DNA of 64,000 nucleotides from Antedon mediterranea (taxonomy: Eukaryota > Echinodermata > Crinoidea > Comatulida > Antedonidae), in contig NC_092677.1 in assembly GCF_964355755.1 (NCBI RefSeq), positions 26,568,101 to 26,632,100 on the forward strand, in the 5' to 3' direction. The notes below the pieces were generated by a model. It had not been told where the DNA came from. It ran no database searches and saw nothing but the letters and a program-made list of their open reading frames with translations. The position numbers were made by a program, and so were the translations under genes. Position 1 is the first letter of the stretch; the number at the start of each line of letters is the position of its first letter. Shown one piece after another: positions 1 through 64,000 of the stretch.

Positions 1-64
1 GCTTTTTGAATTTGTTTGATTCATTAGATATTGCGTAATAATATAATAATTAATATTTCATTCT

Positions 65-412
65 TATATAGTGCATATTATAAGGAAGCTCTCAATGTGC
101 TGAACATTATTACCCCGGTTGTAATTTTTTGGATCAAACACGTAAGGAAACATACTCTCATAATATTAAATGCAGCTAGTAATCAGCGCAAATTGTGTCT
201 TGATCTAATAACCAGTACCGATTTTATACACCTGGATGAAGAGAGGCAAATGTGTCTTGATCTAATAACCGGTACCCATTTTATACACCTGGATGAAGAG
301 AGGCAGCAAATGTGTCTCGCCTAAGAATACAAGAATGTGGCAAGAGTTGATCCGAACCACGATCTCACGATCAGAAATCCAACATCCAACGCACTACGCC
401 ACACACAGACAA
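65..412 (-). mobile_element. tRNA-derived SINE with internal tandem duplication
   Basis: On the - strand: A-box-like TGGCGTAGTGCG, B-box-like GTGGTTCGGATC, then a body containing CATCCAGGTGTATAAAAT and a tail TTTGCGCTGATTACTAGC. The body segment with CTTCATCCAGGTG and TTATTAGATCAAGACAC is duplicated in tandem (period about 55 bp, roughly 190-315). The tail recurs in + orientation at 10676-10812. Confidence 0.7.
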
Positions 413-630
413 TATTATATTCCCTGTCTTCAAAATTTAATTTGAATTTTTAAATTTTAATTTATGAGTTCATGTTTTGAAAAATTCAGTCATTACATTA
501 AAAGAGCAGGTGTGTTATACTTTTCTTGCATTAATGATACAGGCTTTAATATATGTATTCACTGACCTCAACAATTCATAAATTGTTTTAAATGCGAATT
601 ACAATCAATTATTCTACACTGAATTTTATT

Positions 631-874
631 TAAAGATGTATTGTCCTCCAAAAACATGAAAAATAAAGATTAACAAAATCAGACTTTGAATAGGTTATTT
701 TCTTTCGTAGAAAGAAAAACAATTTACAATTTTTGCTTTAATTAATTTTTAGATAAATACATTTTTTTATCCAGTTTTTGGTCAATGTCAATAACTATTA
801 TGTGACATTAAAATGGCATAATCAACAAAAAATTTGAAAAAAAAAATTTTTTTTGAGGGGGACAATATATCTTT
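631..874. mobile_element. MITE-B copy 1
   Basis: Ends AAAGATGTATTGTCCTCC and, inverted, GGGGGACAATATATCTTT. Members share internal TTATGTGACATTAAAA and sit at TA targets, suggesting a Tc1/mariner-like source. Confidence 0.7.
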
Positions 875-920
875 GAGTTCTTTGAATAATTTAGTTAATC
901 AAAAATGTTTTTTTTTTTAG

Positions 921-3900
921 ATGGGTGGAGTGGATTTTAGGATTCTGACTCCTGAACAGGTAATTGGTCAACAGGGGTCAGATGTCCGTCAGTCAGATGA
1001 TATATTGCAAGATCACATCACAGAGTTGAAAACACAACTGTCTCATCGTGATAAAATGATTGAAGAATTACAAGCAGAACTAAAAGAATCTCAAAATGAA
1101 CAACGGTCATCAGCTACGGAAGTATGCTTTTTTCGATTTAGAATTATTTGGTTCCTCTAATTTTAAACTTCATTAACAATTAGTTTTTGTATAATTATTA
1201 TCAATGTTAATATAATTATTATTATATTATATTTTAATCAATGTTGCCATTATTAAAGATGTATTGTCTCCCAAAAATATGAAAAGAACGATTAATTACA
1301 TCAGACTTTGAATAGGATATTTTTTAGTTTTAATAAAGTTAATCACTTCCGTAAAAAAAAATTCACTTATAAAAGGACAAAATAAATGGTTAAATTCAAC
1401 CAAAGTATCCCATTGGCTGGCAGCCAATTTGAATATTTTAAATTACTGTTTTTTTCAGGTAAATAATTTTTTTTTTCAATCCAATTTTTGGTCAAAGTGA
1501 ATAACTTATTATGTGACATTAAAATGGTGCATTTAAAAAAAAAATATACGGGACAATACATCTTTAATAATCCATTTATGTATGATTATTATCAATGTTA
1601 ATATAATTATGATTCTTATCATTTTATTGAATGTTCCCATAATGTTGTTATTCACATTAATGTAATCAAAATGTTCTGATAGGTTTTGCAGAAAGACTTT
1701 GTTCTTGGATCAACTAAATCAACTCTTTCTACGATTCACGACCGTGAACAAGTACGTATGGTAGATGGGACGAGTAAAGACATTATCATTATGAAACTTA
1801 AAACAGAACTCATGAAAAGTGAGCAAGAGTTACGTGACTTCCAGTCTCAGGTAACTTTTCAATAATATCATCAACCTAAAAAATATAATTTAATATCTAT
1901 AATTATGATTTAAAATTATTTTTTCAGCATTGCAGCATATAATCTTATATACCATTATTCATGATTGTTTTAATCAATTTTCATGTTTATATAACTATTA
2001 TGTAACGTTAAAAATGATTTCAACAAAAAATAATAATTAATTTTTGAGGAATACAAAATATTTGTTTAGAATTTATATAATAAGTGTTCATATCATAGAA
2101 AAAATAGGTTAATGGAAGTTTATCGTTAACGTCATTGTGCTATAAATAAATCAATATTAATGAAAGAGCTTAATAAGAAGTAATAAATGAAAGTAATAAT
2201 AAAAAATTCCACATTGTTGTTGTTAATGACTGCTATATATATATAACCTTTTATATACTGTAACCATGGTCCATGATATAACTAACACAAAATAACCAGC
2301 TATAATGTCCATTCACACTATACATAAATGTTCATGCTATAATGTTCGTTCACACTATACATAAATGTTCATGCTATAATGTCCATTCATTTTGAAACTC
2401 AAGAAGGGTATGATTGTGGTAGAGTTTCTGGTTTTTAGGGATTTTTTTCATAGAGGTATTGGGCGATTTGACTGTAGTGCATTATGCAAGTTAAATATCT
2501 ATTAACCCCCAAAGTACACAGACCATGGAGGTATACCTCCATGCACAGACTAAGACAAAAATTTGTTTCTAATTTTTTCTAACAATACATTTTATTAATC
2601 ATTCCATTTTCATTTGTTTGGCTAATGCATTTGTAATTAAGTAAATGCTTTCAACTACTTAATCATAACTTGCAATGCATCCATTTCACTCAGGTTTCAA
2701 ACAGAGATAAAATAGTAGATAAATTGGAAGGACTTATTAATAGATTACAAGCTGAGATTGAGATCAAGAGCTCAGAGGTAAGAACAAAATAAATAGAACA
2801 GGATGATTATTAAAATAATGAAGTAGTAGATAGAATAGGAGTGAAATGAATAGTACTATATAGTTGTATACATTTGCATGTCCTAAACCTCTGTCTACAC
2901 TATCAAACTTTATGTGACAACAAAATGTGATGTGCCCATATATGGACATGATGATCATTACCATATTTGAGCATATCGCTACCATATTTGAGCATATTAC
3001 TACCATTGGGTAGATCACACTTTTTTTGTCAAACTAGTTTAATAGTATAGACAGAGCATAAACCCTGATTTTCTTGAATTTAAACACTGCTATTTACCAT
3101 GCCATTTAAAACTGTGAATGATGTAGTTATGTAAGGTCCTAGTATCATGGAGGTATATACCTCCATGGTCCTATCATAATTAGTGTATTTTATATTAATT
3201 TAATGTATTTTGTGACAATTTAGAGGGGCCCCAGTTAGAAAGAAGTATTATCACTCATCTGGGCTGCCATTAACAGTCAATAAGTTGCTAATTAATTAAT
3301 TATTTTCAAACCACTTAATTCTGTAATTGATGCTGAGTGGCCCCTCACATACACACTCTTGTAATCTTGTATTTTCTATTTAAATGTTATTTAATACTTT
3401 AAATGTAGTACGGTGATATGGAAACTCATTTACAATATCCAATGTCAGTCAATTACTTAAACTAACACATATTAACATTACACCTAGTAACCAACTAGCT
3501 GAAGTAGGTTGTTAACCTTTAATTGTCATTATATAATGTTTTACTAACAAGAATTTAATTGGCTGCTGCTATAAGAGTGACTACTAATGTAATCACCTGA
3601 TTGGCTTGTTTTAGTTTGTGAGTTGCTTATTTGGTACAAAGCTTTTGATTGGCTGCTTTTGTTACTATCTGTAAGTGGCTAATGATTGTGTAATTTAGAT
3701 GATAGCTGATTGGCTAATGGCATTGTTCTATCTTGCAGTGTTGTAATCAACTTGAGACCATTCAGATATTGCAGGAGACACAACAGCAAGGTGCTGATAA
3801 GGTATGATTGAACAGTAGGCTATAGTATATGACTGATGATTTGACCATTAAATATGGACGAGTGACCACTCAATAAGACTGAAAATGACCATGTGATATG

Positions 3901-6873
3901 ACTGGATATGACCACTTAACTTATTAAGACTGACCACTCGGTATGACCACTTAATAGGACAGAATATGGCCATTCAATAGGACAATATGGCCACTTAATA
4001 TGTAATGTAGTCATAGCCGAATGCATGTATTTTTCATAGCTAGTGAACTGTGATTATATTTAAATATGAAATTAGCAGGTTTAGGAAAAAATACTAACTA
4101 GGCCGATGCAATAAGGTTATTAATTATTCCATTACATAATAACTTTGAAACACACTTAAATTGCACTTGCTTGTCTTGTTGTAGATCTGCGCGTTGGAAG
4201 GTCAAGTAAGGGAATATAATTCTCAATTGGACATTTCAAGAAGTGCTGCCAACAGAAGCACATCTGATGTAAGTACAATCTGCCTCCTATAAAGCTCTGT
4301 CTACACTATCAAATGTTATGTGATGTGCCCATATATGAACATGACGATATACTACCATATTTGAGCCTATAACTACCATATTTGGTCACACCACACTTTT
4401 TTTTGTCACACTAGTTTGATAGTGTAGACAGAGCTTTATACTTCTGACTCGGGTTTAAGCCCATCGTGATGTTTGTGGGCTTATACACCCCTCTAGCAGA
4501 TAAATCACTTTGTATAAACATTTTGTGGTAGTCTTGTGGCTAACATCATCATCTCAGCAGTATAAATGTGAACTATCATTTCATTTTTATTGACATGATG
4601 ATGTCATATCACTACCATATTTGGGTATACCACACCATTAACGTCATATTTACTCTTTAATAATGATAGCTGTTATCGTTGCTGTATTCATATACATTAG
4701 CCTTAATAAGTCTTGGCCTAAGGGCATGTATGTCAGTTCATATCAGAGAGTTCATTACACTAATTGGTAGATGTTTCAAGGATATGTCTAGTTCAACTCC
4801 ATTCAACAATTATCCACCTATCGCATTTAAAATGAAGGAATCTTAATTTAAGCTCTGTCTACACTATCAAACTATTTTGACAAAAAAAAGTGTGATGTGC
4901 CCAAATATGATAGTGATATGACATCGTCATGTCCATATATGGGCACATCACATCTTTTGTCACATAATTTTTGATAGTGTAATAGTACTGTAACTCAATA
5001 TCATCACAAGATATAACACATCCACATTTGTCATCAGGTTTCTCATTTGGAACGAAGAAATCAGACATTAGAAAAAGAATTAAAACAATCTCAAGACCAC
5101 AGACGGAAAGCTGTTGAAGAGGTGAGATTAAATTGTAATATAATATTAGTGAGGACACATGATTCTATTTAATACTGACCTAGTATATAATGCCTATTAA
5201 AACTTAAGCTCTGTCTGCACTATCAAATGTTAAGTAACAAAAAATTTGATTTGCTCATAGATTGACATGATGACGTCATATCACTACGATATTTGGACAC
5301 ATCACACTTTTTTTGTCAAATTTGTTTGATAGTGTAGACAGAGCTTGACTCTATTCGGCCAATTTCATTGGGCTAGTAATCTGCTACATATCCATGCTCT
5401 ATTTGGCTGCTGTTAGGCTGGTCAAAATCTCCCCAGGTTAATTTGCATTAATATTTTATGACTTGCAGAGTATAAATGTTATTTTTATTCTAGATTGGAC
5501 ATTTACAAAGTAGGCTGACTGACTGTCAAATGTCTTCCCAAGATCATCATCAAATTCTTAAAATGGAGGTATGTCAAGAATTTGATTAATTAGAATTATT
5601 ATAATAATATTTTTAATTCAATTTATAAATTTACAACAATTAAGAGGAGAGAATATGTATAAAAAAAATTGACTTGAACCAAGACACTCCTGTGCTTGAT
5701 GTGCACTACCATTAGACCACAGGAACCTCCATGCTGCAGTATGTTAAAGCTCTGTCTACACTACCAAACTTTATGTGACAAAAAATTGTGATGTACCAAT
5801 ATATGGACATGATGATGTTATATCACTACCGTATTTAAGTTATATAACAAGTTTGATAGTGTAGACAGAGCTTTAATCTGATTGGATAGAGTATAGAACT
5901 ATTTCCTAATTATATATAAAACTGAAGAGGTTAAATATTTATTTTTTTACAGCTTATTAGACGCGATGAAACGATTCAAAAGTTACGCAAAGAAGTCTTA
6001 AACCTTCAGCAACGTAACGACAATATGCAACACGAGGTGATTCATTTGTTAACTATTGTGAAAAACAACTTGTTGGTTCTAAACTTTAATAAATAATATT
6101 ACTTCTTTCACTTAAGCTCTGTCTACACTATCAAACTTTATATGACAAAAAAATGTGATGTATCCATAATATGGACATGATGATGTCATATCACTACTAT
6201 ATTTGTGCATATCACCATCAGATATGGGCATATCACACTTTTTTGACTTATAAAGTTTGATAGTGTAGACAGAGCTTTAGGCCAATCCCTATTTATAAGA
6301 ATCTGTGTTGGGTCTCAAAGGTGTCCCTAATAGAGGCATTAACACTTGGTATAACTATTTTCAGATTGATAAAACCGAAAGAAAAGCTACTCAGTTACAA
6401 GAATCACTTCAGGAATTGACATCAAAGGTAAGAAGAACTTGTCAGCAAAATGAAAGAAACCAGTTTGATTAGGCTCTTTCTACACTATTGAACTATTTTT
6501 AAAAACTGTATGTATCCAAATGTTGTAGTAATATACCCAAATATGGTAGTGATATGACATCATCATATCCATATATGGGCACATCACATTTTTTTTCAAA
6601 CACTTCCATTTACATTTTTTTTTTATTCAGAACTCTGAAAAAGACATAAAATTAAGTCAACTAGAAAAAGACATTCAAAATATGAAAGTGAAATATGAAA
6701 CGTCGGTAAAAGAATTAAGTTCGAGTGAAAAAACTCTTCAGACGGTCCAATCTGAGATTTACGATCTGCGCCGCAAAGAACCTCAACTGTCGTCACACGT
6801 ACTAGAACTGCAACGAGTGGTGGAGATGCTGCAGACAGAGAAGAAGGACGAAAGAATTGCATTGACTGCGGAG
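921..6873 (+). CDS. Coiled-coil gene, exons 1-10
   Basis: Exons: 921-1121, 1683-1850, 2694-2777, 3739-3801, 4185-4268, 5038-5121, 5494-5568, 5953-6036, 6365-6427, 6631-6873. Each has a polypyrimidine tract and AG before it and GT after it, and all are phase 0. Exon 1 (67 codons) ends in a complete 28-residue unit starting LSHRDKMIEELQAEL. Exons 3, 5, 6 and 8 are each exactly 84 nt; exon 2 is 168 nt; exons 4 and 9 are 63 nt (three heptads). Exon 7 (25 codons) and exon 10 (81 codons) break the heptad quantum. Exon 10 uses the weaker donor GTCAGT. Six of the nine introns carry MITE-A copies. Confidence 0.88.
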
Positions 6874-9800
6874 GTCAGTATTTTTTCTTTTCTCCAAAAT
6901 TAAATGAAATTTTACTATATAAAGCTCTGTTTACACTATCAAACTTTATGTGACAAAAAAATGTATAGAGTATATATATAGGTATGTCACTACCATATTT
7001 GGACACACCACACTTTTCTTTTAAAACTAGTTTAATGATGAAGACAGAGCTTTATATTATTGATACTTTTTTATATGATGGACTTACATAATTTAATTTT
7101 GTTTTACATTTGATCATAAATAAGTAAGCAATTATGTTATGTTTAAATACAGTATTAGTATGTTATATTAGTAATACTTTTGTTATATGGTAGACCTATA
7201 TAAAGTAAACAGTCGTGTAAAAATATTCTACTGCAGTAACTGTATTTTTTACTGCAGTAATGTGTGAAATGATTCTCTTCAATGTTTGTGAGGCAATAAC
7301 TGCAATTTAGAAAAAAAAAATTGCTAAATAATTGCATACATTTTTAAAGAGTGCACATAAAAATTACATTTTTTTTTAAACCGTTGCATGTATATTTCAT
7401 ATTAGCAATTCAAAAATAAATCATAAATTCTATGAAATAAAAATATAATCCAAATGTGTTTATTTTAAATTTGCATGGATATGTGTTTTGGTTGAACGTT
7501 GGAATTACTTATGGTAAGAAAATCAGTTAAGTTTTAAATACCTTCCCTGAAATGCTTATTTACTAATCTCTAGTTTTAAATGTAATACATTTACTAAAAA
7601 TATTTTGTTTGATTCCTAAAGTTCTGTGTACACTATCAAACTTCATTAAAAAATGTGATGTGCCCATATATGGACACGATGATGTCATACCACTACCATA
7701 TTTAAGCATATCACAACCATATTTGGGCACGTCACACTTTTTTGTCAAACTAGTTTGATAGTGTAGACAGAGATTTGAACATATTTGCTAATACTTTAAT
7801 CAAATTAAAATGCTTTTTTGGCTTATCTATGACTTAACCATTGTTACACATGCTTGGTACACCAAATGCCTTATATTGGATTTTAGTTTACATTTTACTT
7901 GATTATAGCCAAGTGGAATTGTTTATTCAAACTAACCTAGTGAATGATGCTATAGCTAACTATATAATAACCATTTTCTTGAATTAATCTTGTGTTTGCT
8001 AATAAATCTGCTTTTTTATGTAGTAATATTTAAAGTTGCTTCTAAAGCAAATAACAAAAAAAATGATCATAACTAACGATATAGTAACTAAACAAATATG
8101 TATTGTAATACAGCCGACTCTCTCAATCCGGAACTCTTTAAACAACCAGAAATACAAAAAGATTGATTAAAAAAAATCATATTGTATTAACAAAAAAATT
8201 GTCAGAAATTTTTATGAAATATAAAAAAAATCATTTGGAAAAAACATATTTTGTAAAAAATAGGAAATCATAAAAATGTTTTAAACATATATTGTCAGAA
8301 ATAGCAAATATAAAAAACATCCTGATACTGTGTTATACATTAGATTATAAAGATATTAACAGAAATAGGAAACTAAAGTAGAACACATTTATTACCATAA
8401 TTATGCTTTTATTGAAAAAACATAATACATGCCATAAAGTGTATTGTATGTTGAAATGAAAACATAATACATGCCATAATGTGTATTGTATGTTGAAATG
8501 AAAACATAATACATGCCATAATGTGTATTGTATGTTGAAATGAAAACATAATACATGCCATAATGTGTATTGTATGTTGAAATGAAAACATAATACATGC
8601 CATAATGTGTATTGTATGTTGAAATGAAAACATAATACATGCCATAATGTGTATTGTATGTTGAAATGAAAACATAATACATGCCATAAAGTGTATTGTA
8701 TGTTGAAATGAAAACATAATACATGCCATAATGTGTATTGTATGTTGAAATGAAAACATAATACATGCCATAATGTGTATTGTATGTTGAAATGAAAACA
8801 TAATACATGCCATAATGTGTATTGTATGTTGAAATGAAAACATAATACATGCCATAAAGTGTATTGTATGTTGAAATGAAAACATAATACATGCCATAAT
8901 GTGTATTGTATGTTGAAATGAAAACATAATACATGCCATAATGTGTATTGTATGTTGAAATGAAAACGTAATAAAATTTGTAATAAACAGGAAATGGAAA
9001 TAGGTCATATTTAATGAAAATAGGTCATATTTAAAGAAAACTTGTTATAAATATATTCTAAGCTTTCAATTAACAAAAATAAAAATGAGTCAATAACAAT
9101 ACTATAATAACACTATCAATCTAGTTTGCCAAAAAAGTGTGATGTGCCCAAATATGGTAGTGATGTGCACAAATATGGTAGTGATGTGCCCAAATATGGT
9201 AGTGATGTGCCCAAATATGGTAGTGATGTGCCCAAATATGGTAGTGATATGCCCAAATATGGTAGTGATATGACATCATCATGTCCATATATGGGCAAAT
9301 CACATTTGTTTTTGTCACATAAAGTTTGATAGTGTAGGCAGAGCTTTATTTAATCATTTGTTTCCCAACCAACAATGAATTAAAGGTTTAGAGGTTTAGT
9401 ACAGACAAATCACACACATAAAAAAAACCTTGACAAATATATTACGTTTTGATATTATTGAAATAGACTTACACACACAAGCACAAAATCTATAAGATTA
9501 ACACATAATATACTAATATATACAAACCTATATATATATATATAACAAATTCTCTTATATTATTTTATGTATGGAATTTTCATATTATTTTGCATGTGGC
9601 CATAAATCATCTAGCATTATATTTCTCATAAATTGAGGAATACAGACAAATCCATAGTTTCATAATATAACATTTTAACATTAAAATCAAAACAAAGAAA
9701 CTAAATTTGTTTTGACAGATTTTTATTCTTGTCAAATCTCCTGATTATAATTTTAAAAAGAAATTGTTTTATTAAGGTTGCTCAGAGACACGATGAAGTG

Positions 9801-12800
9801 GTCAGATTAAAGTCAGACATCTTAATAATCGAGAAAAAGCTACGAGATAGTTACAGCCAGGTACAACACAGAGGAGAAGTAATACAACAACTCAGGACAG
9901 ACATCAAGCAGAATGCTGAACAGGTAAAGGTCATTTGGAGGTCATAGTTTAAAGTTCATACTTTAAAGTTCAAATGTCAATATATATTGATATACTAAAT
10001 TTTTTTTATATTTAGATTTCAACAGCAAAACAGAAAGACGAAGTACATCAAACAATTGTAAAGTCTTATGAGGAAAAAGTAAATAATATTTGTTTTCCAA
10101 TCTTATTGTTTTAATTTTTTAAACCTTTTGCTACAAAAACCAATGCTACATACATACTGTTTGTTATAAATCATACATATGTACTGTACATACATTATGG
10201 AGTTTATGCATTTATCAATTTTAATGTTGCCTCACCATTCTATTAAGCAAAAAAATACATCTGTAATTCCTATTCTTGAATATCAAGCATAAAGTTGCAC
10301 CAAAAAGACAGATCTTTACCATGCTTTCAACCTCTGCATTTTATTCATTTTCATGTGCGTAAATCATCTCGCTTTGATAGGTACGTGACCTGAGTGATAA
10401 ACTCGAAGCGATGCAACGTAGCAGTAGTCAAGGGTCAGCGCAATTGAAAGCTGATTTAACAGAGCGGGATGTGTTGGTTCAAAATCTTAAAAGAGATGCG
10501 ATGTCATTGCAACAGAAACTGTCACATGTTCAAGCACAAGTATATCACCTTGTTCATTTTGTCATTTGTCATCATACATTATTTTTGATGATTTATTCTT
10601 TATACTGGGTAACCTCTTCAGTAAAAAAACTGTTCTCCCAGAAGGCCCAGTAAATACATTGTTACAATTATAAATAGATGATTCACCCGGTTAGATCAAG
10701 ACACAACTTTGCGCTGATTACTAGCTGCATTTAATAGCAGTTATGTTTCCATACATGTTTGATTAAAAAAATGACCGGGGTAATAATGTGAAGCTGCTTG
10801 GAAGAATTGTACAATAAACTCTATATAACAAATATTATTATTTATTATTATGTCTAGTTTTTTCTGATTTCCGAATTCTGTTGATGTACTAATAAGTAAA
10901 AATATAAACAAACACATCAATTTTAAATGTTATGTTACCATAGATACAGAAACGCGATGAGATGATAGAGAAGCTGCAACAACTACAGCAAGAAAACCAA
11001 GGAGAGGTGAGTAGACGAGAGAAAGCCATTCAGAAATTGGAAGTTGATCTGATGGCAGCACAAGAGGAACACCGCAGGACAACAGAAGAGGTAAATTGAG
11101 TGTTCAGCTCTGTCTACACTATCAAACTTTATGTGATGTGCCCACATTTTTTTGTCACATATAATAATATAATAAATAATCCAATAACCAACATACACTT
11201 AAAAACAAATACATTTTTCTATTCAGGTCAACAGGTTGACAGCAAAATATTCCCGCTTAGAAAATGAATTGGATAAATCGCATAAAAGTTACAAAGATGT
11301 TGTTGAAGAGAACGGACGTTTGTCAGCTCGCGTGCAGGCCATGCAGTTGACTGCTTCTAGCGAAACGGACATGTTGACATCAGAAGTGAGCAAGCGACAG
11401 GAGATGTTGGAAGGCGCTCGAGTGGAACAGGTTGCGCTACGAGACCAGCTTACTTTGACCGAAGATAAGCTTACACAAAGAGTAAGTTAAGTTACTTACA
11501 CTTAAGTTAAGTCATGTAACTAAACTTAAGCTTTGTCTACACTAACCAAACTTGATGTGACAAAAAAATGTGATGTGCCCATTTATAGACACGATGATGT
11601 TATATCACTACCATATTTTGGCACATCAAATTTTTTAAACTAATAATGTAGATAAAGCTTGTCTAGACTATCAAACTAGATTGGCAGAAAAAGTGTGATA
11701 TGCCCAAATATGGTAGTAATATAACATCATCATGTACCATAATATATGGGCACATCACACTTTTTTTGTCTAATAATGTTTGATAGTGTAGACAGAGGTT
11801 TAGTTTTAGCACAATTGTAGGATTGCTTAATCTTTTGTTTATGGATCAAACTAATTGAATGATTATATTGTTTTTATTAATATTTTCTATTTAAGATAAG
11901 AGAGCTTGATCATGCTCAGCACCAAAACAGAGATCTAACAAAAGAGCTAGAACAGACGAAATCAAATTTGATATCCAATCAAAGACAGCTGCAAGAGATT
12001 GATGACAAACACTTCAACATTAAAGAAGAGGTAGACTACACTTATTGTGCCCAAGTGTGAACACAGCATTATGTAACTAACAATAACATAAGTATGTATG
12101 TGTGAAAGGTAGCTTAATATGAATATGTTGTATCTTTAGGTTGCTAGACTGGAGGATACGTGTAATACAATGAACAGAGAATTACAAGGCGCTCAAGCAA
12201 GGAATGATGAGTTACATCAAGAGGTAATTAATATCTTAGTGTCTATAACACTGCAGTTACTGCAGTAACTAGATTTCTTAAATAACATATTGTTTTGTTT
12301 AATGAAAAGGTTTATGAGTCGGTCATTGCAATAAACATTGTATGATTAGCTAATTGCTTAACATTTGCATAAACAGGTTAAAAGTAAACAAAATATAGTT
12401 ACTGCAGTAACTCCAGTAATTGGAATGGTCCCATAATTATCTTGAGAAAGATCGTTTGACCAATGTGCTTTTACAATAAGTTAAGCTCTGTCTACACTAT
12501 CAAACACAAAAAAGTGTGATGTGCCTAAACAAATTTGTGATATAGTGTAAACAGAGCTTTACGCAATCTTTGTAGAGAATCTGGCTTTCTTTCAATTTCT
12601 GTAAATTTCACTTTTGATTCTGGTCACATTTAAAACATAAAGTAATGCTCATATATTTGTGTGTAGTTACAACTAAAAAGTGAAGCTTTGGAAGATTACA
12701 AGTTTGACATGTCCACACAGAAGCAAGAACTCAAAGAACTCCTTTCAAAGGTAACTTACATATTACAAATCAACAAAATAATCATGTAAAAGTACAATGG

Positions 12801-15800
12801 AACCTCTCCTTTGTTTTATAACTATGTCCAACCTCTATTGAAAGGACACCTCTATTCAGAGGACACCTCTACAATATCCCCATTTTATAGCTAATTAAAG
12901 CTTTTTACCATCACTTCTGTGTACACTATTGTACATATTTATTTTTACAGGCTCATTAACTGAGTTCAAACTGTTAAGAGACTCCATTTAACATTACTAT
13001 TTTCTACTCTCAACTTTGACCTTTAGATTGGAGAACGCGATAGCCTGTTGCAAAAGTTGGACAATGAGAATTCAAAACTCAAATCACGCAACCAAAGTCG
13101 CTCCTCTGAAGTAAGTTGACTTTTTATAATACAATCAATAATGCCAACTCTATTGACATCTTCAAGCAGTTGCTGAAAATCCATCTCTTTCGCAAAATGA
13201 TGTAATTTCTACCTAGTTTGAGCCTTATGTTTGTAGTGCTTTAGACAAAAGACAATAATTATCATTATTAATAATTATCATTATTAATAATTATCATTAT
13301 TAATAATTATCATTATTAATAATTTGTTATATTAGTATAAAACATTAAATACATACATTATATTTGTACATTGTAATGTCATTGGTTTGGTTTTAGAATC
13401 AAAGACAATCTGAGATGCTAAAGAAACTGGAAGACTCCTTGACAAAGGCACAGATGGATATGCAAGAGATGAGAAGAAGAAATGAAGATGAGGTTAGTGT
13501 TATTTATTATCTCATCATGTACTAACTTATTAGGTTATATGCATTATCATGCAATATAACCTTATTTGTATTATTATTTGTCTATTTTTGCCCAAAATAT
13601 TGCCTGTACACCACTCAAATTTATAAGTCACAAAGTGCCTCGCTTGAATGAAATAAGTATGCTCTTAACTCTTTAAAAAATCCTGGCCCAATTTGTCAGG
13701 TTTTCGAATTTGGAAGTTTTAAGACATCAAGAAAAAATGTTATTTATTTTATTTTTATTGATTCGACTTCTCACTAACTCAGTTAGTGAAGGATCTGGAC
13801 CAACAGGTGGTAAACACCTCTAAAACGGTCCAGTCCCAATTTGCACAGTGGCTGTGTTGATTTTGGAAGAGCAGACATGATGACTGGCTATATAATTTTT
13901 TTTATTAAACTACTGTTTTCTTTCTTACATGCTTCCAATAATGTTATTCGATTACTAACATTGTAAAAACATTTAATTCTATTTTGTTATGCCTTTTTGT
14001 GCTTGAAAATCTCACATCATCTCATATTATATCTCGCACTATATTATTCATTGTCTAATTGTCTCAATTTATCATCTCATCTCGCAATCATTATCACATT
14101 AATTAATATCTCACTCCAACACATACCACATTAACGTGGCACATTTTGCATTTTTATCATCTTGGCAACTTAACTTTACTCATCTAACATTCAATCTCAT
14201 TAAATATTTTTACATGTAACTTTGTCAATTTTAATTTGAAATTCAGAAAAACAAAGTTCTGTTAAAACTAGCAAAACAACTTAACACGTCTAAAGAATTT
14301 GACAACAATCAGAGGCCTGTAAATAAGCAAATTGCACTCGCATCATATTTCTCAACGGAAGTTTAATAAAGCCGCTACTGTCGCAATGTTGAATGTTTAA
14401 TCCCAAAACTGTCTATAAAATGAAAACTGTGCACTCCAATTGAATGAACACCATGTACAGTAGTACACATCCACTAGTTGCTTTGGTACCAGCTAAACAC
14501 TTGACTCATATGTATTACCTAATTCTCTATGATGTTATGCACTATATAAAGGAGGATAGACACATGTGTACAGTCTAGCACCGATTCTCTGTGATGCTAT
14601 GAAATATATGAATGAGAACAGGCACCTATGTGCAGTGTAGCACCCAATTCTCAGTGATGTTATGAAATATAATATAAAGAAGGATGTAGTAGCACAGTGA
14701 TGTAAATAAGGGTAGAAAAAAAACTATGTATATGGTATGCCCATATGATGGTGAATATATCTGACACAAAGATGGTTGGTTAAATGTTTTATAATTTTCT
14801 GGCTGCATATTCTGTTACAACTTGTCTTCATGTATTTGTATGTTCCTATACATAGCACAAATAATTCACCACAAAAAGGGTTAAACTTAATTATTTTTTT
14901 CACATTGCAAACATTTCATTTTCAACTTTTTTTCACTATTATTTAGGTTTGAATTTTTAACTTGATGGTGTAAAAATACTTGTGTGTGGTTGTTGAAACA
15001 ATAAAAAAAAGAAATAAACTTTAAAATTGTCAGTCTTTTTATTTTCATTTGTAGAGAAATGGTTTAAGCGAGAGTAATAATCAAACCTAAAAAACAAGAT
15101 AATAAAATCCGGAAAATTTTTTTCAGGCTAGAGGAATCAACAATAATATTTATATTTATTAATTTGTAAATGCGGTTTATATTAATCAGTTTTTTTTTAT
15201 AATTTTTTTTGTAGATTTCCCATAGGGACGATAGTATCGCCCAACTAAGAGAAGAATTAATGGAATCACAACAACAATATACAGCTTGCTATGATGAGGT
15301 AATTCACCAGTTTTTTCAGCTCATAAACTTTTTTATAAAACTAGACTTGAAGCTCATGTGTTATTAAAACCTTGATGGACATTTAGTAAAAAGAACAACA
15401 TTCTCGTGGGAAAACATTTTTTTCCATTCAGTCATTTTTGGTTTGAGATTTGAGTGATTTTTAATATTTTTAGTTATTGAAACTTGAGGAAGTGATTGAA
15501 ACTCTGAAAGTTGAAAATTCCAAGTTAAGTCAGTTATCAAGAGATTCCAGCGAACAAGGAAAACAACTGATAGACAAGCTATCGGGCACTGAGTTAAACT
15601 TGGCAATCAGCCAAGAAAAGCACCGAACATGTCAGCATGAGGTGAGCCAACGTGATCAGGTGATCTTAAAGTTGTCAACAGAGTTAGACACAGCACAGCA
15701 ACAATATCATGGCACAGTTGAAGAAGTAAGTATTTTACATTTTTTAATGTCTGTCTGCCCTATCAAACTTTATGTAACAAAAAATGTAACCCCATATATG

Positions 15801-18800
15801 GACATGATGATGTCATACAACTACCATATGTGGGTATATCACTACCATATTTGGGCACATCACACTTTTTTGATAGTGTATACAGAGCTTTTGAGGAATG
15901 TCATATCACTACCATATTTGTGCACATCACTACCATATTTGTGCACATCACTACCATATTTGTGCACATCACTACCATATTTGTGCACATCACTACCATA
16001 TTTGTGCACATCACTACCATATTTGTGCACATCACTACCATATTTGTGCACATCACTACCATATTTGTGCAAATCACTACCATATTTGTGCACATCACTA
16101 CCATATTTGTGCACATCACTACCATATTTGTGCACATCACTACCATATTTGGGCACATCACTACCATATTTGTGCACATCACTACCATATTTGTGCACAT
16201 CACTACCATATTTGGGCACATCACTACCATATTTGTGCACATCACTACCATATTTGGGCACATCACTACCATATTTGTGCACATCACTACCATATTTAAT
16301 GCATTTTATAGTATAGTGTATGAACATATCAACACAATGAATTGAATATTTTCAATTCTTTCAGTGTTCCAGTCAACAGCAACAGTTGTCGCATCTTCAT
16401 ATGAAATTAAGAGATTCTGAAAATGATCAAAAATTACTTCAAGAGTTGGCAGATGAAAGGCATAAAAAGGTAAATTAAAGTATTTCTTTTTTAAACAACA
16501 TTTATATCCTCGTTTTTGCTTGGCATTTATTTATTCACTGAAGCTCTGTCTACACTATCAAACTAGTTTGACCAAAAAAAGTGATGTGCCAAATAAACTA
16601 GTGATATGCCCGAATATGGTAGTGATATGACATCATCATGTCCATATTTTGGCACATCACATTGTTTTTGTCACATAAAGTTTGATAGTGTAAACAGAGC
16701 TTAAGACTTTAATGTCTTTTTTATTTCTAGATATTATCCTGTGAAAGAACCATTTACCGTCTCCAAGAAGATCTGAAAGAGCATCAACATGAGAATCAGA
16801 ATCTTGTCAGCAAGATCCAGGAGGTCGAAAGACATCTGGAGAGCGAGAAACAACTCCGAGCTGACGATGTTGAGCAATGCCGAAGCGAGATGGATGAGCT
16901 TCGCAGCCAACTGGTTGACGTCAATACTCAACTGGATGAGAAGGAAAGGGTGCAATTGAAGTTTAAAGATGAGAATTGTGGATTAAAAGATGAAAGAGAA
17001 GAGTCGCAGCATTTGATTCATTTGTTGAGGCAACAGGTGAGATTCTCTTCTTCATTAAAATACTTTTTCCTCTTGAAAAATCTTGTCTAACTCTAAAGCT
17101 CTGACTACACTATCAAACCTTATGTGGAAAAAATGTGATGTGCCTATATATGGACACAATGATGTCATATCACTACCATATTTAGGAATATTGCTACCAT
17201 ATTTGGGCACAGACAGAGCTTTTCAGTTGTGTGGTTTAGATCGATTGCATACCATCGGTCTATATTATTGAATAATTATTATCTTTTACTACACGGAAAC
17301 GGAATTAAATGGAGAAAATTCTGTGTATTGGAAGAAGTGACCAGTGGCCGTATTCACCATTCACTGATGTGAAGAGAAAAAGTATACATGAAACATTCAG
17401 TTTACACTGATCCTCCTTTGCATTACTTTAATTATTGACCTATTGTTTACATTGTTTCTATGTCAGGTTTCAGACTCAAAGATTAACATCCAGCAGCAGG
17501 AAGATAGCCATGCTAGAGTAGTATCAAACGTTGATCACCTCAAAGAAGAGCTTAGAGCGAGCAAAACAGAGCTTCAGAAACAAACATCTGAGCATGCTCG
17601 ATATAAGGATCGAGCGGATCAACTTGCGACTCAGTTGCAACGAGTGGAAGCTAACTCGACTAAGACGGTGAAAAACCTTGAGGAGCAGGTGCTTACGATC
17701 TCTTCTAAGGTAAAGCCCTGTTCACACTTGCAGTTGGAGTCCCACACTTTAAAGCCTTGTTCACACAGGTCCTTCACCCCTCTGCATTTAGTGAGTGTTA
17801 ATGCAGTAATTATGTGCGGTGTACATTACATGTTCAAAATGTTATTATATATTTTATATCTGGGCATATCACTACCGTATTTAGGCACATCACACCTTTT
17901 TGTCAAATTAGTTTGATAGTGCAGACAGAGCTTTATGATTCAAATGTTCTTGTAGGTACATGGACGAGAGGAAGCCTTGCAGAGGTTGCAGCATGAGTAC
18001 GCAAAAATGGAACATCAATTAGAAGAACAAACCGATAAGAACAACCAAGCCCAGCAATTGATAGCCTCCCTCACAGATGAGATCAAACAGTATCATGAAG
18101 AGTTAGAAAGTAAAAGAGAAGACATTCTGGGTTTGGAGTCTACCGTAACTAACCTAAAGAGGGAGCTGTTGAAAAGACAACAAGAGGTAAGGAATACAGT
18201 AGTTTTTTTAAAGAGGTACTTTTTTGTCACATAGTCAAATAAATATAACAAACAATACTATTTGTATTTATATATATATTATATTTATATAATTATGATA
18301 TTATTTATTGTATTTAGGGAGAAGCTCAGGAAGATAAATTGAGGAAATTGGAAACAGATTTTGTGTCTTATCAAGACAGCCATCGCTGTACAAACCAAGA
18401 GGTAAAAGATAGTAGGCCTATTATCAATTTATTGTATGCACTGTCTATTTCAATGTCATGTGAAAGCAACAAGTAAGGCATTGAATCATAAACAGTGGCG
18501 GATCCAGGATTTTGAAATAGGGGGCCAAAGCCTAAAAGTAGTCAAATGAAGGGCTGAGCTTAATTTGATGTCCTATCTTTTGCATTACAATTTGCATAAT
18601 TTAGAGAGTGGCCAGCTGGGACCCCACTTGGATCCACCCCTGATAACCATTGTTTAGACATGGCACATAAAGCTCCTATAGTGGTTTGTAACCATGTGAA
18701 GATTTTTGACATGCTGCAGTCTAAGGGGAAAACAATTGTCAAAAATGATTTTCTAAATTGATTGAATACATAAATACATAAAAATGAATAATATACAATT

Positions 18801-21800
18801 AATGTTTAGTTTTCACATGTTCTTTATATTCAATTTCAATAGGTTGATAGTCGTGATCGTGATATTGAGAATTTAAACACCGAAATCTATGCATACCAGG
18901 AACAGGCGTCGGCTCAAGAAGCTGAACTGAAGGAATTGCGAGTAAAATGTCAAGACTTTGAGCGAGCGTTAGCCTCTGTGAAGGAGCAACGTAATAGTGC
19001 CGCTAAAGAAGTTAAGAGGCTGGAGCAGAGTCTGCAACAAGTTCAGCAGAATGTGACATCATCAAAGCAGAAATATAAAGCTGAGGTAAGTTTGTTTGTG
19101 AACTTGAAATTGTTCACGGTTTTTTTGTCTTCTATCTTCTTAGTTTATTCATAAAAACATATAATATATGAAGCTCTGTCTACACTATCAAACTAGTTTG
19201 TGATGTGCCCATATATGGTAGTGATATGACATCATCATGTCCATATATGGGCACATCACTATTTTTTGTCAATTTGATAGTGTAGACAGAGCTTTGAAAA
19301 AGCATGTATTTTGTTTAATTTTAGTTGATGCGATCAGAGGAACAAGCAAAGAGATTGAAGGAAGAAACGAGTGATTTACAGAAACAAAAAGACTTAATGA
19401 AAGCTGAGCTGTCTGCCAAAGATGAACAGTTACAAAGAAAGCAGCAGGAGATACTGAAGATGAAAAGCCAAGCCGCTGCCAAAGTGGATGAGGTATTATT
19501 TTAATATATATCTCTTTTGCCCACTCCCAACTCATCTCATTGTTTGCAATCTGTGTACCAAAGAATATTGATGCAGGTTGTTGAGATTCTGTGGTCGTAT
19601 TCACCATTCACACTTTAGGGAAATACTTTAAATTAACTGAAACACTTACTATTTAAAGGAATTATCTCACTTAAATGTGATTGGTGAATACGAACACTGA
19701 TTCTGACTGGGATTTTTTAGATATTGATAAAGTTACTATTTGTCACCTATTGGAATTATTGGCGAAATAATACATTCTCTCTGTTTTCAGATTGAGCATC
19801 TAGAGGCCAGAATTCAAACAGCTCAGATAGAGATTAGAGAACTACAAACAATTGCAAGACAATTGGAGAATGAGAAGGAAGCAGTAGAGGTGTCATTGAA
19901 ACAGTTGGAGGAAGACTTATCAGAGGCATCACATCAATACAGAAATGCTGCACAAGAGGTATATTAAGCTCTGTCTACACTATCAAACTTTATGTGACAA
20001 AAAATGTGAACATATATGGACATGATGATGTCATATCACTACCATATTTGAGCACATCACACATTTTTTGTCAAACTAGTTTGATAATGTAGACAAAGCT
20101 TTAGAGATAAGGATAACACAGTCTGTTTTTAGAAGACTATTATTAGTTAAATAGTAGGATAATTATATAGTAAGAAGCTTTCTAAGAACTAGTTAAATGC
20201 AGAGAAATGTTTAGCGGATTCTAGTCCAGGTAACCACAAACTATGATCGACCTTTCAGGGAGTTTCCAGTTTTAGAGAGTAGTTTCAGGAACTAGTTACA
20301 TCATGTTTAATTCATTTTTTAGTGGATTCTAGTCCAGACGACCACAATGTAATAGTTTGAGACCTTTATCTTTTGTGGAGTTTTCCAGTTTTTAAAGAGT
20401 CTGGCTTCAGAAGAGTTGATTGGAACCTTTTTTTTTTATTACAGCTTGCTCACCATGAAGAGAAGCTTATGCTAATGGAGAACAGTCTGCAGACGACACA
20501 AGAACAATTAAGTAGTAATGTCTCGCAGGTTGTCCGTCACGAACAATCAAACAAACGTCTACAAACCGAGTTGATGTCTAACAAGAAGAAGGTCGAGGAT
20601 CAAGAAACTAAGTTGAATGAGCAAAAGCAGTTGATGGAACGGTTGAAGAAAGAGTTAAATGAAACACAGGTTGAGCTTGAGGGAACTAAAGAAGCGATGG
20701 TGAAGAATCGGCAGGATTTAAGTGCTTTGGACGGCCAGTACCGTGATGCAATGGAACAAAATAGAATGATACAATCCAAGGTTTGTTCCATTTACACCTT
20801 GTAAATTATTTATTCGCAGTCAAACACCAAAAACGTTGTACATGATGATAGGTCCTATTTGCCCCTTATTTACATAATGTACAATAAAAACGGACAGTGA
20901 TTATACCTATGATTTTGAGTATCTTAAGCTCTGTCTACACTATCAAACTGTATGTGACAAAACAAATGTGGTGTGCCTATATATGGACATGATGATGTCA
21001 TCAATCAATTTTGTGTGTGATATGTTGCAGCTTGAGAATGAACGACAAAACATGGAACGTGCACGAGAAGAGTTACAGTATGAGAGGCTACAGGGGCAAG
21101 AAGCAGCGTTACAGTTGAAGAACTCCAAAAAACAAATAGCAGAAATTGAACAAGAAATGAATACAAATAAACAGTACTATAAAGCAGACAAGAACAAGGT
21201 TAGTTTGATCCATACAACTATATTTTAATCTACGTGGGACAAGCACACGATTTTCCGCTTACAGTTACTGCTCTTCTGTGTGAATTGGTCTTTAAGCTCA
21301 CCCTCGGTTATTAGCCTTATTTTTTATAAACCAAATCGTTTATCCATAAAGGCTACATTCTTAGTTATACGCCCATTTCCTAGAATATTACTTTCTTTTG
21401 TCCATAAATTTTATTTTTAGCTAAATGAGTTGGAGACACTCACGAGTCAGCTACAATCTGAGTTAGACTCTGCCCACCAGAGGCTAACACTGACAAAGCA
21501 GGAGTTAGCAGAGAGAGATAACCAGTTAAGAGTTGCTAGAAAGAGCCTAGACTCTGTGCAATCAGCCTCCCAGAAGCATACCTCAGAGATAGCCAAGTAT
21601 GATGAGTTGATTAATCATTTTCAGTTAGAGGCTGAGGAGAAAGAGGAAGTGATCAGGAATTCAAACCGACAGGTACTAACAAATATATCATGCATTGTGT
21701 CTCTGTAATGTTACTGACGAAATATATTCACTTCATCCTAAAATCTGTATTTAAAATTTGTCAGGAGCCTGATCACCCTCTAAATAAATTCTTTAAGCTT

Positions 21801-24800
21801 AGCCAAACTGGTAGACTGATCACTCTGAATCAAAACCTCAAACGCTGCCGACAAATATTTGTTTATAATTCATGTATTTAATAGCAAGTTTATAAGATCT
21901 CTTTAGATTCATTGGTTACAAGCTTTCTTTTTTCAATTCATTTTATAGTATGTAAATCAAAATTTAAACCAACTAAATATCATTGTACCTCGTTGTTAAA
22001 ATGACAATAAATATATCGTACAATAAAGGCAAAATTTGATACAGCACTATATACACAACTAAATTTCTGTAAAATAATAATTTCAGTTGAATTGAACCAT
22101 GGAGAAGATAAATAAATTAATTATTTCCTCTATGATTGAATTAATTCCTTCCTTAAATTCCTATTGATTAAAAATGAATGATTTATTTAACTTTCAGCTA
22201 GAAGAGTGTCGAATGCAGCTGGACAGTGTTCACAGGCAGCTAGCAGAGACTCAAGGCAAACAACAGGAAGCCATGCACCAGCTAGGTGATAGGGCTTCAG
22301 TAGCAGCTAAGGTCCAAGCTGAGCTTAACAAAGCTGACCAACAGAATCAGATACTTAGTCAACAAGTTAGTATAATCATTTTTGTTTTATGTGTTGTTCT
22401 GATTCTGTCCCATTTGTGGTGTTGTGGCTGGGTTCAAGTCCTGTCAGTGATCAGATTTTTTCTAATGACTTCCTAATTTATAACTCCACTCCCAAAGACT
22501 TTTAATAAGACTTTGTTTATGTAGAGCATCTTGTGTATATGTTTGTCTTGTAAAGAAGATTTTTTTTAACGAATAGTGAATGAATTTGCTTATGGTTATC
22601 TATATATAAATTTACGTAAGGGCAAAATTCGGTAAATCGCGCCTTACTTCTAGAATTTTCACTCGATGGTATGTAAAGTTGGTTCGTACTTTCGGTACTG
22701 ATTTTAACCGCCTGATGTAACCCTGTTTACTAATTAAATTGAGTTAGATAATTAGTTATTGACGATTAAAACGAATTTAGGTTCAAAGATTTGCCCCAAA
22801 TAGGGGTGTTTTCCGATCGTGGTATACACTGTCTAATGGATGTCCATCTTGAAAAATACCTGCCAAAAAAATGCGAGGAGGCTTCGCATTTTTCTATCTC
22901 CTCCTACGATAATTGTTTTTAATAGCTGAAAACCGGTTGAACAGCTAGAGTACACCATCATAATGTTGAAGACAGGCCGATTTTCTTTAAAAAATACTAT
23001 TTTGATAGATTTAATATACGATTATACAAATGTATTGATTTGCGATGAATGGAACATCCCAATCTCTCAGTCTGCCAGAGTTTGGTTTAACACAAGTACT
23101 GTAGGTAAATTTATGAGCCCTTGGTTTAACACATACGGTAGGTAAATATATGGGCCCTTTGAGAATAAACTTGCAATACTTTGACAATACTGTAAATACC
23201 TATTAACTATTTTTCATTTGAATCGAACATTTCTTACTGTGAATGTTCGTACTGTTAGATGTAATATAAAAATATATACAAATAAACTTTATTACTGAGA
23301 CTGTGGATAGGCTCTACTGTTAGATATACAAATAAACTTTATACTGACAGTTCCTTCTCAACGTTTGTATTAATTAATAATTACCAAAAATATAAACGTC
23401 GTAGTGGTGTATCGTGACATGTACTTTAATATTTCAATCGATTATGACAGTGACAGTTTTAACAAAGTATTAAATCGCAAATGTTTTAGGCCTACTGTAT
23501 TTAGAGGTATATTATTTATAGGCCTATAAAACATGAACAAAATATTTCGTTACTCAGTGGATAAAGAATATATTTAAAAATTGTTCCTCTTTGTACCTAT
23601 CCGCTTTCCCATCCCTCAACCCTAATGTTACATAGCGAGGAGGCTTCGCATTTTCCTATCTCCTCCTACGATAATTGTTTTTAATAGCTGAAAAACGGTT
23701 GAACAGCTAGAGTACACCATCATAATGTTGAAGACAGGCCGATTTTCTTTAAAAAATACTATTTTGATAGATTGCTAGAGTACACCATCATAATGTTGAA
23801 GACAGGCCGATTTTCTTTAAAAAATACTATTTTGATAGATTTAATATACGATTATACAAATGTATTGATTTGCGATGAATGGAACATCCCAATCTCTCAG
23901 TCTGCCAGAGTTTGGTTTAACACAAGTACTGTAGGTAAATTTATGAGCCCTTGGTTTAACACATACGGTAGATAAATATATGGGCCCTTTGAGAATAAAC
24001 TTGCAATAGGTTCGGAAAATGTTAAAAACCAATTTCTATTATTTGAATCGGTAAACAGTTTCCATTTATTATACATTGATAATGAAACATGAAATATTCC
24101 TATTTATGTCCCTCGAGGTTCATTACAATTTATATTTAGTAGTCCCACGGACTTCATCTTAGCCACTCCCCCGAGTGCTAAGGCCAAATTTATGATACCC
24201 TACTTTCTATGTAAGTTTAGTTACAGTTAGTTCTTGACGATAATACAACGAATTTAGGTTACACCCTTCGGCCGCGAAAACGTTTCTGTACAAATATGAT
24301 ACCGATTGGCTTTATTTCATTCAACAGCGACCATAATCTCGCCAATTACAGGATAGATAAACTATTTTATTATTGATGTGCTTATAAATTAAGACTCATG
24401 TAAACAGCTTGATTACATCATTTTACAGACAAACGAAACTTTTTTAAACCTACTGTTTCAATAACTGAGTATAATACTGTATACGTTTTCATAAGTAAGT
24501 GCATATACATTTTCGTGTTTTCATTGACGAGATTGTAATAGTAACTTCAGTAACTATTACAGTACTTATTTATTATACGACACAAGACAATTGTATCTGA
24601 CAGGTACGTACATTATTCTAAAAAATAAGTCTAGATAGATCCCTTAGGCGTCATAAATCACAGGCCAACAAATCAGTACTCATGACAGAAATTCGACCCA
24701 GTTCAACACCACAACCGATGATTTGCCCTAAATATTTAGGTAGACTACAGTTTAATTTTTCACTGAATAGGAGCTTGAATTTCCGATTTCCATTTCGCAG

Positions 24801-27800
24801 AATGTCTAGGTCTATTTATTTAGTTTGGTTCTTATAATATATAAATACAATCAACTTTATTACTGCGGTTCCATCACCACCACCACGTGCCGCCCAATTC
24901 CCGTACATACATTTCCATTTCTCCCTAATTTCTTTAATCCACATAAATTAATTGTCCTTTATGGAATCCAGTATTGGTTTTGTTGTCTCTATTTCTGAAT
25001 ACCCCAATTAGGGGGACACTTCCGTTTTTGTTTAGTGTCCCAAAAAAGTCCCCGTCCGTGGATTCTACTGTATTCGAGAACCATCTGTGAGCACCCCTAG
25101 ATGGTACGCGAGCGAAGCGAGCGTGCCATCTAGTCCTTGGCAATTTGCCTAAATATTTAAAAACAAAAAAATGCATTATCGTCATCAAAATCATGCATTG
25201 ATTGTCTAAATTGAAGCGTTGGAAATTCAACCATTTCAAACCATGTGGTTGGAGCTAATTATGAATATTTGATTAGCTTCTGAATTTGAATTCTAAGAAA
25301 GAAACGTATTTAACCATCTTTAGGTGAAGATGTATGAAGACAAGATGAAGAAACTGCGAACAGAGCTTCAAAAGGTCAACGAACTAAATCATGAAAGCGA
25401 GACGGAGGTACAGCGTCACGAGTCGAAGCTACAACAACTAGTAGACAGGCTGGAACTGTCGGAAGAGAAGCACAGACAGAGCCTACATGAGCTTGCTTCA
25501 AGGGAAGAACAGATAGTAGTGCTAAAGGTTGAACTAGCATCTACTGCTGAGAAATTAAGGCATAGAACAGATGAGGTATGTACAGTCAACTCTCCCAATA
25601 CCGGACACCTTTGGGCTGGCCAAATATGTCTAGCTTTCTGGAAAGTCTGGTATTCGGAATGTGTTGTTAATGGTTAAAAATAGGGGATTTTGGTCCCTGA
25701 GCAAAGTCTGGTGTTGGGACAGTATCTGGTTTTCAGAGAGTCTGGTATTGGGAGAGTCGACTGTACTACCATTGTCAAAAGTGGAATTGTAGCTTGATAC
25801 TTTACCTACCAGTCCCTTGGTCCTGTAATGTGCCTAGGTATTTTGTCATGTGATGTGCTCATGTGTGTGATGTGCCCAGGTATTCGGAATGTGTTCTTAA
25901 TGGTAAAAATTTTGGAGATTTTGGTCTCTGAGAAAAGTCTGGTATTGGGAGAGTTTCTGGTTTTCAGAGAGTTCAGTATTGGGAGAGTCGAGTTATACCA
26001 TTGTCAAAAGTGGAATTGTAACTTGATGTTTGCCTAGCAGTCCCTTGGTCCTGGGTTCCAATCCAATCAGATGTCAGGACTTTCTCATGACAACTCACTC
26101 TACAAAGAATTGTTTAAAGACTTTGTTTATGTACGTACGGTGCCTTTTCTTGTGAACAGGATTGCCACCTTTATGAATGATAGTGAATGAATTCACATAT
26201 GATTATTCTTTACAATTTGCCTAAATATATTTTTAAAAAACAAATAAGTGATAAGCAATCAGAACATACTTTATTTTCCCCAGTTGTATTAATTGCAATG
26301 TACCTTTTTAATACAGACAAATAAAATCAGCACAGCGTTAGAGGCGATGCAAAATCATTTGCAAATGACGACAGAGGAGAGGGACCAATTAAGAGCTTCG
26401 TTGGAAGAGTCGAGAACAAGTGGTGATAAGCTGCAACAGGAGAGTGAGCTAGTGGTGTCTAATATCAACACGTGGGTACAACAACAAAAGTAAGTGATCA
26501 TTTAGTATCATCATTTTTATTATTATTATCGCTATCATTTTCATTTAAAAAATAGAAATGTTTACATTTTGTTCAAATAACTTTATCTGGCTTATAATTA
26601 AAGATGTTTTGTCCCCCAAAAACATAAAAAATGAAGATTTAATAAAATCAGACTTTTAATAGGCCATTTTGTAGTGTCAACAAAGTTAATCACTTTCATA
26701 GAAAAAAAAACCTGAAAAATAGAGTTTTCACTAAATAATAAAATATAACGGTTATATTCAGCCAAAAACTACTATTATTTTTTCAGGTAATTTTTTTTAG
26801 ATCCAATTTTCGGTGAAAGTGAATAACTATTATGTGACATTAAAACGGCATATTATAAGAAAATTGTTTTTCTAATTTTTTTAGTGGACAATATGTCTTT
26901 AATGTTAATTTTTAGCAATTGTTGAATTTATATTCTTTTATAGGCAAGCGAATGAGAGATTGGGGAACAAGATAAGAGAGCAGAATCAATCTATCCGTGC
27001 CCTCAACAGTGAAAAAGAGTAGGTTTACTTGTATACATGTACAATACAATAAAACATATATTATATCCCCAAATTAGAAAGTATCTGAACTTTGAAAATG
27101 AGAAACAACCAAATGAATTTTTTTTTCTACAGTTATTTAATTTTATTCATATTTCTCCCCCATTCTACAGGCAATTAATTGAAAGAGTGGACAGTCTCAA
27201 CCAAATGGTTAACAGATTAAAAGTTGAGAATGAAGAATTGAAGATTTCAGCTGAAAGGTTAAAAGCATTACAAAACCACTCAGCACATCAACAGGCTTTG
27301 CTACACCAACTTAAGAACAGACTGCAGGAACATGAGTAAGTTCTGAAGCTCTGTCTACACTATCGAACTTTATATGACAACAAAATTTTGATGTGCCCAT
27401 ATATGGACATGATGATGTCATATCACTACCATATTTGGGCATATCACTATCATATGATGTCATATCACTACCATATTTGGGCACATCACACTTTTGTCAA
27501 ACTAGTTTGATAGTGTGGACAGAGCTTAAGAGATAGCATTTGTTTATTATTATACACATTTTTACTATTGCACACGTCCATACACATGGTGTATCAATGA
27601 ACGAAATTGTACTGGTATAGTTTTAAAATTAGTAATAATACACGGCAAATAAAACATTTTTTTGTCTGACAGAAATGATCAAGAACATGAACTAGCCAAC
27701 AAATTAGCCACCATTGAAGATCTTCACATCAGACTGAAGGCAAATGTAGACTCCATCCAGCAGTTAAATCAACAATTGAACACTTTGAATAAGGAGAATT

Positions 27801-28815
27801 CAAGGCAGCGTACAGAACTGGAGCGAGAGCGGGCTGGACGTAATAGCCTACACTTACAACTTGAAAGCAAGGAGCAAACATTAGCTAGCCTCAAAGCACA
27901 GGTAGAGAGATAATAATGTATATGTAGATGTGATTGAGAAAGTTTGTTTAATATGCTTGATTGGTGAATTCAATTTCTTAGTGTAATGTTGTATCTGATT
28001 GAATAAATACCATTACACAGCAGAAGATATATAATATCAATGTGATAACAGACAGCATTATATACTAGTGAAATACTAAGTATTCACTTACATAGTAGAA
28101 TTTTATGCATCATTAGGCTTTTTCTACACTATCAAATTAGTTTGATGTGTCCAAATATGTTAGTGATATGAAATCATCATGTCCATTTTTTTCTAGCTTG
28201 ATGCAATGAAATACCAACTAAAAGAGGCTAGTTATCGTCAGAATGGGGAAAGCCAGCTTGACTCGTCCATCCTGCCAGACTCGGCGTATGCGTCGGCTTT
28301 AGAACGAGGCTTACAGAAGTCCGCTAGCAAGGAAAGGGTAGGTCAGTGCATGCCTCTGTTGTTTTTGTTTTACCGTTAAAAAAACTTCACTTTATGCGCT
28401 GTACACTTCATGCACTCAAACCTCTTTTAAGGAGCCAACTTAGTACTAGATCACTAGTACAATTTACCAAGTTTTATTTTATATTTTTAACCACTGTTGC
28501 ACTACAATTTTCATCATAATAAACGGCACCTTATGTTAAGCACCTTATTTATTAACTCAATCACAAGATATAATTATTTGAACAAAACTTTATATTTTTT
28601 ACCAGACCGACCTTAATTGGAGCATGACAACCGATGAAATAGCCTTAGCTGATCCCGACCGCTTTGCTAAGGCCTACTGGATACAGCGTGTTGGTGAGTT
28701 GTCAGTTCAACTTCAGCAAAGCAGCGAGTATTGGTGTGGGAAGGTGCGTGAGCTGTCAGCGCACATTGAACGCACGTCCCAGACACCGTCACCAAAGAGG
28801 ATTACCAACGATTGA
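921..28815 (+). CDS. Giant coiled-coil protein gene, 41 exons (whole gene span)
   Basis: I joined 41 GT-AG exons in one continuous frame, giving about 2151 residues and a TGA at 28813-28815. The product is almost all Glu/Lys/Gln-rich alpha-helix with heptads and has no visible membrane segment or enzyme domain. Exons 1-35 are all phase 0; exons 36-39 are joined in phase 2; 40-41 are phase 0 again. Eighteen exons encode exactly 28, 56, 84 or 112 residues, and most begin with V, I or L, so introns cut just before a heptad 'a' position. The last exon is less repetitive and contains the Trp-rich stretch AYWIQRVGELSVQLQQ. Exon 1 begins with ATG right after an acceptor, so either this is the start after a 5'-UTR intron or the gene extends upstream. 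Architecture suggests a centrosomal, ciliary or sperm-tail rod (PMFBP1-type proteins are one possibility), but I do not recognise the family with confidence. Confidence 0.9.
1254..1566. mobile_element. MITE-B copy 2
   Basis: Starts TTAAAGATGTATTGTCTCCC and ends GGACAATACATCTTTAA; TA flanks both ends. Internal TTATGTGACATTAAAATGG is shared with copy 1. In intron 1. Confidence 0.75.
1915..2060. mobile_element. MITE-B fragment (decayed)
   Basis: AACTATTATGTAACGTTAAA followed by TTTTTGAGGAATACAAAATA resembles the right half of MITE-B; the left end is missing. Low-identity match. Confidence 0.4.
2300..2390. repeat. 37-bp tandem repeat, about 2.5 copies
   Basis: Unit GCTATAATGTCCATTCAC-ACTATACATAAATGTTCAT repeats with single-base changes. 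In intron 2. Confidence 0.8.
2396..2480. mobile_element. Pogo-like MITE-C right-half fragment
   Basis: GAGTTTCTGGTTTTTAGGG and GAGGTATTGGGCGATTTGAC-TGTAG parallel the right half of the complete copy at 25580-25770. Confidence 0.45.
2886..3060. mobile_element. MITE-A copy, intron 3
   Basis: Begins CCTCTGTCTACACTATCAAA and ends AGTATAGACAGAGC. The internal 21-bp unit (ACCATATTTGAGCATATC) is present about three times, an early stage of tandem expansion. Confidence 0.8.
4291..4438. mobile_element. MITE-A copy with clean TA flanks, intron 5
   Basis: TA-AAGCTCTGTCTACACTAT at the left and ATAGTGTAGACAGAGCTT-TA at the right: complete termini and TA target duplication. A good reference copy for the family, about 145 bp and nearly palindromic along its whole length. 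Confidence 0.9.
4851..4985. mobile_element. MITE-A copy, inverted, right end truncated
   Basis: Second copy in the same intron, in the other orientation (AACTATTTTGACAAAAAA first). The right terminus stops at TTTTTGATAGTGTAA, lacking the final GACAGAGCTT. Ends about 50 bp before exon 6. Confidence 0.8.
5205..5346. mobile_element. MITE-A copy, intron 6
   Basis: Complete: TTAAGCTCTGTCTGCACTAT to TAGTGTAGACAGAGCTTG; one substitution in the left terminus. Confidence 0.88.
5660..5735 (-). mobile_element. tRNA-derived SINE head or tRNA-like fragment
   Basis: On the - strand TCCTGTGGTCTAATGGTAGT gives an A-box and CTTGGTTCAAGTC a B-box, with about 30 bp between. No full cloverleaf with a paired acceptor stem is evident, so a SINE head is more likely than a tRNA gene. 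Confidence 0.5.
5746..5874. mobile_element. MITE-A copy, intron 7
   Basis: TA-AAGCTCTGTCTACACTAC to GTGTAGACAGAGCTT-TA, with an internal deletion after ATTTAAG. Confidence 0.88.
6113..6279. mobile_element. MITE-A copy, intron 8
   Basis: Complete termini (TTAAGCTCTGTCTACACT ... GTGTAGACAGAGCTTTA) with one extra internal ATATCACCATC unit. Confidence 0.88.
6471..6603. mobile_element. MITE-A copy, decayed, intron 9
   Basis: AGGCTCTTTCTACACTATTG at the left; the right terminus is lost after GGGCACATCACATTTTTTTT, about 30 bp before exon 10. Confidence 0.7.
6921..7053. mobile_element. MITE-A copy, intron 10 (first)
   Basis: TA-AAGCTCTGTTTACACTAT to AATGATGAAGACAGAGCTT-TA; centre partly replaced by TATATATA. 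Confidence 0.8.
7228..7308. mobile_element. GTTACTGCAGTAAC-type repeat
   Basis: CTACTGCAGTAACTGTATTT, TTACTGCAGTAATGTG and GCAATAACTGCAATTT. Aligns with the reverse complement of 55455-55565. Confidence 0.55.
7618..7775. mobile_element. MITE-A copy, intron 10 (second)
   Basis: AAAGTTCTGTGTACACTATC to AGTGTAGACAGAGATTT, with substitutions in both termini; two copies of the internal CATATTT-GGGCA unit. Confidence 0.82.
8112..8165. mobile_element. Pogo-like MITE-C left-end fragment
   Basis: ACAGCCGACTCTCTCAATCC followed by GGAACTCTTTAAACAACC resembles the left terminus of the MITE-C copies at 25579 and 47459. Confidence 0.4.
8413..8968. repeat. 42-bp tandem repeat, about 13 copies, intron 10
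   Basis: Unit GAAAACATAATACATGCC-ATAATGTGTATTGTATG-TTGAAAT. Units differ almost only at one base (AATGTG versus AAAGTG; AAAGTG in units 1, 7 and 11 by my count). 42 nt is a multiple of three, so the array is open on the - strand with a 14-residue period; the two ORFs of 177 and 199 codons are not genes. Confidence 0.95.
9110..9347. mobile_element. MITE-A copy with 21-bp internal expansion, intron 10 (third)
   Basis: Left terminus truncated (CACTATCAATCTAGTTTG); right terminus GATAGTGTAGGCAGAGCTTT. The unit AAATATGGTAGTGATGTGCC is present about seven times in tandem between them. Confidence 0.9.
9777..13492 (+). CDS. Coiled-coil gene, exons 11-20
   Basis: Exons: 9777-9923, 10016-10078, 10381-10539, 10944-11090, 11227-11481, 11896-12030, 12140-12223, 12667-12750, 13027-13110, 13397-13492, all phase 0. 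Exons 11 and 14 are 147 nt (seven heptads), exon 12 is 63 nt, and exons 17-19 are each exactly 84 nt. Exon 19 begins IGERDSLLQKLDNEN, close to the 28-residue consensus (hydrophobic, then R-D at positions 4-5, Leu near 11). Exons 13, 15, 16 and 20 (53, 85, 45 and 32 codons) do not fit the quantum. The 2.9-kb intron before exon 11 is the longest in the first half and is full of repeats. Confidence 0.88.
10676..10812 (+). mobile_element. SINE tail fragment
   Basis: CCGGTTAGATCAAGACACAA, TTTGCGCTGATTACTAGC and CGGGGTAATAATGTGAAGC match the inverted tail of the SINE at 65-412. In the intron before exon 14. Confidence 0.65.
11103..11166. mobile_element. MITE-A deletion derivative, intron 14
   Basis: CAGCTCTGTCTACACTATCA starts 13 bp after the splice donor of exon 14; after TGTGATGTGCCCA the copy jumps to TTTTTTTGTCACATA and ends. 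Confidence 0.75.
11527..11660. mobile_element. MITE-A copy, intron 15 (first of two adjoining)
   Basis: TAAGCTTTGTCTACACTAAC to AATGTAGATAAAGCTT. Shares its right AAGCTT with the next copy. Confidence 0.8.
11655..11801. mobile_element. MITE-A copy, intron 15 (second, inverted)
   Basis: AAGCTTGTCTAGACTATCAA to ATAGTGTAGACAGAGGTTTA. Opposite internal orientation to the preceding copy; the two abut, suggesting insertion at the edge of the first element. Confidence 0.82.
12251..12421. mobile_element. Possible short element with GTTACTGCAGTAAC ends
   Basis: The 14-bp palindrome GTTACTGCAGTAAC occurs near both ends of a roughly 170-bp stretch in intron 17; the same palindrome marks repeats at 7.2 and 55.5 kb. 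Confidence 0.45.
12483..12561. mobile_element. MITE-A minimal derivative, intron 17
   Basis: Both termini intact (AAGCTCTGTCTACACTATCA ... AGTGTAAACAGAGCTTTA) but only about 78 bp long; most of the centre is deleted. Confidence 0.85.
12800..12950. mobile_element. Pogo/Tigger-like MITE fragment
   Basis: AATGGAACCTCTCC, GGACACCTCTATTCAGAGGA and CACCTCTAC are of the GGACAC type seen at 33.3 and 51.6 kb. Boundaries unclear. Confidence 0.4.
13253..13325. repeat. 16-bp tandem repeat, 4-5 copies
   Basis: Unit ATAATTATCATTATTA repeated almost perfectly in the intron before exon 20. Confidence 0.9.
13493..15214. other. Long intron 20
   Basis: Unique A+T-rich sequence with near-repeated lines around 14520-14680 (ATTCTCTGTGATG ... 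ATGAAATATA motifs, about three degenerate copies). The only coding candidate is the 72-nt segment at 14247. Confidence 0.5.
14247..14318 (+). other. Possible extra (cassette) exon of the coiled-coil gene
   Basis: A 72-nt phase 0-0 open segment between an acceptor (TTGAAATTCAG) and a donor (CCT|GTAAAT) lies in the long intron between exons 20 and 21. It would encode 24 residues, starting KNKVLLKLAKQLNT, compatible with a helical rod. It ends in Pro and is not a 7-residue multiple, so it may be a decoy. It would keep the frame if included. Confidence 0.3.
15215..19085 (+). CDS. Coiled-coil gene, exons 21-28
   Basis: Exons: 15215-15298, 15474-15725, 16365-16469, 16731-17036, 17467-17709, 17956-18186, 18318-18401, 18843-19085, all phase 0. 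Exon 21 (ISHRDDSIAQLREEL...) is the best single example of the 28-residue unit. Exon 22 is three units (84 codons), the last starting VSQRDQVILKLSTEL. Exon 26 is 77 codons (11 heptads) and exon 23 is 35 (five heptads). Exons 25 and 28 are both 243 nt. The last 13 bases of exon 25 and its donor match the edge of a dispersed repeat also found at 44.1 kb (see findings). Confidence 0.88.
15749..15893. mobile_element. MITE-A copy, intron 22
   Basis: GTCTGTCTGCCCTATCAAAC to GATAGTGTATACAGAGCTTT. Directly followed by the 21-bp satellite made of its own centre. Confidence 0.85.
15899..16300. repeat. 21-bp satellite derived from MITE-A, about 19 copies
   Basis: Unit ATCACTACCATATTTGTGCA-C, the internal MITE-A motif, in near-perfect tandem; a few units keep GGGCAC instead of GTGCAC. 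No stops in several frames on both strands, so it generates long spurious ORFs, one fused to exon 22. It ends in TAGTATAGTGTATGAACA, a possible remnant of a right terminus. Confidence 0.95.
16541..16703. mobile_element. MITE-A copy, inverted, intron 23
   Basis: AAGCTCTGTCTACACTATCA to GATAGTGTAAACAGAGCTTA, complete; ends 28 bp before exon 24. Confidence 0.88.
17095..17222. mobile_element. MITE-A copy, intron 24
   Basis: TA-AAGCTCTGACTACACTAT at the left; the right side jumps from GGGCACA to GACAGAGCTTTT, so the right inverted repeat is mostly deleted. Confidence 0.8.
17697..17845 (+). repeat. Dispersed repeat overlapping an exon end (copy A)
   Basis: Homologous to 44084-44250. Its first 13 bases are the last 13 bases of exon 25 of the coiled-coil gene, and the next bases are that exon's GTAA donor. 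A partial MITE-A follows at about 17860. Confidence 0.75.
17860..17935. mobile_element. MITE-A right half, intron 25
   Basis: Starts inside the element at GGGCATATCACTACC and ends TAGTGCAGACAGAGCTT-TA. Follows the copy A composite repeat. Confidence 0.8.
18493..18642. mobile_element. hAT-like MITE with CAGTGGCGGATCC ends
   Basis: Left end CAGTGGCGGATCCAGG, right end CTTGGATCCACCCCTG (inverted). CAG-GGCGG termini are typical of non-autonomous hAT elements. The internal GCTGAGCTTAATTTGATG recurs inverted at the window end. No clear 8-bp target duplication seen. Confidence 0.6.
19171..19296. mobile_element. MITE-A copy, intron 28
   Basis: AAGCTCTGTCTACACTATCA to TAGTGTAGACAGAGCTTT; internal deletion after AACTAGTTTG. 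Ends about 28 bp before exon 29. Confidence 0.88.
19325..25575 (+). CDS. Coiled-coil gene, exons 29-35
   Basis: Exons: 19325-19492, 19791-19958, 20445-20780, 21031-21198, 21421-21672, 22198-22365, 25324-25575, all phase 0. This is the most regular part of the gene: the seven exons encode 56, 56, 112, 56, 84, 56 and 84 residues, that is 2, 2, 4, 2, 3, 2 and 3 complete 28-residue units without exception. Units show a hydrophobic first residue, an acidic or basic pair at 4-5, and Leu/Ile at 8, 11 and 15. Donors include the weaker GTTTGT (exon 31) and GTTAGT (exons 32 and 34). The 3-kb intron before exon 35 holds a complex repeat block. Confidence 0.9.
19964..20103. mobile_element. MITE-A copy, intron 30
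   Basis: Begins 5-8 bp after the donor of exon 30 (GAG|GTATATTAAGCTCTG), so the element supplies nearly all donor-proximal intron sequence. Right end AATGTAGACAAAGCTTTA. Confidence 0.88.
20926..21003. mobile_element. MITE-A left half, intron 31
   Basis: AAGCTCTGTCTACACTATCA to GGACATGATGATGTCATC, then unique sequence and exon 32 only 28 bp later. Confidence 0.82.
22420..22600 (+). mobile_element. SINE fragment
   Basis: B-box-like GGGTTCAAGTCC, then CACTCCCAAAGACTTTTAAT and AAGACTTTGTTTATGTAGAG. The tail is nearly identical at 58061-58190. Confidence 0.55.
22873..23178. repeat. Direct repeat, copy 1 (306 bp)
   Basis: From GCGAGGAGGCTTCGCA to GAGAATAAACTTGCAATA. The start can form small hairpins (ATGCGA/TCGCAT; AGGAGG/CCTCCT). 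Confidence 0.85.
23635..24008. repeat. Direct repeat, copy 2 (374 bp)
   Basis: Almost identical to copy 1 except for a 68-bp internal tandem duplication (23706-23773 repeated at 23774-23841), which exactly accounts for the length difference. Confidence 0.85.
25577..25770. mobile_element. Pogo/Tigger-like MITE-C, complete
   Basis: TA-CAGTCAACTCTCCCAATA at the left, TATTGGGAGAGTCGACTG-TA at the right, about 190 bp. CAGT termini flanked by TA are the hallmark of pogo-type elements. Begins 2 bp after the donor of exon 35. Confidence 0.75.
25870..25997. mobile_element. Pogo-like MITE-C, partial
   Basis: ATTCGGAATGTGTTCTTAAT to CAGTATTGGGAGAGTCGAG; right-hand two thirds of the element, close in sequence to the complete copy just upstream. 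Confidence 0.65.
26035..26190 (+). mobile_element. SINE fragment
   Basis: GGTCCTGGGTTCCAATCC holds a B-box; AAGACTTTGTTTATGTACG and GAATGATAGTGAATGAATTC match the tail at 22420-22600. Confidence 0.5.
26317..28815 (+). CDS. Coiled-coil gene, exons 36-41 (C-terminal part)
   Basis: Exons: 26317-26489, 26944-27018, 27171-27335, 27673-27901, 28197-28337, 28606-28815. Exons 36-39 (173, 75, 165, 229 nt) are linked by phase-2 introns, unlike every upstream intron, and their lengths ignore the 28-codon rule. This suggests that the C-terminal module has a different origin from the repeated rod. Exon 40 is Ser-rich and probably less helical. Exon 41 encodes 69 residues with Trp residues and ends in a short tail, RTSQTPSPKRITND, followed by TGA. 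This is likely the most conserved, family-diagnostic part and the best query for naming the gene. Confidence 0.88.
26600..26905. mobile_element. MITE-B copy 3
   Basis: TTAAAGATGTTTTGTCCCCC at the left, GGACAATATGTCTTTAA at the right, internal TTATGTGACATTAAAACGG. In the intron between exons 36 and 37. Confidence 0.75.
27346..27529. mobile_element. MITE-A copy with partial internal duplication, intron 38
   Basis: AAGCTCTGTCTACACTATCG to ATAGTGTGGACAGAGCTTA. The segment TGATGTCATATCACTACCAT is present twice. Begins 10 bp after the donor of exon 38. Confidence 0.88.
28115..28190. mobile_element. MITE-A remnant at an acceptor, intron 39
   Basis: GGCTTTTTCTACACTATCAA, then AAATATGTTAGTGATATGAA and ATCATCATGTCCAT, followed immediately by TTTTTTCTAG, the acceptor of exon 40. 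The branch-point region therefore lies in element sequence. Confidence 0.7.
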
Positions 28816-29154
28816 ACTAATATTTATAATTTAGATGCCTTGTTGGTTGGATATAATAATAATAATATTTATTCAGCAATTGCATAATTTGCCAGGTTCA
28901 AGTACAATATGCATGACCCCAGACGAACTACTTTTACTCCATTGATGCATCATACAGAAATATGGGCAGCTACCAGGGCAAATAATAACACTGTGTGATA
29001 CCACATGTATTGCTATTTTTGGCAGTTGAGGAGTTCCATATGCCAAGCTAATAAAAACCAAAATTGGTATAACTTTCATAATGGAATATTATGTACATTT
29101 GTGAAAACTGTATATACATTTTATAGATTTTAATATTTGCAGTACATGTTTGTT

Positions 29155-29160
29155 AATAAA
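29155..29160 (+). terminator. Polyadenylation signal of the coiled-coil gene
   Basis: AATAAA about 340 bp after the stop codon, with a second AATAAA about 20 bp further on. The intervening 3'-UTR is A+T-rich with no other ORF. Confidence 0.55.
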
Positions 29161-30259
29161 GTTTAACTGCAAAACAATAAAATGTTCTTGTACTTAAAAT
29201 TTAAATAGAACAGAATTGTCCACCAAAAAAATGCAACATTTATATTTTTAAAATATAAAATATAATTCAAATAATTGAATTATTTTATTATGCAGTAGTG
29301 AAAATAGTAATAACAGTAATGTTTCCCTTCAATATGAACTATAAGTCGTCTTGAATAAGTGCCTTTCTTAAATATATTATTTTATTCTAAATATGGAATA
29401 TTTCTTTCCAGTAAAGTGTTATGATTTGATGTACATATTTTCATTTTTTTCTTTTGTATATATTTGTAAGAATAATGAATACTTTATGAGATTAGTTGTG
29501 CTCATGTTTTGAATTTTAAGACATCTGTATGTATTTTTTTTGTATAAAATTCAAAACATTTTTTGTATAAATTATAGCGAAAATATGTGTCTATTTTTTT
29601 CCATTCACTTCATGTGATGAGCAGCTTACTGCGCGTACAGACTTACTTCCGTTACGCGCGTGCTGAGGCTACCCTGGGAATACAATTAACCAATCGTAAC
29701 TCTATTACGTGGAAGAACCCATTATTACTAGGGGAGGTTAATTATCATCGAGGTGGTGAATAAGAGCCTATTTAATATACCAAAAAGCAATGTTCGAAGT
29801 ACTTTATTAATATAAACAATTAACCAACATCAGAGATCTTTAAAAAAATAAAAATATTATATGTAACAAACTAAAAACAACTTTATAATACATATGTGCT
29901 GTTCTTTGTTTGGAATAGCCTAAATCTATTTTACCTCCATGGCCTAAATAAGGTCGTCTGTTCTGAAATCTAAGATTTGAATTTTTCTGGAGAGTTGGAA
30001 AACAGAGTGTTGCTAGTTACGCAATGTAAATAAGCGTAGCACATACATAATATTTGCTTAATTTTGGATACAAGTAAGTATAGTTTCGAACAGGGACAAT
30101 TTTGTCCATGGTTCAAATAATTAATGTATTTTATTCGTTGATTTAAATGTTAACCTGGATTGTTTGTCTCGCGGTCGTCGAAACGAAAACTTTTACACAG
30201 AACAAGTCTACCGCCCTCTTTAATCCACCAACCACAAGGCGACTTATCTAATAATTACT

Positions 30260-30273
30260 GTTACCATAGAAAC
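30260..30273 (+). promoter_or_regulatory. RFX X-box upstream of CFAP90
   Basis: GTTACCATAGAAAC fits the X-box consensus RYYRYY-N(1-3)-RRNRAC at every position with a 2-nt spacer. It lies 103 bp upstream of the CFAP90 ATG. RFX factors drive ciliary genes through this site in many animals, so site and gene function agree. Confidence 0.6.
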
Positions 30274-30375
30274 AAAAAGCCAGTGTAAGTTAGCTGCTCA
30301 TCACTCATTGCGGTGGTGGTAGGCAGTGATCGTAACTAAACTCAAATAATAAGAACTCAAGGCCTAAAAAGTAAA

Positions 30376-31553
30376 ATGGAAAAACAACGTACTAAAAAAC
30401 TAGGTGAATATCCAGGTTTGATGGATAAAGGTGAACCACTTGCGGCTAAATCGGCTTTTAGTTACGTACCAACAGTTCGCAAACAGCCTGCTGAGCGCAC
30501 CGTGTTTAACAGTACACAGGAATTGGTAAGTATTGGGACTTAATTCTTTAATCAAGCACCATAATATTAATGTAGGTTATGTAGGCTATCAGTTCAACAT
30601 TTAATTTTCATTGACCCAAAACAGCCAGTAGACCAACTGCAGATAGGCCTATCATTAGCTGTATAATTATTTATTTCATACACATCTGATAATAATTATT
30701 TATTTATCTGATCTTGTGAATAATATATTTCCTTGAATCTGATTGACTAGCACTTTTTCAACATTTTAATACATTTATGTATGTTTTACACATTTATAGT
30801 AAATGTAAAATACTAGTAGAGTTAGACCTAAACTTATGTTGATGAGAAATTTGTTTTCCTTAGGAAGGTGAACATTCAACTTTTGATCAACTGTTTAACT
30901 GGAAAGAAGGCTACAACAACAAACTTCATCGATGTGATCGGGAACATGCCAAGTTGAGAGGTTTATACGTCAACGAAGAGGTACGCAAATTAACGGATTA
31001 AAAGAGTTGCATTAACAATTACAAAAAGGTGTTTTCTGACTATGCGATTCCTATTGATCAATTCATTAAACCTGACAGGCTTCATTAAATAAAAATTGTA
31101 TAGTTATAATATTATATATTATATTATTATAATAGTAGAGCAGTAGTTTGGTGGTTAACGTGCTTGCCTTCCAATCTCAAGGTCCTGGGTTCAATCCTGA
31201 CATGGTGCCAGGGTTGTAACTCACGTCTCTTTCAACTTCACTCCCTAAGCCTCAAATGAGACTACTTAGTTTATAGGCACTATAAATTATAAAATAGTTT
31301 AACCATCCTGTAATTGGTGAGTTTGTGCTCACTGTTGGATGTGTATGAAATAACAAATTTTAAAAATAGTTGTTATTGTTTTTTTTAGGAACAGGTAAAA
31401 GATGTGCCAACATTATCATCTTCAGTTTATGGGCACAAGTTAGAACTTTTCAACGACCCACCAGGAAGAGCACATGTCAGAGTTGGACATGTTAAAACCG
31501 AGTTCTACCGAAGAAATGGCGTGAATATAGAGGGTGATATGGAAGGCATGTAA
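30376..31553 (+). CDS. CFAP90: Cilia- and flagella-associated protein 90 (C5orf49 family)
   Basis: Three exons, 30376-30525, 30864-30980 and 31389-31553 (TAA at 31551-31553), all phase 0, give 143 residues, close to the roughly 147 of the human protein as I remember it. Diagnostic segments are SAFSYVP near residue 26, LHRCDREHAKLRGL around 70-83, LSSSVYGHKLE, and HVRVGHVKTEFYRRNG near the C-terminus. From family knowledge, CFAP90 is a microtubule inner protein of axonemal doublets in motile cilia. The first ATG with open frame after the X-box was taken as start. The Met at 31542 inside the last exon is part of the natural end, ...EGDMEGM. Identification rests on remembered motif similarity, not on a search. 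Confidence 0.8.
31130..31370 (+). mobile_element. tRNA-derived SINE in CFAP90 intron 2
   Basis: A tRNA-like head with an A-box-like TTTGGTGGTTAACGTG and a B-box GGGTTCAATCC about 45 bp downstream, followed by a non-tRNA tail ending near ATGTGTATGAAATAAC. Inserted in the same orientation as the gene, in the intron only. Confidence 0.65.
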
Positions 31554-33239
31554 AATATCAGATGTAGTGCTGTTAAATTTACAACATTTCAGTGGCAAAG
31601 GAAAGAGCGTAGTTGTCAGTCACCTCAACATCAAGTTGATGCCGCCGCAACTGTTACTAAACTGCTACATCAATTTGGTTACTGACCAATTACCTTGCGC
31701 CAAAGAGAGATTAGATGAACAAACAAAAACCCAGACAGTATATGTTACAGTACTATGGTTCTGTATATTTTTAGTCAGGAGTTCTGTGTTGGTGGATTTT
31801 AACCGTCAACTCAGCATTATTTGTAATGAAAAAAAACAATTGAAAAATGGCATTTAAATTAGTACTAAAGTATGCACTGTAAAGTCTATGAACTACTAGT
31901 ATGCAGTACAGTAGGTCACACTCTCATCATTGAGATACAGAAGATTTCCATATGTCGTCATAAAACAATGAGGAATAGTCAAGTCATTATTACTATTTCT
32001 TTACTAAGTATCTTTACTAGTTTAGGTTCAGATGGCGTTTCAAAATATTAGTAAAAAGATGAATATTTTGGCACATATGGCGTTTCATACGTATAAAATC
32101 GAAATGTTAACTAACATAAAAAAAAGACACTAAATAGAGACTTGGGGCAATCTTAACAGATCAGTCTATGTAGAGTATGTCTAAATTAGTAACTTTTATT
32201 GTGAAAAGAAATGTTACAATTCTGTAAACATAGTTTTGCCATAGTTGTGCATCTGTCAAATATTACCAATATTGTTATTTATAAACAAGTTTTACATGTA
32301 ATATATAATATTTAATTAGCCAGATACAAGTAACCAATAGCATCTTCAGAAGGCTCAATAAGAAGCCCAGTGGGCCTAATTTAAAGATAAATATCATGCT
32401 AATATATAAACAAAATCCTAATAATGCCATGTTTTGATTACTGTATTGTTAATGGATTCAATCAATCACTGTACTAGAAAAAAAATTAAAAGCAGAGAGA
32501 ATAATTAAAATAACTTTTAACAATAACGTTGTGTGATATCATTTCAAGATAATATTTTTTAATATTTACAATTGTTCGATGGTTTTTGTTATTACAACAA
32601 AGTGGAGAAAAGATGTTTTTTGTTGGACCATAGAATAATTTCAAATTGAATTACACCACCTTTAAGGTCGTTCTGTACAATTACGCAGCATATCCTTGAC
32701 CCATGACCTACGACATTTGGAACAATATTTACTCGCATGTTTTAAACTTGCCAAGCATCCATTTTTAATTAAAGATATACAGTATTTACATTAAAAAACA
32801 AATCTTTGTTAGCTGAATGAATGCTTCTAGTTATATTAATACAGTACTATAACCAATAAGCCATCTCCTAGCAAAATTTAAATTATACAATTTTCATAAC
32901 TATGGTACATATGTACTGCAACCATACCAATCAACCAAGCCTGGTAAAAACAATGCAAAAATATTTTTCATATTATTTAACATTAAAAATGTACATTTTT
33001 CTCATAACTCAAAATGTGGGTTGTATATGATTGAAATCAAATTATTGTAATTAAAAAAGTTGATTCTATTCATATTTGTACAGAAAATGAAACTTTGAGA
33101 AAAATAACATTAAACTAGATTTTTAAATTTATGAAATGAAATTGTTTTTATTTAGCCAAAGCAAAAACAATTAGTGCAAATTGTGCAGAAACTTCCTCTT
33201 AGTTTAGTTAACCATCAATCAATTACAATTTTCATTTAG

Positions 33240-33440
33240 GACACCCCTATTAAGGGAAGACCCCTACTTGGGGAAGATCCCTACTCGGGGGACACCCCTA
33301 CTTGGGAATGACTTTATTCAAGGAACACCCCTATTAAGGGGAAATTTCTCTGTAAAATCAATGAAGGGCAACAATATGTTTTAACACAAGGCCAACCCTT
33401 GTTCAGGGAACACTCCTATTAAGGGGTACTTTCCTGTGAA
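33240..33440. repeat. Short-motif repeat, GGACACCCCTATTAAGGGG type
   Basis: At least five degenerate copies of a roughly 20-bp motif combining ACACCCCTA with TTAAGGG or CTTGGGG. Similar GGACACCTCTATT motifs occur at 12840-12870 and 51620-51690 and inside TA-flanked elements, so this is probably decayed pogo/Tigger-like MITE sequence. Confidence 0.5.
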
Positions 33441-33488
33441 ATGAACTACTGTATCTTGAAAGAATTTCATTTAGCTTCGATTTTGTAT

Positions 33489-33716
33489 AGATGACAAATT
33501 TCGTTTTTGTAAAAGCACAAGTTAACGGAGTACTTACTCGAACGTTTCGATCTCTATCAGAGATCCTTCTCAACTGACTGCGGAGTGTTAATGCCAAGAA
33601 TGACCAAGCTGCATTAACACTCCGCAGTCAGTTGAGAAGGATCTCTGATAGAGATCGAAACGTTCGAGTAAGTACTCCGTTAACTTGTGCTTTTACAAAA
33701 ACGAAATTTGTCATCT
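33489..33716. repeat. Perfect 106-bp inverted repeat with 16-bp spacer
   Basis: Left arm 33489-33594 and right arm 33611-33716 are exact reverse complements over all 106 positions by my reading. Each arm contains the hairpin GATCTC-TGATA-GAGATC followed by GAAACG, a layout typical of Penelope-like retroelement termini. Either two pLTR-like pieces are inserted head-to-head, or this is a recent fold-back duplication or an assembly artefact. Confidence 0.85.
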
Positions 33717-34036
33717 GAACTACTGTAGTTTACAAAATCAGGTCTGGAAAACACAGGAGCTAGAAAGTTCAATGTCACATGGTCTAGTTAAATTTTTAGT
33801 CACCATTTTGATGACTATAGATGACTACTATAGTAAGATTAGCATGATTAACCAGAACAAACAAATCCAAGTGCTAACACTTCAGATTTACTTAGCATGG
33901 TAAGATTTTTGGTCCTGTGCATTTGGTGTTTCATTGAAAAGGTGCATAACAAGGCTATGATAGGGCTTCATTAAAAGGTACCTTTTAAAAAGACTGAAAT
34001 ATAAATAATATAAAAAATTGTTGTTTGTAACTGCGA

Positions 34037-37000
34037 TCATGTAGGTCCGTTACTTTTAGCTGGATTGCGAATCAACTTAATCGTCTTCTCCACGTGATCT
34101 TCAAGATGTTTCACCAGATGTTCTGTCTTCAAATCGCCTTTGTTGCAATCAACACATGTGTACATAAGAACGCCATAAGAAAGTTCAGACTTAGATCGAG
34201 ATAAGCGAACGTTCTTAACATAAAAGTTCTCTACTTCCTCAAATCGTAATTGTATCCGATCCTCGGGGCACTTTCTTAGATCTTCCAGGTCATGATGCAC
34301 CAACGAGCGAGAGTTAGTTTTTATTTTTTGTTTGCCTTTCGGCGACGCTGGATCTTCATCTTTGGTATCTTTTAATTCCTTCATCTTGAATGAGATCTCT
34401 TTGCCAATGTGACTTTCTAAATGCCGCACCAATTCCGAGTCTTTACCCTTGAACCCAGGTTTCTTGCACATTAGACAGGTGAAATTCATTGTGCCAATCA
34501 CGGCGCTGCTCCGACTTAAGCTGCTTTGGATTTGGATTTCTTTCTTAAAGAATTTCTCAATCGTTGTTATTGGTAGAATAATCGGATTTGCATCGGTGGA
34601 TTTTAATTCTGAGAGTAGCTTCTCAATCAAAGGATCGACTACGTCTATGGAAAAACAACATTTTGTTAATCGTTAATTTGTTTTGGTGATTAATTTGTTT
34701 TGATGATTAATGTGTTTTAATGATTATTGTGTTATATACTAGTTTTACAAGAATATTAACTGGATTTTGTAACATTCTTTGTTATTTTAAATTGTATTGA
34801 ATAAAAAATACTGATACTGGTTCAAGTAACCATCTACATAGAGAGACATCTGGTAGCGATTGACATTAAGTTGGCATTTTTAGATTATATAATATAAATC
34901 CAAAGGCAAATTACTGAAAAAAATGACAATGCTGTGGGTATCAGTGGCTGGATCTCAATAGAGATACAAAAATAAAAAGCAAAAAGCTAAATCAAAACGA
35001 TAAAGTAAACAGACAGAAAAGTTAGCAGAGCTTTCGGGCAACACTAGCCCTTCATCAGTGCAAGATTATATAATATATATACATGTATAATGCGACATTT
35101 ATATGGTGCTCTATTTCATGAAGATCAGAAGATCAAAGAGCTATGGAATGAATAAATAAAATACATACCATTTTCTTCATTATCAATTTGTGATTTGTTT
35201 TCTTCTACTAAATTTTGAATTTGAGAACCGTCAACACCGTCACCTTCAGATTTCTTTGATTCCTCATCTGGAGAAAGACGCAAACTTTTCCTGTTACCAG
35301 CTTTCTCTGTTCCTTCACTTTTCCGTTTAGATGCAGAGTTGTTTGCAGTGTTATCTTCTGGAATTTCATCATTGATGTCAGGTTTTCTTTCCTCTTTGTC
35401 TACACATGCCTTTTTGGCGGACACATCATCATCATCATCGGCATCAAGTTTTCTCTTTAAACTAATATCTTCATCCTGTTGTTTTGTTACATCATCAGTG
35501 TTAGGTTCTCTCACAGCTTTCATAGCCTCAAGTTTGTCCCTATCAAGAGGCAGTTTATTGAGGACAACCTTGACGTTACAAGCTGTATGCTCTACCTTCT
35601 TGTTATCTGCGACTGTCACTTCATTCGTCGTTTTCTTAGCAATATCTTTATTCCCAATTTTCTTATCAGTTACTCCTTTGGTATCATTTTCCTCGTCACT
35701 GTTATCGTCTATGGTAACAACATCAATTACAGGAGGAGGTTTAGGTTTTTCTATTGCTGAAGCAGTTTTTGTAATTGTAGTACCTTAAAAAATAAGTACA
35801 GAATGTCTAGTTTGAATTGGACATGAATAATTTAAATATGACAGCAAAACACCTTTACTTCTGATTATTGTACATGAATAATTATGTAACATTGTATGTA
35901 ATTATAATATTTCTAAGTAACATTTATCGGACAAGCTTACCTTTATTATGTTGGGATGACTTTTTCTTCATTACAATAATCTTCTTACACCCTAAGATGT
36001 GCTTTCGAAGATGGTTAGCAAATATAAAAAGATCTTTTCCACCACGATGCACAAAACCACAGTGTTTAACAAGACACCTCCAGCCAGCAACAGTTAATCC
36101 AAACTTCTTCAGGAGTTCAGGTTCTGTCACAGAAACTGTTCTTCTGGGGTCTTGTGATGGCTGTTGTGGTTTACCAAGCTGTTGAGGTTTCGCAAGTTGA
36201 GGCACTCCAGCACGCTGTTGAATGGGAATTATTTTTGGAATCACTGTCACCATGGTTTTATTTTGTTGGATGTGTTTATCTTGCTGCTTAATTGCTGGAT
36301 TTGATGGCTTAAGTGAAGTGGAACGACGACACATCTGACGGAGGGCTTCCTCCGCTTCTTTTCCAACATCATGACTCAACGCATGAGCTGAAAGCTCAGC
36401 CTCAACTACATCACCCATCTTTCCATTAAATATATAAGTGGTCACAAAGAATTCACACTGTTTACATGTTAACTGGAAAATGCTGGAATGGTCTTGTCTT
36501 GCCCCACGTAGACATTTATAATGACTTAGTAACGCATGGCTAGTGAATTCTGCTCGCCGCAAAAGAATATTACCAATGCAGATGTAATGAAAATGTTTAG
36601 CAAGATGGACAGCTAAAGACTGATCTAAGATGGATGTGGCGTTACAGCGTTTGTAGCAGCAAGAATAACGTATCCTGTCATCATTATTCGTCTTCCTTCC
36701 ACGATAATGTTCCAATACTTGTTTAGTTGTTAACAACGGGTTAACTTGACCAACAGACGTCGAAGGATAATCCTGGATAATTACCCGTAATGAAAAATGA
36801 TTACCCAAATGTGCTGCCATATCTGGTGTTGTTGTAAAGTATAAATGGCAACCTCTTAAACTGCAAGCAAAGTTTGATGATGAGGTACCTAAGGGCATTA
36901 GCGTAAAATATTTAAAAACTTGTTGAGTTGTCATAAAAATTAAAGTTTTATTTGATAGAGGTTGTTTTGATCCTCCGTAGTAGTCCACGATGTCATTCTC

Positions 37001-40000
37001 TTTTGGTAAACCAGAAATGAGTGAAATAATTGATTCTTTTGTATCATGCTTGACCACATTTTCAGTGTTTGTTAATATTGGTTTCGTATCTTCATTAGGT
37101 TTGGTTTTATCATCTTCGTTGCCGTCATCAAAAATTCTCCAATATTCTGCAAGATCTTCTTCTGTTAAAAGTGGTCCTGTATCCTCCTCTGGTTCTGCTT
37201 CTTGTTTAGGATCAGATACCTCTTTTGATACTTCTTCCACTTTTTGTGTTTCTTCCTCTTTTGGTGTTTCAGGATTATTTTCTGGTACAGTATTTGATTC
37301 AGCATCAATATTAATGCCTTCTAATTCTGGGAAATAATTATCATCTGCAACGAGGCCTCCAAATTCATTCACAGGCAAATCTAATTCATCTTGGACCATA
37401 GAATCATGATCACTTTCAGAATCAGAATCCTGTGAAAACGTTCGTTTCGTCTTTTGTCGAGAATTGTTTACTTTAGGTTTGGTATTACCTCGTGCTGATT
37501 CAGAATCAAAGAGATGTTTTTGAGAATTTAATCTCTTAAGTTCAGAGTCTGAATCGCTGTCATATCTTTCTTTATCCTGTCTTTTTTTTTGTTCACCTCT
37601 CTTTGCTAATCGTTGGTCTCTTTCATGCTGCTTTCTTGATGTTAATTTGTAATTTACACTTGCTAATAATGATTGCTTCTGCTTGGAATTAGGAGATAGA
37701 AATTCTGTTTTTTTCTTCTTCTTGCTACTTTTTCTTCGTCTGTATGTCGTCTCCCATTGTTCAGATTCACCATCGCTACTGCTGGAATGTATCTTACCAA
37801 AATCATGAAGCTCATCATTCAGAACATGTCGAGTTTCCTTCTGGTGAAGTCGACTAGAAGTACAAATGTACCTGTCTAGGTTGTTATTCCACGAAGACAC
37901 CACACTTGACTTGTTTACTGATACTGGTTTTAGTACTTCATCCCAGGAGTATGCCTTCTTATTGGAATCCTGTCTGGCATGTCCCATTTTGCTGTTAACG
38001 ACACCGTTAAAATAGGTTCTAATTATTACCTCAGGTACGACATGAACACTTAAATGCAGGGCTTGTATCTTTGATGATACATTCTGAGCATTCACCTTAT
38101 TGCTACAATGTATACACTGTAGAATTTTCCTAAGGCCAATAGTCTTGTACACAAATTGTGACATTATGGTCTCAAATGGAAGGTAGACAATGATACGGTT
38201 TACTTTATCCGCTGTAGGTAAACAAACTTTCTGATGGAAGTACACTTGAAGATAATTTGGGAATGACTGCTGACAAAGACCACATTCAAAAACAGTTTTG
38301 TCACAGTTTTCTAACAGAACATCTAACCGGATCTGCCTTTTCCCGGACTTATATCCATCAACAATCAATTGCTCAAAGAATACCTTTTGCTTCTTGATTC
38401 CTTCCTCCGCAATATTATCATTTCCTGATGTATTAAGGTCGACTAACATTGTAGATTGTTTTGGAGTCCATGTAATAATCTTCTTGACAAAGGTCTGTGA
38501 TGGTTTGCTGATCGTAGTGTGAATGTCTTTCTTCGGTGGGCTATCTGGAATGGTGTTTTGAATCACTGGTGGTGGTGGTGGTGGTTTGCGTGGACGTAAT
38601 GAATAAGGCGATTTTGCAGCATTATCTTGTTTGCGAGTGTTGTCATTGTCTACTTTGATACTAGTGGAAGGAGAGGCACTTTGCTTCTTTGGGAAACCTG
38701 TAGCACCTGGATGTTTTTCCTTCATGTGTTTATCTAACTCTGCTTTTTGTCCTTTAAATGTACAAATACTACATGTCATTTTCTTGTCCTTGTCAACATC
38801 TTTAATCAGGTGAGAAGAAGATGGATGTTTTTCCGATAAATGTTTCACGAAAACAGACCAGACTCCACGGAAACTACAAATTCTACATCTTAAAATTTGT
38901 TCTTTATCAATCATGATAAGTCCATGAGCTTCTCTAACATGTTTCCGAAGTCCATCAGCACTTGGAAAGATCTTCTTGCAAAGTTTACATCTCTTTGCTG
39001 AAGATGAATCTGATGTGGTTTTCATTCTGGCTGGTTTTTTAGCTGGAGCTGAGCTGGCTTCTTCTATCACCATTATGTCTTCATCGTCATCATCGGCAGT
39101 ATTTGATGGTTTAGTTTCTTTGGTAGCATTCTTATGGCTTTCTTTTAATTTAACTTCGGATTCTTCATCACTTGAAAGGCAAATAATATCATCACTTGTT
39201 TCTTTCCCAGAGTTTGTGATCAAAGAAGAATTTACTGGTTTTACGGTCTTACACAATACATCAGATTGTTCTTTTCCATCTTTTTTTAGTTCCATATCTT
39301 CACTTTTTACAGACTTTAAAATCACCTGATTGATAATGTCTTCAATGACCTCACTACATACTTCTATGACAGGTTTGTTGACATCAATCTCTGTGTTGTT
39401 TGAAGTACTTGGTAAGTTTCCATCAAGATTATCATCAATGTTTGCTTTGTTTGTTTCAACAGTTTGTTCAACAATAGTACTATCAACGTTTTCTTCATTT
39501 AAATTTAGAATGCTTGAATCACTTTTGGTCTGTTCAACTTTACTGGCATCTATTTTTGACGTTTCATCATCCACACATTCTGGAGTTTTTAAGTTGTTAC
39601 TTTCAGTTTTATCTGTATTATTTGCAGTTTTTTCACTATCACTATGACTTTTTTCATCATTTAATCCTCCACTGTCTAACTGTTGATCATCTGTGTCATC
39701 TATTGACATTTTGTTGTCATCAACTTCCATACTTTTATCAATCTCCATACTTTTATCAATCTCATTGCCATCCATAATTTCCTCAGCATTGACATCATTA
39801 ACATTATTTATCTCTCTGTCATTTGGATTTACTTCATCTACACCAATATCATCACATTTAATAGCTGCATCTGGAGTCAAAGATGTGTCCATTGCTTCCT
39901 CATCTTCTATCAAATTTGTAGGACTAACAGTAGAAAGTAGGTCTCTATCTCCTTCATTTTCATCAAGTAATTGATGATCTTCTTCGGATAGAAAATTATC

Positions 40001-41365
40001 TTCATCTGATAACGGTTTCTCTTCTTCATCATCATCCGATTGACCACCATTTGTTTCTACTCGAGTAAGAGAACTAAAGGGTGGATCATCCCTATTAATA
40101 TTAAAAGCATCAGCTTCAACAGGTTCACCAATTATATTAGTATTTTCATGAGATTCACCACCTTTATCATCATCCACTTTGTCATCGACTACATCCTCAA
40201 CATGTTCACTTAGTATGTTAGTATCTTCAAGAATTTCATCACTTTCATCACCAATCACTTTTTCATTAGTTTCAGTGTCAACAGGTTCACCAACTATATT
40301 AGTATCTTCAAGAGTTTCATCAATTTTATCACCTTTCTCCTTTTCATCAGTTTCAGTGTCAACAGGTTCACCAACTATATTAGTATCTTCAAGAGTTTCA
40401 TCAATTTTATCACCTTTCTCCTTTTCATCAGTTTCAGTGTCAACAGGTTCACCAACTATATTAGTATCTTCAAGAGTTTCATCAATTTTATCACCTTTCT
40501 CCTTTTCATCAGTTTCAGTGTCAACAGGTTCACCAACTATATTAGTATCTTCAAGAGTTTCATCAATTTTATCACTTTTCTCCTTTTCATCAGTTTCAGT
40601 GTCAACAGGTTCACCAACTATATTAGTATCTTCAAGAGTTTCATCACTTTTATCACCTTTCTCCTTTTCATCAGTTTCAGCGTCAACAGGTTCACCAACT
40701 ATATTAGTATCTTCAAGAATTTCATCACTGTTATCACTATTCACTTTTTCATCAGTTTCAGTGTCAACAGGTTCACCAACTATATTAGTATCTTCAAGAA
40801 TTTCATCACTGTTATCACTATTCACTTTTTCATCAGTTTCAGCATCAACAGGTTCACCAACTATATTAGTATTTTCAAGAGTTTTGCCACTTTTATTATT
40901 GTGCATCTTGTAATCAGTTTCAGTGGTAACACCATTCGTATCTCCGTTTACTTTTTCAAGTAATTTATCATCACTTGTATCACTGTCATTTGAGAAATCA
41001 TCACATGGAAAACCATCTTCAAGTTCGTTTAACTCATCATCATCCAATTCAACAGGAAACCCATCTTCTGGTTCTTCAACATCAAAAGCAGATTTTTCAT
41101 CTGTACTTACATCATCATCCACTTTATCATATTCAGCATCATCTTCTTGTCTCATATTATTGTCATCTGGAAGATCAGAGCGTACTTCAGTCTCAGATTT
41201 CAAACTGACAGATGAGCTGACATCATCACCATTTGTAGCGCCCTCTATACCAGTGTTAACTTTATCCATCTGTATTTTCCCATCTTTCTTATCATTTATG
41301 TCTTCATGGTCGTTTGTTGTTTTCAAACACACATTTAAATCAGTTGATATGAACTTGTCATCCAT
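34037..41365 (-). CDS. Large acidic C2H2 zinc-finger protein (three coding exons)
   Basis: Coding exons 41365-35941, 35783-35169 and 34644-34037 (TGA at 34039-34037) join in phases 1 and 1, giving 2215 residues. Residues 1-780 are very acidic and disordered, with ten 27-residue repeats around DTNIVGEPVDTETDEK. Zinc fingers: three in tandem at about 790-880 (CKLCKKIF..H..H, CRICSFRG, CSICTFKG); degenerate fingers near 1027, 1085, 1500, 1568, 1635 and 1763, several with unusual C-x4-C spacing such as CSLRGC, CCYKRC and CLVKHC; and two in the last exon near 2069 (CLMCKKPG) and 2178 (CVDCNKG). A poly-Pro tract lies near 931 and a basic RRRKSSKKKKK cluster, a likely nuclear signal, near 1215. It is probably a nuclear, chromatin-associated protein. 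I do not recognise an orthologue. It is divergent from FBXO31 and likely shares a promoter with it. Confidence 0.85.
35021..35060 (-). ncRNA. Hammerhead-like motif of a Penelope-like element relic
   Basis: Read on the - strand: CTGATGA, one extra A, stem GGGC/GCCC around a 7-nt loop, then GAAA, then GC-TCT-GC and UA. These are the hammerhead core elements in order, with a minimal stem III. The unpaired A before stem II and the lack of a clear stem I mean activity is uncertain. Lies in an intron of the zinc-finger gene, antisense to the window strand and sense to that gene. Confidence 0.4.
40085..40910 (-). repeat. Coding 81-bp minisatellite in the zinc-finger gene
   Basis: Ten tandem 81-nt units, in frame, encode 27-residue acidic repeats. 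The central units (EKGDKIDETLEDTNIVGEPV...) are nearly identical at the DNA level, while the outer units have diverged. This suggests recent homogenisation from the centre and likely length polymorphism. Confidence 0.85.
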
Positions 41366-42463
41366 TTTTATTCTGATCTACATTATGAATCTATGAAATA
41401 AATGAAAAATATGGTTAAAATTGTTTAAATGTAGAATATGAGCAAATCATTTTTTTTTACAAAATTAGTTCAGTACATCTAGGCATAAATGGATCTACTG
41501 TATGAAAGAAATAGTAAATATTAAACAATTTCAATAAAAATAAATAATTATTATATTATAAAAGACAAAAAAAACATACATTTAAATCTAACCAGAAACC
41601 CATTTCAAGAAAATGTGCTTTGGGTTAACTATTTTTTGTTTAAATAACATTTTTGGTAAAAATAAAAGTTGACAAAATTATTTTTTTTTAAAGCAGGATA
41701 AATAAAGAAAACCAGCAAAAAATACATGCTAAACATTTTATGAATATTAATATTAGGCCTACTATGCAAATTAGCTTCATTTCATTTTTTTTAAACAGAC
41801 AGATTACAGTATAATCATGGAGGTATCCATGGTATAATTACCCTTTTATATTTATTTACGTATTTAAATCAGAAAATAATTAACTGAAAAGAAATACCTA
41901 ATAATATATTTTATTGAAAATAGGGGGAAATACAAATATCCTCACAACTCAATTAGATCCCTAATGCTCTAAATTCATTAGCTCTCATTGGTTGGTGCAT
42001 TCCCAACATAATACAATCCAACATAATAAATCATGTGCTGTTTACAGTATTTGTTTTGTCGTGATCCCGTGTTCAGTACTCCAGCCAGGTGTGTTGTGTG
42101 TGCCTGCTCATCTTGACACAGAAAATAAGAATCACGAAAACTCTCGACGCCATATTTAAATTATACTACGCCGTCCTTCCTAGCCGTTTAAAAACGGCCC
42201 GCCCTGAAAATAGACTTGTTATATGCTCCTCAGCCATCTGCCGTCGTCAGACAGTGGCTAGCGGCGCCTGCTCGCTCAACTCGGCTGTTGTTGAATACTG
42301 CTGAGCCTAACGATAATGTACTCGAACCAAACAAAATGCCCTTACCTATTAAAAAAAATGATTTTGAGACTCCCGATTGAAATTGCTGGGAGCGGGGCTA
42401 AAAAAAATAATACAACACTTTCTTCTGCCGGGCCTTGGTATTTCGCTCACAAAGGACAACGCA

Positions 42464-42506
42464 CAAAATGGCGAAATAAACTTACTTCGAAGCATTGTGG
42501 GAATTA
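42464..42506. promoter_or_regulatory. YY1-like and ZNF143-like sites in the shared promoter
   Basis: CACAAAATGGCGAAAT contains a YY1-type AAAATGGCG. About 15 bp further, GCATTGTGGGAATTAC is, on the - strand, GTAATTCCCACAATGC, matching the core TTCCCANNATGC of ZNF143/Staf sites. Both motifs are typical of compact, often bidirectional, housekeeping promoters. Confidence 0.5.
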
Positions 42507-42539
42507 CAAATTTCCCATGATTCTTTTCGACACGACAGA

Positions 42540-42570
42540 TCGCGAATAGAGAGTACGCGGTAGTTTTTCG
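42540..42570 (+). other. FBXO31: 5'-UTR exon of the FBXO31-like gene (end)
   Basis: Sequence ending GTAGTTTTTCG followed by the strong donor GTAAGC. A matching acceptor TGTCCTTGCAG lies at 42831, 67 bp before the ATG. The true transcription start is not visible; coordinates mark only the downstream edge. Confidence 0.5.
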
Positions 42571-42898
42571 GTAAGCAAATTCCCTGCTATTCTTATAATG
42601 GTTTCGTCCATATAGATTGTTCTACTATAAAATAGGACCAGATCTATTCAATTCCATTTATTGTTCGTCATAATTTTGAATTAAACTCAGAGTATACATT
42701 TTTTAAACTATAGTAATGTTACATTTTTTACATTTTCTATGCTATGCTAGCTTAGGAATTGTTAAATAATGATGTTTGCACATTTAAAATACACAGTAAC
42801 CCCCGCACGGGTAATTGAATTGTCCTTGCAGCAAAAAGCAAAACATTGCAAATACCACCCCATGACTTGAGCTCTCTGTGATAATTCATGTAATAAAC

Positions 42899-45800
42899 AT
42901 GGATGTTGAAGATGTAGAAGCTTTTAATATTTTGTGTCTCCCCTTCGAACTGTTAGCGCATGTGTTCATGTTATTAGATGGGGCAACTATAGCTAGTGTT
43001 TCCCAAGTTTGTAAACGTTTTTATGAGGTTTCAAATGTTAAAATCGTATGGCAAACATTGTGTTTCAGAGGTAGTACCTACTCTCTACTGTTGGTGTTGG
43101 GGTTATGATTGATAGGCTGATACTGTACTAAACCTAGGCCTAGAAAAGATAGGATATTTATTAAATTTATTTTGATTTTTATTATATGAAGATAAAGATA
43201 GATGATATTAATAATAGTTAATTTAATTTTTAAAGCCAAAATTAACGCTTTTGTCATAGCTAATTGATTCTTTTTGTCATCTTTGACAATTTTAATTTTT
43301 ACAAAAAATAAAAGTGTTATTTGTTTACTTTCAGAATATAATTTTACACCAGAACATTTTAGCACATGGAACACAACATATAAAATTATCTATACTAAAG
43401 GTTGGTAAGCCATTAATATTTAATTTATTAATAATTACCTTACAATAAAATATAGGCCTAGACTCTGTATTTTTGTTTTTGTATTGCATTTATGTACTGT
43501 GTTTGTTTCTATTCATTTGATGATAGTTTAAAATTAAGTTTTAATTTTAAAATAACATGAAATGTATGATTGTTAAACTATGTTATTTTTCTTTTGCAGT
43601 ACTAAGAAAATATGGAAAATTGGTAGGAACCTGGCAACCAAAGATTAACCCTTACGGAGGGTTATTGTCAATCACCGTATGACAACATTTAAATTAAATT
43701 TAAATTAAATATGTTTACTTGAATTGAAATATAATTTTTTTTTTTTACTTTTCCATTAAATATTGGATTATTTTATTTCAGTTTAATGACGGCGCCTTAA
43801 TAGGAACACAGTACTTTGCTCCACCTGATCCTAATGTCTGTGCACCTCTACGACAAAAAAAAGTCTTCAAAATCACAGTAGACAACGATAACATCACAAG
43901 ATTGTTGTGTCTCAAAGGCAAGCCAAGCGATGTTCATCCGTTTCAGTTCACACCTGTAAGTGTAAGATATTTATTTTACCCACCAAAATTCAAACAATAT
44001 ACAAAACCACTGAATATCAATTTGTAGCACACTGCAATTTTCAAAATACAAGGCCTGTAAAATGTGAGTTTGTTCAATATTATGATCTCTTCTAAGGTAA
44101 CGCCCTGTTCACACTTGCACTAATGGTCCCACACCACTTTAAAGCCTTGTTAACACAGGTCCCGGACTATTCCGCATTTAGTGCATGTTAATGCAGTAAT
44201 TATGTGCGGCAACCTGCGGGAGGTGTACATGACATTTTCAAGATTATAGTCTTGTATATGCATGTGAAATATATAGCTCTGTCTACGCTATCAAACTTTA
44301 TGTAAAAAAAAATGTGATGTGCCCATATATGGACATGATGATGTCATATCAATACCATCTTTGGCATATCAAACTTTTGTTGTCAAACTAGTTTGATAGT
44401 GTAAACAGAGCTTTAGAATATCAGGCCTATATTGCAATTACTCAGAATCTGTGTAATAACCCATTTTTAAATACATGCTTTCTTCGTATCACTATTTTGA
44501 TCTAGTTTTTTCATTTGCTTTACACAGGGTGGAAGCATCGATGATTTTTCATTTAAATGTAGTAAACCAGACAGACACAGAAAGGGGTCAAATAAACAGG
44601 AAGTAAGTATAACCATGGTTACCAAGCAATAATATTTAATGTCCACAAACGAGCGGTAGCTGTAAAGCGGAAACCCATGTATGTTATTTCTTATGGCCAT
44701 TAACGCAAAACGTGGACAGACAGTTGAGCGAAACGTGGACAGACAGTTGAGCGAAACGTGGACAGACAGTTGAGCGAAACGTGGACAGACAGTTGAGCGA
44801 AACGTGGACAGACAGTTGAGCGAAACGTGGACAGACAGTTGAGCGAAACGTGGACAGACAGTTGAGCGAAACGTGGACAGACAGTTGAGCGAAACGTGGA
44901 CAGACAGTTGAGCGAAACGTGGACAGACAGTTGAGCGAAACGTGGACAGACAGTTGAGCGAAACGTGGACAGACAGTTGAGCGAAACGTGGACAGACAGT
45001 TGAGCGAAACGTGGACAGACAGTTGAGCGAAACGTGGACAGACAGTTGAGCGAAACGTGGACAGACAGTTGAGCGAAACGTGGACAGACAGTTGAGCGAA
45101 ACGTGGACAGACAGTTGAGCGAAACGTGGACAGACAGTTGAGCGAAACGTGGACAGACAGTTGAGCGAAAACCCGCTCAATATAGATAAGTTTGCAGTAA
45201 ACGATGTATATTTAGTTTATAAAGACCTGTTGTTTATGATAGAGTCTACAGAGTAGCATGCACAATCCTATTAAGTGTATTACAGTACTAACAACTTGTC
45301 AATTTTTATTATTATTTTGTATAGCAATTACAGCAATGGATTAAGGAAGAGTTAGGTATAGATATCCAACCTTGTGCAGTTGACTACAGACTGGAGCTGC
45401 TTAGAATTCAATTCTTCATTAACATGCAGTTTGAGTAAGTTTTATTAATTGGGAGCTTTCATTTTGTTATAGTAGAGGAACGCAGAGGTTACAACTTAGA
45501 AAAATTAAATATCACAGGATTTTATAAAAGTTTGGCCAAATCCTGAAGGGTTCTTATATGTGCTATAAAAACATCCAACATAGAGGGCGCTGTTTATTAA
45601 AATGTTATGTGACAACAAAAATGTGATGTGTCAACAGTATATATGGACATGATGATGTCACATCAAAACCATATTTGGGCATATCACTACCATATTTGGG
45701 CACATCACACTTTATCAAATCAGTTTGATAGTGTAGACAGAGCTTAAGGTAAAGCATAGAGATATCTCTATGGGTAAAGTAAAACAGAGTGGATGAATCG

Positions 45801-47193
45801 ACTATTTTTATTAACATGATTTTTATCTCTTTGTATCAGTTCATCCTGCAACTTCAGACGCCTTCATATACCAACAAAAAGGAAACCAGAGCATCCCGTA
45901 CGGCCTGGTCTTTACAAAGGCACATACGGAGGTCACGGTATCGAGTTAGTTATGGTCTCGTATCATGACGACCTATTACATGGTGTCAAAGTTACAGTAA
46001 GCGTTTATGAATATTTGTTTTTTATTTTTTAATAACTTACAGATTATGAAAATATGATTTAGTGTAGGGTGCATTACAGAATATTATGGTTCTGGTGGTA
46101 GAACAAATCTTCTCGGATATGGACTATAAACCGTAGGTCCAGTGTACACATCTAGCTCATGTGCACTTTAAAGAACCTAGTACATATTTCGAGACGAGTA
46201 AGGGGTTACCTCAGTGTACTAGTACACTCAGTGTACTAGTACACAGACAGCCATCACACTGATCATAACTGGGCCCTCTGGAAGGGTTACCTAGTATAAA
46301 TAAATAACAAATTCAATATTTTGTCAGGGTGATCCGAATGTGCCAGCGGACCAACTTAGCATCCAAGCACACATAAATGAACCAATGATACTAGATAGGG
46401 ACAACCAGTATTCATTAGCTCAGCTAGAGGCACTCACCAAAGAAGATGTACTTGTACCAGTTGATAAACAGAAGACTAGACAGCCATTCATTGTGCCGAG
46501 GGACGTCATGGATAGGGGAATGTCAAAGGTCAATGATGAGATGGATTTGACACATTGTATTGGGAGGTAATAACAGATTTTGTTGTGATCTCAAAGGTAT
46601 TTAAAATGAATTCTGAATGCTACGCTGGTTTTGGGTGATTTGGTAGGCGAATTTGAAAGCATCATTTTTCATCAGTCAATCTAAAACATATTTGTATTAT
46701 AAAGTCCTTTTAATTTATTACTTGCATTGTGTGTTTTATATATTTAAGCATAACAGGTTTTATCATATTATTAAAAATACATTGCGCTATTTGGATTCAA
46801 GTTGTTCAAATCGTGCCCATAAATAATCATTATATTCATAATAAAGAACCATACACACTATTACCCAAATGTCCCAATGTTTGATATTTTAGCATTGTAA
46901 ATGTAACACTAAATGTACAGTGTTATTTTGACTTAAATAACATAGTATAAAACTCCAAATAATGAGAGGCAAGCCATGATTCAACGTTTCGATCTTTTCT
47001 GATCATCATCAGGAATGAATATTTTGATTTCTGTAGGTACTTTGCGACTGGGTTGATTGCTATGGACGGCTTTAAGCACCCTTCCCGCACCCCGTCACAC
47101 TTCATCGTGTTCAACGAAAACATGTTTGCGATGCTTTGGATCGAACTACATTCTATTAGTCTTTATTGTAGAGTGGAAGAAAACCTGATGTAA
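42899..47193 (+). CDS. FBXO31: F-box only protein 31-like
   Basis: Nine exons: 42899-43070, 43335-43400, 43600-43676, 43782-43955, 44528-44602, 45325-45434, 45840-45996, 46328-46566, 47037-47193, giving 408 residues with consistent phases. Residues 12-58 form the F-box (LCLPFELLAHVFMLL..). The rest matches the FBXO31 substrate domain: GTWQPKINPYGGLLSI, YFAPPDPNVCAP, RPGLYKGTYGGHGIELVM, GDPNVPA, and a C-terminal TGLIAMDGFKHPSRTPSHFI with LWIELHSISLYCRV. FBXO31 is the substrate receptor of an SCF (SKP1-CUL1-F-box) ubiquitin ligase; reported substrates include cyclin D1, MDM2 and proteins ending in a C-terminal amide. The protein is shorter than human FBXO31 (539): the disordered linker before QPFIVP is reduced and the tail after SLYCRV is only a few residues. 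Introns carry two MITE-A copies and a 23-bp minisatellite. Confidence 0.88.
44084..44250 (+). repeat. Dispersed repeat shared with 17.7 kb (copy B)
   Basis: Starts GATCTCTTCTAAGGTAA and continues CGCCCTGTTCACACTTGC, then TTTAAAGCCTTGT and ATGCAGTAATTATGTGCGG. The same order of segments occurs at 17697-17845. About 25 bp later a MITE-A begins, as also happens after copy A. Confidence 0.75.
44274..44415. mobile_element. MITE-A copy in FBXO31 intron 4
   Basis: TAGCTCTGTCTACGCTATCA to GATAGTGTAAACAGAGCTTT-A. Follows repeat copy B. Confidence 0.85.
44697..45173. repeat. 23-bp minisatellite, about 20 copies, in an FBXO31 intron
   Basis: Near-perfect tandem units GAAACGTGGACAGACAGTTG-AGC in the intron between exons 5 and 6. 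The 23-bp unit is open in one - strand frame with a 23-residue period, which explains a long spurious ORF there. Confidence 0.95.
45600..45748. mobile_element. MITE-A copy, left-truncated, FBXO31 intron 6
   Basis: Starts at AATGTTATGTGACAAC (left terminus missing) and ends GATAGTGTAGACAGAGCTTA; two internal CATATTTGGGCA units. Confidence 0.8.
46211..46244. repeat. Tandem 17-bp palindromic unit
   Basis: Two copies of TCAGTGTACTAGTACAC; GTGTACTAGTACAC is itself a 14-bp palindrome. Sits in the intron before FBXO31 exon 8, in a longer stretch that looks like dispersed repeat. Confidence 0.7.
46981..47013 (-). ncRNA. Second hammerhead-like motif (Penelope-like relic)
   Basis: On the - strand: CTGATGA, one extra T, GATC-AGAAAA-GATC, then GAAACG. 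Core residues and a 4-bp stem II are present. Stem III (ACG...) lacks an obvious partner, so this is probably decayed. It ends about 25 bp before the last FBXO31 exon. Confidence 0.35.
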
Positions 47194-47286
47194 TATACAC
47201 TTTGTTGTAAGTATTAAATTGTATGTACAGTATTAGGATTTTAAGCCTAATGGAATTTACTGTATTATTAAGGGAGATATGCTTAT

Positions 47287-47453
47287 AAAGCCTTGTCTAC
47301 ACTATCAAACTTTATGTGTCAAAAAAGTTTGATGTGCCTATATATGGTAGTGCTATGCTTAAATATGGTAGTGATATGACATCATCATTTCCATATATGG
47401 GCACATCACATTTTTTTGACACATAAAGTTTGATAGTGTAGACAAAGCTTTAC
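47287..47453. mobile_element. MITE-A copy, FBXO31 3' region
   Basis: TA-AAGCCTTGTCTACACTAT to TAGTGTAGACAAAGCTT-TA, inverted internal orientation. Confidence 0.85.
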
Positions 47454-47458
47454 AGGGG

Positions 47459-47645
47459 TACAGTCAACTCTCCCAATACCGGACACCTGTGGGGTAGCCT
47501 AATTATGTCTTGTATTCTGGAAATTCTGAATGTGTGTTTTTAATTGTAAAAAGAATTTGAGACGTTTTGAACCTCAAGAAAGGTTATTTTTTGGGAGACT
47601 TTCTGGTTTCCATAGAGTCCGTATTGGGAGAATTGACTGTATAAA
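47459..47645. mobile_element. Pogo-like MITE-C copy, FBXO31 3' region
   Basis: TACAGTCAACTCTCCCAATA to GTATTGGGAGAATTGACTG-TA. A complete copy lying only a few bases from a MITE-A. Confidence 0.75.
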
Positions 47646-48689
47646 AAATCATGTTTTTATTTTAGGCCCAATAGAATATATTGATTGTGAAGGGAGAATG
47701 TGCTTACCACAGAGATGCTAGCAGATATGTTTCATAATCAATTTACCTGGTGAACTGGTAAACAATATAGCCCCTGTATCAGGGGATTACCACCTATCTG
47801 ATAGGACAGTGATTAATTTACTATTGGTAATCCTTGGCCACATTTGCTTAAAGACATAAATAAAAAATATTGACTAGAATAAAACATTTTTATGCACTTC
47901 TTTCAAAAAACAGGGAACTCAGTATAATGTATTGCTAACAGTTTGATTAAAGTGTTTATCGTTTATAAATAAATAAACATGAATTAAATTTTATTATATT
48001 TAAATGTTTATATAGTACATATTATTTATTCAGTTTATATTTTAGAATTCATTTTAAATTACTAAATGTATTTGTTGCAATTGTATTTAAATGTTTATCG
48101 TGAAACTCAACTTTATTTCTCAGCAAACATAGATAATGTTATCAAATTAAAACTAAATTTCTTCCAAGTTTGCTTGAGGAACTAAAATGTTTTGAAAATC
48201 ATCTTTAGAAGATCTATAAGTATATTTTTAAATGTCTATTTTCATATCAGAAAACTACATAATATTCATGAACAATTTTAGCAGATTATAAATATTGGAA
48301 AGCTTAAATTTTAAAGAGTATTTTAATAATAAAAAATTAAAACTTACGGTACTCCTACTCCTACTCCTACTACTTAGGACTTGTATCTTTTGTAAATTTC
48401 TTTTTTTATCAATACCGTAATCAATTTCACTGTTTGTTATCTACATGCTTTAAATAGATTTTATATTTAAGCCAACTAATTATACGTAATAAATAAATTC
48501 TTGGTAAAAAAATTGTTTCTTCTTGTTTGTACCAAAAAGACATAATACAAATATTATATTAGCACACTTTGCTGTTTATAAATAAATATAAATTGATATT
48601 AAAATACAAATGTAAATCTATGATTTAACTGTAAACAAACTAACTACTATATGTATGACATTCTTACAAGGCCAGTGCTGTGGAAAACA

Positions 48690-48770
48690 GTCTCTACAGT
48701 GGCATAGTGGTTATGAGCGCTCACTGGCTATTCTCAGGTTACGCCACTGAGTCTCTAGTATGCAATAAAA
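48690..48770 (+). mobile_element. tRNA-like SINE fragment
   Basis: AGTGGCATAGTGGTTATGAGCG resembles a tRNA A-box region; a degenerate B-box-like CAGGTTACGCC follows. Too diverged for a functional tRNA. Confidence 0.4.
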
Positions 48771-48782
48771 TGCATCAAGCTC

Positions 48783-48788
48783 TTTATT
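48783..48788 (-). terminator. Polyadenylation signal of the CAP-Gly gene
   Basis: AATAAA on the - strand (TTTATT on +), about 70 bp past the stop codon at 48859-48861. Confidence 0.55.
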
Positions 48789-48858
48789 CATGCCTTGCAT
48801 GTCCAACATACAGAATATAAAAAAAACTGTTGTTAAGTTGTTACATATAAAGTAGCCG

Positions 48859-51800
48859 TCATTGTTCCTTTGAACTAGTCAATGTAGTAAACCTATTAGC
48901 CTTTTCTGTTATTTCTGATTCCTCCAGTTCTTGTTTTCCCTTTGCCTTAGCGATGTACAGCTTGCGTAGCGTTGCCGTCATTGTATCCACTTGCTCTGGG
49001 CTGTACTCCTCGTACCAGCGGTTTACATGTCGCATTACTTGCGGTGACATTTGACCTTTAGGTCTTTTCTTTATCTCCTGTAAAAAGATTTGATTATTAT
49101 GTTTCATACTTGGTATTATACTATACTTTTTACTTCAGTAAATAACCCAAGGCTATGAAGCAAATAGACCATTTAGAATTTAGAATAGAACTATTTGAGC
49201 ATGCTCAAAAACTGAATGTGTATTGGGATAGCTTCCGCAACTAGTCCAAATTCATAGTAAGCTCAGTAACCAGTGTGGCAATTTTACTCTTACTTTACAG
49301 TGTGACTTTCTATAATATCATATATGCCTCAGTATAATCATCAAGGGGGAATTATTTAATAATAACTTACCTGAATATAATTGATATTTTCTATTAGACA
49401 GGCAATATTCCAGTATAATCCCACCCCTTAATTTTGGACAAATATTATTATATTATGTACTAGGGTCATATAATGTATAATAAAGAATGGTGTTTGTACT
49501 ATATATGTATTAAATCACTGCAAACAAAGCCACAACAGTAACAAAATAATAATTCAAATATTATATTAAAGAAAACAATTAAATTGTACTTTGGCAAATC
49601 TTGCAGCTTGATGTTAAGACCTGTAGCTTTCAATTACAAAGCCACAAGTTTAATTAAACTTATAAATATTGATACATAGAGATGGTGATTGTGAAAACTG
49701 GAAATGGATATTGTGAATGGTGTAATGTAACAAAACAGTGCCAATAGTGTTTGTGAATTACCATCGCAAACGCAAGCGTTATACGTCTTGTTGCTCTCTT
49801 CCAATTCTGGTTCCAGATGCGTTGTGTTTACAAAAATATAAATGTTTTACATTTAATAAAAGCTATAAAAGTCATGCATTGACTAAAAACAAAACTCCTT
49901 TTCAAATTGTAGACCTATGGGTACACCTGTGATTGGTTGACTATCTACCAATCAGAGGTTCATCAAACCTAGCATGTCGCAAGCAGTCACTGGATGACTG
50001 CAAGCCTGACCTTTGACACTCTCTAATATTGGAGATATGTTGGGGTCAACCTACACCTGTCTTGCATTTCAGTCACAGCAGATGCTGTAATTGGTTTCGT
50101 CAGCACATCAAAAATGTGGCCTGCACTCCCTAAGTTAAATTATTTTATTTAAGAAATTTCAACATTTGTAATCAACTGAAGAATGTTGAAAAGTCTGGTA
50201 TTTTCTCAAAGCTATGATTTCTAATTTCAGAAATATTTCCATATCAAAATGTTAAATAAAAATGAAGGAAAAAAACGAGAAAACAATAGGACTTTTTTCC
50301 ATTTGGTTGGGCCAATTCACTAGGATGCAACGAAAGTGAGTCCAATCACAAGTGACATTTCGGATGATACATTGTATTTTTATTGGTCAATTCACATGAG
50401 TTGCTCTTACAGTAAACCAAGCTTTAAGGGTTTTAAACATTGCTATTTTCATGCAATAAATTTAAAACCTACCTTTATTCCAGGATCTTTTCGCACCATC
50501 CCGAATGTTTGTGACTTTTCACTAGTCTTCTGACCGATAGGTGGCGCTGTCTGTGCACGCCTACGGTTTGAGGTTGCAGAAGTGTTATTTAAATTAGAAT
50601 CGCTGGAAATAAAAAAGAAAAATTACAAAATATACTAATACACATGATAACTCAGGGCCATATTTATTTATTTGTTCTTTCTTTAAACTGAAATACACTA
50701 CACAAATGTACTGATTTCCAAAGTGGTTCAGTAAACATATTTATAAAAAAATAAAATATAAAAGAAAAACAAAAAGAAAGAAAACAGATATAAAACTATT
50801 TACAATTGTGAGGGCAAAAAGGTTAATATATATATATTTTCTATAGTGAAGATTTAAAAGTTGCCAAAGACATATTATGGAGTTCTGATTTTATGTTATT
50901 TGGTAGAGAATTCCATAGTTTTGTTGATCTATAAACAAAGGTTCTTTTTATAGGCGCCAGTATCATATGGTTGGTATGGTTTCAACCTGACCACTGAACA
51001 CAGAGGTCTTTGACAACCCAGTGGCCTGAACAGAGGTTGTTCCCTTTTCTTGCGACATCACTGAATGGGGACCTCGTGAAAAGTCCGGGTTTGGGAGAGT
51101 TTTTATTTTCAGAGTCCGGAATTGGAGTTTGATACAATTTAATAACACAAGCAGTTTAATTGATGTAACTTTATACGAACCTTCTGGTCAAAAACTTTCT
51201 ATAGTGACTGGGGTTGTAACTCGGAAACATCGCATTACCCTTCAAAGGAGGGCGCTTTTCTGGTGGTTTAACTTTCCGTACCTCATGATACTTAACCATT
51301 ATACCTCTTCCTTTCGGAGCATCAAAATATCTTTTACCGCCGATTATTCCAGCATGCGTACCAATTGCTTCATCCAGATGAACGCCAACATGTATTTCTG
51401 GTAATAGTGTGTCATTGTTTAGAGGACCTACGTATTTGACGACACCTAAAGAAAAAGAAGTACAGGTATTTTAATTGTTATACTGTATACATATTATTAC
51501 ATTGTTGTCCTGGAACAACACGGATTAACACATATAGCTATAGTGTCAGTAAGGGGTATAAAACTACATAAGTCTCTATATAGTACAGTATAACCCATAT
51601 TTATTGGACACAGGAAACATTTTCACGTGAAACGAACAAGGACTAATATGTGGGACATTTTATTGGGTCCCAAAAGGTGTCCCCTTAATAGATGTTATAC
51701 TGTATTATTATTTTTCTTATACCTGAACTTTTTTCTTTTACCACAACTCGATCTCCAACTTTGATCCAATTGTGTGCTAGCGGTTTGCAAGTTCTCTCCT

Positions 51801-51912
51801 TTGGAAGACCAAGAGGCGGATGTATATAGATTGAACTTTGACCTCTGGAAATTAGCGTTCTGTAGAATTTGCGGCAGATTGAACAATGGCAATTGAATTC
51901 GTCATGGAACAT
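48859..51912 (-). CDS. Small CAP-Gly domain protein, four exons
   Basis: Exons on the - strand: 51939-51723, 51445-about 51181, 50602-50473, 49077-48859. Starting at ATG 51912 gives about 267 residues; the exon may continue a longer N-terminus instead. After a short CHCSIC-containing leader comes a CAP-Gly-like domain (about 54-125): WIKVGDRVVVK, GVVKYVGPL, then HVGVHLDEAIGTHAGIIGG, KRYFDAPKGRGIMVK. The usual GKNDG tubulin-tail-binding loop is replaced by GTHAG. The C-terminal part (QMSPQVMRHVNRWYEEYSPEQ...) is helical. CAP-Gly domains bind EEY/F tails of tubulin and EB proteins; the altered loop makes that uncertain. The best donor of exon 2 (GTAATG at 51238) gives a frame that does not fit exon 3, while the weaker GTTCGT (edge 51181) does, so that junction is tentative. 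I do not recognise the orthologue. Confidence 0.7.
50841..50945 (-). pseudogene. LINE reverse-transcriptase C-terminal fragment
   Basis: An open - strand stretch reads RTFVYRSTKLWNSLPNNIK, then SLATFKSSL and a stop. The W-N-S-L-P...L-x-x-F-K-x-x-L signature is the conserved end of many non-LTR retrotransposon ORF2 proteins. Only the last ~35 codons remain, in an intron of the CAP-Gly gene. Confidence 0.7.
50985..51135. mobile_element. Pogo-like MITE-C, decayed
   Basis: AAGTCCGGGTTTGGGAGAG and AGTCCGGAATTGGAG resemble the right half of MITE-C. In an intron of the CAP-Gly gene. Confidence 0.4.
51586..51706. mobile_element. Pogo/Tigger-like MITE, GGACAC type
   Basis: Ends TA-CAGTATAACCCATATTTA and, inverted, TTAATAGATGTTATACTG-TA, with internal GGACAC/GTGTCC. 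TA-flanked CAG termini are characteristic of pogo-like elements. In an intron of the CAP-Gly gene. Confidence 0.6.
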
Positions 51913-52049
51913 TGTTGCACTTCCACTTTGTTGGCCAATCTGCAAAATAAAAATATTGAAAACCTTGGTGAATGGTCTATGGTTTGATCGCTCACAAGTT
52001 ATTCAAGAGTTGCGCAAATGCACAATAAAAGAACATGAGAAGTTGTGCC

Positions 52050-52910
52050 GCTCTGGTGGAGGAGACACAGGTGCTCAGGTGGAGGAGACACAGGTGCTCA
52101 GGTGGAGGAGACACAGGTGCTCAGGTGGAGGAGACACAGGTGCTCAGGTGGAGGAGACACATGTGCTCAGGTGGAGGAGACACATGTGCTCAGGTGGAGG
52201 AGACACAGGTGCTCAGGTGGAGGAGACACAGGTGCTCAGGTGGAGGAGACACAGGTGCTCAGGTGGAGGAGACACAGGTGCTCAGGTGGAGGAGACACAG
52301 GTGCTCAGGTGGAGGAGACACAGGTGCTCTGGTGGAGGAGACACAGGTGCTCTGGTGGAGGAGACACAGGTGCTCAGGTGGAGGAGACACAGGTGCTCAG
52401 GTGGAGGAGACACAGGTGCTCAGGTGGAGGAGACACAGGTGCTCAGGTGGAGGAGACACAGGTGCTCAGGTGGAGGAGACACAGGTGCTCAGGTGGAGGA
52501 GACACAGGTGCTCAGGTGGAGGAGACACAGGTGCTCAGGTGGAGGAGACACAGGTGCTCAGGTGGAGGAGACACAGGTGCTCAGGTGGAGGAGACACAGG
52601 TGCTCAGGTGGAGGAGACACAGGTGCTCAGGTGGAGGAGACACAGGTGCTCAGGTGGAGGAGACACAGGTGCTCTGGTGGAGAAGACACAGGTGCTCAGG
52701 TGGAGGAGACACAGGTGCTCAGGTGGAGGAGACACAGGTGCTCAGGTGGAGGAGACACAGGTGCTCAGGTGGAGGAGACACAGGTGCTCAGGTGGAGGAG
52801 ACACATGTGCTCAGGTGGAGGAGACACAGGTGCTCAGGTGGAGGAGACACAGGTGCTCAGGTGGAGGAGACACAGGTGCTCAGGTGGAGGAGACACAGGT
52901 GCTCAGGTGT
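52050..52910. repeat. 23-bp minisatellite, about 37 copies
   Basis: Units GGTGCTCAGGTGGAGGAG-ACACA with a few variant positions (GCTCTGG, ACATGTG, one GAGAAGAC). GC-rich and strand-asymmetric (G on +), unlike its A+T-rich surroundings. Because 23 is not a multiple of 3 the array is open in all three + frames with a 69-bp period, giving three overlapping spurious ORFs of about 300 codons. Confidence 0.95.
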
Positions 52911-53007
52911 TCCATTGCAGAAGATGATATAGAAAGAAATATGAATCCCTGCAATTTATAAACACTATTTCAGATAGTTGTCTTAAACTACAGAAATGTC
53001 AGTGTAT

Positions 53008-53115
53008 AAAGCTCTGTCTACAATGTGATGTGCCCATAATATGTCATATTACTATCATATTTGGGCACATCACACTTTTTTGTCACATAAAGTTTGATAG
53101 TGTAGACAGAGCTTA
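53008..53115. mobile_element. MITE-A deletion derivative near the CAP-Gly 5' end
   Basis: TAAAGCTCTGTCTACAATGT to GATAGTGTAGACAGAGCTTA; left-hand inverted repeat shortened by internal deletion. The rightmost MITE-A in the window; none seen from 53.1 to 64 kb. Confidence 0.85.
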
Positions 53116-54215
53116 ACAATCTAAAATACGTCTTTAGGAGAGGGGGACCAAGTGCCATGACAGGGATTCAAATTTCTTGCATGTGGCACCAATAATTTCG
53201 GAGGAACTAATGTCCCTCAATGTACTATTTATAGTAGAGTACAGTATAGGTATACACACAAGCAATACTGTAAATACAAAATAACCTTGGTGCGCCGTTT
53301 TATAGGAGGCCCGGCTATTTATATACACGATCATAAAGTAGGCATATATGATCCAACCAGTTAAGTAAAGTCTAAATAACATTTACCGAACGTACAAACT
53401 TAAAACATGTCGTCTTGCTCTTCTTTTGTGTTGTTAAAGTTTTTGTTCGAAGTTTCGAAAAAGATTCCTCGTTGCTACGTTCCATTACAACAACGTTGAG
53501 TACCTACTTAATTTGTGGTTTTGTTACTTTCCGAAACTACTGCGGCCTAAACCGACTGTAATTATCTGTGTCACTCCTTGTTTTACTTACTGCAGAATGA
53601 GCTACATGATCCAATCGAGTTAATTGAATCCATTGTACAGTATTAGTTTAGGAAAATTAAATTTAATAATAATTTTTCTCAACACTGCTGCAAAGTTACT
53701 TTTGATAATATTATATCAAAAGTACAACACCAGCATATGTGCTTGTCAATTATTTTATAGGCCAAATCTAGTTGCCCTCCTTTCTGGAAAGTATACCTGA
53801 ATTTTAAGACAATATAATATATCTTTCTATTTTATTGTACACATAATAAAATAGGAAGATAGCATGCCATTCGTTCAATTAGCGCATATCATGCTTATTT
53901 TTTTTAATTCTAAGGTGGTATTGATAACCTTTAATTTGTGAAAAAGTATTAAAGAAACGGATATTCGTGCTCGAATAATACATTAACTTTCAGAATCTTT
54001 TTTTGTGGGGGGAGGAAATGTATAATTTCATGAGTGTGTATGTATCCTCCCCACTTCACTTATTCGTTCGATCATTATGGACAAGAGATTCCAAAATAAA
54101 AAGATCGAATTGAATTGAACTATGGAATCGGAGTGCAAAAAAATAAGTCCAATCTATAACAATCGATTATCAACTTGAGGGCGCCAGACTCCTCGTGTAC
54201 ATACGTCTTCACATA

Positions 54216-54226
54216 CAACATGGCGG
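54216..54226 (+). promoter_or_regulatory. YY1-like site overlapping a start codon
   Basis: CAACATGGCGGG matches the YY1 motif AANATGGCGG. Such sites commonly overlap the first codons of genes with a tiny first coding exon. Confidence 0.5.
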
Positions 54227-57200
54227 GTAAGTACTGTTTAAGAATTCTCAGTTCCGTGTTATAAAAATGGCTTTTATGTGTAAAATGATAAAGTGATATT
54301 TCATAAAACTGTCATTGCTTGTTACTCCACAGACTACAATTTACTAGGGTTGGGGATACGAATTGATTCGCAAGATTGTAAGTATTGTATTCCTTGTGCT
54401 TTTGGTGGGCGTTTTATTATGAATGAACATAAAAAATGTATGAGCGCGAGGGTTAAGAAGGCAGACAGCAAAAAAGTGTAGAAATTAAAGCCTAATTGAA
54501 TGCCTAGGTAGTAAATATTAACATTCGTGAGTTCAAATATGCTTCCAACAATAATATGAATATTAACTTGTGTCATATTTTTAAGTTTTTGTAAATATTT
54601 ATGTCGACTAGTAGTAGCCTACATAAATTTCGCGTACCTAGGCTAGGCCCAAAATTTGTGTGTGATGTATGGTGATGGGGCGCAAGTGTTACAGAATGAC
54701 AGCTGAGTCTAAGTATGTACCCCAGTACTTTCTGGCCTAACATTTTCTTGTTTGGAATAATGAGTTTTTTTTTGGCGTGTTTAGAGTTCCGTCACCAGAC
54801 AACAACATCAACAACTAATTAACTACTCAAGAATAGACTATATATAGAGGGATTTTTAAAGGTTTTTTGAAGTGTCAGATCAGAGGGCCAGATGCCAGAT
54901 TGATAATGATATTCTTGGCATATATCAAATGCATTATTGATATCTAAAGCTAGGCAGTTGCGTTATGCTCTGTTCTTCCTGCTTTTGTAATATAATCTTG
55001 CTTGCTAGTTTCGTAATACTAATGGCTACTACTATATTTTCTCTAAAACTACAGTATTTGGACAAATCCGATTAAATTTGTTACACATTGCACTTTATTA
55101 TTATTTCCACCTAGAAATTAAAAAATGTTATCCATACTCAAGTGACTCCATTGTCATCAGCCTATATAAAGCCAATTAAGCTAGCTTATCATAAAAGAAA
55201 AACACAACTATGCTAGCAATAGAAACAAAATGAACATTAAAAGTGATAAGTCAAATAAGAAAGTGTTTTTAGAACATTATTGGTGTTTCATGTGTTATAT
55301 ATTTATCCTGTAGCAAAATAAAAACTTGGCTAACTTCCCCTTATATCCCAAGAGTATACAACAATTTTTGCATGCAAAAAGAGCAATTTAACTAAATTTT
55401 ATAGCCTTTTGAGTTTACAATGACATATAATGAAACCTTTTTGTGGCAATTGTAAATCTACTGTTTACTGCAGTAACTGCCTCATAATATTCTGTATTGA
55501 AACAAATATCAAGTAATTGCAGTAAAAAATTGTAGTTAATGCAGTAACTGCAATTTTGACACAATTCCTTACATAATAAGCACAATATGTAGAGAGTTAA
55601 GGGAACATTTCCCCAACATGTGTACTTGTAGAGCCTTTGCCTCAAGATGGTTTCTTATTATAATTTCTATCTCAATATTTTCAACTATAGTATTGTCCCT
55701 TTTTTTAACATGTGTGTTCGGTAGTTTGCTTACTTTTTCTCTTTTGATGCATAAAGCAATTTTTGCAGACTTTATTCATCTATTCTATATAACCTTGTTT
55801 TTTAGACGTAAATCATTTTTTTAGCGTGAACTTTAAATTGATATTACTTTTTAAAAAACATCTGCTGTTAATTAAATGTTCTTTATTACCTCCAAGCTAT
55901 ATGAATCTATTCAACCTTTAGCCCTACCATTCTTTATTTTCCAGTTCTCTTTTAATTATAATTGATTTCATGAGCCACTACACATTTGTTTACTTCTAAT
56001 CAATTACCTATTATGTAAGAATTACAACGTTTTTATAATTACAGTTTACACAAAAAAAAGTTTTATTTTGTTGCGTGTTATGATTTGATTGTTGCCCAAT
56101 GCAATGTTATAAAACTAGCTTGGGAAGGGGATATCAAATCTATTACAAAACCTGTGTAATCCAGTGAATTAAATTAAGTTAGTACTACTACAGTAGCTTA
56201 CCAAAATACCACATCAAGGCTAGCAACTTATACAGCAGGGAATATTTTTCCAACCACCTTATTCTTATTGCCTCAATTTATCAAATAGAAAGTTAGTATA
56301 GCCAAAAACATTGCAAAAACCATGTCTCAGAATTCTGATTGATAAGCAGTTTTTGCTAATTAAATTTGTTTTAATGAAACTGTTCCCTGAGCCTGTACTA
56401 CTATATTAACTGATGATGATGACATAATAATAAATGCTGGTAAAAAGTACAAACATAAAGATGCTTAAAATGTAAACTATTAATAAACTGTTATCATTAT
56501 CAATCAATGTTTACATACATTGTATTCAATTACAAGGTGTAAAGTACAATAGCTTTAAAGTTCGATTTAGGTACATTTACATAATATTAACTATATAAAT
56601 GACAATAGAATAGGCAGCCATTTATAGTACCCTTGAACTCTGATCTCTAGCATTCCATTCTGATTAAAATGTCAAGTTTTGATTGGTGTCCCCTTATGGT
56701 ACGTTGGACTCTTCTAATATCTTTATAGGTAAGTTAAAATATTACATAATATGCTATTGACAATGCAGTTATAATTTACTATATTTGCCTACCAGGCACT
56801 GTCATAATTAAGTATTGTAAACTAGCCAAACTTGAATAAAGTAATGTTTAAAACCCACAAACAGTTGACAGTCCTATCATTCACTAGTAGCCCTACATAA
56901 CATGATGCATTACCAGTCCAGAACATAACTCATTAACTGAAAATAATGGGTTAACATTTTCCTAAATGAAATACATAGTACTGTAGTGCAAACCCAACAA
57001 ATCTTAAATTAAACAACTAGATCGTGCATGCCTAATATACATTGTAGTACAGTAAATTACATTTTGATTAAGCAATGTATTTGCAGTAAATTGAACAAGT
57101 AATTACCTATTTATGTTGAAACTAGAATTATATAATTTTAAAACATTTAAGACATTTCTTTTCGCTCTCTATTCATGATGACCCTGTTTCGTTCGCATGA

Positions 57201-60200
57201 TGAATGAGCATTGATTAAGGACGAGTTTTGTTGCGCAATCATCGGAAGCTTAAATTCAACTGGGATCAATGAATTGAATTATGTTATCTTAAGTTCATGC
57301 TTCGTAGCATTCCTGTCTCAGTCTTACTTTAAGCGATTTATAATGTAAATCGAAAGACTATTTGTATAAACAATACAATATTCAAGTTTGACTTCAAGTT
57401 GAATGTTATCCTTCTATTTTTGTTATATTTTTGTGATAACAATTATTTAATTACAAAAAGTCTGTATTGACATACAAGAAGTAACAATTAATTTAGTCTC
57501 TTAGTAAAAACATTTTTTTTTTTTTTATTAATGTAAAGACATCCATTTAAACCATGATATAAATAAACTGCATTTGGCCAACATGCTTCACTGTCTCAGA
57601 TTGCTTGAGACTGTGCTATGAGGCTCATATACACATGTCTGGACCAAGTGATGTTGAGCTCCTAGGTGAGATCACTTACTGTAGGCTCCTCGGTGTGCAA
57701 AGACGACGAATGATAAGCTTACATTGCTAGTGTAGGCTCACCAAGACACCTGCATCGTGACAAGCTCTGTATAAACGTAAGCATGGTGTCGTTTTGTAAT
57801 GATTTTAATTCGGTTGGAATGTTTGCTGATGTTGTTGAGGTCGCCCAGTATGTTCACTGATTGCCAATATATCTGAAAGTTTTCCGGTATATTTCTAAGC
57901 TTATCAGAGATGTTATGGCTACGTGATTACAGAGTTGTAATATTGTAAGTGAAGAATATTGTACTTTGATTCCTTTTAGTTATGTTGTTATTTCTCTAAT
58001 GAAATACCATCAGTGTTGTTTAGTTTTGCTTTCATTCAGTAAATGATTACATAATTACTTCACTCCCAAAGACTTGTAATAAGACTTTGTTTATGTAGAG
58101 CATCTTGTGTATATGTTTGTCTTGTGAACCTCTGAGGGTCCCTAATGATCAGCAATAGCTGGATGGATCACCCTCATTAAATATGGTGTTAAAAAATAAA
58201 TATAAAAAAAAATAAATAAAAAATAATGTATGTTTGTGTTAGTCTAAAAGTTGTTAGTTACAATCCATTCAGATAAAATTGAATCCAATATATTATTAGG
58301 AAAAAAATGATTAGTCAAAAAGGGTATGCCAGCTCTTCTGTAGGATGACACGACATATTGCAGTGCCAATAACATATACTGCCCCCCCCCCCCTGTTGGT
58401 AAATACTCCATGTTGCAAAGCAATAGAGTTGGACTAGGGGCCTGTTCGTAGGGGTTGAAAATACCAGCTTATTCCCGATTTCCGTTCTCGTGATCCAATT
58501 AACTTTTGCCTCAGGCTACAAAAAATTTGAGGTAAAATGTTCACCAAATTTGCAGGTTATTTCAGCGATAATCCAATTATACTCGGCCTTCGAGGATAAT
58601 AAATCTCCGATAGAGGCAATGTGTCAAATTTTGACAAACGTTCGCTGCCTAGGCCCGTCATTTCTCCTACGAAGCTCTTCCATACACGCTTCGAGAGCGA
58701 TCGTCAGCTGGTGCTGTCCTTGTTGGTGTAGACCGCTTAGTAGGCCTAGCTGGTCGGGGAGCCGCTGGTCGGTGGTGTTTCCGTCGTGTAACATTGGGCT
58801 CAAATTCTTCGTCAATGAGTAAAATAATGGTCGTCAGGAGAAGGCATATTTCGGCAGGATTATCGGCGTTAAGAGGCATAAGGTTTGTCGCAAGGATAAG
58901 CAGTGTAAAAGGTAGCAAGTAATTGTTATTGTAAAGAAAGATCGCGAGTAAAAAATATACAACACGAAACTAGCGTGCGAAAATGGGGTCGTAGGTTGTA
59001 AAGACAACTGACCTTAAAACGTAATTTCCGGTTTGTGATTCGTTGATTAAGCATTTAAGCGGTTAAATATTTCAAGTACGAACAACGCTCAATTTATAAC
59101 CCGAGGCATGGGTGAAATTAAGCGCTTATTTTAACCACCGTACGAACACGACCTAGGAGTTTTAGCCCTGTACAAATGGTTACCATTTTGTCTCTATTGA
59201 TTAAGCTAGTTAAGTCCCAAGGTTTAATTAAATTTATATGTAATAAAAAATTTTTATTATTTAAATTATTTGATTGAAAAATAGTGCCTTTTCCCTATAC
59301 AAGTAGTTTCTTTCAATGGCTGTATTCATTAATAAAAAAAAATACCATTTAATTTTCCATAAAAATGGGATGATCCTGTTCATGAAGGGTTCTGAGTAGT
59401 ATAAACAATTCACGTTTGTGTAAAATACTTAATACTACTAAAGCCCCTCATAAATAAAACTGAATTAAATTTAATTGAAAATAACATTTTTTTTACATAA
59501 AGTAGCCTTATTAAATATTATAACTAAAAATGTACTATAGCTTGTTTTGACCAAAAAAATATGTTGATAGAGTAATGTACAGACTAACTACTCATATCAA
59601 CATCTGACTCAAACAGTGTCAGTGTCACATTTAAAATTAACAATGAGTTTTCAGATGAGATCTTCGTGGAAAAATGGCTTCATTCTTAATAAAATATATT
59701 TAATTAATTTCAATGTGAAAAATAAGACATTTTTTAACAGTCTTGGTGAAAAAATAGTTGTTTTTTTTTTTTAATTTAATCCAATTTACATTCATTTTTT
59801 TGAAAATATAGAACTTAGAAGTATACTTTATTTGTATAGTAGTTGTATTTGGTGACTTAATATTTGGAACACAAATATGTTTGGCATGAATTTCTGTTAA
59901 AGCTAGTTACCTGTTGGACACATGGGATGGAGAGGATTTGGCGGTAAATGGATGTAGAGCGTTCACATTGGTCCATACTAATGAGTGAAGGCCAGGCTAA
60001 CCCACAGGGTGTTTAGAGGGCAGGTTTCCGCATCAAAGAGTAATAAAACTGATGCTGTAGTGTGCTTCAGCATGTGTTTAAATTAGTAAGATTTTGGTAC
60101 AGTTTATTGGCAGCCATTTTGTGAGATGCTCTTCTAAGGTTCTGAACACAAAGGTACAGTATGCCAGGGTTCATAGTCTATCTACTGTGGTCTACATTCT

Positions 60201-63200
60201 GTACATTTTATAGATGAGATTTTTACCTAGTTTATAGGTGTATATACACGTTGTCTTATTCTTACTAATTAAAAGTATACCAATTTGAGTAAAAATGAGA
60301 TTATTATTTTTGTAGGTGATTCTAAAAAAGGTGAGACAAGTTTTCTTTTAATCCCTTTACAGTGTTATATCTACATGGTTTAATTCCACTGGTATACTAT
60401 GGTGGTTTATCAAGATATCTTCTTTCCTTTTTTGTGTGTGAGAGGGGAAAGGGGTTGTTGGAGGGCAGGAGAAAGAAATGTAAATTACTAATATATTTGT
60501 TTCTTCACGGGATAACACATTAATATTCAAGCTACTATGTACCACTTTTAAGTTTCTTCTACCGTACCCTGTACTGTGAAGAAGACAATTGAACGCTAGC
60601 CTTGGGGGTGTTAATTATATTACTAAACTTATCAAAAATCTCACTGTTTCCCAATTTGTTTATAATGCAATATAGAGTCGCCTTGCAATCTGTTTCTTCA
60701 GAAATCCATCTTGTTCAAAACAGCATCCTCACAGGAGGGTCAAATTAGTTGGACTGTACCACTTTAAAAACAGGGGTAAACTATGTGCTGTAGTAAGGAT
60801 AGAATATATTTTTTAAATGTTTGTTTATTATTTAAAGTACAGTATATGCAAATTAGAATATGTTATTGTTGGATTTACTTTATTTAATTGATGAACTTGT
60901 GATCGTAGAGCGTGCAAAATGACGCAGGTCATGTTTTCTCGTTAAACTGCCGAATGATAGTTATCATATTCTATTTTAGTGGCATTCCTCAACACTCTTG
61001 ATGAGGGAGGATACATGCAGCTATGTCCCATTTCAACAACAGATGCTAGGCCTGTATTGTGAATAAAACATGGATTATATAATGGTTGGGGGAGAACGGA
61101 TGATGGTCCTGGCTAGGCTACATCCAGGTGGGTGATATAGGTTAGTTTTTACAGCCTAGGATTGCACCCTGTTTCCCAGCATGCGGTTAAAAATGCCAAA
61201 GTATGGTCATCTTTTACAGCACTATTTCGAATTTAGTGTAGTTTAGTTAGTTTTCATATGTCACATTGTTGCACAATTTGTTTTAGTTTATGCCTTGAAA
61301 TTGATGGCGAGTTCGTAGTCTATCGTGATTGTGTTTTCCATTTGTATTCAATAGGTTTTTTTTTTTCATAAGTAGAGTGAATACTAATAATGAATCACTT
61401 AAGTAGGATAATGTTGACATAATTAATCACTTAAGTCATAAACATTGACCTATTTATGATCTATTTTTAGAATGAAGTGACATACTTTTTCTTTAAGTGA
61501 TGTGTATCTGTCTATAAATAAGTTAATTAAAATCTCTCATTTGTCAATTTTTCAGTCTGAACAACTTTATTAATAGTATAGTACTGTATGTATAGCAGCA
61601 GTAAGATTTAGTGTATGATGTTATACATAAATTGATATCAGTTAATTATTAAATTCATATCTACAGTATACTCATTATTAAAATAAATTTATTTTTTAAT
61701 TCATAATCGACATCAGGCATTGGTAATATGACTGCTACACTAATAATGTGGGGTGCATTTGGTCTGCCGTACTGAGTGACCCTGCTCTTATCCATGCTAC
61801 CCAGTGGTTTAATTAATGTTCTATAATGTTGTTGACAACAATTTACCTTTAATTAAATTGGATTGTGTTGATACACTAACATTTTTACACTAGACGAATA
61901 TAACTAGCAACAACCATTTATACTGTACCTGTTAACCTGCTATGAAACAAAGATATTTTCTCAGTGTAAATTTTTAAGTTTTCCTGCCAGCTGAATTTCA
62001 TAATTATTACCCAGTGCCTTGATATCAATATCTAATTAATAATTTTAATTAATAATGAAATATTGATTAGAAATGGTATAATTTTCATTTTGGTAATCAA
62101 TAATTATTTTTCATGACTTAAATGTAAAGAAGTTTCACATGCTGAATAAAGCTTAACTTGTTTTGTATAAATATTAAAAATAAAGTGTTATTGTTAACAG
62201 ATAATTTATTTTAAAGTATCTTTTCATCAATATTTTCTATCAGAATTCAATCAGTTCAGTTCTGTTCTCCCTGTTTTTATCTGTACTAATTATTCTGTTT
62301 TTAAATGGATTGAACCTCGGAATGTTTAAAATAGGGCCACCAGTTTAATCGTATGGATTTACTGTACTTGCATTTAAACGACAATATTCATCCGAATAAG
62401 CGTCCGACTGTATCGTTACTTATTCAGTTACTTATTCACGATGCAACATGCTTACATTGGCATATAGAGAATATATTTTTTCAACCTGTTAAATCCCAGG
62501 TATAGGCCATAAAGTTTTTAAATGGTGTTATCTGTCTGGGAGGGCAATCGCTGTCAATTATAAACAGAAATCTAGCAAAGCACCATCCTGGTTTATCTGC
62601 TCTAGGGAGACCATTGCAAGATGATTAGATTTCTACCTGGAATGCTGTAGTCACTGCAGCTAATGAGCTAGGCCTTCAGGCCACATTCCCAGCCCAGGTA
62701 GGGGGGCCTACTGTAGCTATAGTTGCTTCTGTTCCACTAGCTAGGCATTTCAACAAATGCAGGTGGTCGCTGTTTCAGTAGATTGTTTTGCATAGATTTA
62801 GTTGTTGAGACACAGTGAGTACATTATTAGTTTCTGTAAATTCATTAAATTTAAGCATTTAAAGAATTGATCGTTAAGAATACTAAAATATCTAGATATT
62901 CAACCATACAGTAGTTTTTTTTGGGGGGGGGGGGATTTTTCTCCCGTTTTTTTTTTTGGGGGGTGGGGGGAGTTCAACTGCAACAAACTACAGTATTGTA
63001 GTGGCTACAGGTAGAATTTGAAAACTGACTGAAAATATGTACAGTAGTTATACATGATGAACTTACTTCTGTATTTGAGCAACCCACGTTATGCATTTCC
63101 CCTATAGCCATAGCCCGACATGAATTTAGAAATTAATTATAACCATTAAAATAATAGTTCACCTATTTTTACAACAGACTTCAGACTGCTTTGCAAATAA

Positions 63201-64000
63201 ACCATAGCTGGGAGCAGTTTAATAAAATTCCTAAATCACATGCAACATTTCTTATTGTGTTGAGGTATTTCAAGATAAATACTCTATTAGTACTACTGGG
63301 TTAAAGGTTAAACCTGATGTTAATATTGTAGTTCACAGGTCAAAGTTTATAATAATAATAATGACAAAAGTACACTTTTTTTTTCTTGAAATTTCTGCCA
63401 TACAAAACGGGATATAAAAATATAAATGTATGGTGATCTACTATACTTTAAAAAAGAAATTGACCAAAATCAAGAAACATTGTTTTTAACTGTGAATATA
63501 CTGTACAGTGTACATCACTTGGAAAGTTGACAAATGTTGAGCACTTGAAAGATATGTGAAAGGAAGAGTTAAAATTCATGTATTTCTCTTTACATAACTT
63601 TATTTGGACCGTACCATTTTAATAATAGGTATTTTTCATCTTCAGAACTTTGGTAGGAAATACTTTGACAGGTCGATGATATAGTACTTATTAAATGTTT
63701 AGTTATCATGTTGTTTTCCTGTGCATTCCAAAACGTATCTTGTAAGCGCAATTATAGTCAGGTGAACAGTTTTATAAAGAATGAGAGAAAGTTATAATAC
63801 AAATTCATTAATAAAAACAGATCAACTTTGTGTGTAGTTTGTTTACATTTTTATTTAGAGAACTTTCTTTATTCTTTAAAGTATAAGAATCAGGGGCAGA
63901 TCTAAGGTGGTATGAAGGCCCAACTGTCCTCCCCCCCCCCCCCCCAAAAAATTTGGCAAATTGTAGTGCAAAAGATAGGACATCAAATTAAGCTCAGCCC
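54220..64000 (+). CDS. First exon and long first intron of a gene running off the window
   Basis: ATGGCGG followed at once by GTAAGT gives a first exon with ATG-GCG-G coding (54220-54226) and a strong donor. No convincing long ORF follows to the window end, as expected for a long first intron. Two small pieces keep the phase: a 45-nt segment 54333-54377 (acceptor TTACTCCACAG, donor GATT|GTAAGT) and a 15-nt segment 60316-60330 (acceptor TTTTTGTAG, donor AAAAAAG|GTGAGA). Spliced directly, exon 1 plus the microexon would start MAGDSKK. The product cannot be named. Confidence 0.5.
54333..54377 (+). other. Candidate second exon (45 nt)
   Basis: Open in phase 1-1 from the 54220 start, would add DYNLLGLGIRIDSQD. 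Splice signals on both sides are good; protein sequence is unfamiliar. Could be an alternative exon, since its length is a multiple of three. Confidence 0.3.
55455..55565. mobile_element. GTTACTGCAGTAAC-type repeat (inverted copy)
   Basis: Contains TTTACTGCAGTAACTGCC and TAATGCAGTAACTGCAAT. Its reverse complement aligns with 7228-7308, including the shared stretch TATGAGGCA/GTGAGGCA before the second motif. Confidence 0.55.
56719..56736 (+). promoter_or_regulatory. Candidate recursive-splice (ratchet) site
   Basis: ATCTTTATAG|GTAAGTTA joins an acceptor-like end directly to a perfect GTAAGT donor with zero bases between (junction 56728/56729), inside the long first intron. This is the form of recursive splice sites known from long introns in flies and vertebrates, though the pyrimidine tract is modest. 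Confidence 0.4.
58061..58190 (+). mobile_element. SINE tail fragment
   Basis: CACTCCCAAAGACTTGTAAT, then AAGACTTTGTTTATGTAGAG, CATCTTGTGTATATG. Nearly identical to 22480-22560 and related to 26090-26170, where a tRNA B-box-like GGGTTC precedes it. Confidence 0.6.
58437..59153. mobile_element. PIF/Harbinger-like DNA element (decayed)
   Basis: Imperfect terminal inverted repeats: GGGCCTGTTCGTAGGGGTTG-AAAATA at 58438 and, inverted at the right end, GGTCGTGTTCGTACGGTGGT-TAAAATA. CTA flanks both ends, consistent with a 3-bp target duplication. The interior (58480-58930) is GC-richer and has overlapping - strand open stretches without a recognisable transposase. Family assignment is inferred from termini only. 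Confidence 0.45.
60316..60330 (+). other. Candidate 15-nt microexon
   Basis: GTGATTCTAAAAAAG between TTATTTTTGTAG and GTGAGACAAG. Length 15 keeps phase 1 set by exon 1. Supported only by splice-signal quality and frame. Confidence 0.35.
63893..64000 (-). mobile_element. hAT-like short element, cut by window end
   Basis: GGCAGATCTAAGGTGG at the left and GCAAAAGATAGGACATCA followed by TTAAGCTCAGCCC are the inverted counterpart of 18493-18640. A poly-C tract interrupts it. Confidence 0.6.

Follow-up and report, generated by a model that had tools for sequence, protein, structure and literature searches.

The window, that is, the whole 64,000-nucleotide stretch of Antedon mediterranea DNA analysed here, contains a coiled-coil gene on the + strand, for which 41 exons were predicted by our own exon finder at positions 921-28815 (Table 1). 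Thirty-five of these exons lie within 921-25575, and they constitute a repeat region (exons 1-35) corresponding to the central 1,818 residues, followed by exons 36-41 (26317-28815), which, unlike exons 1-35, show mixed phases. At least three further exons of the gene were found upstream of the window; thus, position 921 is not the gene start, and the whole gene would comprise at least 44 exons encoding about 2,278 residues, predicted to form a long coiled-coil rod. A preliminary description of this DNA had assigned 41 exons to 921-25575, a number that is correct only if the six exons at 26317-28815 are added; its claim that exons of 28 residues or multiples thereof are in phase 0-0 was borne out, and in the rebuilt model it extends to all 35 exons of that interval.

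The exon finder is based on dynamic programming and is neutral on exon length and phase, but its seeds were phase 0-0 candidates. When retrained on two myosin genes only, it recovered 33 of the 41 exons exactly, including 16 of the 18 exons whose length is a multiple of 28 codons, while one border moved in the other eight (a 5' border in seven cases, a 3' border in one), with repeat exons 3 and 7 starting in phase 2. Two acceptors were ambiguous: in exon 2, the site at 1683 scores 7.3 (56 codons) versus 6.3 for the site at 1692 (53 codons), the latter being picked in the first run, and in exon 11, the site at 9786 scores 4.5 (46 codons) versus 1.5 for that at 9777 (49 codons). All later counts take exon 2 from 1683 and exon 11 from 9786. 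Before counting, 13 pieces returned by the finder between repeat exons, small or with stops, were left out. One of these, at 14247-14360 (38 codons, phase 0-0, score 25.7), may be a real exon.

Table 1. Predicted exons of the coiled-coil gene, in window positions; a slash within a sequence marks a join between units.
Exon	Positions	Strand	Codons	Remarks
1 (of window)	921..1121	+	67	Not the gene's first; last 28 residues (LSHRD...) = one unit
2	1683..1850	+	56	2 units; alternative acceptor 1692 (53 codons)
3	2694..2777	+	28	5' border shifts in myosin-trained run
4	3739..3801	+	21	5' border shifts in myosin-trained run
5	4185..4268	+	28	
6	5038..5121	+	28	
7	5494..5568	+	25	5' border shifts in myosin-trained run
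8	5953..6036	+	28	
9	6365..6427	+	21	
10	6631..6873	+	81	
11	9786..9923	+	46	Alternative acceptor 9777 (49 codons)
12	10016..10078	+	21	3' border shifts in myosin-trained run
13	10381..10539	+	53	
14	10944..11090	+	49	Read as 21 + 28; intron-less join GAG/GTGAGT; 5' border shifts in myosin-trained run
15	11227..11481	+	85	
16	11896..12030	+	45	
17	12140..12223	+	28	
18	12667..12750	+	28	
19	13027..13110	+	28	
20	13397..13492	+	32	
21	15215..15298	+	28	
22	15474..15725	+	84	3 units
23	16365..16469	+	35	
24	16731..17036	+	102	
25	17467..17709	+	81	
26	17956..18186	+	77	
27	18318..18401	+	28	
28	18843..19085	+	81	
29	19325..19492	+	56	2 units
30	19791..19958	+	56	2 units
31	20445..20780	+	112	4 units
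32	21031..21198	+	56	2 units
33	21421..21672	+	84	3 units
34	22198..22365	+	56	2 units
35	25324..25575	+	84	3 units; repeat region ends; 5' border shifts in myosin-trained run
36	26317..26489	+		First non-repeat exon; phase 0 in, 2 out
37	26944..27018	+		Phase 2-2
38	27171..27335	+		Phase 2-2; 5' border shifts in myosin-trained run
39	27673..27901	+		Phase 2 in, 0 out
40	28197..28337	+	47	
41	28606..28815	+		Final exon, carries the stop codon

Exon Lengths

Multiples of 28 codons account for 18 of the 35 exons of the repeat region (nine of 28, five of 56, three of 84, and one of 112 codons), adding up to 32 units, whereas the length of the other 17 is no such multiple. At a chance of 1/28 each, a count of 18 of 35 has p 2e-17. 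These counts reproduce those of the preliminary description, for which the acceptor of exon 2 at 1683 is needed, as the number falls to 17/35 with the one at 1692. Lengths that are multiples of 7 codons were found in 24 of the 35 exons, 18 of which are also multiples of 28 (expected 1/4; p 4e-7). This leaves six further multiples of 7 instead of the seven described before, a figure that is reached only if exon 11 starts at 9777. In addition, 33/35 exon lengths equal 0 or 4 modulo 7, and 31/35 fit sums of 28, 25, and 21, compared with 35% of the lengths from 20 to 112, under a rule set post hoc; lengths 85, 45, 32, and 35 are no such sums. Upstream of the window, a predicted 28-codon exon showed a poor fit to the unit profile (score -5.8).

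A Common 28-Residue Unit Locked to Exon Borders

A 28-position profile is common to the 32 units, with a pair score of 12.5 versus 4.3 +/- 0.44 under heptad rotation (0/5000) and similar values, about 4.3 +/- 0.4, under the other heptad-keeping nulls (0/5000 each), so the common profile claimed before withstood this check. With its own exon left out of the profile, phase 0 was the best of the 28 possible phases in 24 of the 32 units, some other phase scoring best in the remaining eight, and internal units scored against a profile built from first units alone preferred phase 0 in 12 of 14 cases. Applied to the 17 exons outside its construction, the profile reached z 13.8, against z 1.5 for the last six exons and 2.0-3.4 for other coils. 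The best self-shifts of the repeat region, a test independent of the unit register, were 28, 56, and 84, and this signal exceeded all 300 heptad-block shuffles; in the shuffle test, as in the profile test on unused exons, the region was entered as 1,819 residues, one extra. Profile building gave a division warning, seemingly from a residue absent in the exons.

Within the unit, V/I/L/M/F occupy position 1 in 28/32 units, position 8 in 26/32, and position 11 in 24/32. Core positions 1, 8, 11, and 15 are mostly hydrophobic, and the fourth heptad is more polar. Specific polar positions of the profile are D/E5 (24/32 units), E14 (20/32), Q19, R23, and E28 (18/32), with L15 also present in 20/32. 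The motif described before therefore stands for the hydrophobic positions 1, 8, and 11, for E14-L15, and for E28, but "often S-x-R-D" was overstated (S2 in 5/32, R4 in 8/32), and E27 appears in just 4/32. Units are locked to exon borders, and introns directly precede heptad position 'a', in agreement with the earlier reading. V/I/L/M/F also open 12 of the other 17 exons, whose lengths are no multiples of 28. An alignment of the 56-residue double units proved unusable, as it ran to 98 columns with rows shifted out of register. Regarding charge, no clear peak at the myosin-like period (28/3) was detected among periods 5 to 60, the best acidic-residue period being 14.05 for exons 29-35, compared with 11.75 when all of exons 1-35 were taken.

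As controls, we hand-picked 27 exons of the same genome from myosin A, myosin B, and a TPR-like gene (internal, both borders in phase 0, at least 19 codons), a set that omits exons of other phase, end exons, and a 21-codon start-type piece of myosin A. In this phase 0-0 selection, 2/27 exons were multiples of 28 and 5/27 multiples of 7, the latter becoming 6/28 on adding the start-type piece. Both myosin genes gave 28 as their best self-shift, yet in the two myosin exon sets 1/16 of the counted exons was a multiple of 28 and 3/16 were multiples of 7, which upholds, for two genes, the earlier statement that myosin rods have the period without an exon lock.

Comparison with Known Systems

Fibrillar collagen, a rod protein with 54-bp exons that each span a whole number of short units, probably grew by exon duplication; it forms a triple helix of Gly-X-Y units, whereas the gene described here encodes a coiled coil. 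The myosin II rod (PF01576) is likewise a coiled coil with a 28-residue period, but the myosin exons counted in this genome, unlike those of the gene described here, are not locked to 28. Profile searches at E-value limits of 0.1, 1, and 0.01, which together span exons 1-41 plus the three exons upstream, listed no match to Myosin_tail_1 (PF01576), and the unit profile fits the two myosins weakly (z 3.4 and 2.0). Common descent with myosin rods was rejected on these grounds. NLR and related leucine-rich-repeat (LRR) genes show exon-repeat modularity with units of about 28 residues, as in NLRP3, where 171 bp exons encode a pair of LRRs (28 and 29 residues), and, as in the present gene, their borders fall at a fixed point of the unit, exons preserve the frame, and an exon may hold a single unit or several (PMC6642158). 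These genes encode an LRR solenoid fold, in contrast to the coiled coil described here, for which the same profile searches listed no LRR match.

In the same searches, part of exons 26-28 matched the ATG16 coiled coil (PF08614) with 38.4 bits (cut-off 33.7), over profile positions 65-178 of 200, which cover the coil part only; this is most likely a generic coiled-coil match. ATG16 has C-terminal WD40 repeats, and no WD40 match was listed in exons 36-41 or in the other exons covered. The gene may resemble PMFBP1 or CCDC18-like sperm/centrosome coiled coils. Solved structures gave no match for the upstream exons plus exons 1-9 (432 residues), exons 30-41 (778 residues), or the C-terminal 330 residues. 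The search of this genome for paralogues, run with the C-terminal 330 residues, with exon 22, and with exons 29-35, scores top candidates (e.g., the best 85 of 118) and may miss distant relatives. It returned the gene's own exons alone, save for one weak match (E 0.004) whose exon has 77.3 codons and whose sequence resembles the coil of a cGMP-dependent kinase.

Origin of the Array

Exon duplication followed by intron loss appears to us the best reading of the array, and a reasonably probable one, judged from genomic sequence. Each unit of the ancestral gene would have been a single 84-bp exon of four heptads, copied in tandem into an array of one 28-residue unit that makes up most of the central 1,818 residues. 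As the borders are in phase 0 just before the core position 'a', a copied exon would keep both the frame and the coiled-coil register, and because of this, the rod could be lengthened without damage. Later on, some introns between units would have been lost, more often toward the 3' side, giving rise to exons of two, three, and four units, and certain units would have shed one heptad (to 21 residues) or three residues (to 25, a stutter), the next exon still being in core register. The duplication itself and this order of events are what we infer from the array. The growth from one 84-bp exon proposed in the preliminary description agrees with the common exon-locked unit, but no excess similarity between neighbours was detected among 40 units (Mantel r -0.015, P 0.41), adjacent units having a mean of 12.2 versus 13.9 overall. 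As neighbours are no more alike than distant units, the array shows no sign of recent tandem duplication and yields no copy order, which weakens the claim of duplication and leaves that of exon modularity intact.

The joins between units that lack an intron bear on intron loss. Within multi-unit exons, 11 of the 12 E/K/Q codons at such joins have AG as their last two bases, compared with 238/581 elsewhere (Fisher p 5e-4; stratified permutation p 0.007; n = 12 codons), whereas the less certain joins of other exons (11/19) show no clear excess. In addition, multi-unit exons crowd toward the 3' side (Spearman 0.68, p 0.002, for the 18 multiples of 28), where 7/7 multiples of 28 in exons 29-35 have several units versus 2/11 in earlier exons, with a cut chosen post hoc. 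Both the AG mark and the 3' crowding favour the lost introns proposed before, a proposal that the less certain joins and the introns kept among exons 36-41 qualify. These six exons retain their introns at the extreme 3' end, where a simple 3'-biased loss would predict otherwise.

The AG mark would suit equally well the insertion of introns into an uninterrupted 28-residue array like that of myosin rods, at the proto-splice site AG/ that ends many units, the intron-less joins being sites still unused. AG/GT is read at 3/14 intron-less joins, and the myosin rods show here that the period is possible without an exon lock. However, this would require many independent insertions (34 introns separate the 35 exons), every one of them a phase-0 event just ahead of a core position, and the 3' position of the multi-unit exons is that which loss would give, so we consider intron gain unlikely. 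Less probable still, and in our view improbable, is a constraint without common descent of the units, by which phase-0 introns before 'a' would be best tolerated and lengths would drift to multiples of 7, with 28 favoured by packing. The hydrophobic residue that opens 12 of the 17 remaining exons, the period shared with myosin, and the absence of similarity between neighbours are all consistent with it, but the control genes have no heptad lock, and the specific polar positions of the unit profile hold in unused exons. Finally, an artefact of exon prediction or of favourable borders chosen by the reader, to which the ambiguous acceptors of exons 2 and 11 and the eight borders displaced under myosin training could point, is hardly credible given the exact return of 33/41 exons under foreign training and self-shifts that need no unit register.

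Meaning of the Exon Unit

Exon-sized growth of repeats is already known in collagens. It is also known in leucine-rich repeats (PMC6642158). Searches of the open literature, from which most subscription journals are absent, gave no description of a coiled-coil gene with 84-bp exon units. We give about even chances to the view that the rod is built at the gene level from a module, an 84-bp phase-0 exon of four heptads copied more than 30 times, whose gain, loss, or skipping would change the rod in steps of ~4 nm with frame and register kept, so that alternative splicing could tune its length. A coiled coil that still keeps its 28-residue period as an exon unit would offer a living record of the way in which long coiled-coil rods arose, and opens to test rod growth by exon duplication, intron loss proceeding from the 3' side, and splicing in whole-unit steps. 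The product would be a long coiled-coil rod acting as a spacer or tether, probably of cytoskeletal, centrosomal, or ciliary type, and the rod may dimerise. In a single-sequence AlphaFold2 model, exon 31 forms one helix spanning residues 2-111.

Gene Model

The gene was predicted with a dynamic-programming exon finder that scores codons and splice sites with no preference for length or phase. The model comprised 41 exons on the + strand (921–28815), with the sole stop codon at the end. Starting from a seed list of phase 0-0 candidates, all 35 predicted exons of the repeat region (exons 1–35, 921–25575) were phase 0-0, and exons 36–41 showed mixed phases; 13 small or stop-containing pieces between the repeat exons were left out of the model. 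The gene begins upstream of the window: in window coordinates, three further exons lie at −2126, −1393, and −914. Together they supply an ATG and 130 residues, and the last of them, although exactly 28 codons long, does not match the unit profile described below. The whole predicted protein has about 2,278 residues. After retraining on two myosin genes only, 33 of the 41 exons were identical, including 16 of the 18 exons with lengths divisible by 28 codons; the eight altered exons changed at the 5′ border (seven) or the 3′ border (one), and exons 3 and 7 began in phase 2.

Exon Lengths and Unit Profile

The exon quanta of 28 residues claimed in the preliminary description are real and strong: with the exon 2 acceptor at 1683, 18 of the 35 predicted exons were multiples of 28 codons (nine of one unit, five of two, three of three, and one of four), against an expected 1 in 28 (chance about 2e-17), or 17 of 35 with the acceptor at 1692. 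Among multiples of 7 alone, the proportion was 18/24 versus 1 in 4 (4e-7), and random cuts at heptad borders (20,000 trials) gave a mean of 4.7 multiples of 28 and a maximum of 13. Lengths modulo 7 were 0 in 24 exons, 4 in nine, 1 in one, and 3 in one (25, eight, one, and one if exon 11 starts at 9777), a remainder of 4 being the outcome expected of a stutter (three residues fewer). In the 17 non-multiple exons, hydrophobic residues favoured positions a and d, at 0.69 and 0.41 when counted from the start and at 0.45 and 0.55 when counted back from the end. At two unit borders within exons the sequence scores as a strong splice donor (see table), so shorter in-frame exons that stop at the border may occur there.

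The units also share a profile beyond the heptads, with a pair score of 12.5 versus about 4.3 ± 0.4 under nulls keeping every heptad position (rotation, heptad shuffle, and shuffle within position class; 0/5000 as high in each). Across the 32 units, V/I/L/M/F occupied position 1 in 28, 8 in 26, 11 in 24, and 15 in 27, accompanied by D/E5 (24/32), E14 (20/32), Q19 (14/32), R23 (11/32), and E28 (18/32); the core of the fourth heptad was more polar (hydrophobic at position 22 in 9/32 and at 25 in 8/32). Phase 0 was the best of 28 phases in 24/32 units when the unit's own exon was excluded from the profile, and in 12/14 internal units of multi-unit exons scored against first units only. The cyclic score of the 17 exons outside profile building lay 13.8 standard deviations above heptad-shuffled sequence, that of the last six exons 1.5. 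A register-free self-shift of exons 1–35 was best at 28, 56, and 84, above 300/300 heptad-block shuffles.

As controls, 27 hand-picked phase 0-0 exons were taken from three genes of the same genome, two matching Myosin_tail_1 and one matching TPR; 2/27 were multiples of 28 and 5/27 multiples of 7. Both myosin proteins shared the 28-residue period, which was their best self-shift, but not the exon lock, so the period alone does not bring the lock with it; the TPR-like gene had neither. None of the three control genes thus shares the lock. Exon modularity is a gene structure of a known kind, and a coiled coil keeping its 28-residue period as an exon unit is, as far as the literature searched shows, new.

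Origin of the Array

Growth by duplication of an 84-bp exon with later intron loss, as first proposed, is partly supported. At the 14 intron-less joins (unit borders inside multi-unit exons), AG was the ending of 11 of the 12 codons for E, K, or Q, versus 238/581 elsewhere (Fisher p 5e-4; within-exon permutation p 0.007); at less certain joins of other exons the mark was weaker (11/19). Third-position G is silent in these codons, so the mark is best interpreted as the exonic part of a donor site since lost. A possible alternative is that introns were gained at proto-splice sites. Intron loss via reverse-transcribed mRNA produces a 3′ bias, and multi-unit exons crowd towards the 3′ side as expected (Spearman 0.68, p 0.002, 18 exons; 7/7 in exons 29–35 versus 2/11 earlier, with the cut picked after data inspection). 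Contrary to this trend, exons 36–41 retain introns. Neighbouring units were no more alike than distant ones, so the duplications would be old or blurred.

Predicted Product

The sole Pfam match over the cut-off was ATG16, coil only (38.4 vs. 33.7 bits), and no PDB match for the searched parts of the protein and no paralogue in the genome were found. Exon 31 alone was predicted as one helix (residues 2–111, mean pLDDT 97; single-sequence model, monomer only). At a helix rise of 0.1485 nm per residue, the repeat region (1,818 residues) would form a rod of about 270 nm, and we infer a spacer or tether. A tektin fragment matched PDB entry 8snb (sea urchin) at 290 bits, well above the following entries at 156 bits, which would suit an echinoderm source or a related animal.

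Repeats and Neighbouring Sequences

A short inverted-repeat element with the core GCTCTGTCTACACTATCAAA, which looks like a MITE, lies in many introns of the gene on both strands (e.g., 2888, 4294, 5208, and 27348). With up to 3 mismatches, the core matched 21 times on the + strand and 18 on the − strand of the window, 33 of the 39 before position 30000. The units of both 21-bp arrays resemble the inside of this element.

Tandem arrays and donor-like intron-less joins in the window
Feature	Position	Location	Copies	Matches	Donor score
42-bp tandem array	8417–8973	long intron 10	13.3	98%	
21-bp tandem array	9139–9269	intron 10	6.2		
21-bp tandem array	15905–16297	intron 22	18.7		
23-bp minisatellite	44708–45170		20.1	100%	
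23-bp minisatellite	52050–52909		37.4	98%	
Intron-less join	11006/11007	exon 10944–11090			13.0
Intron-less join	15641/15642	exon 15474–15725			12.5

A second gene (33538–41365, − strand) gave no match in a Pfam scan of two pieces. C2H2-like motifs were seen in it by eye, and it encodes a 27-residue acidic repeat, corresponding to an 81-bp array of 10 copies (40116–40925).
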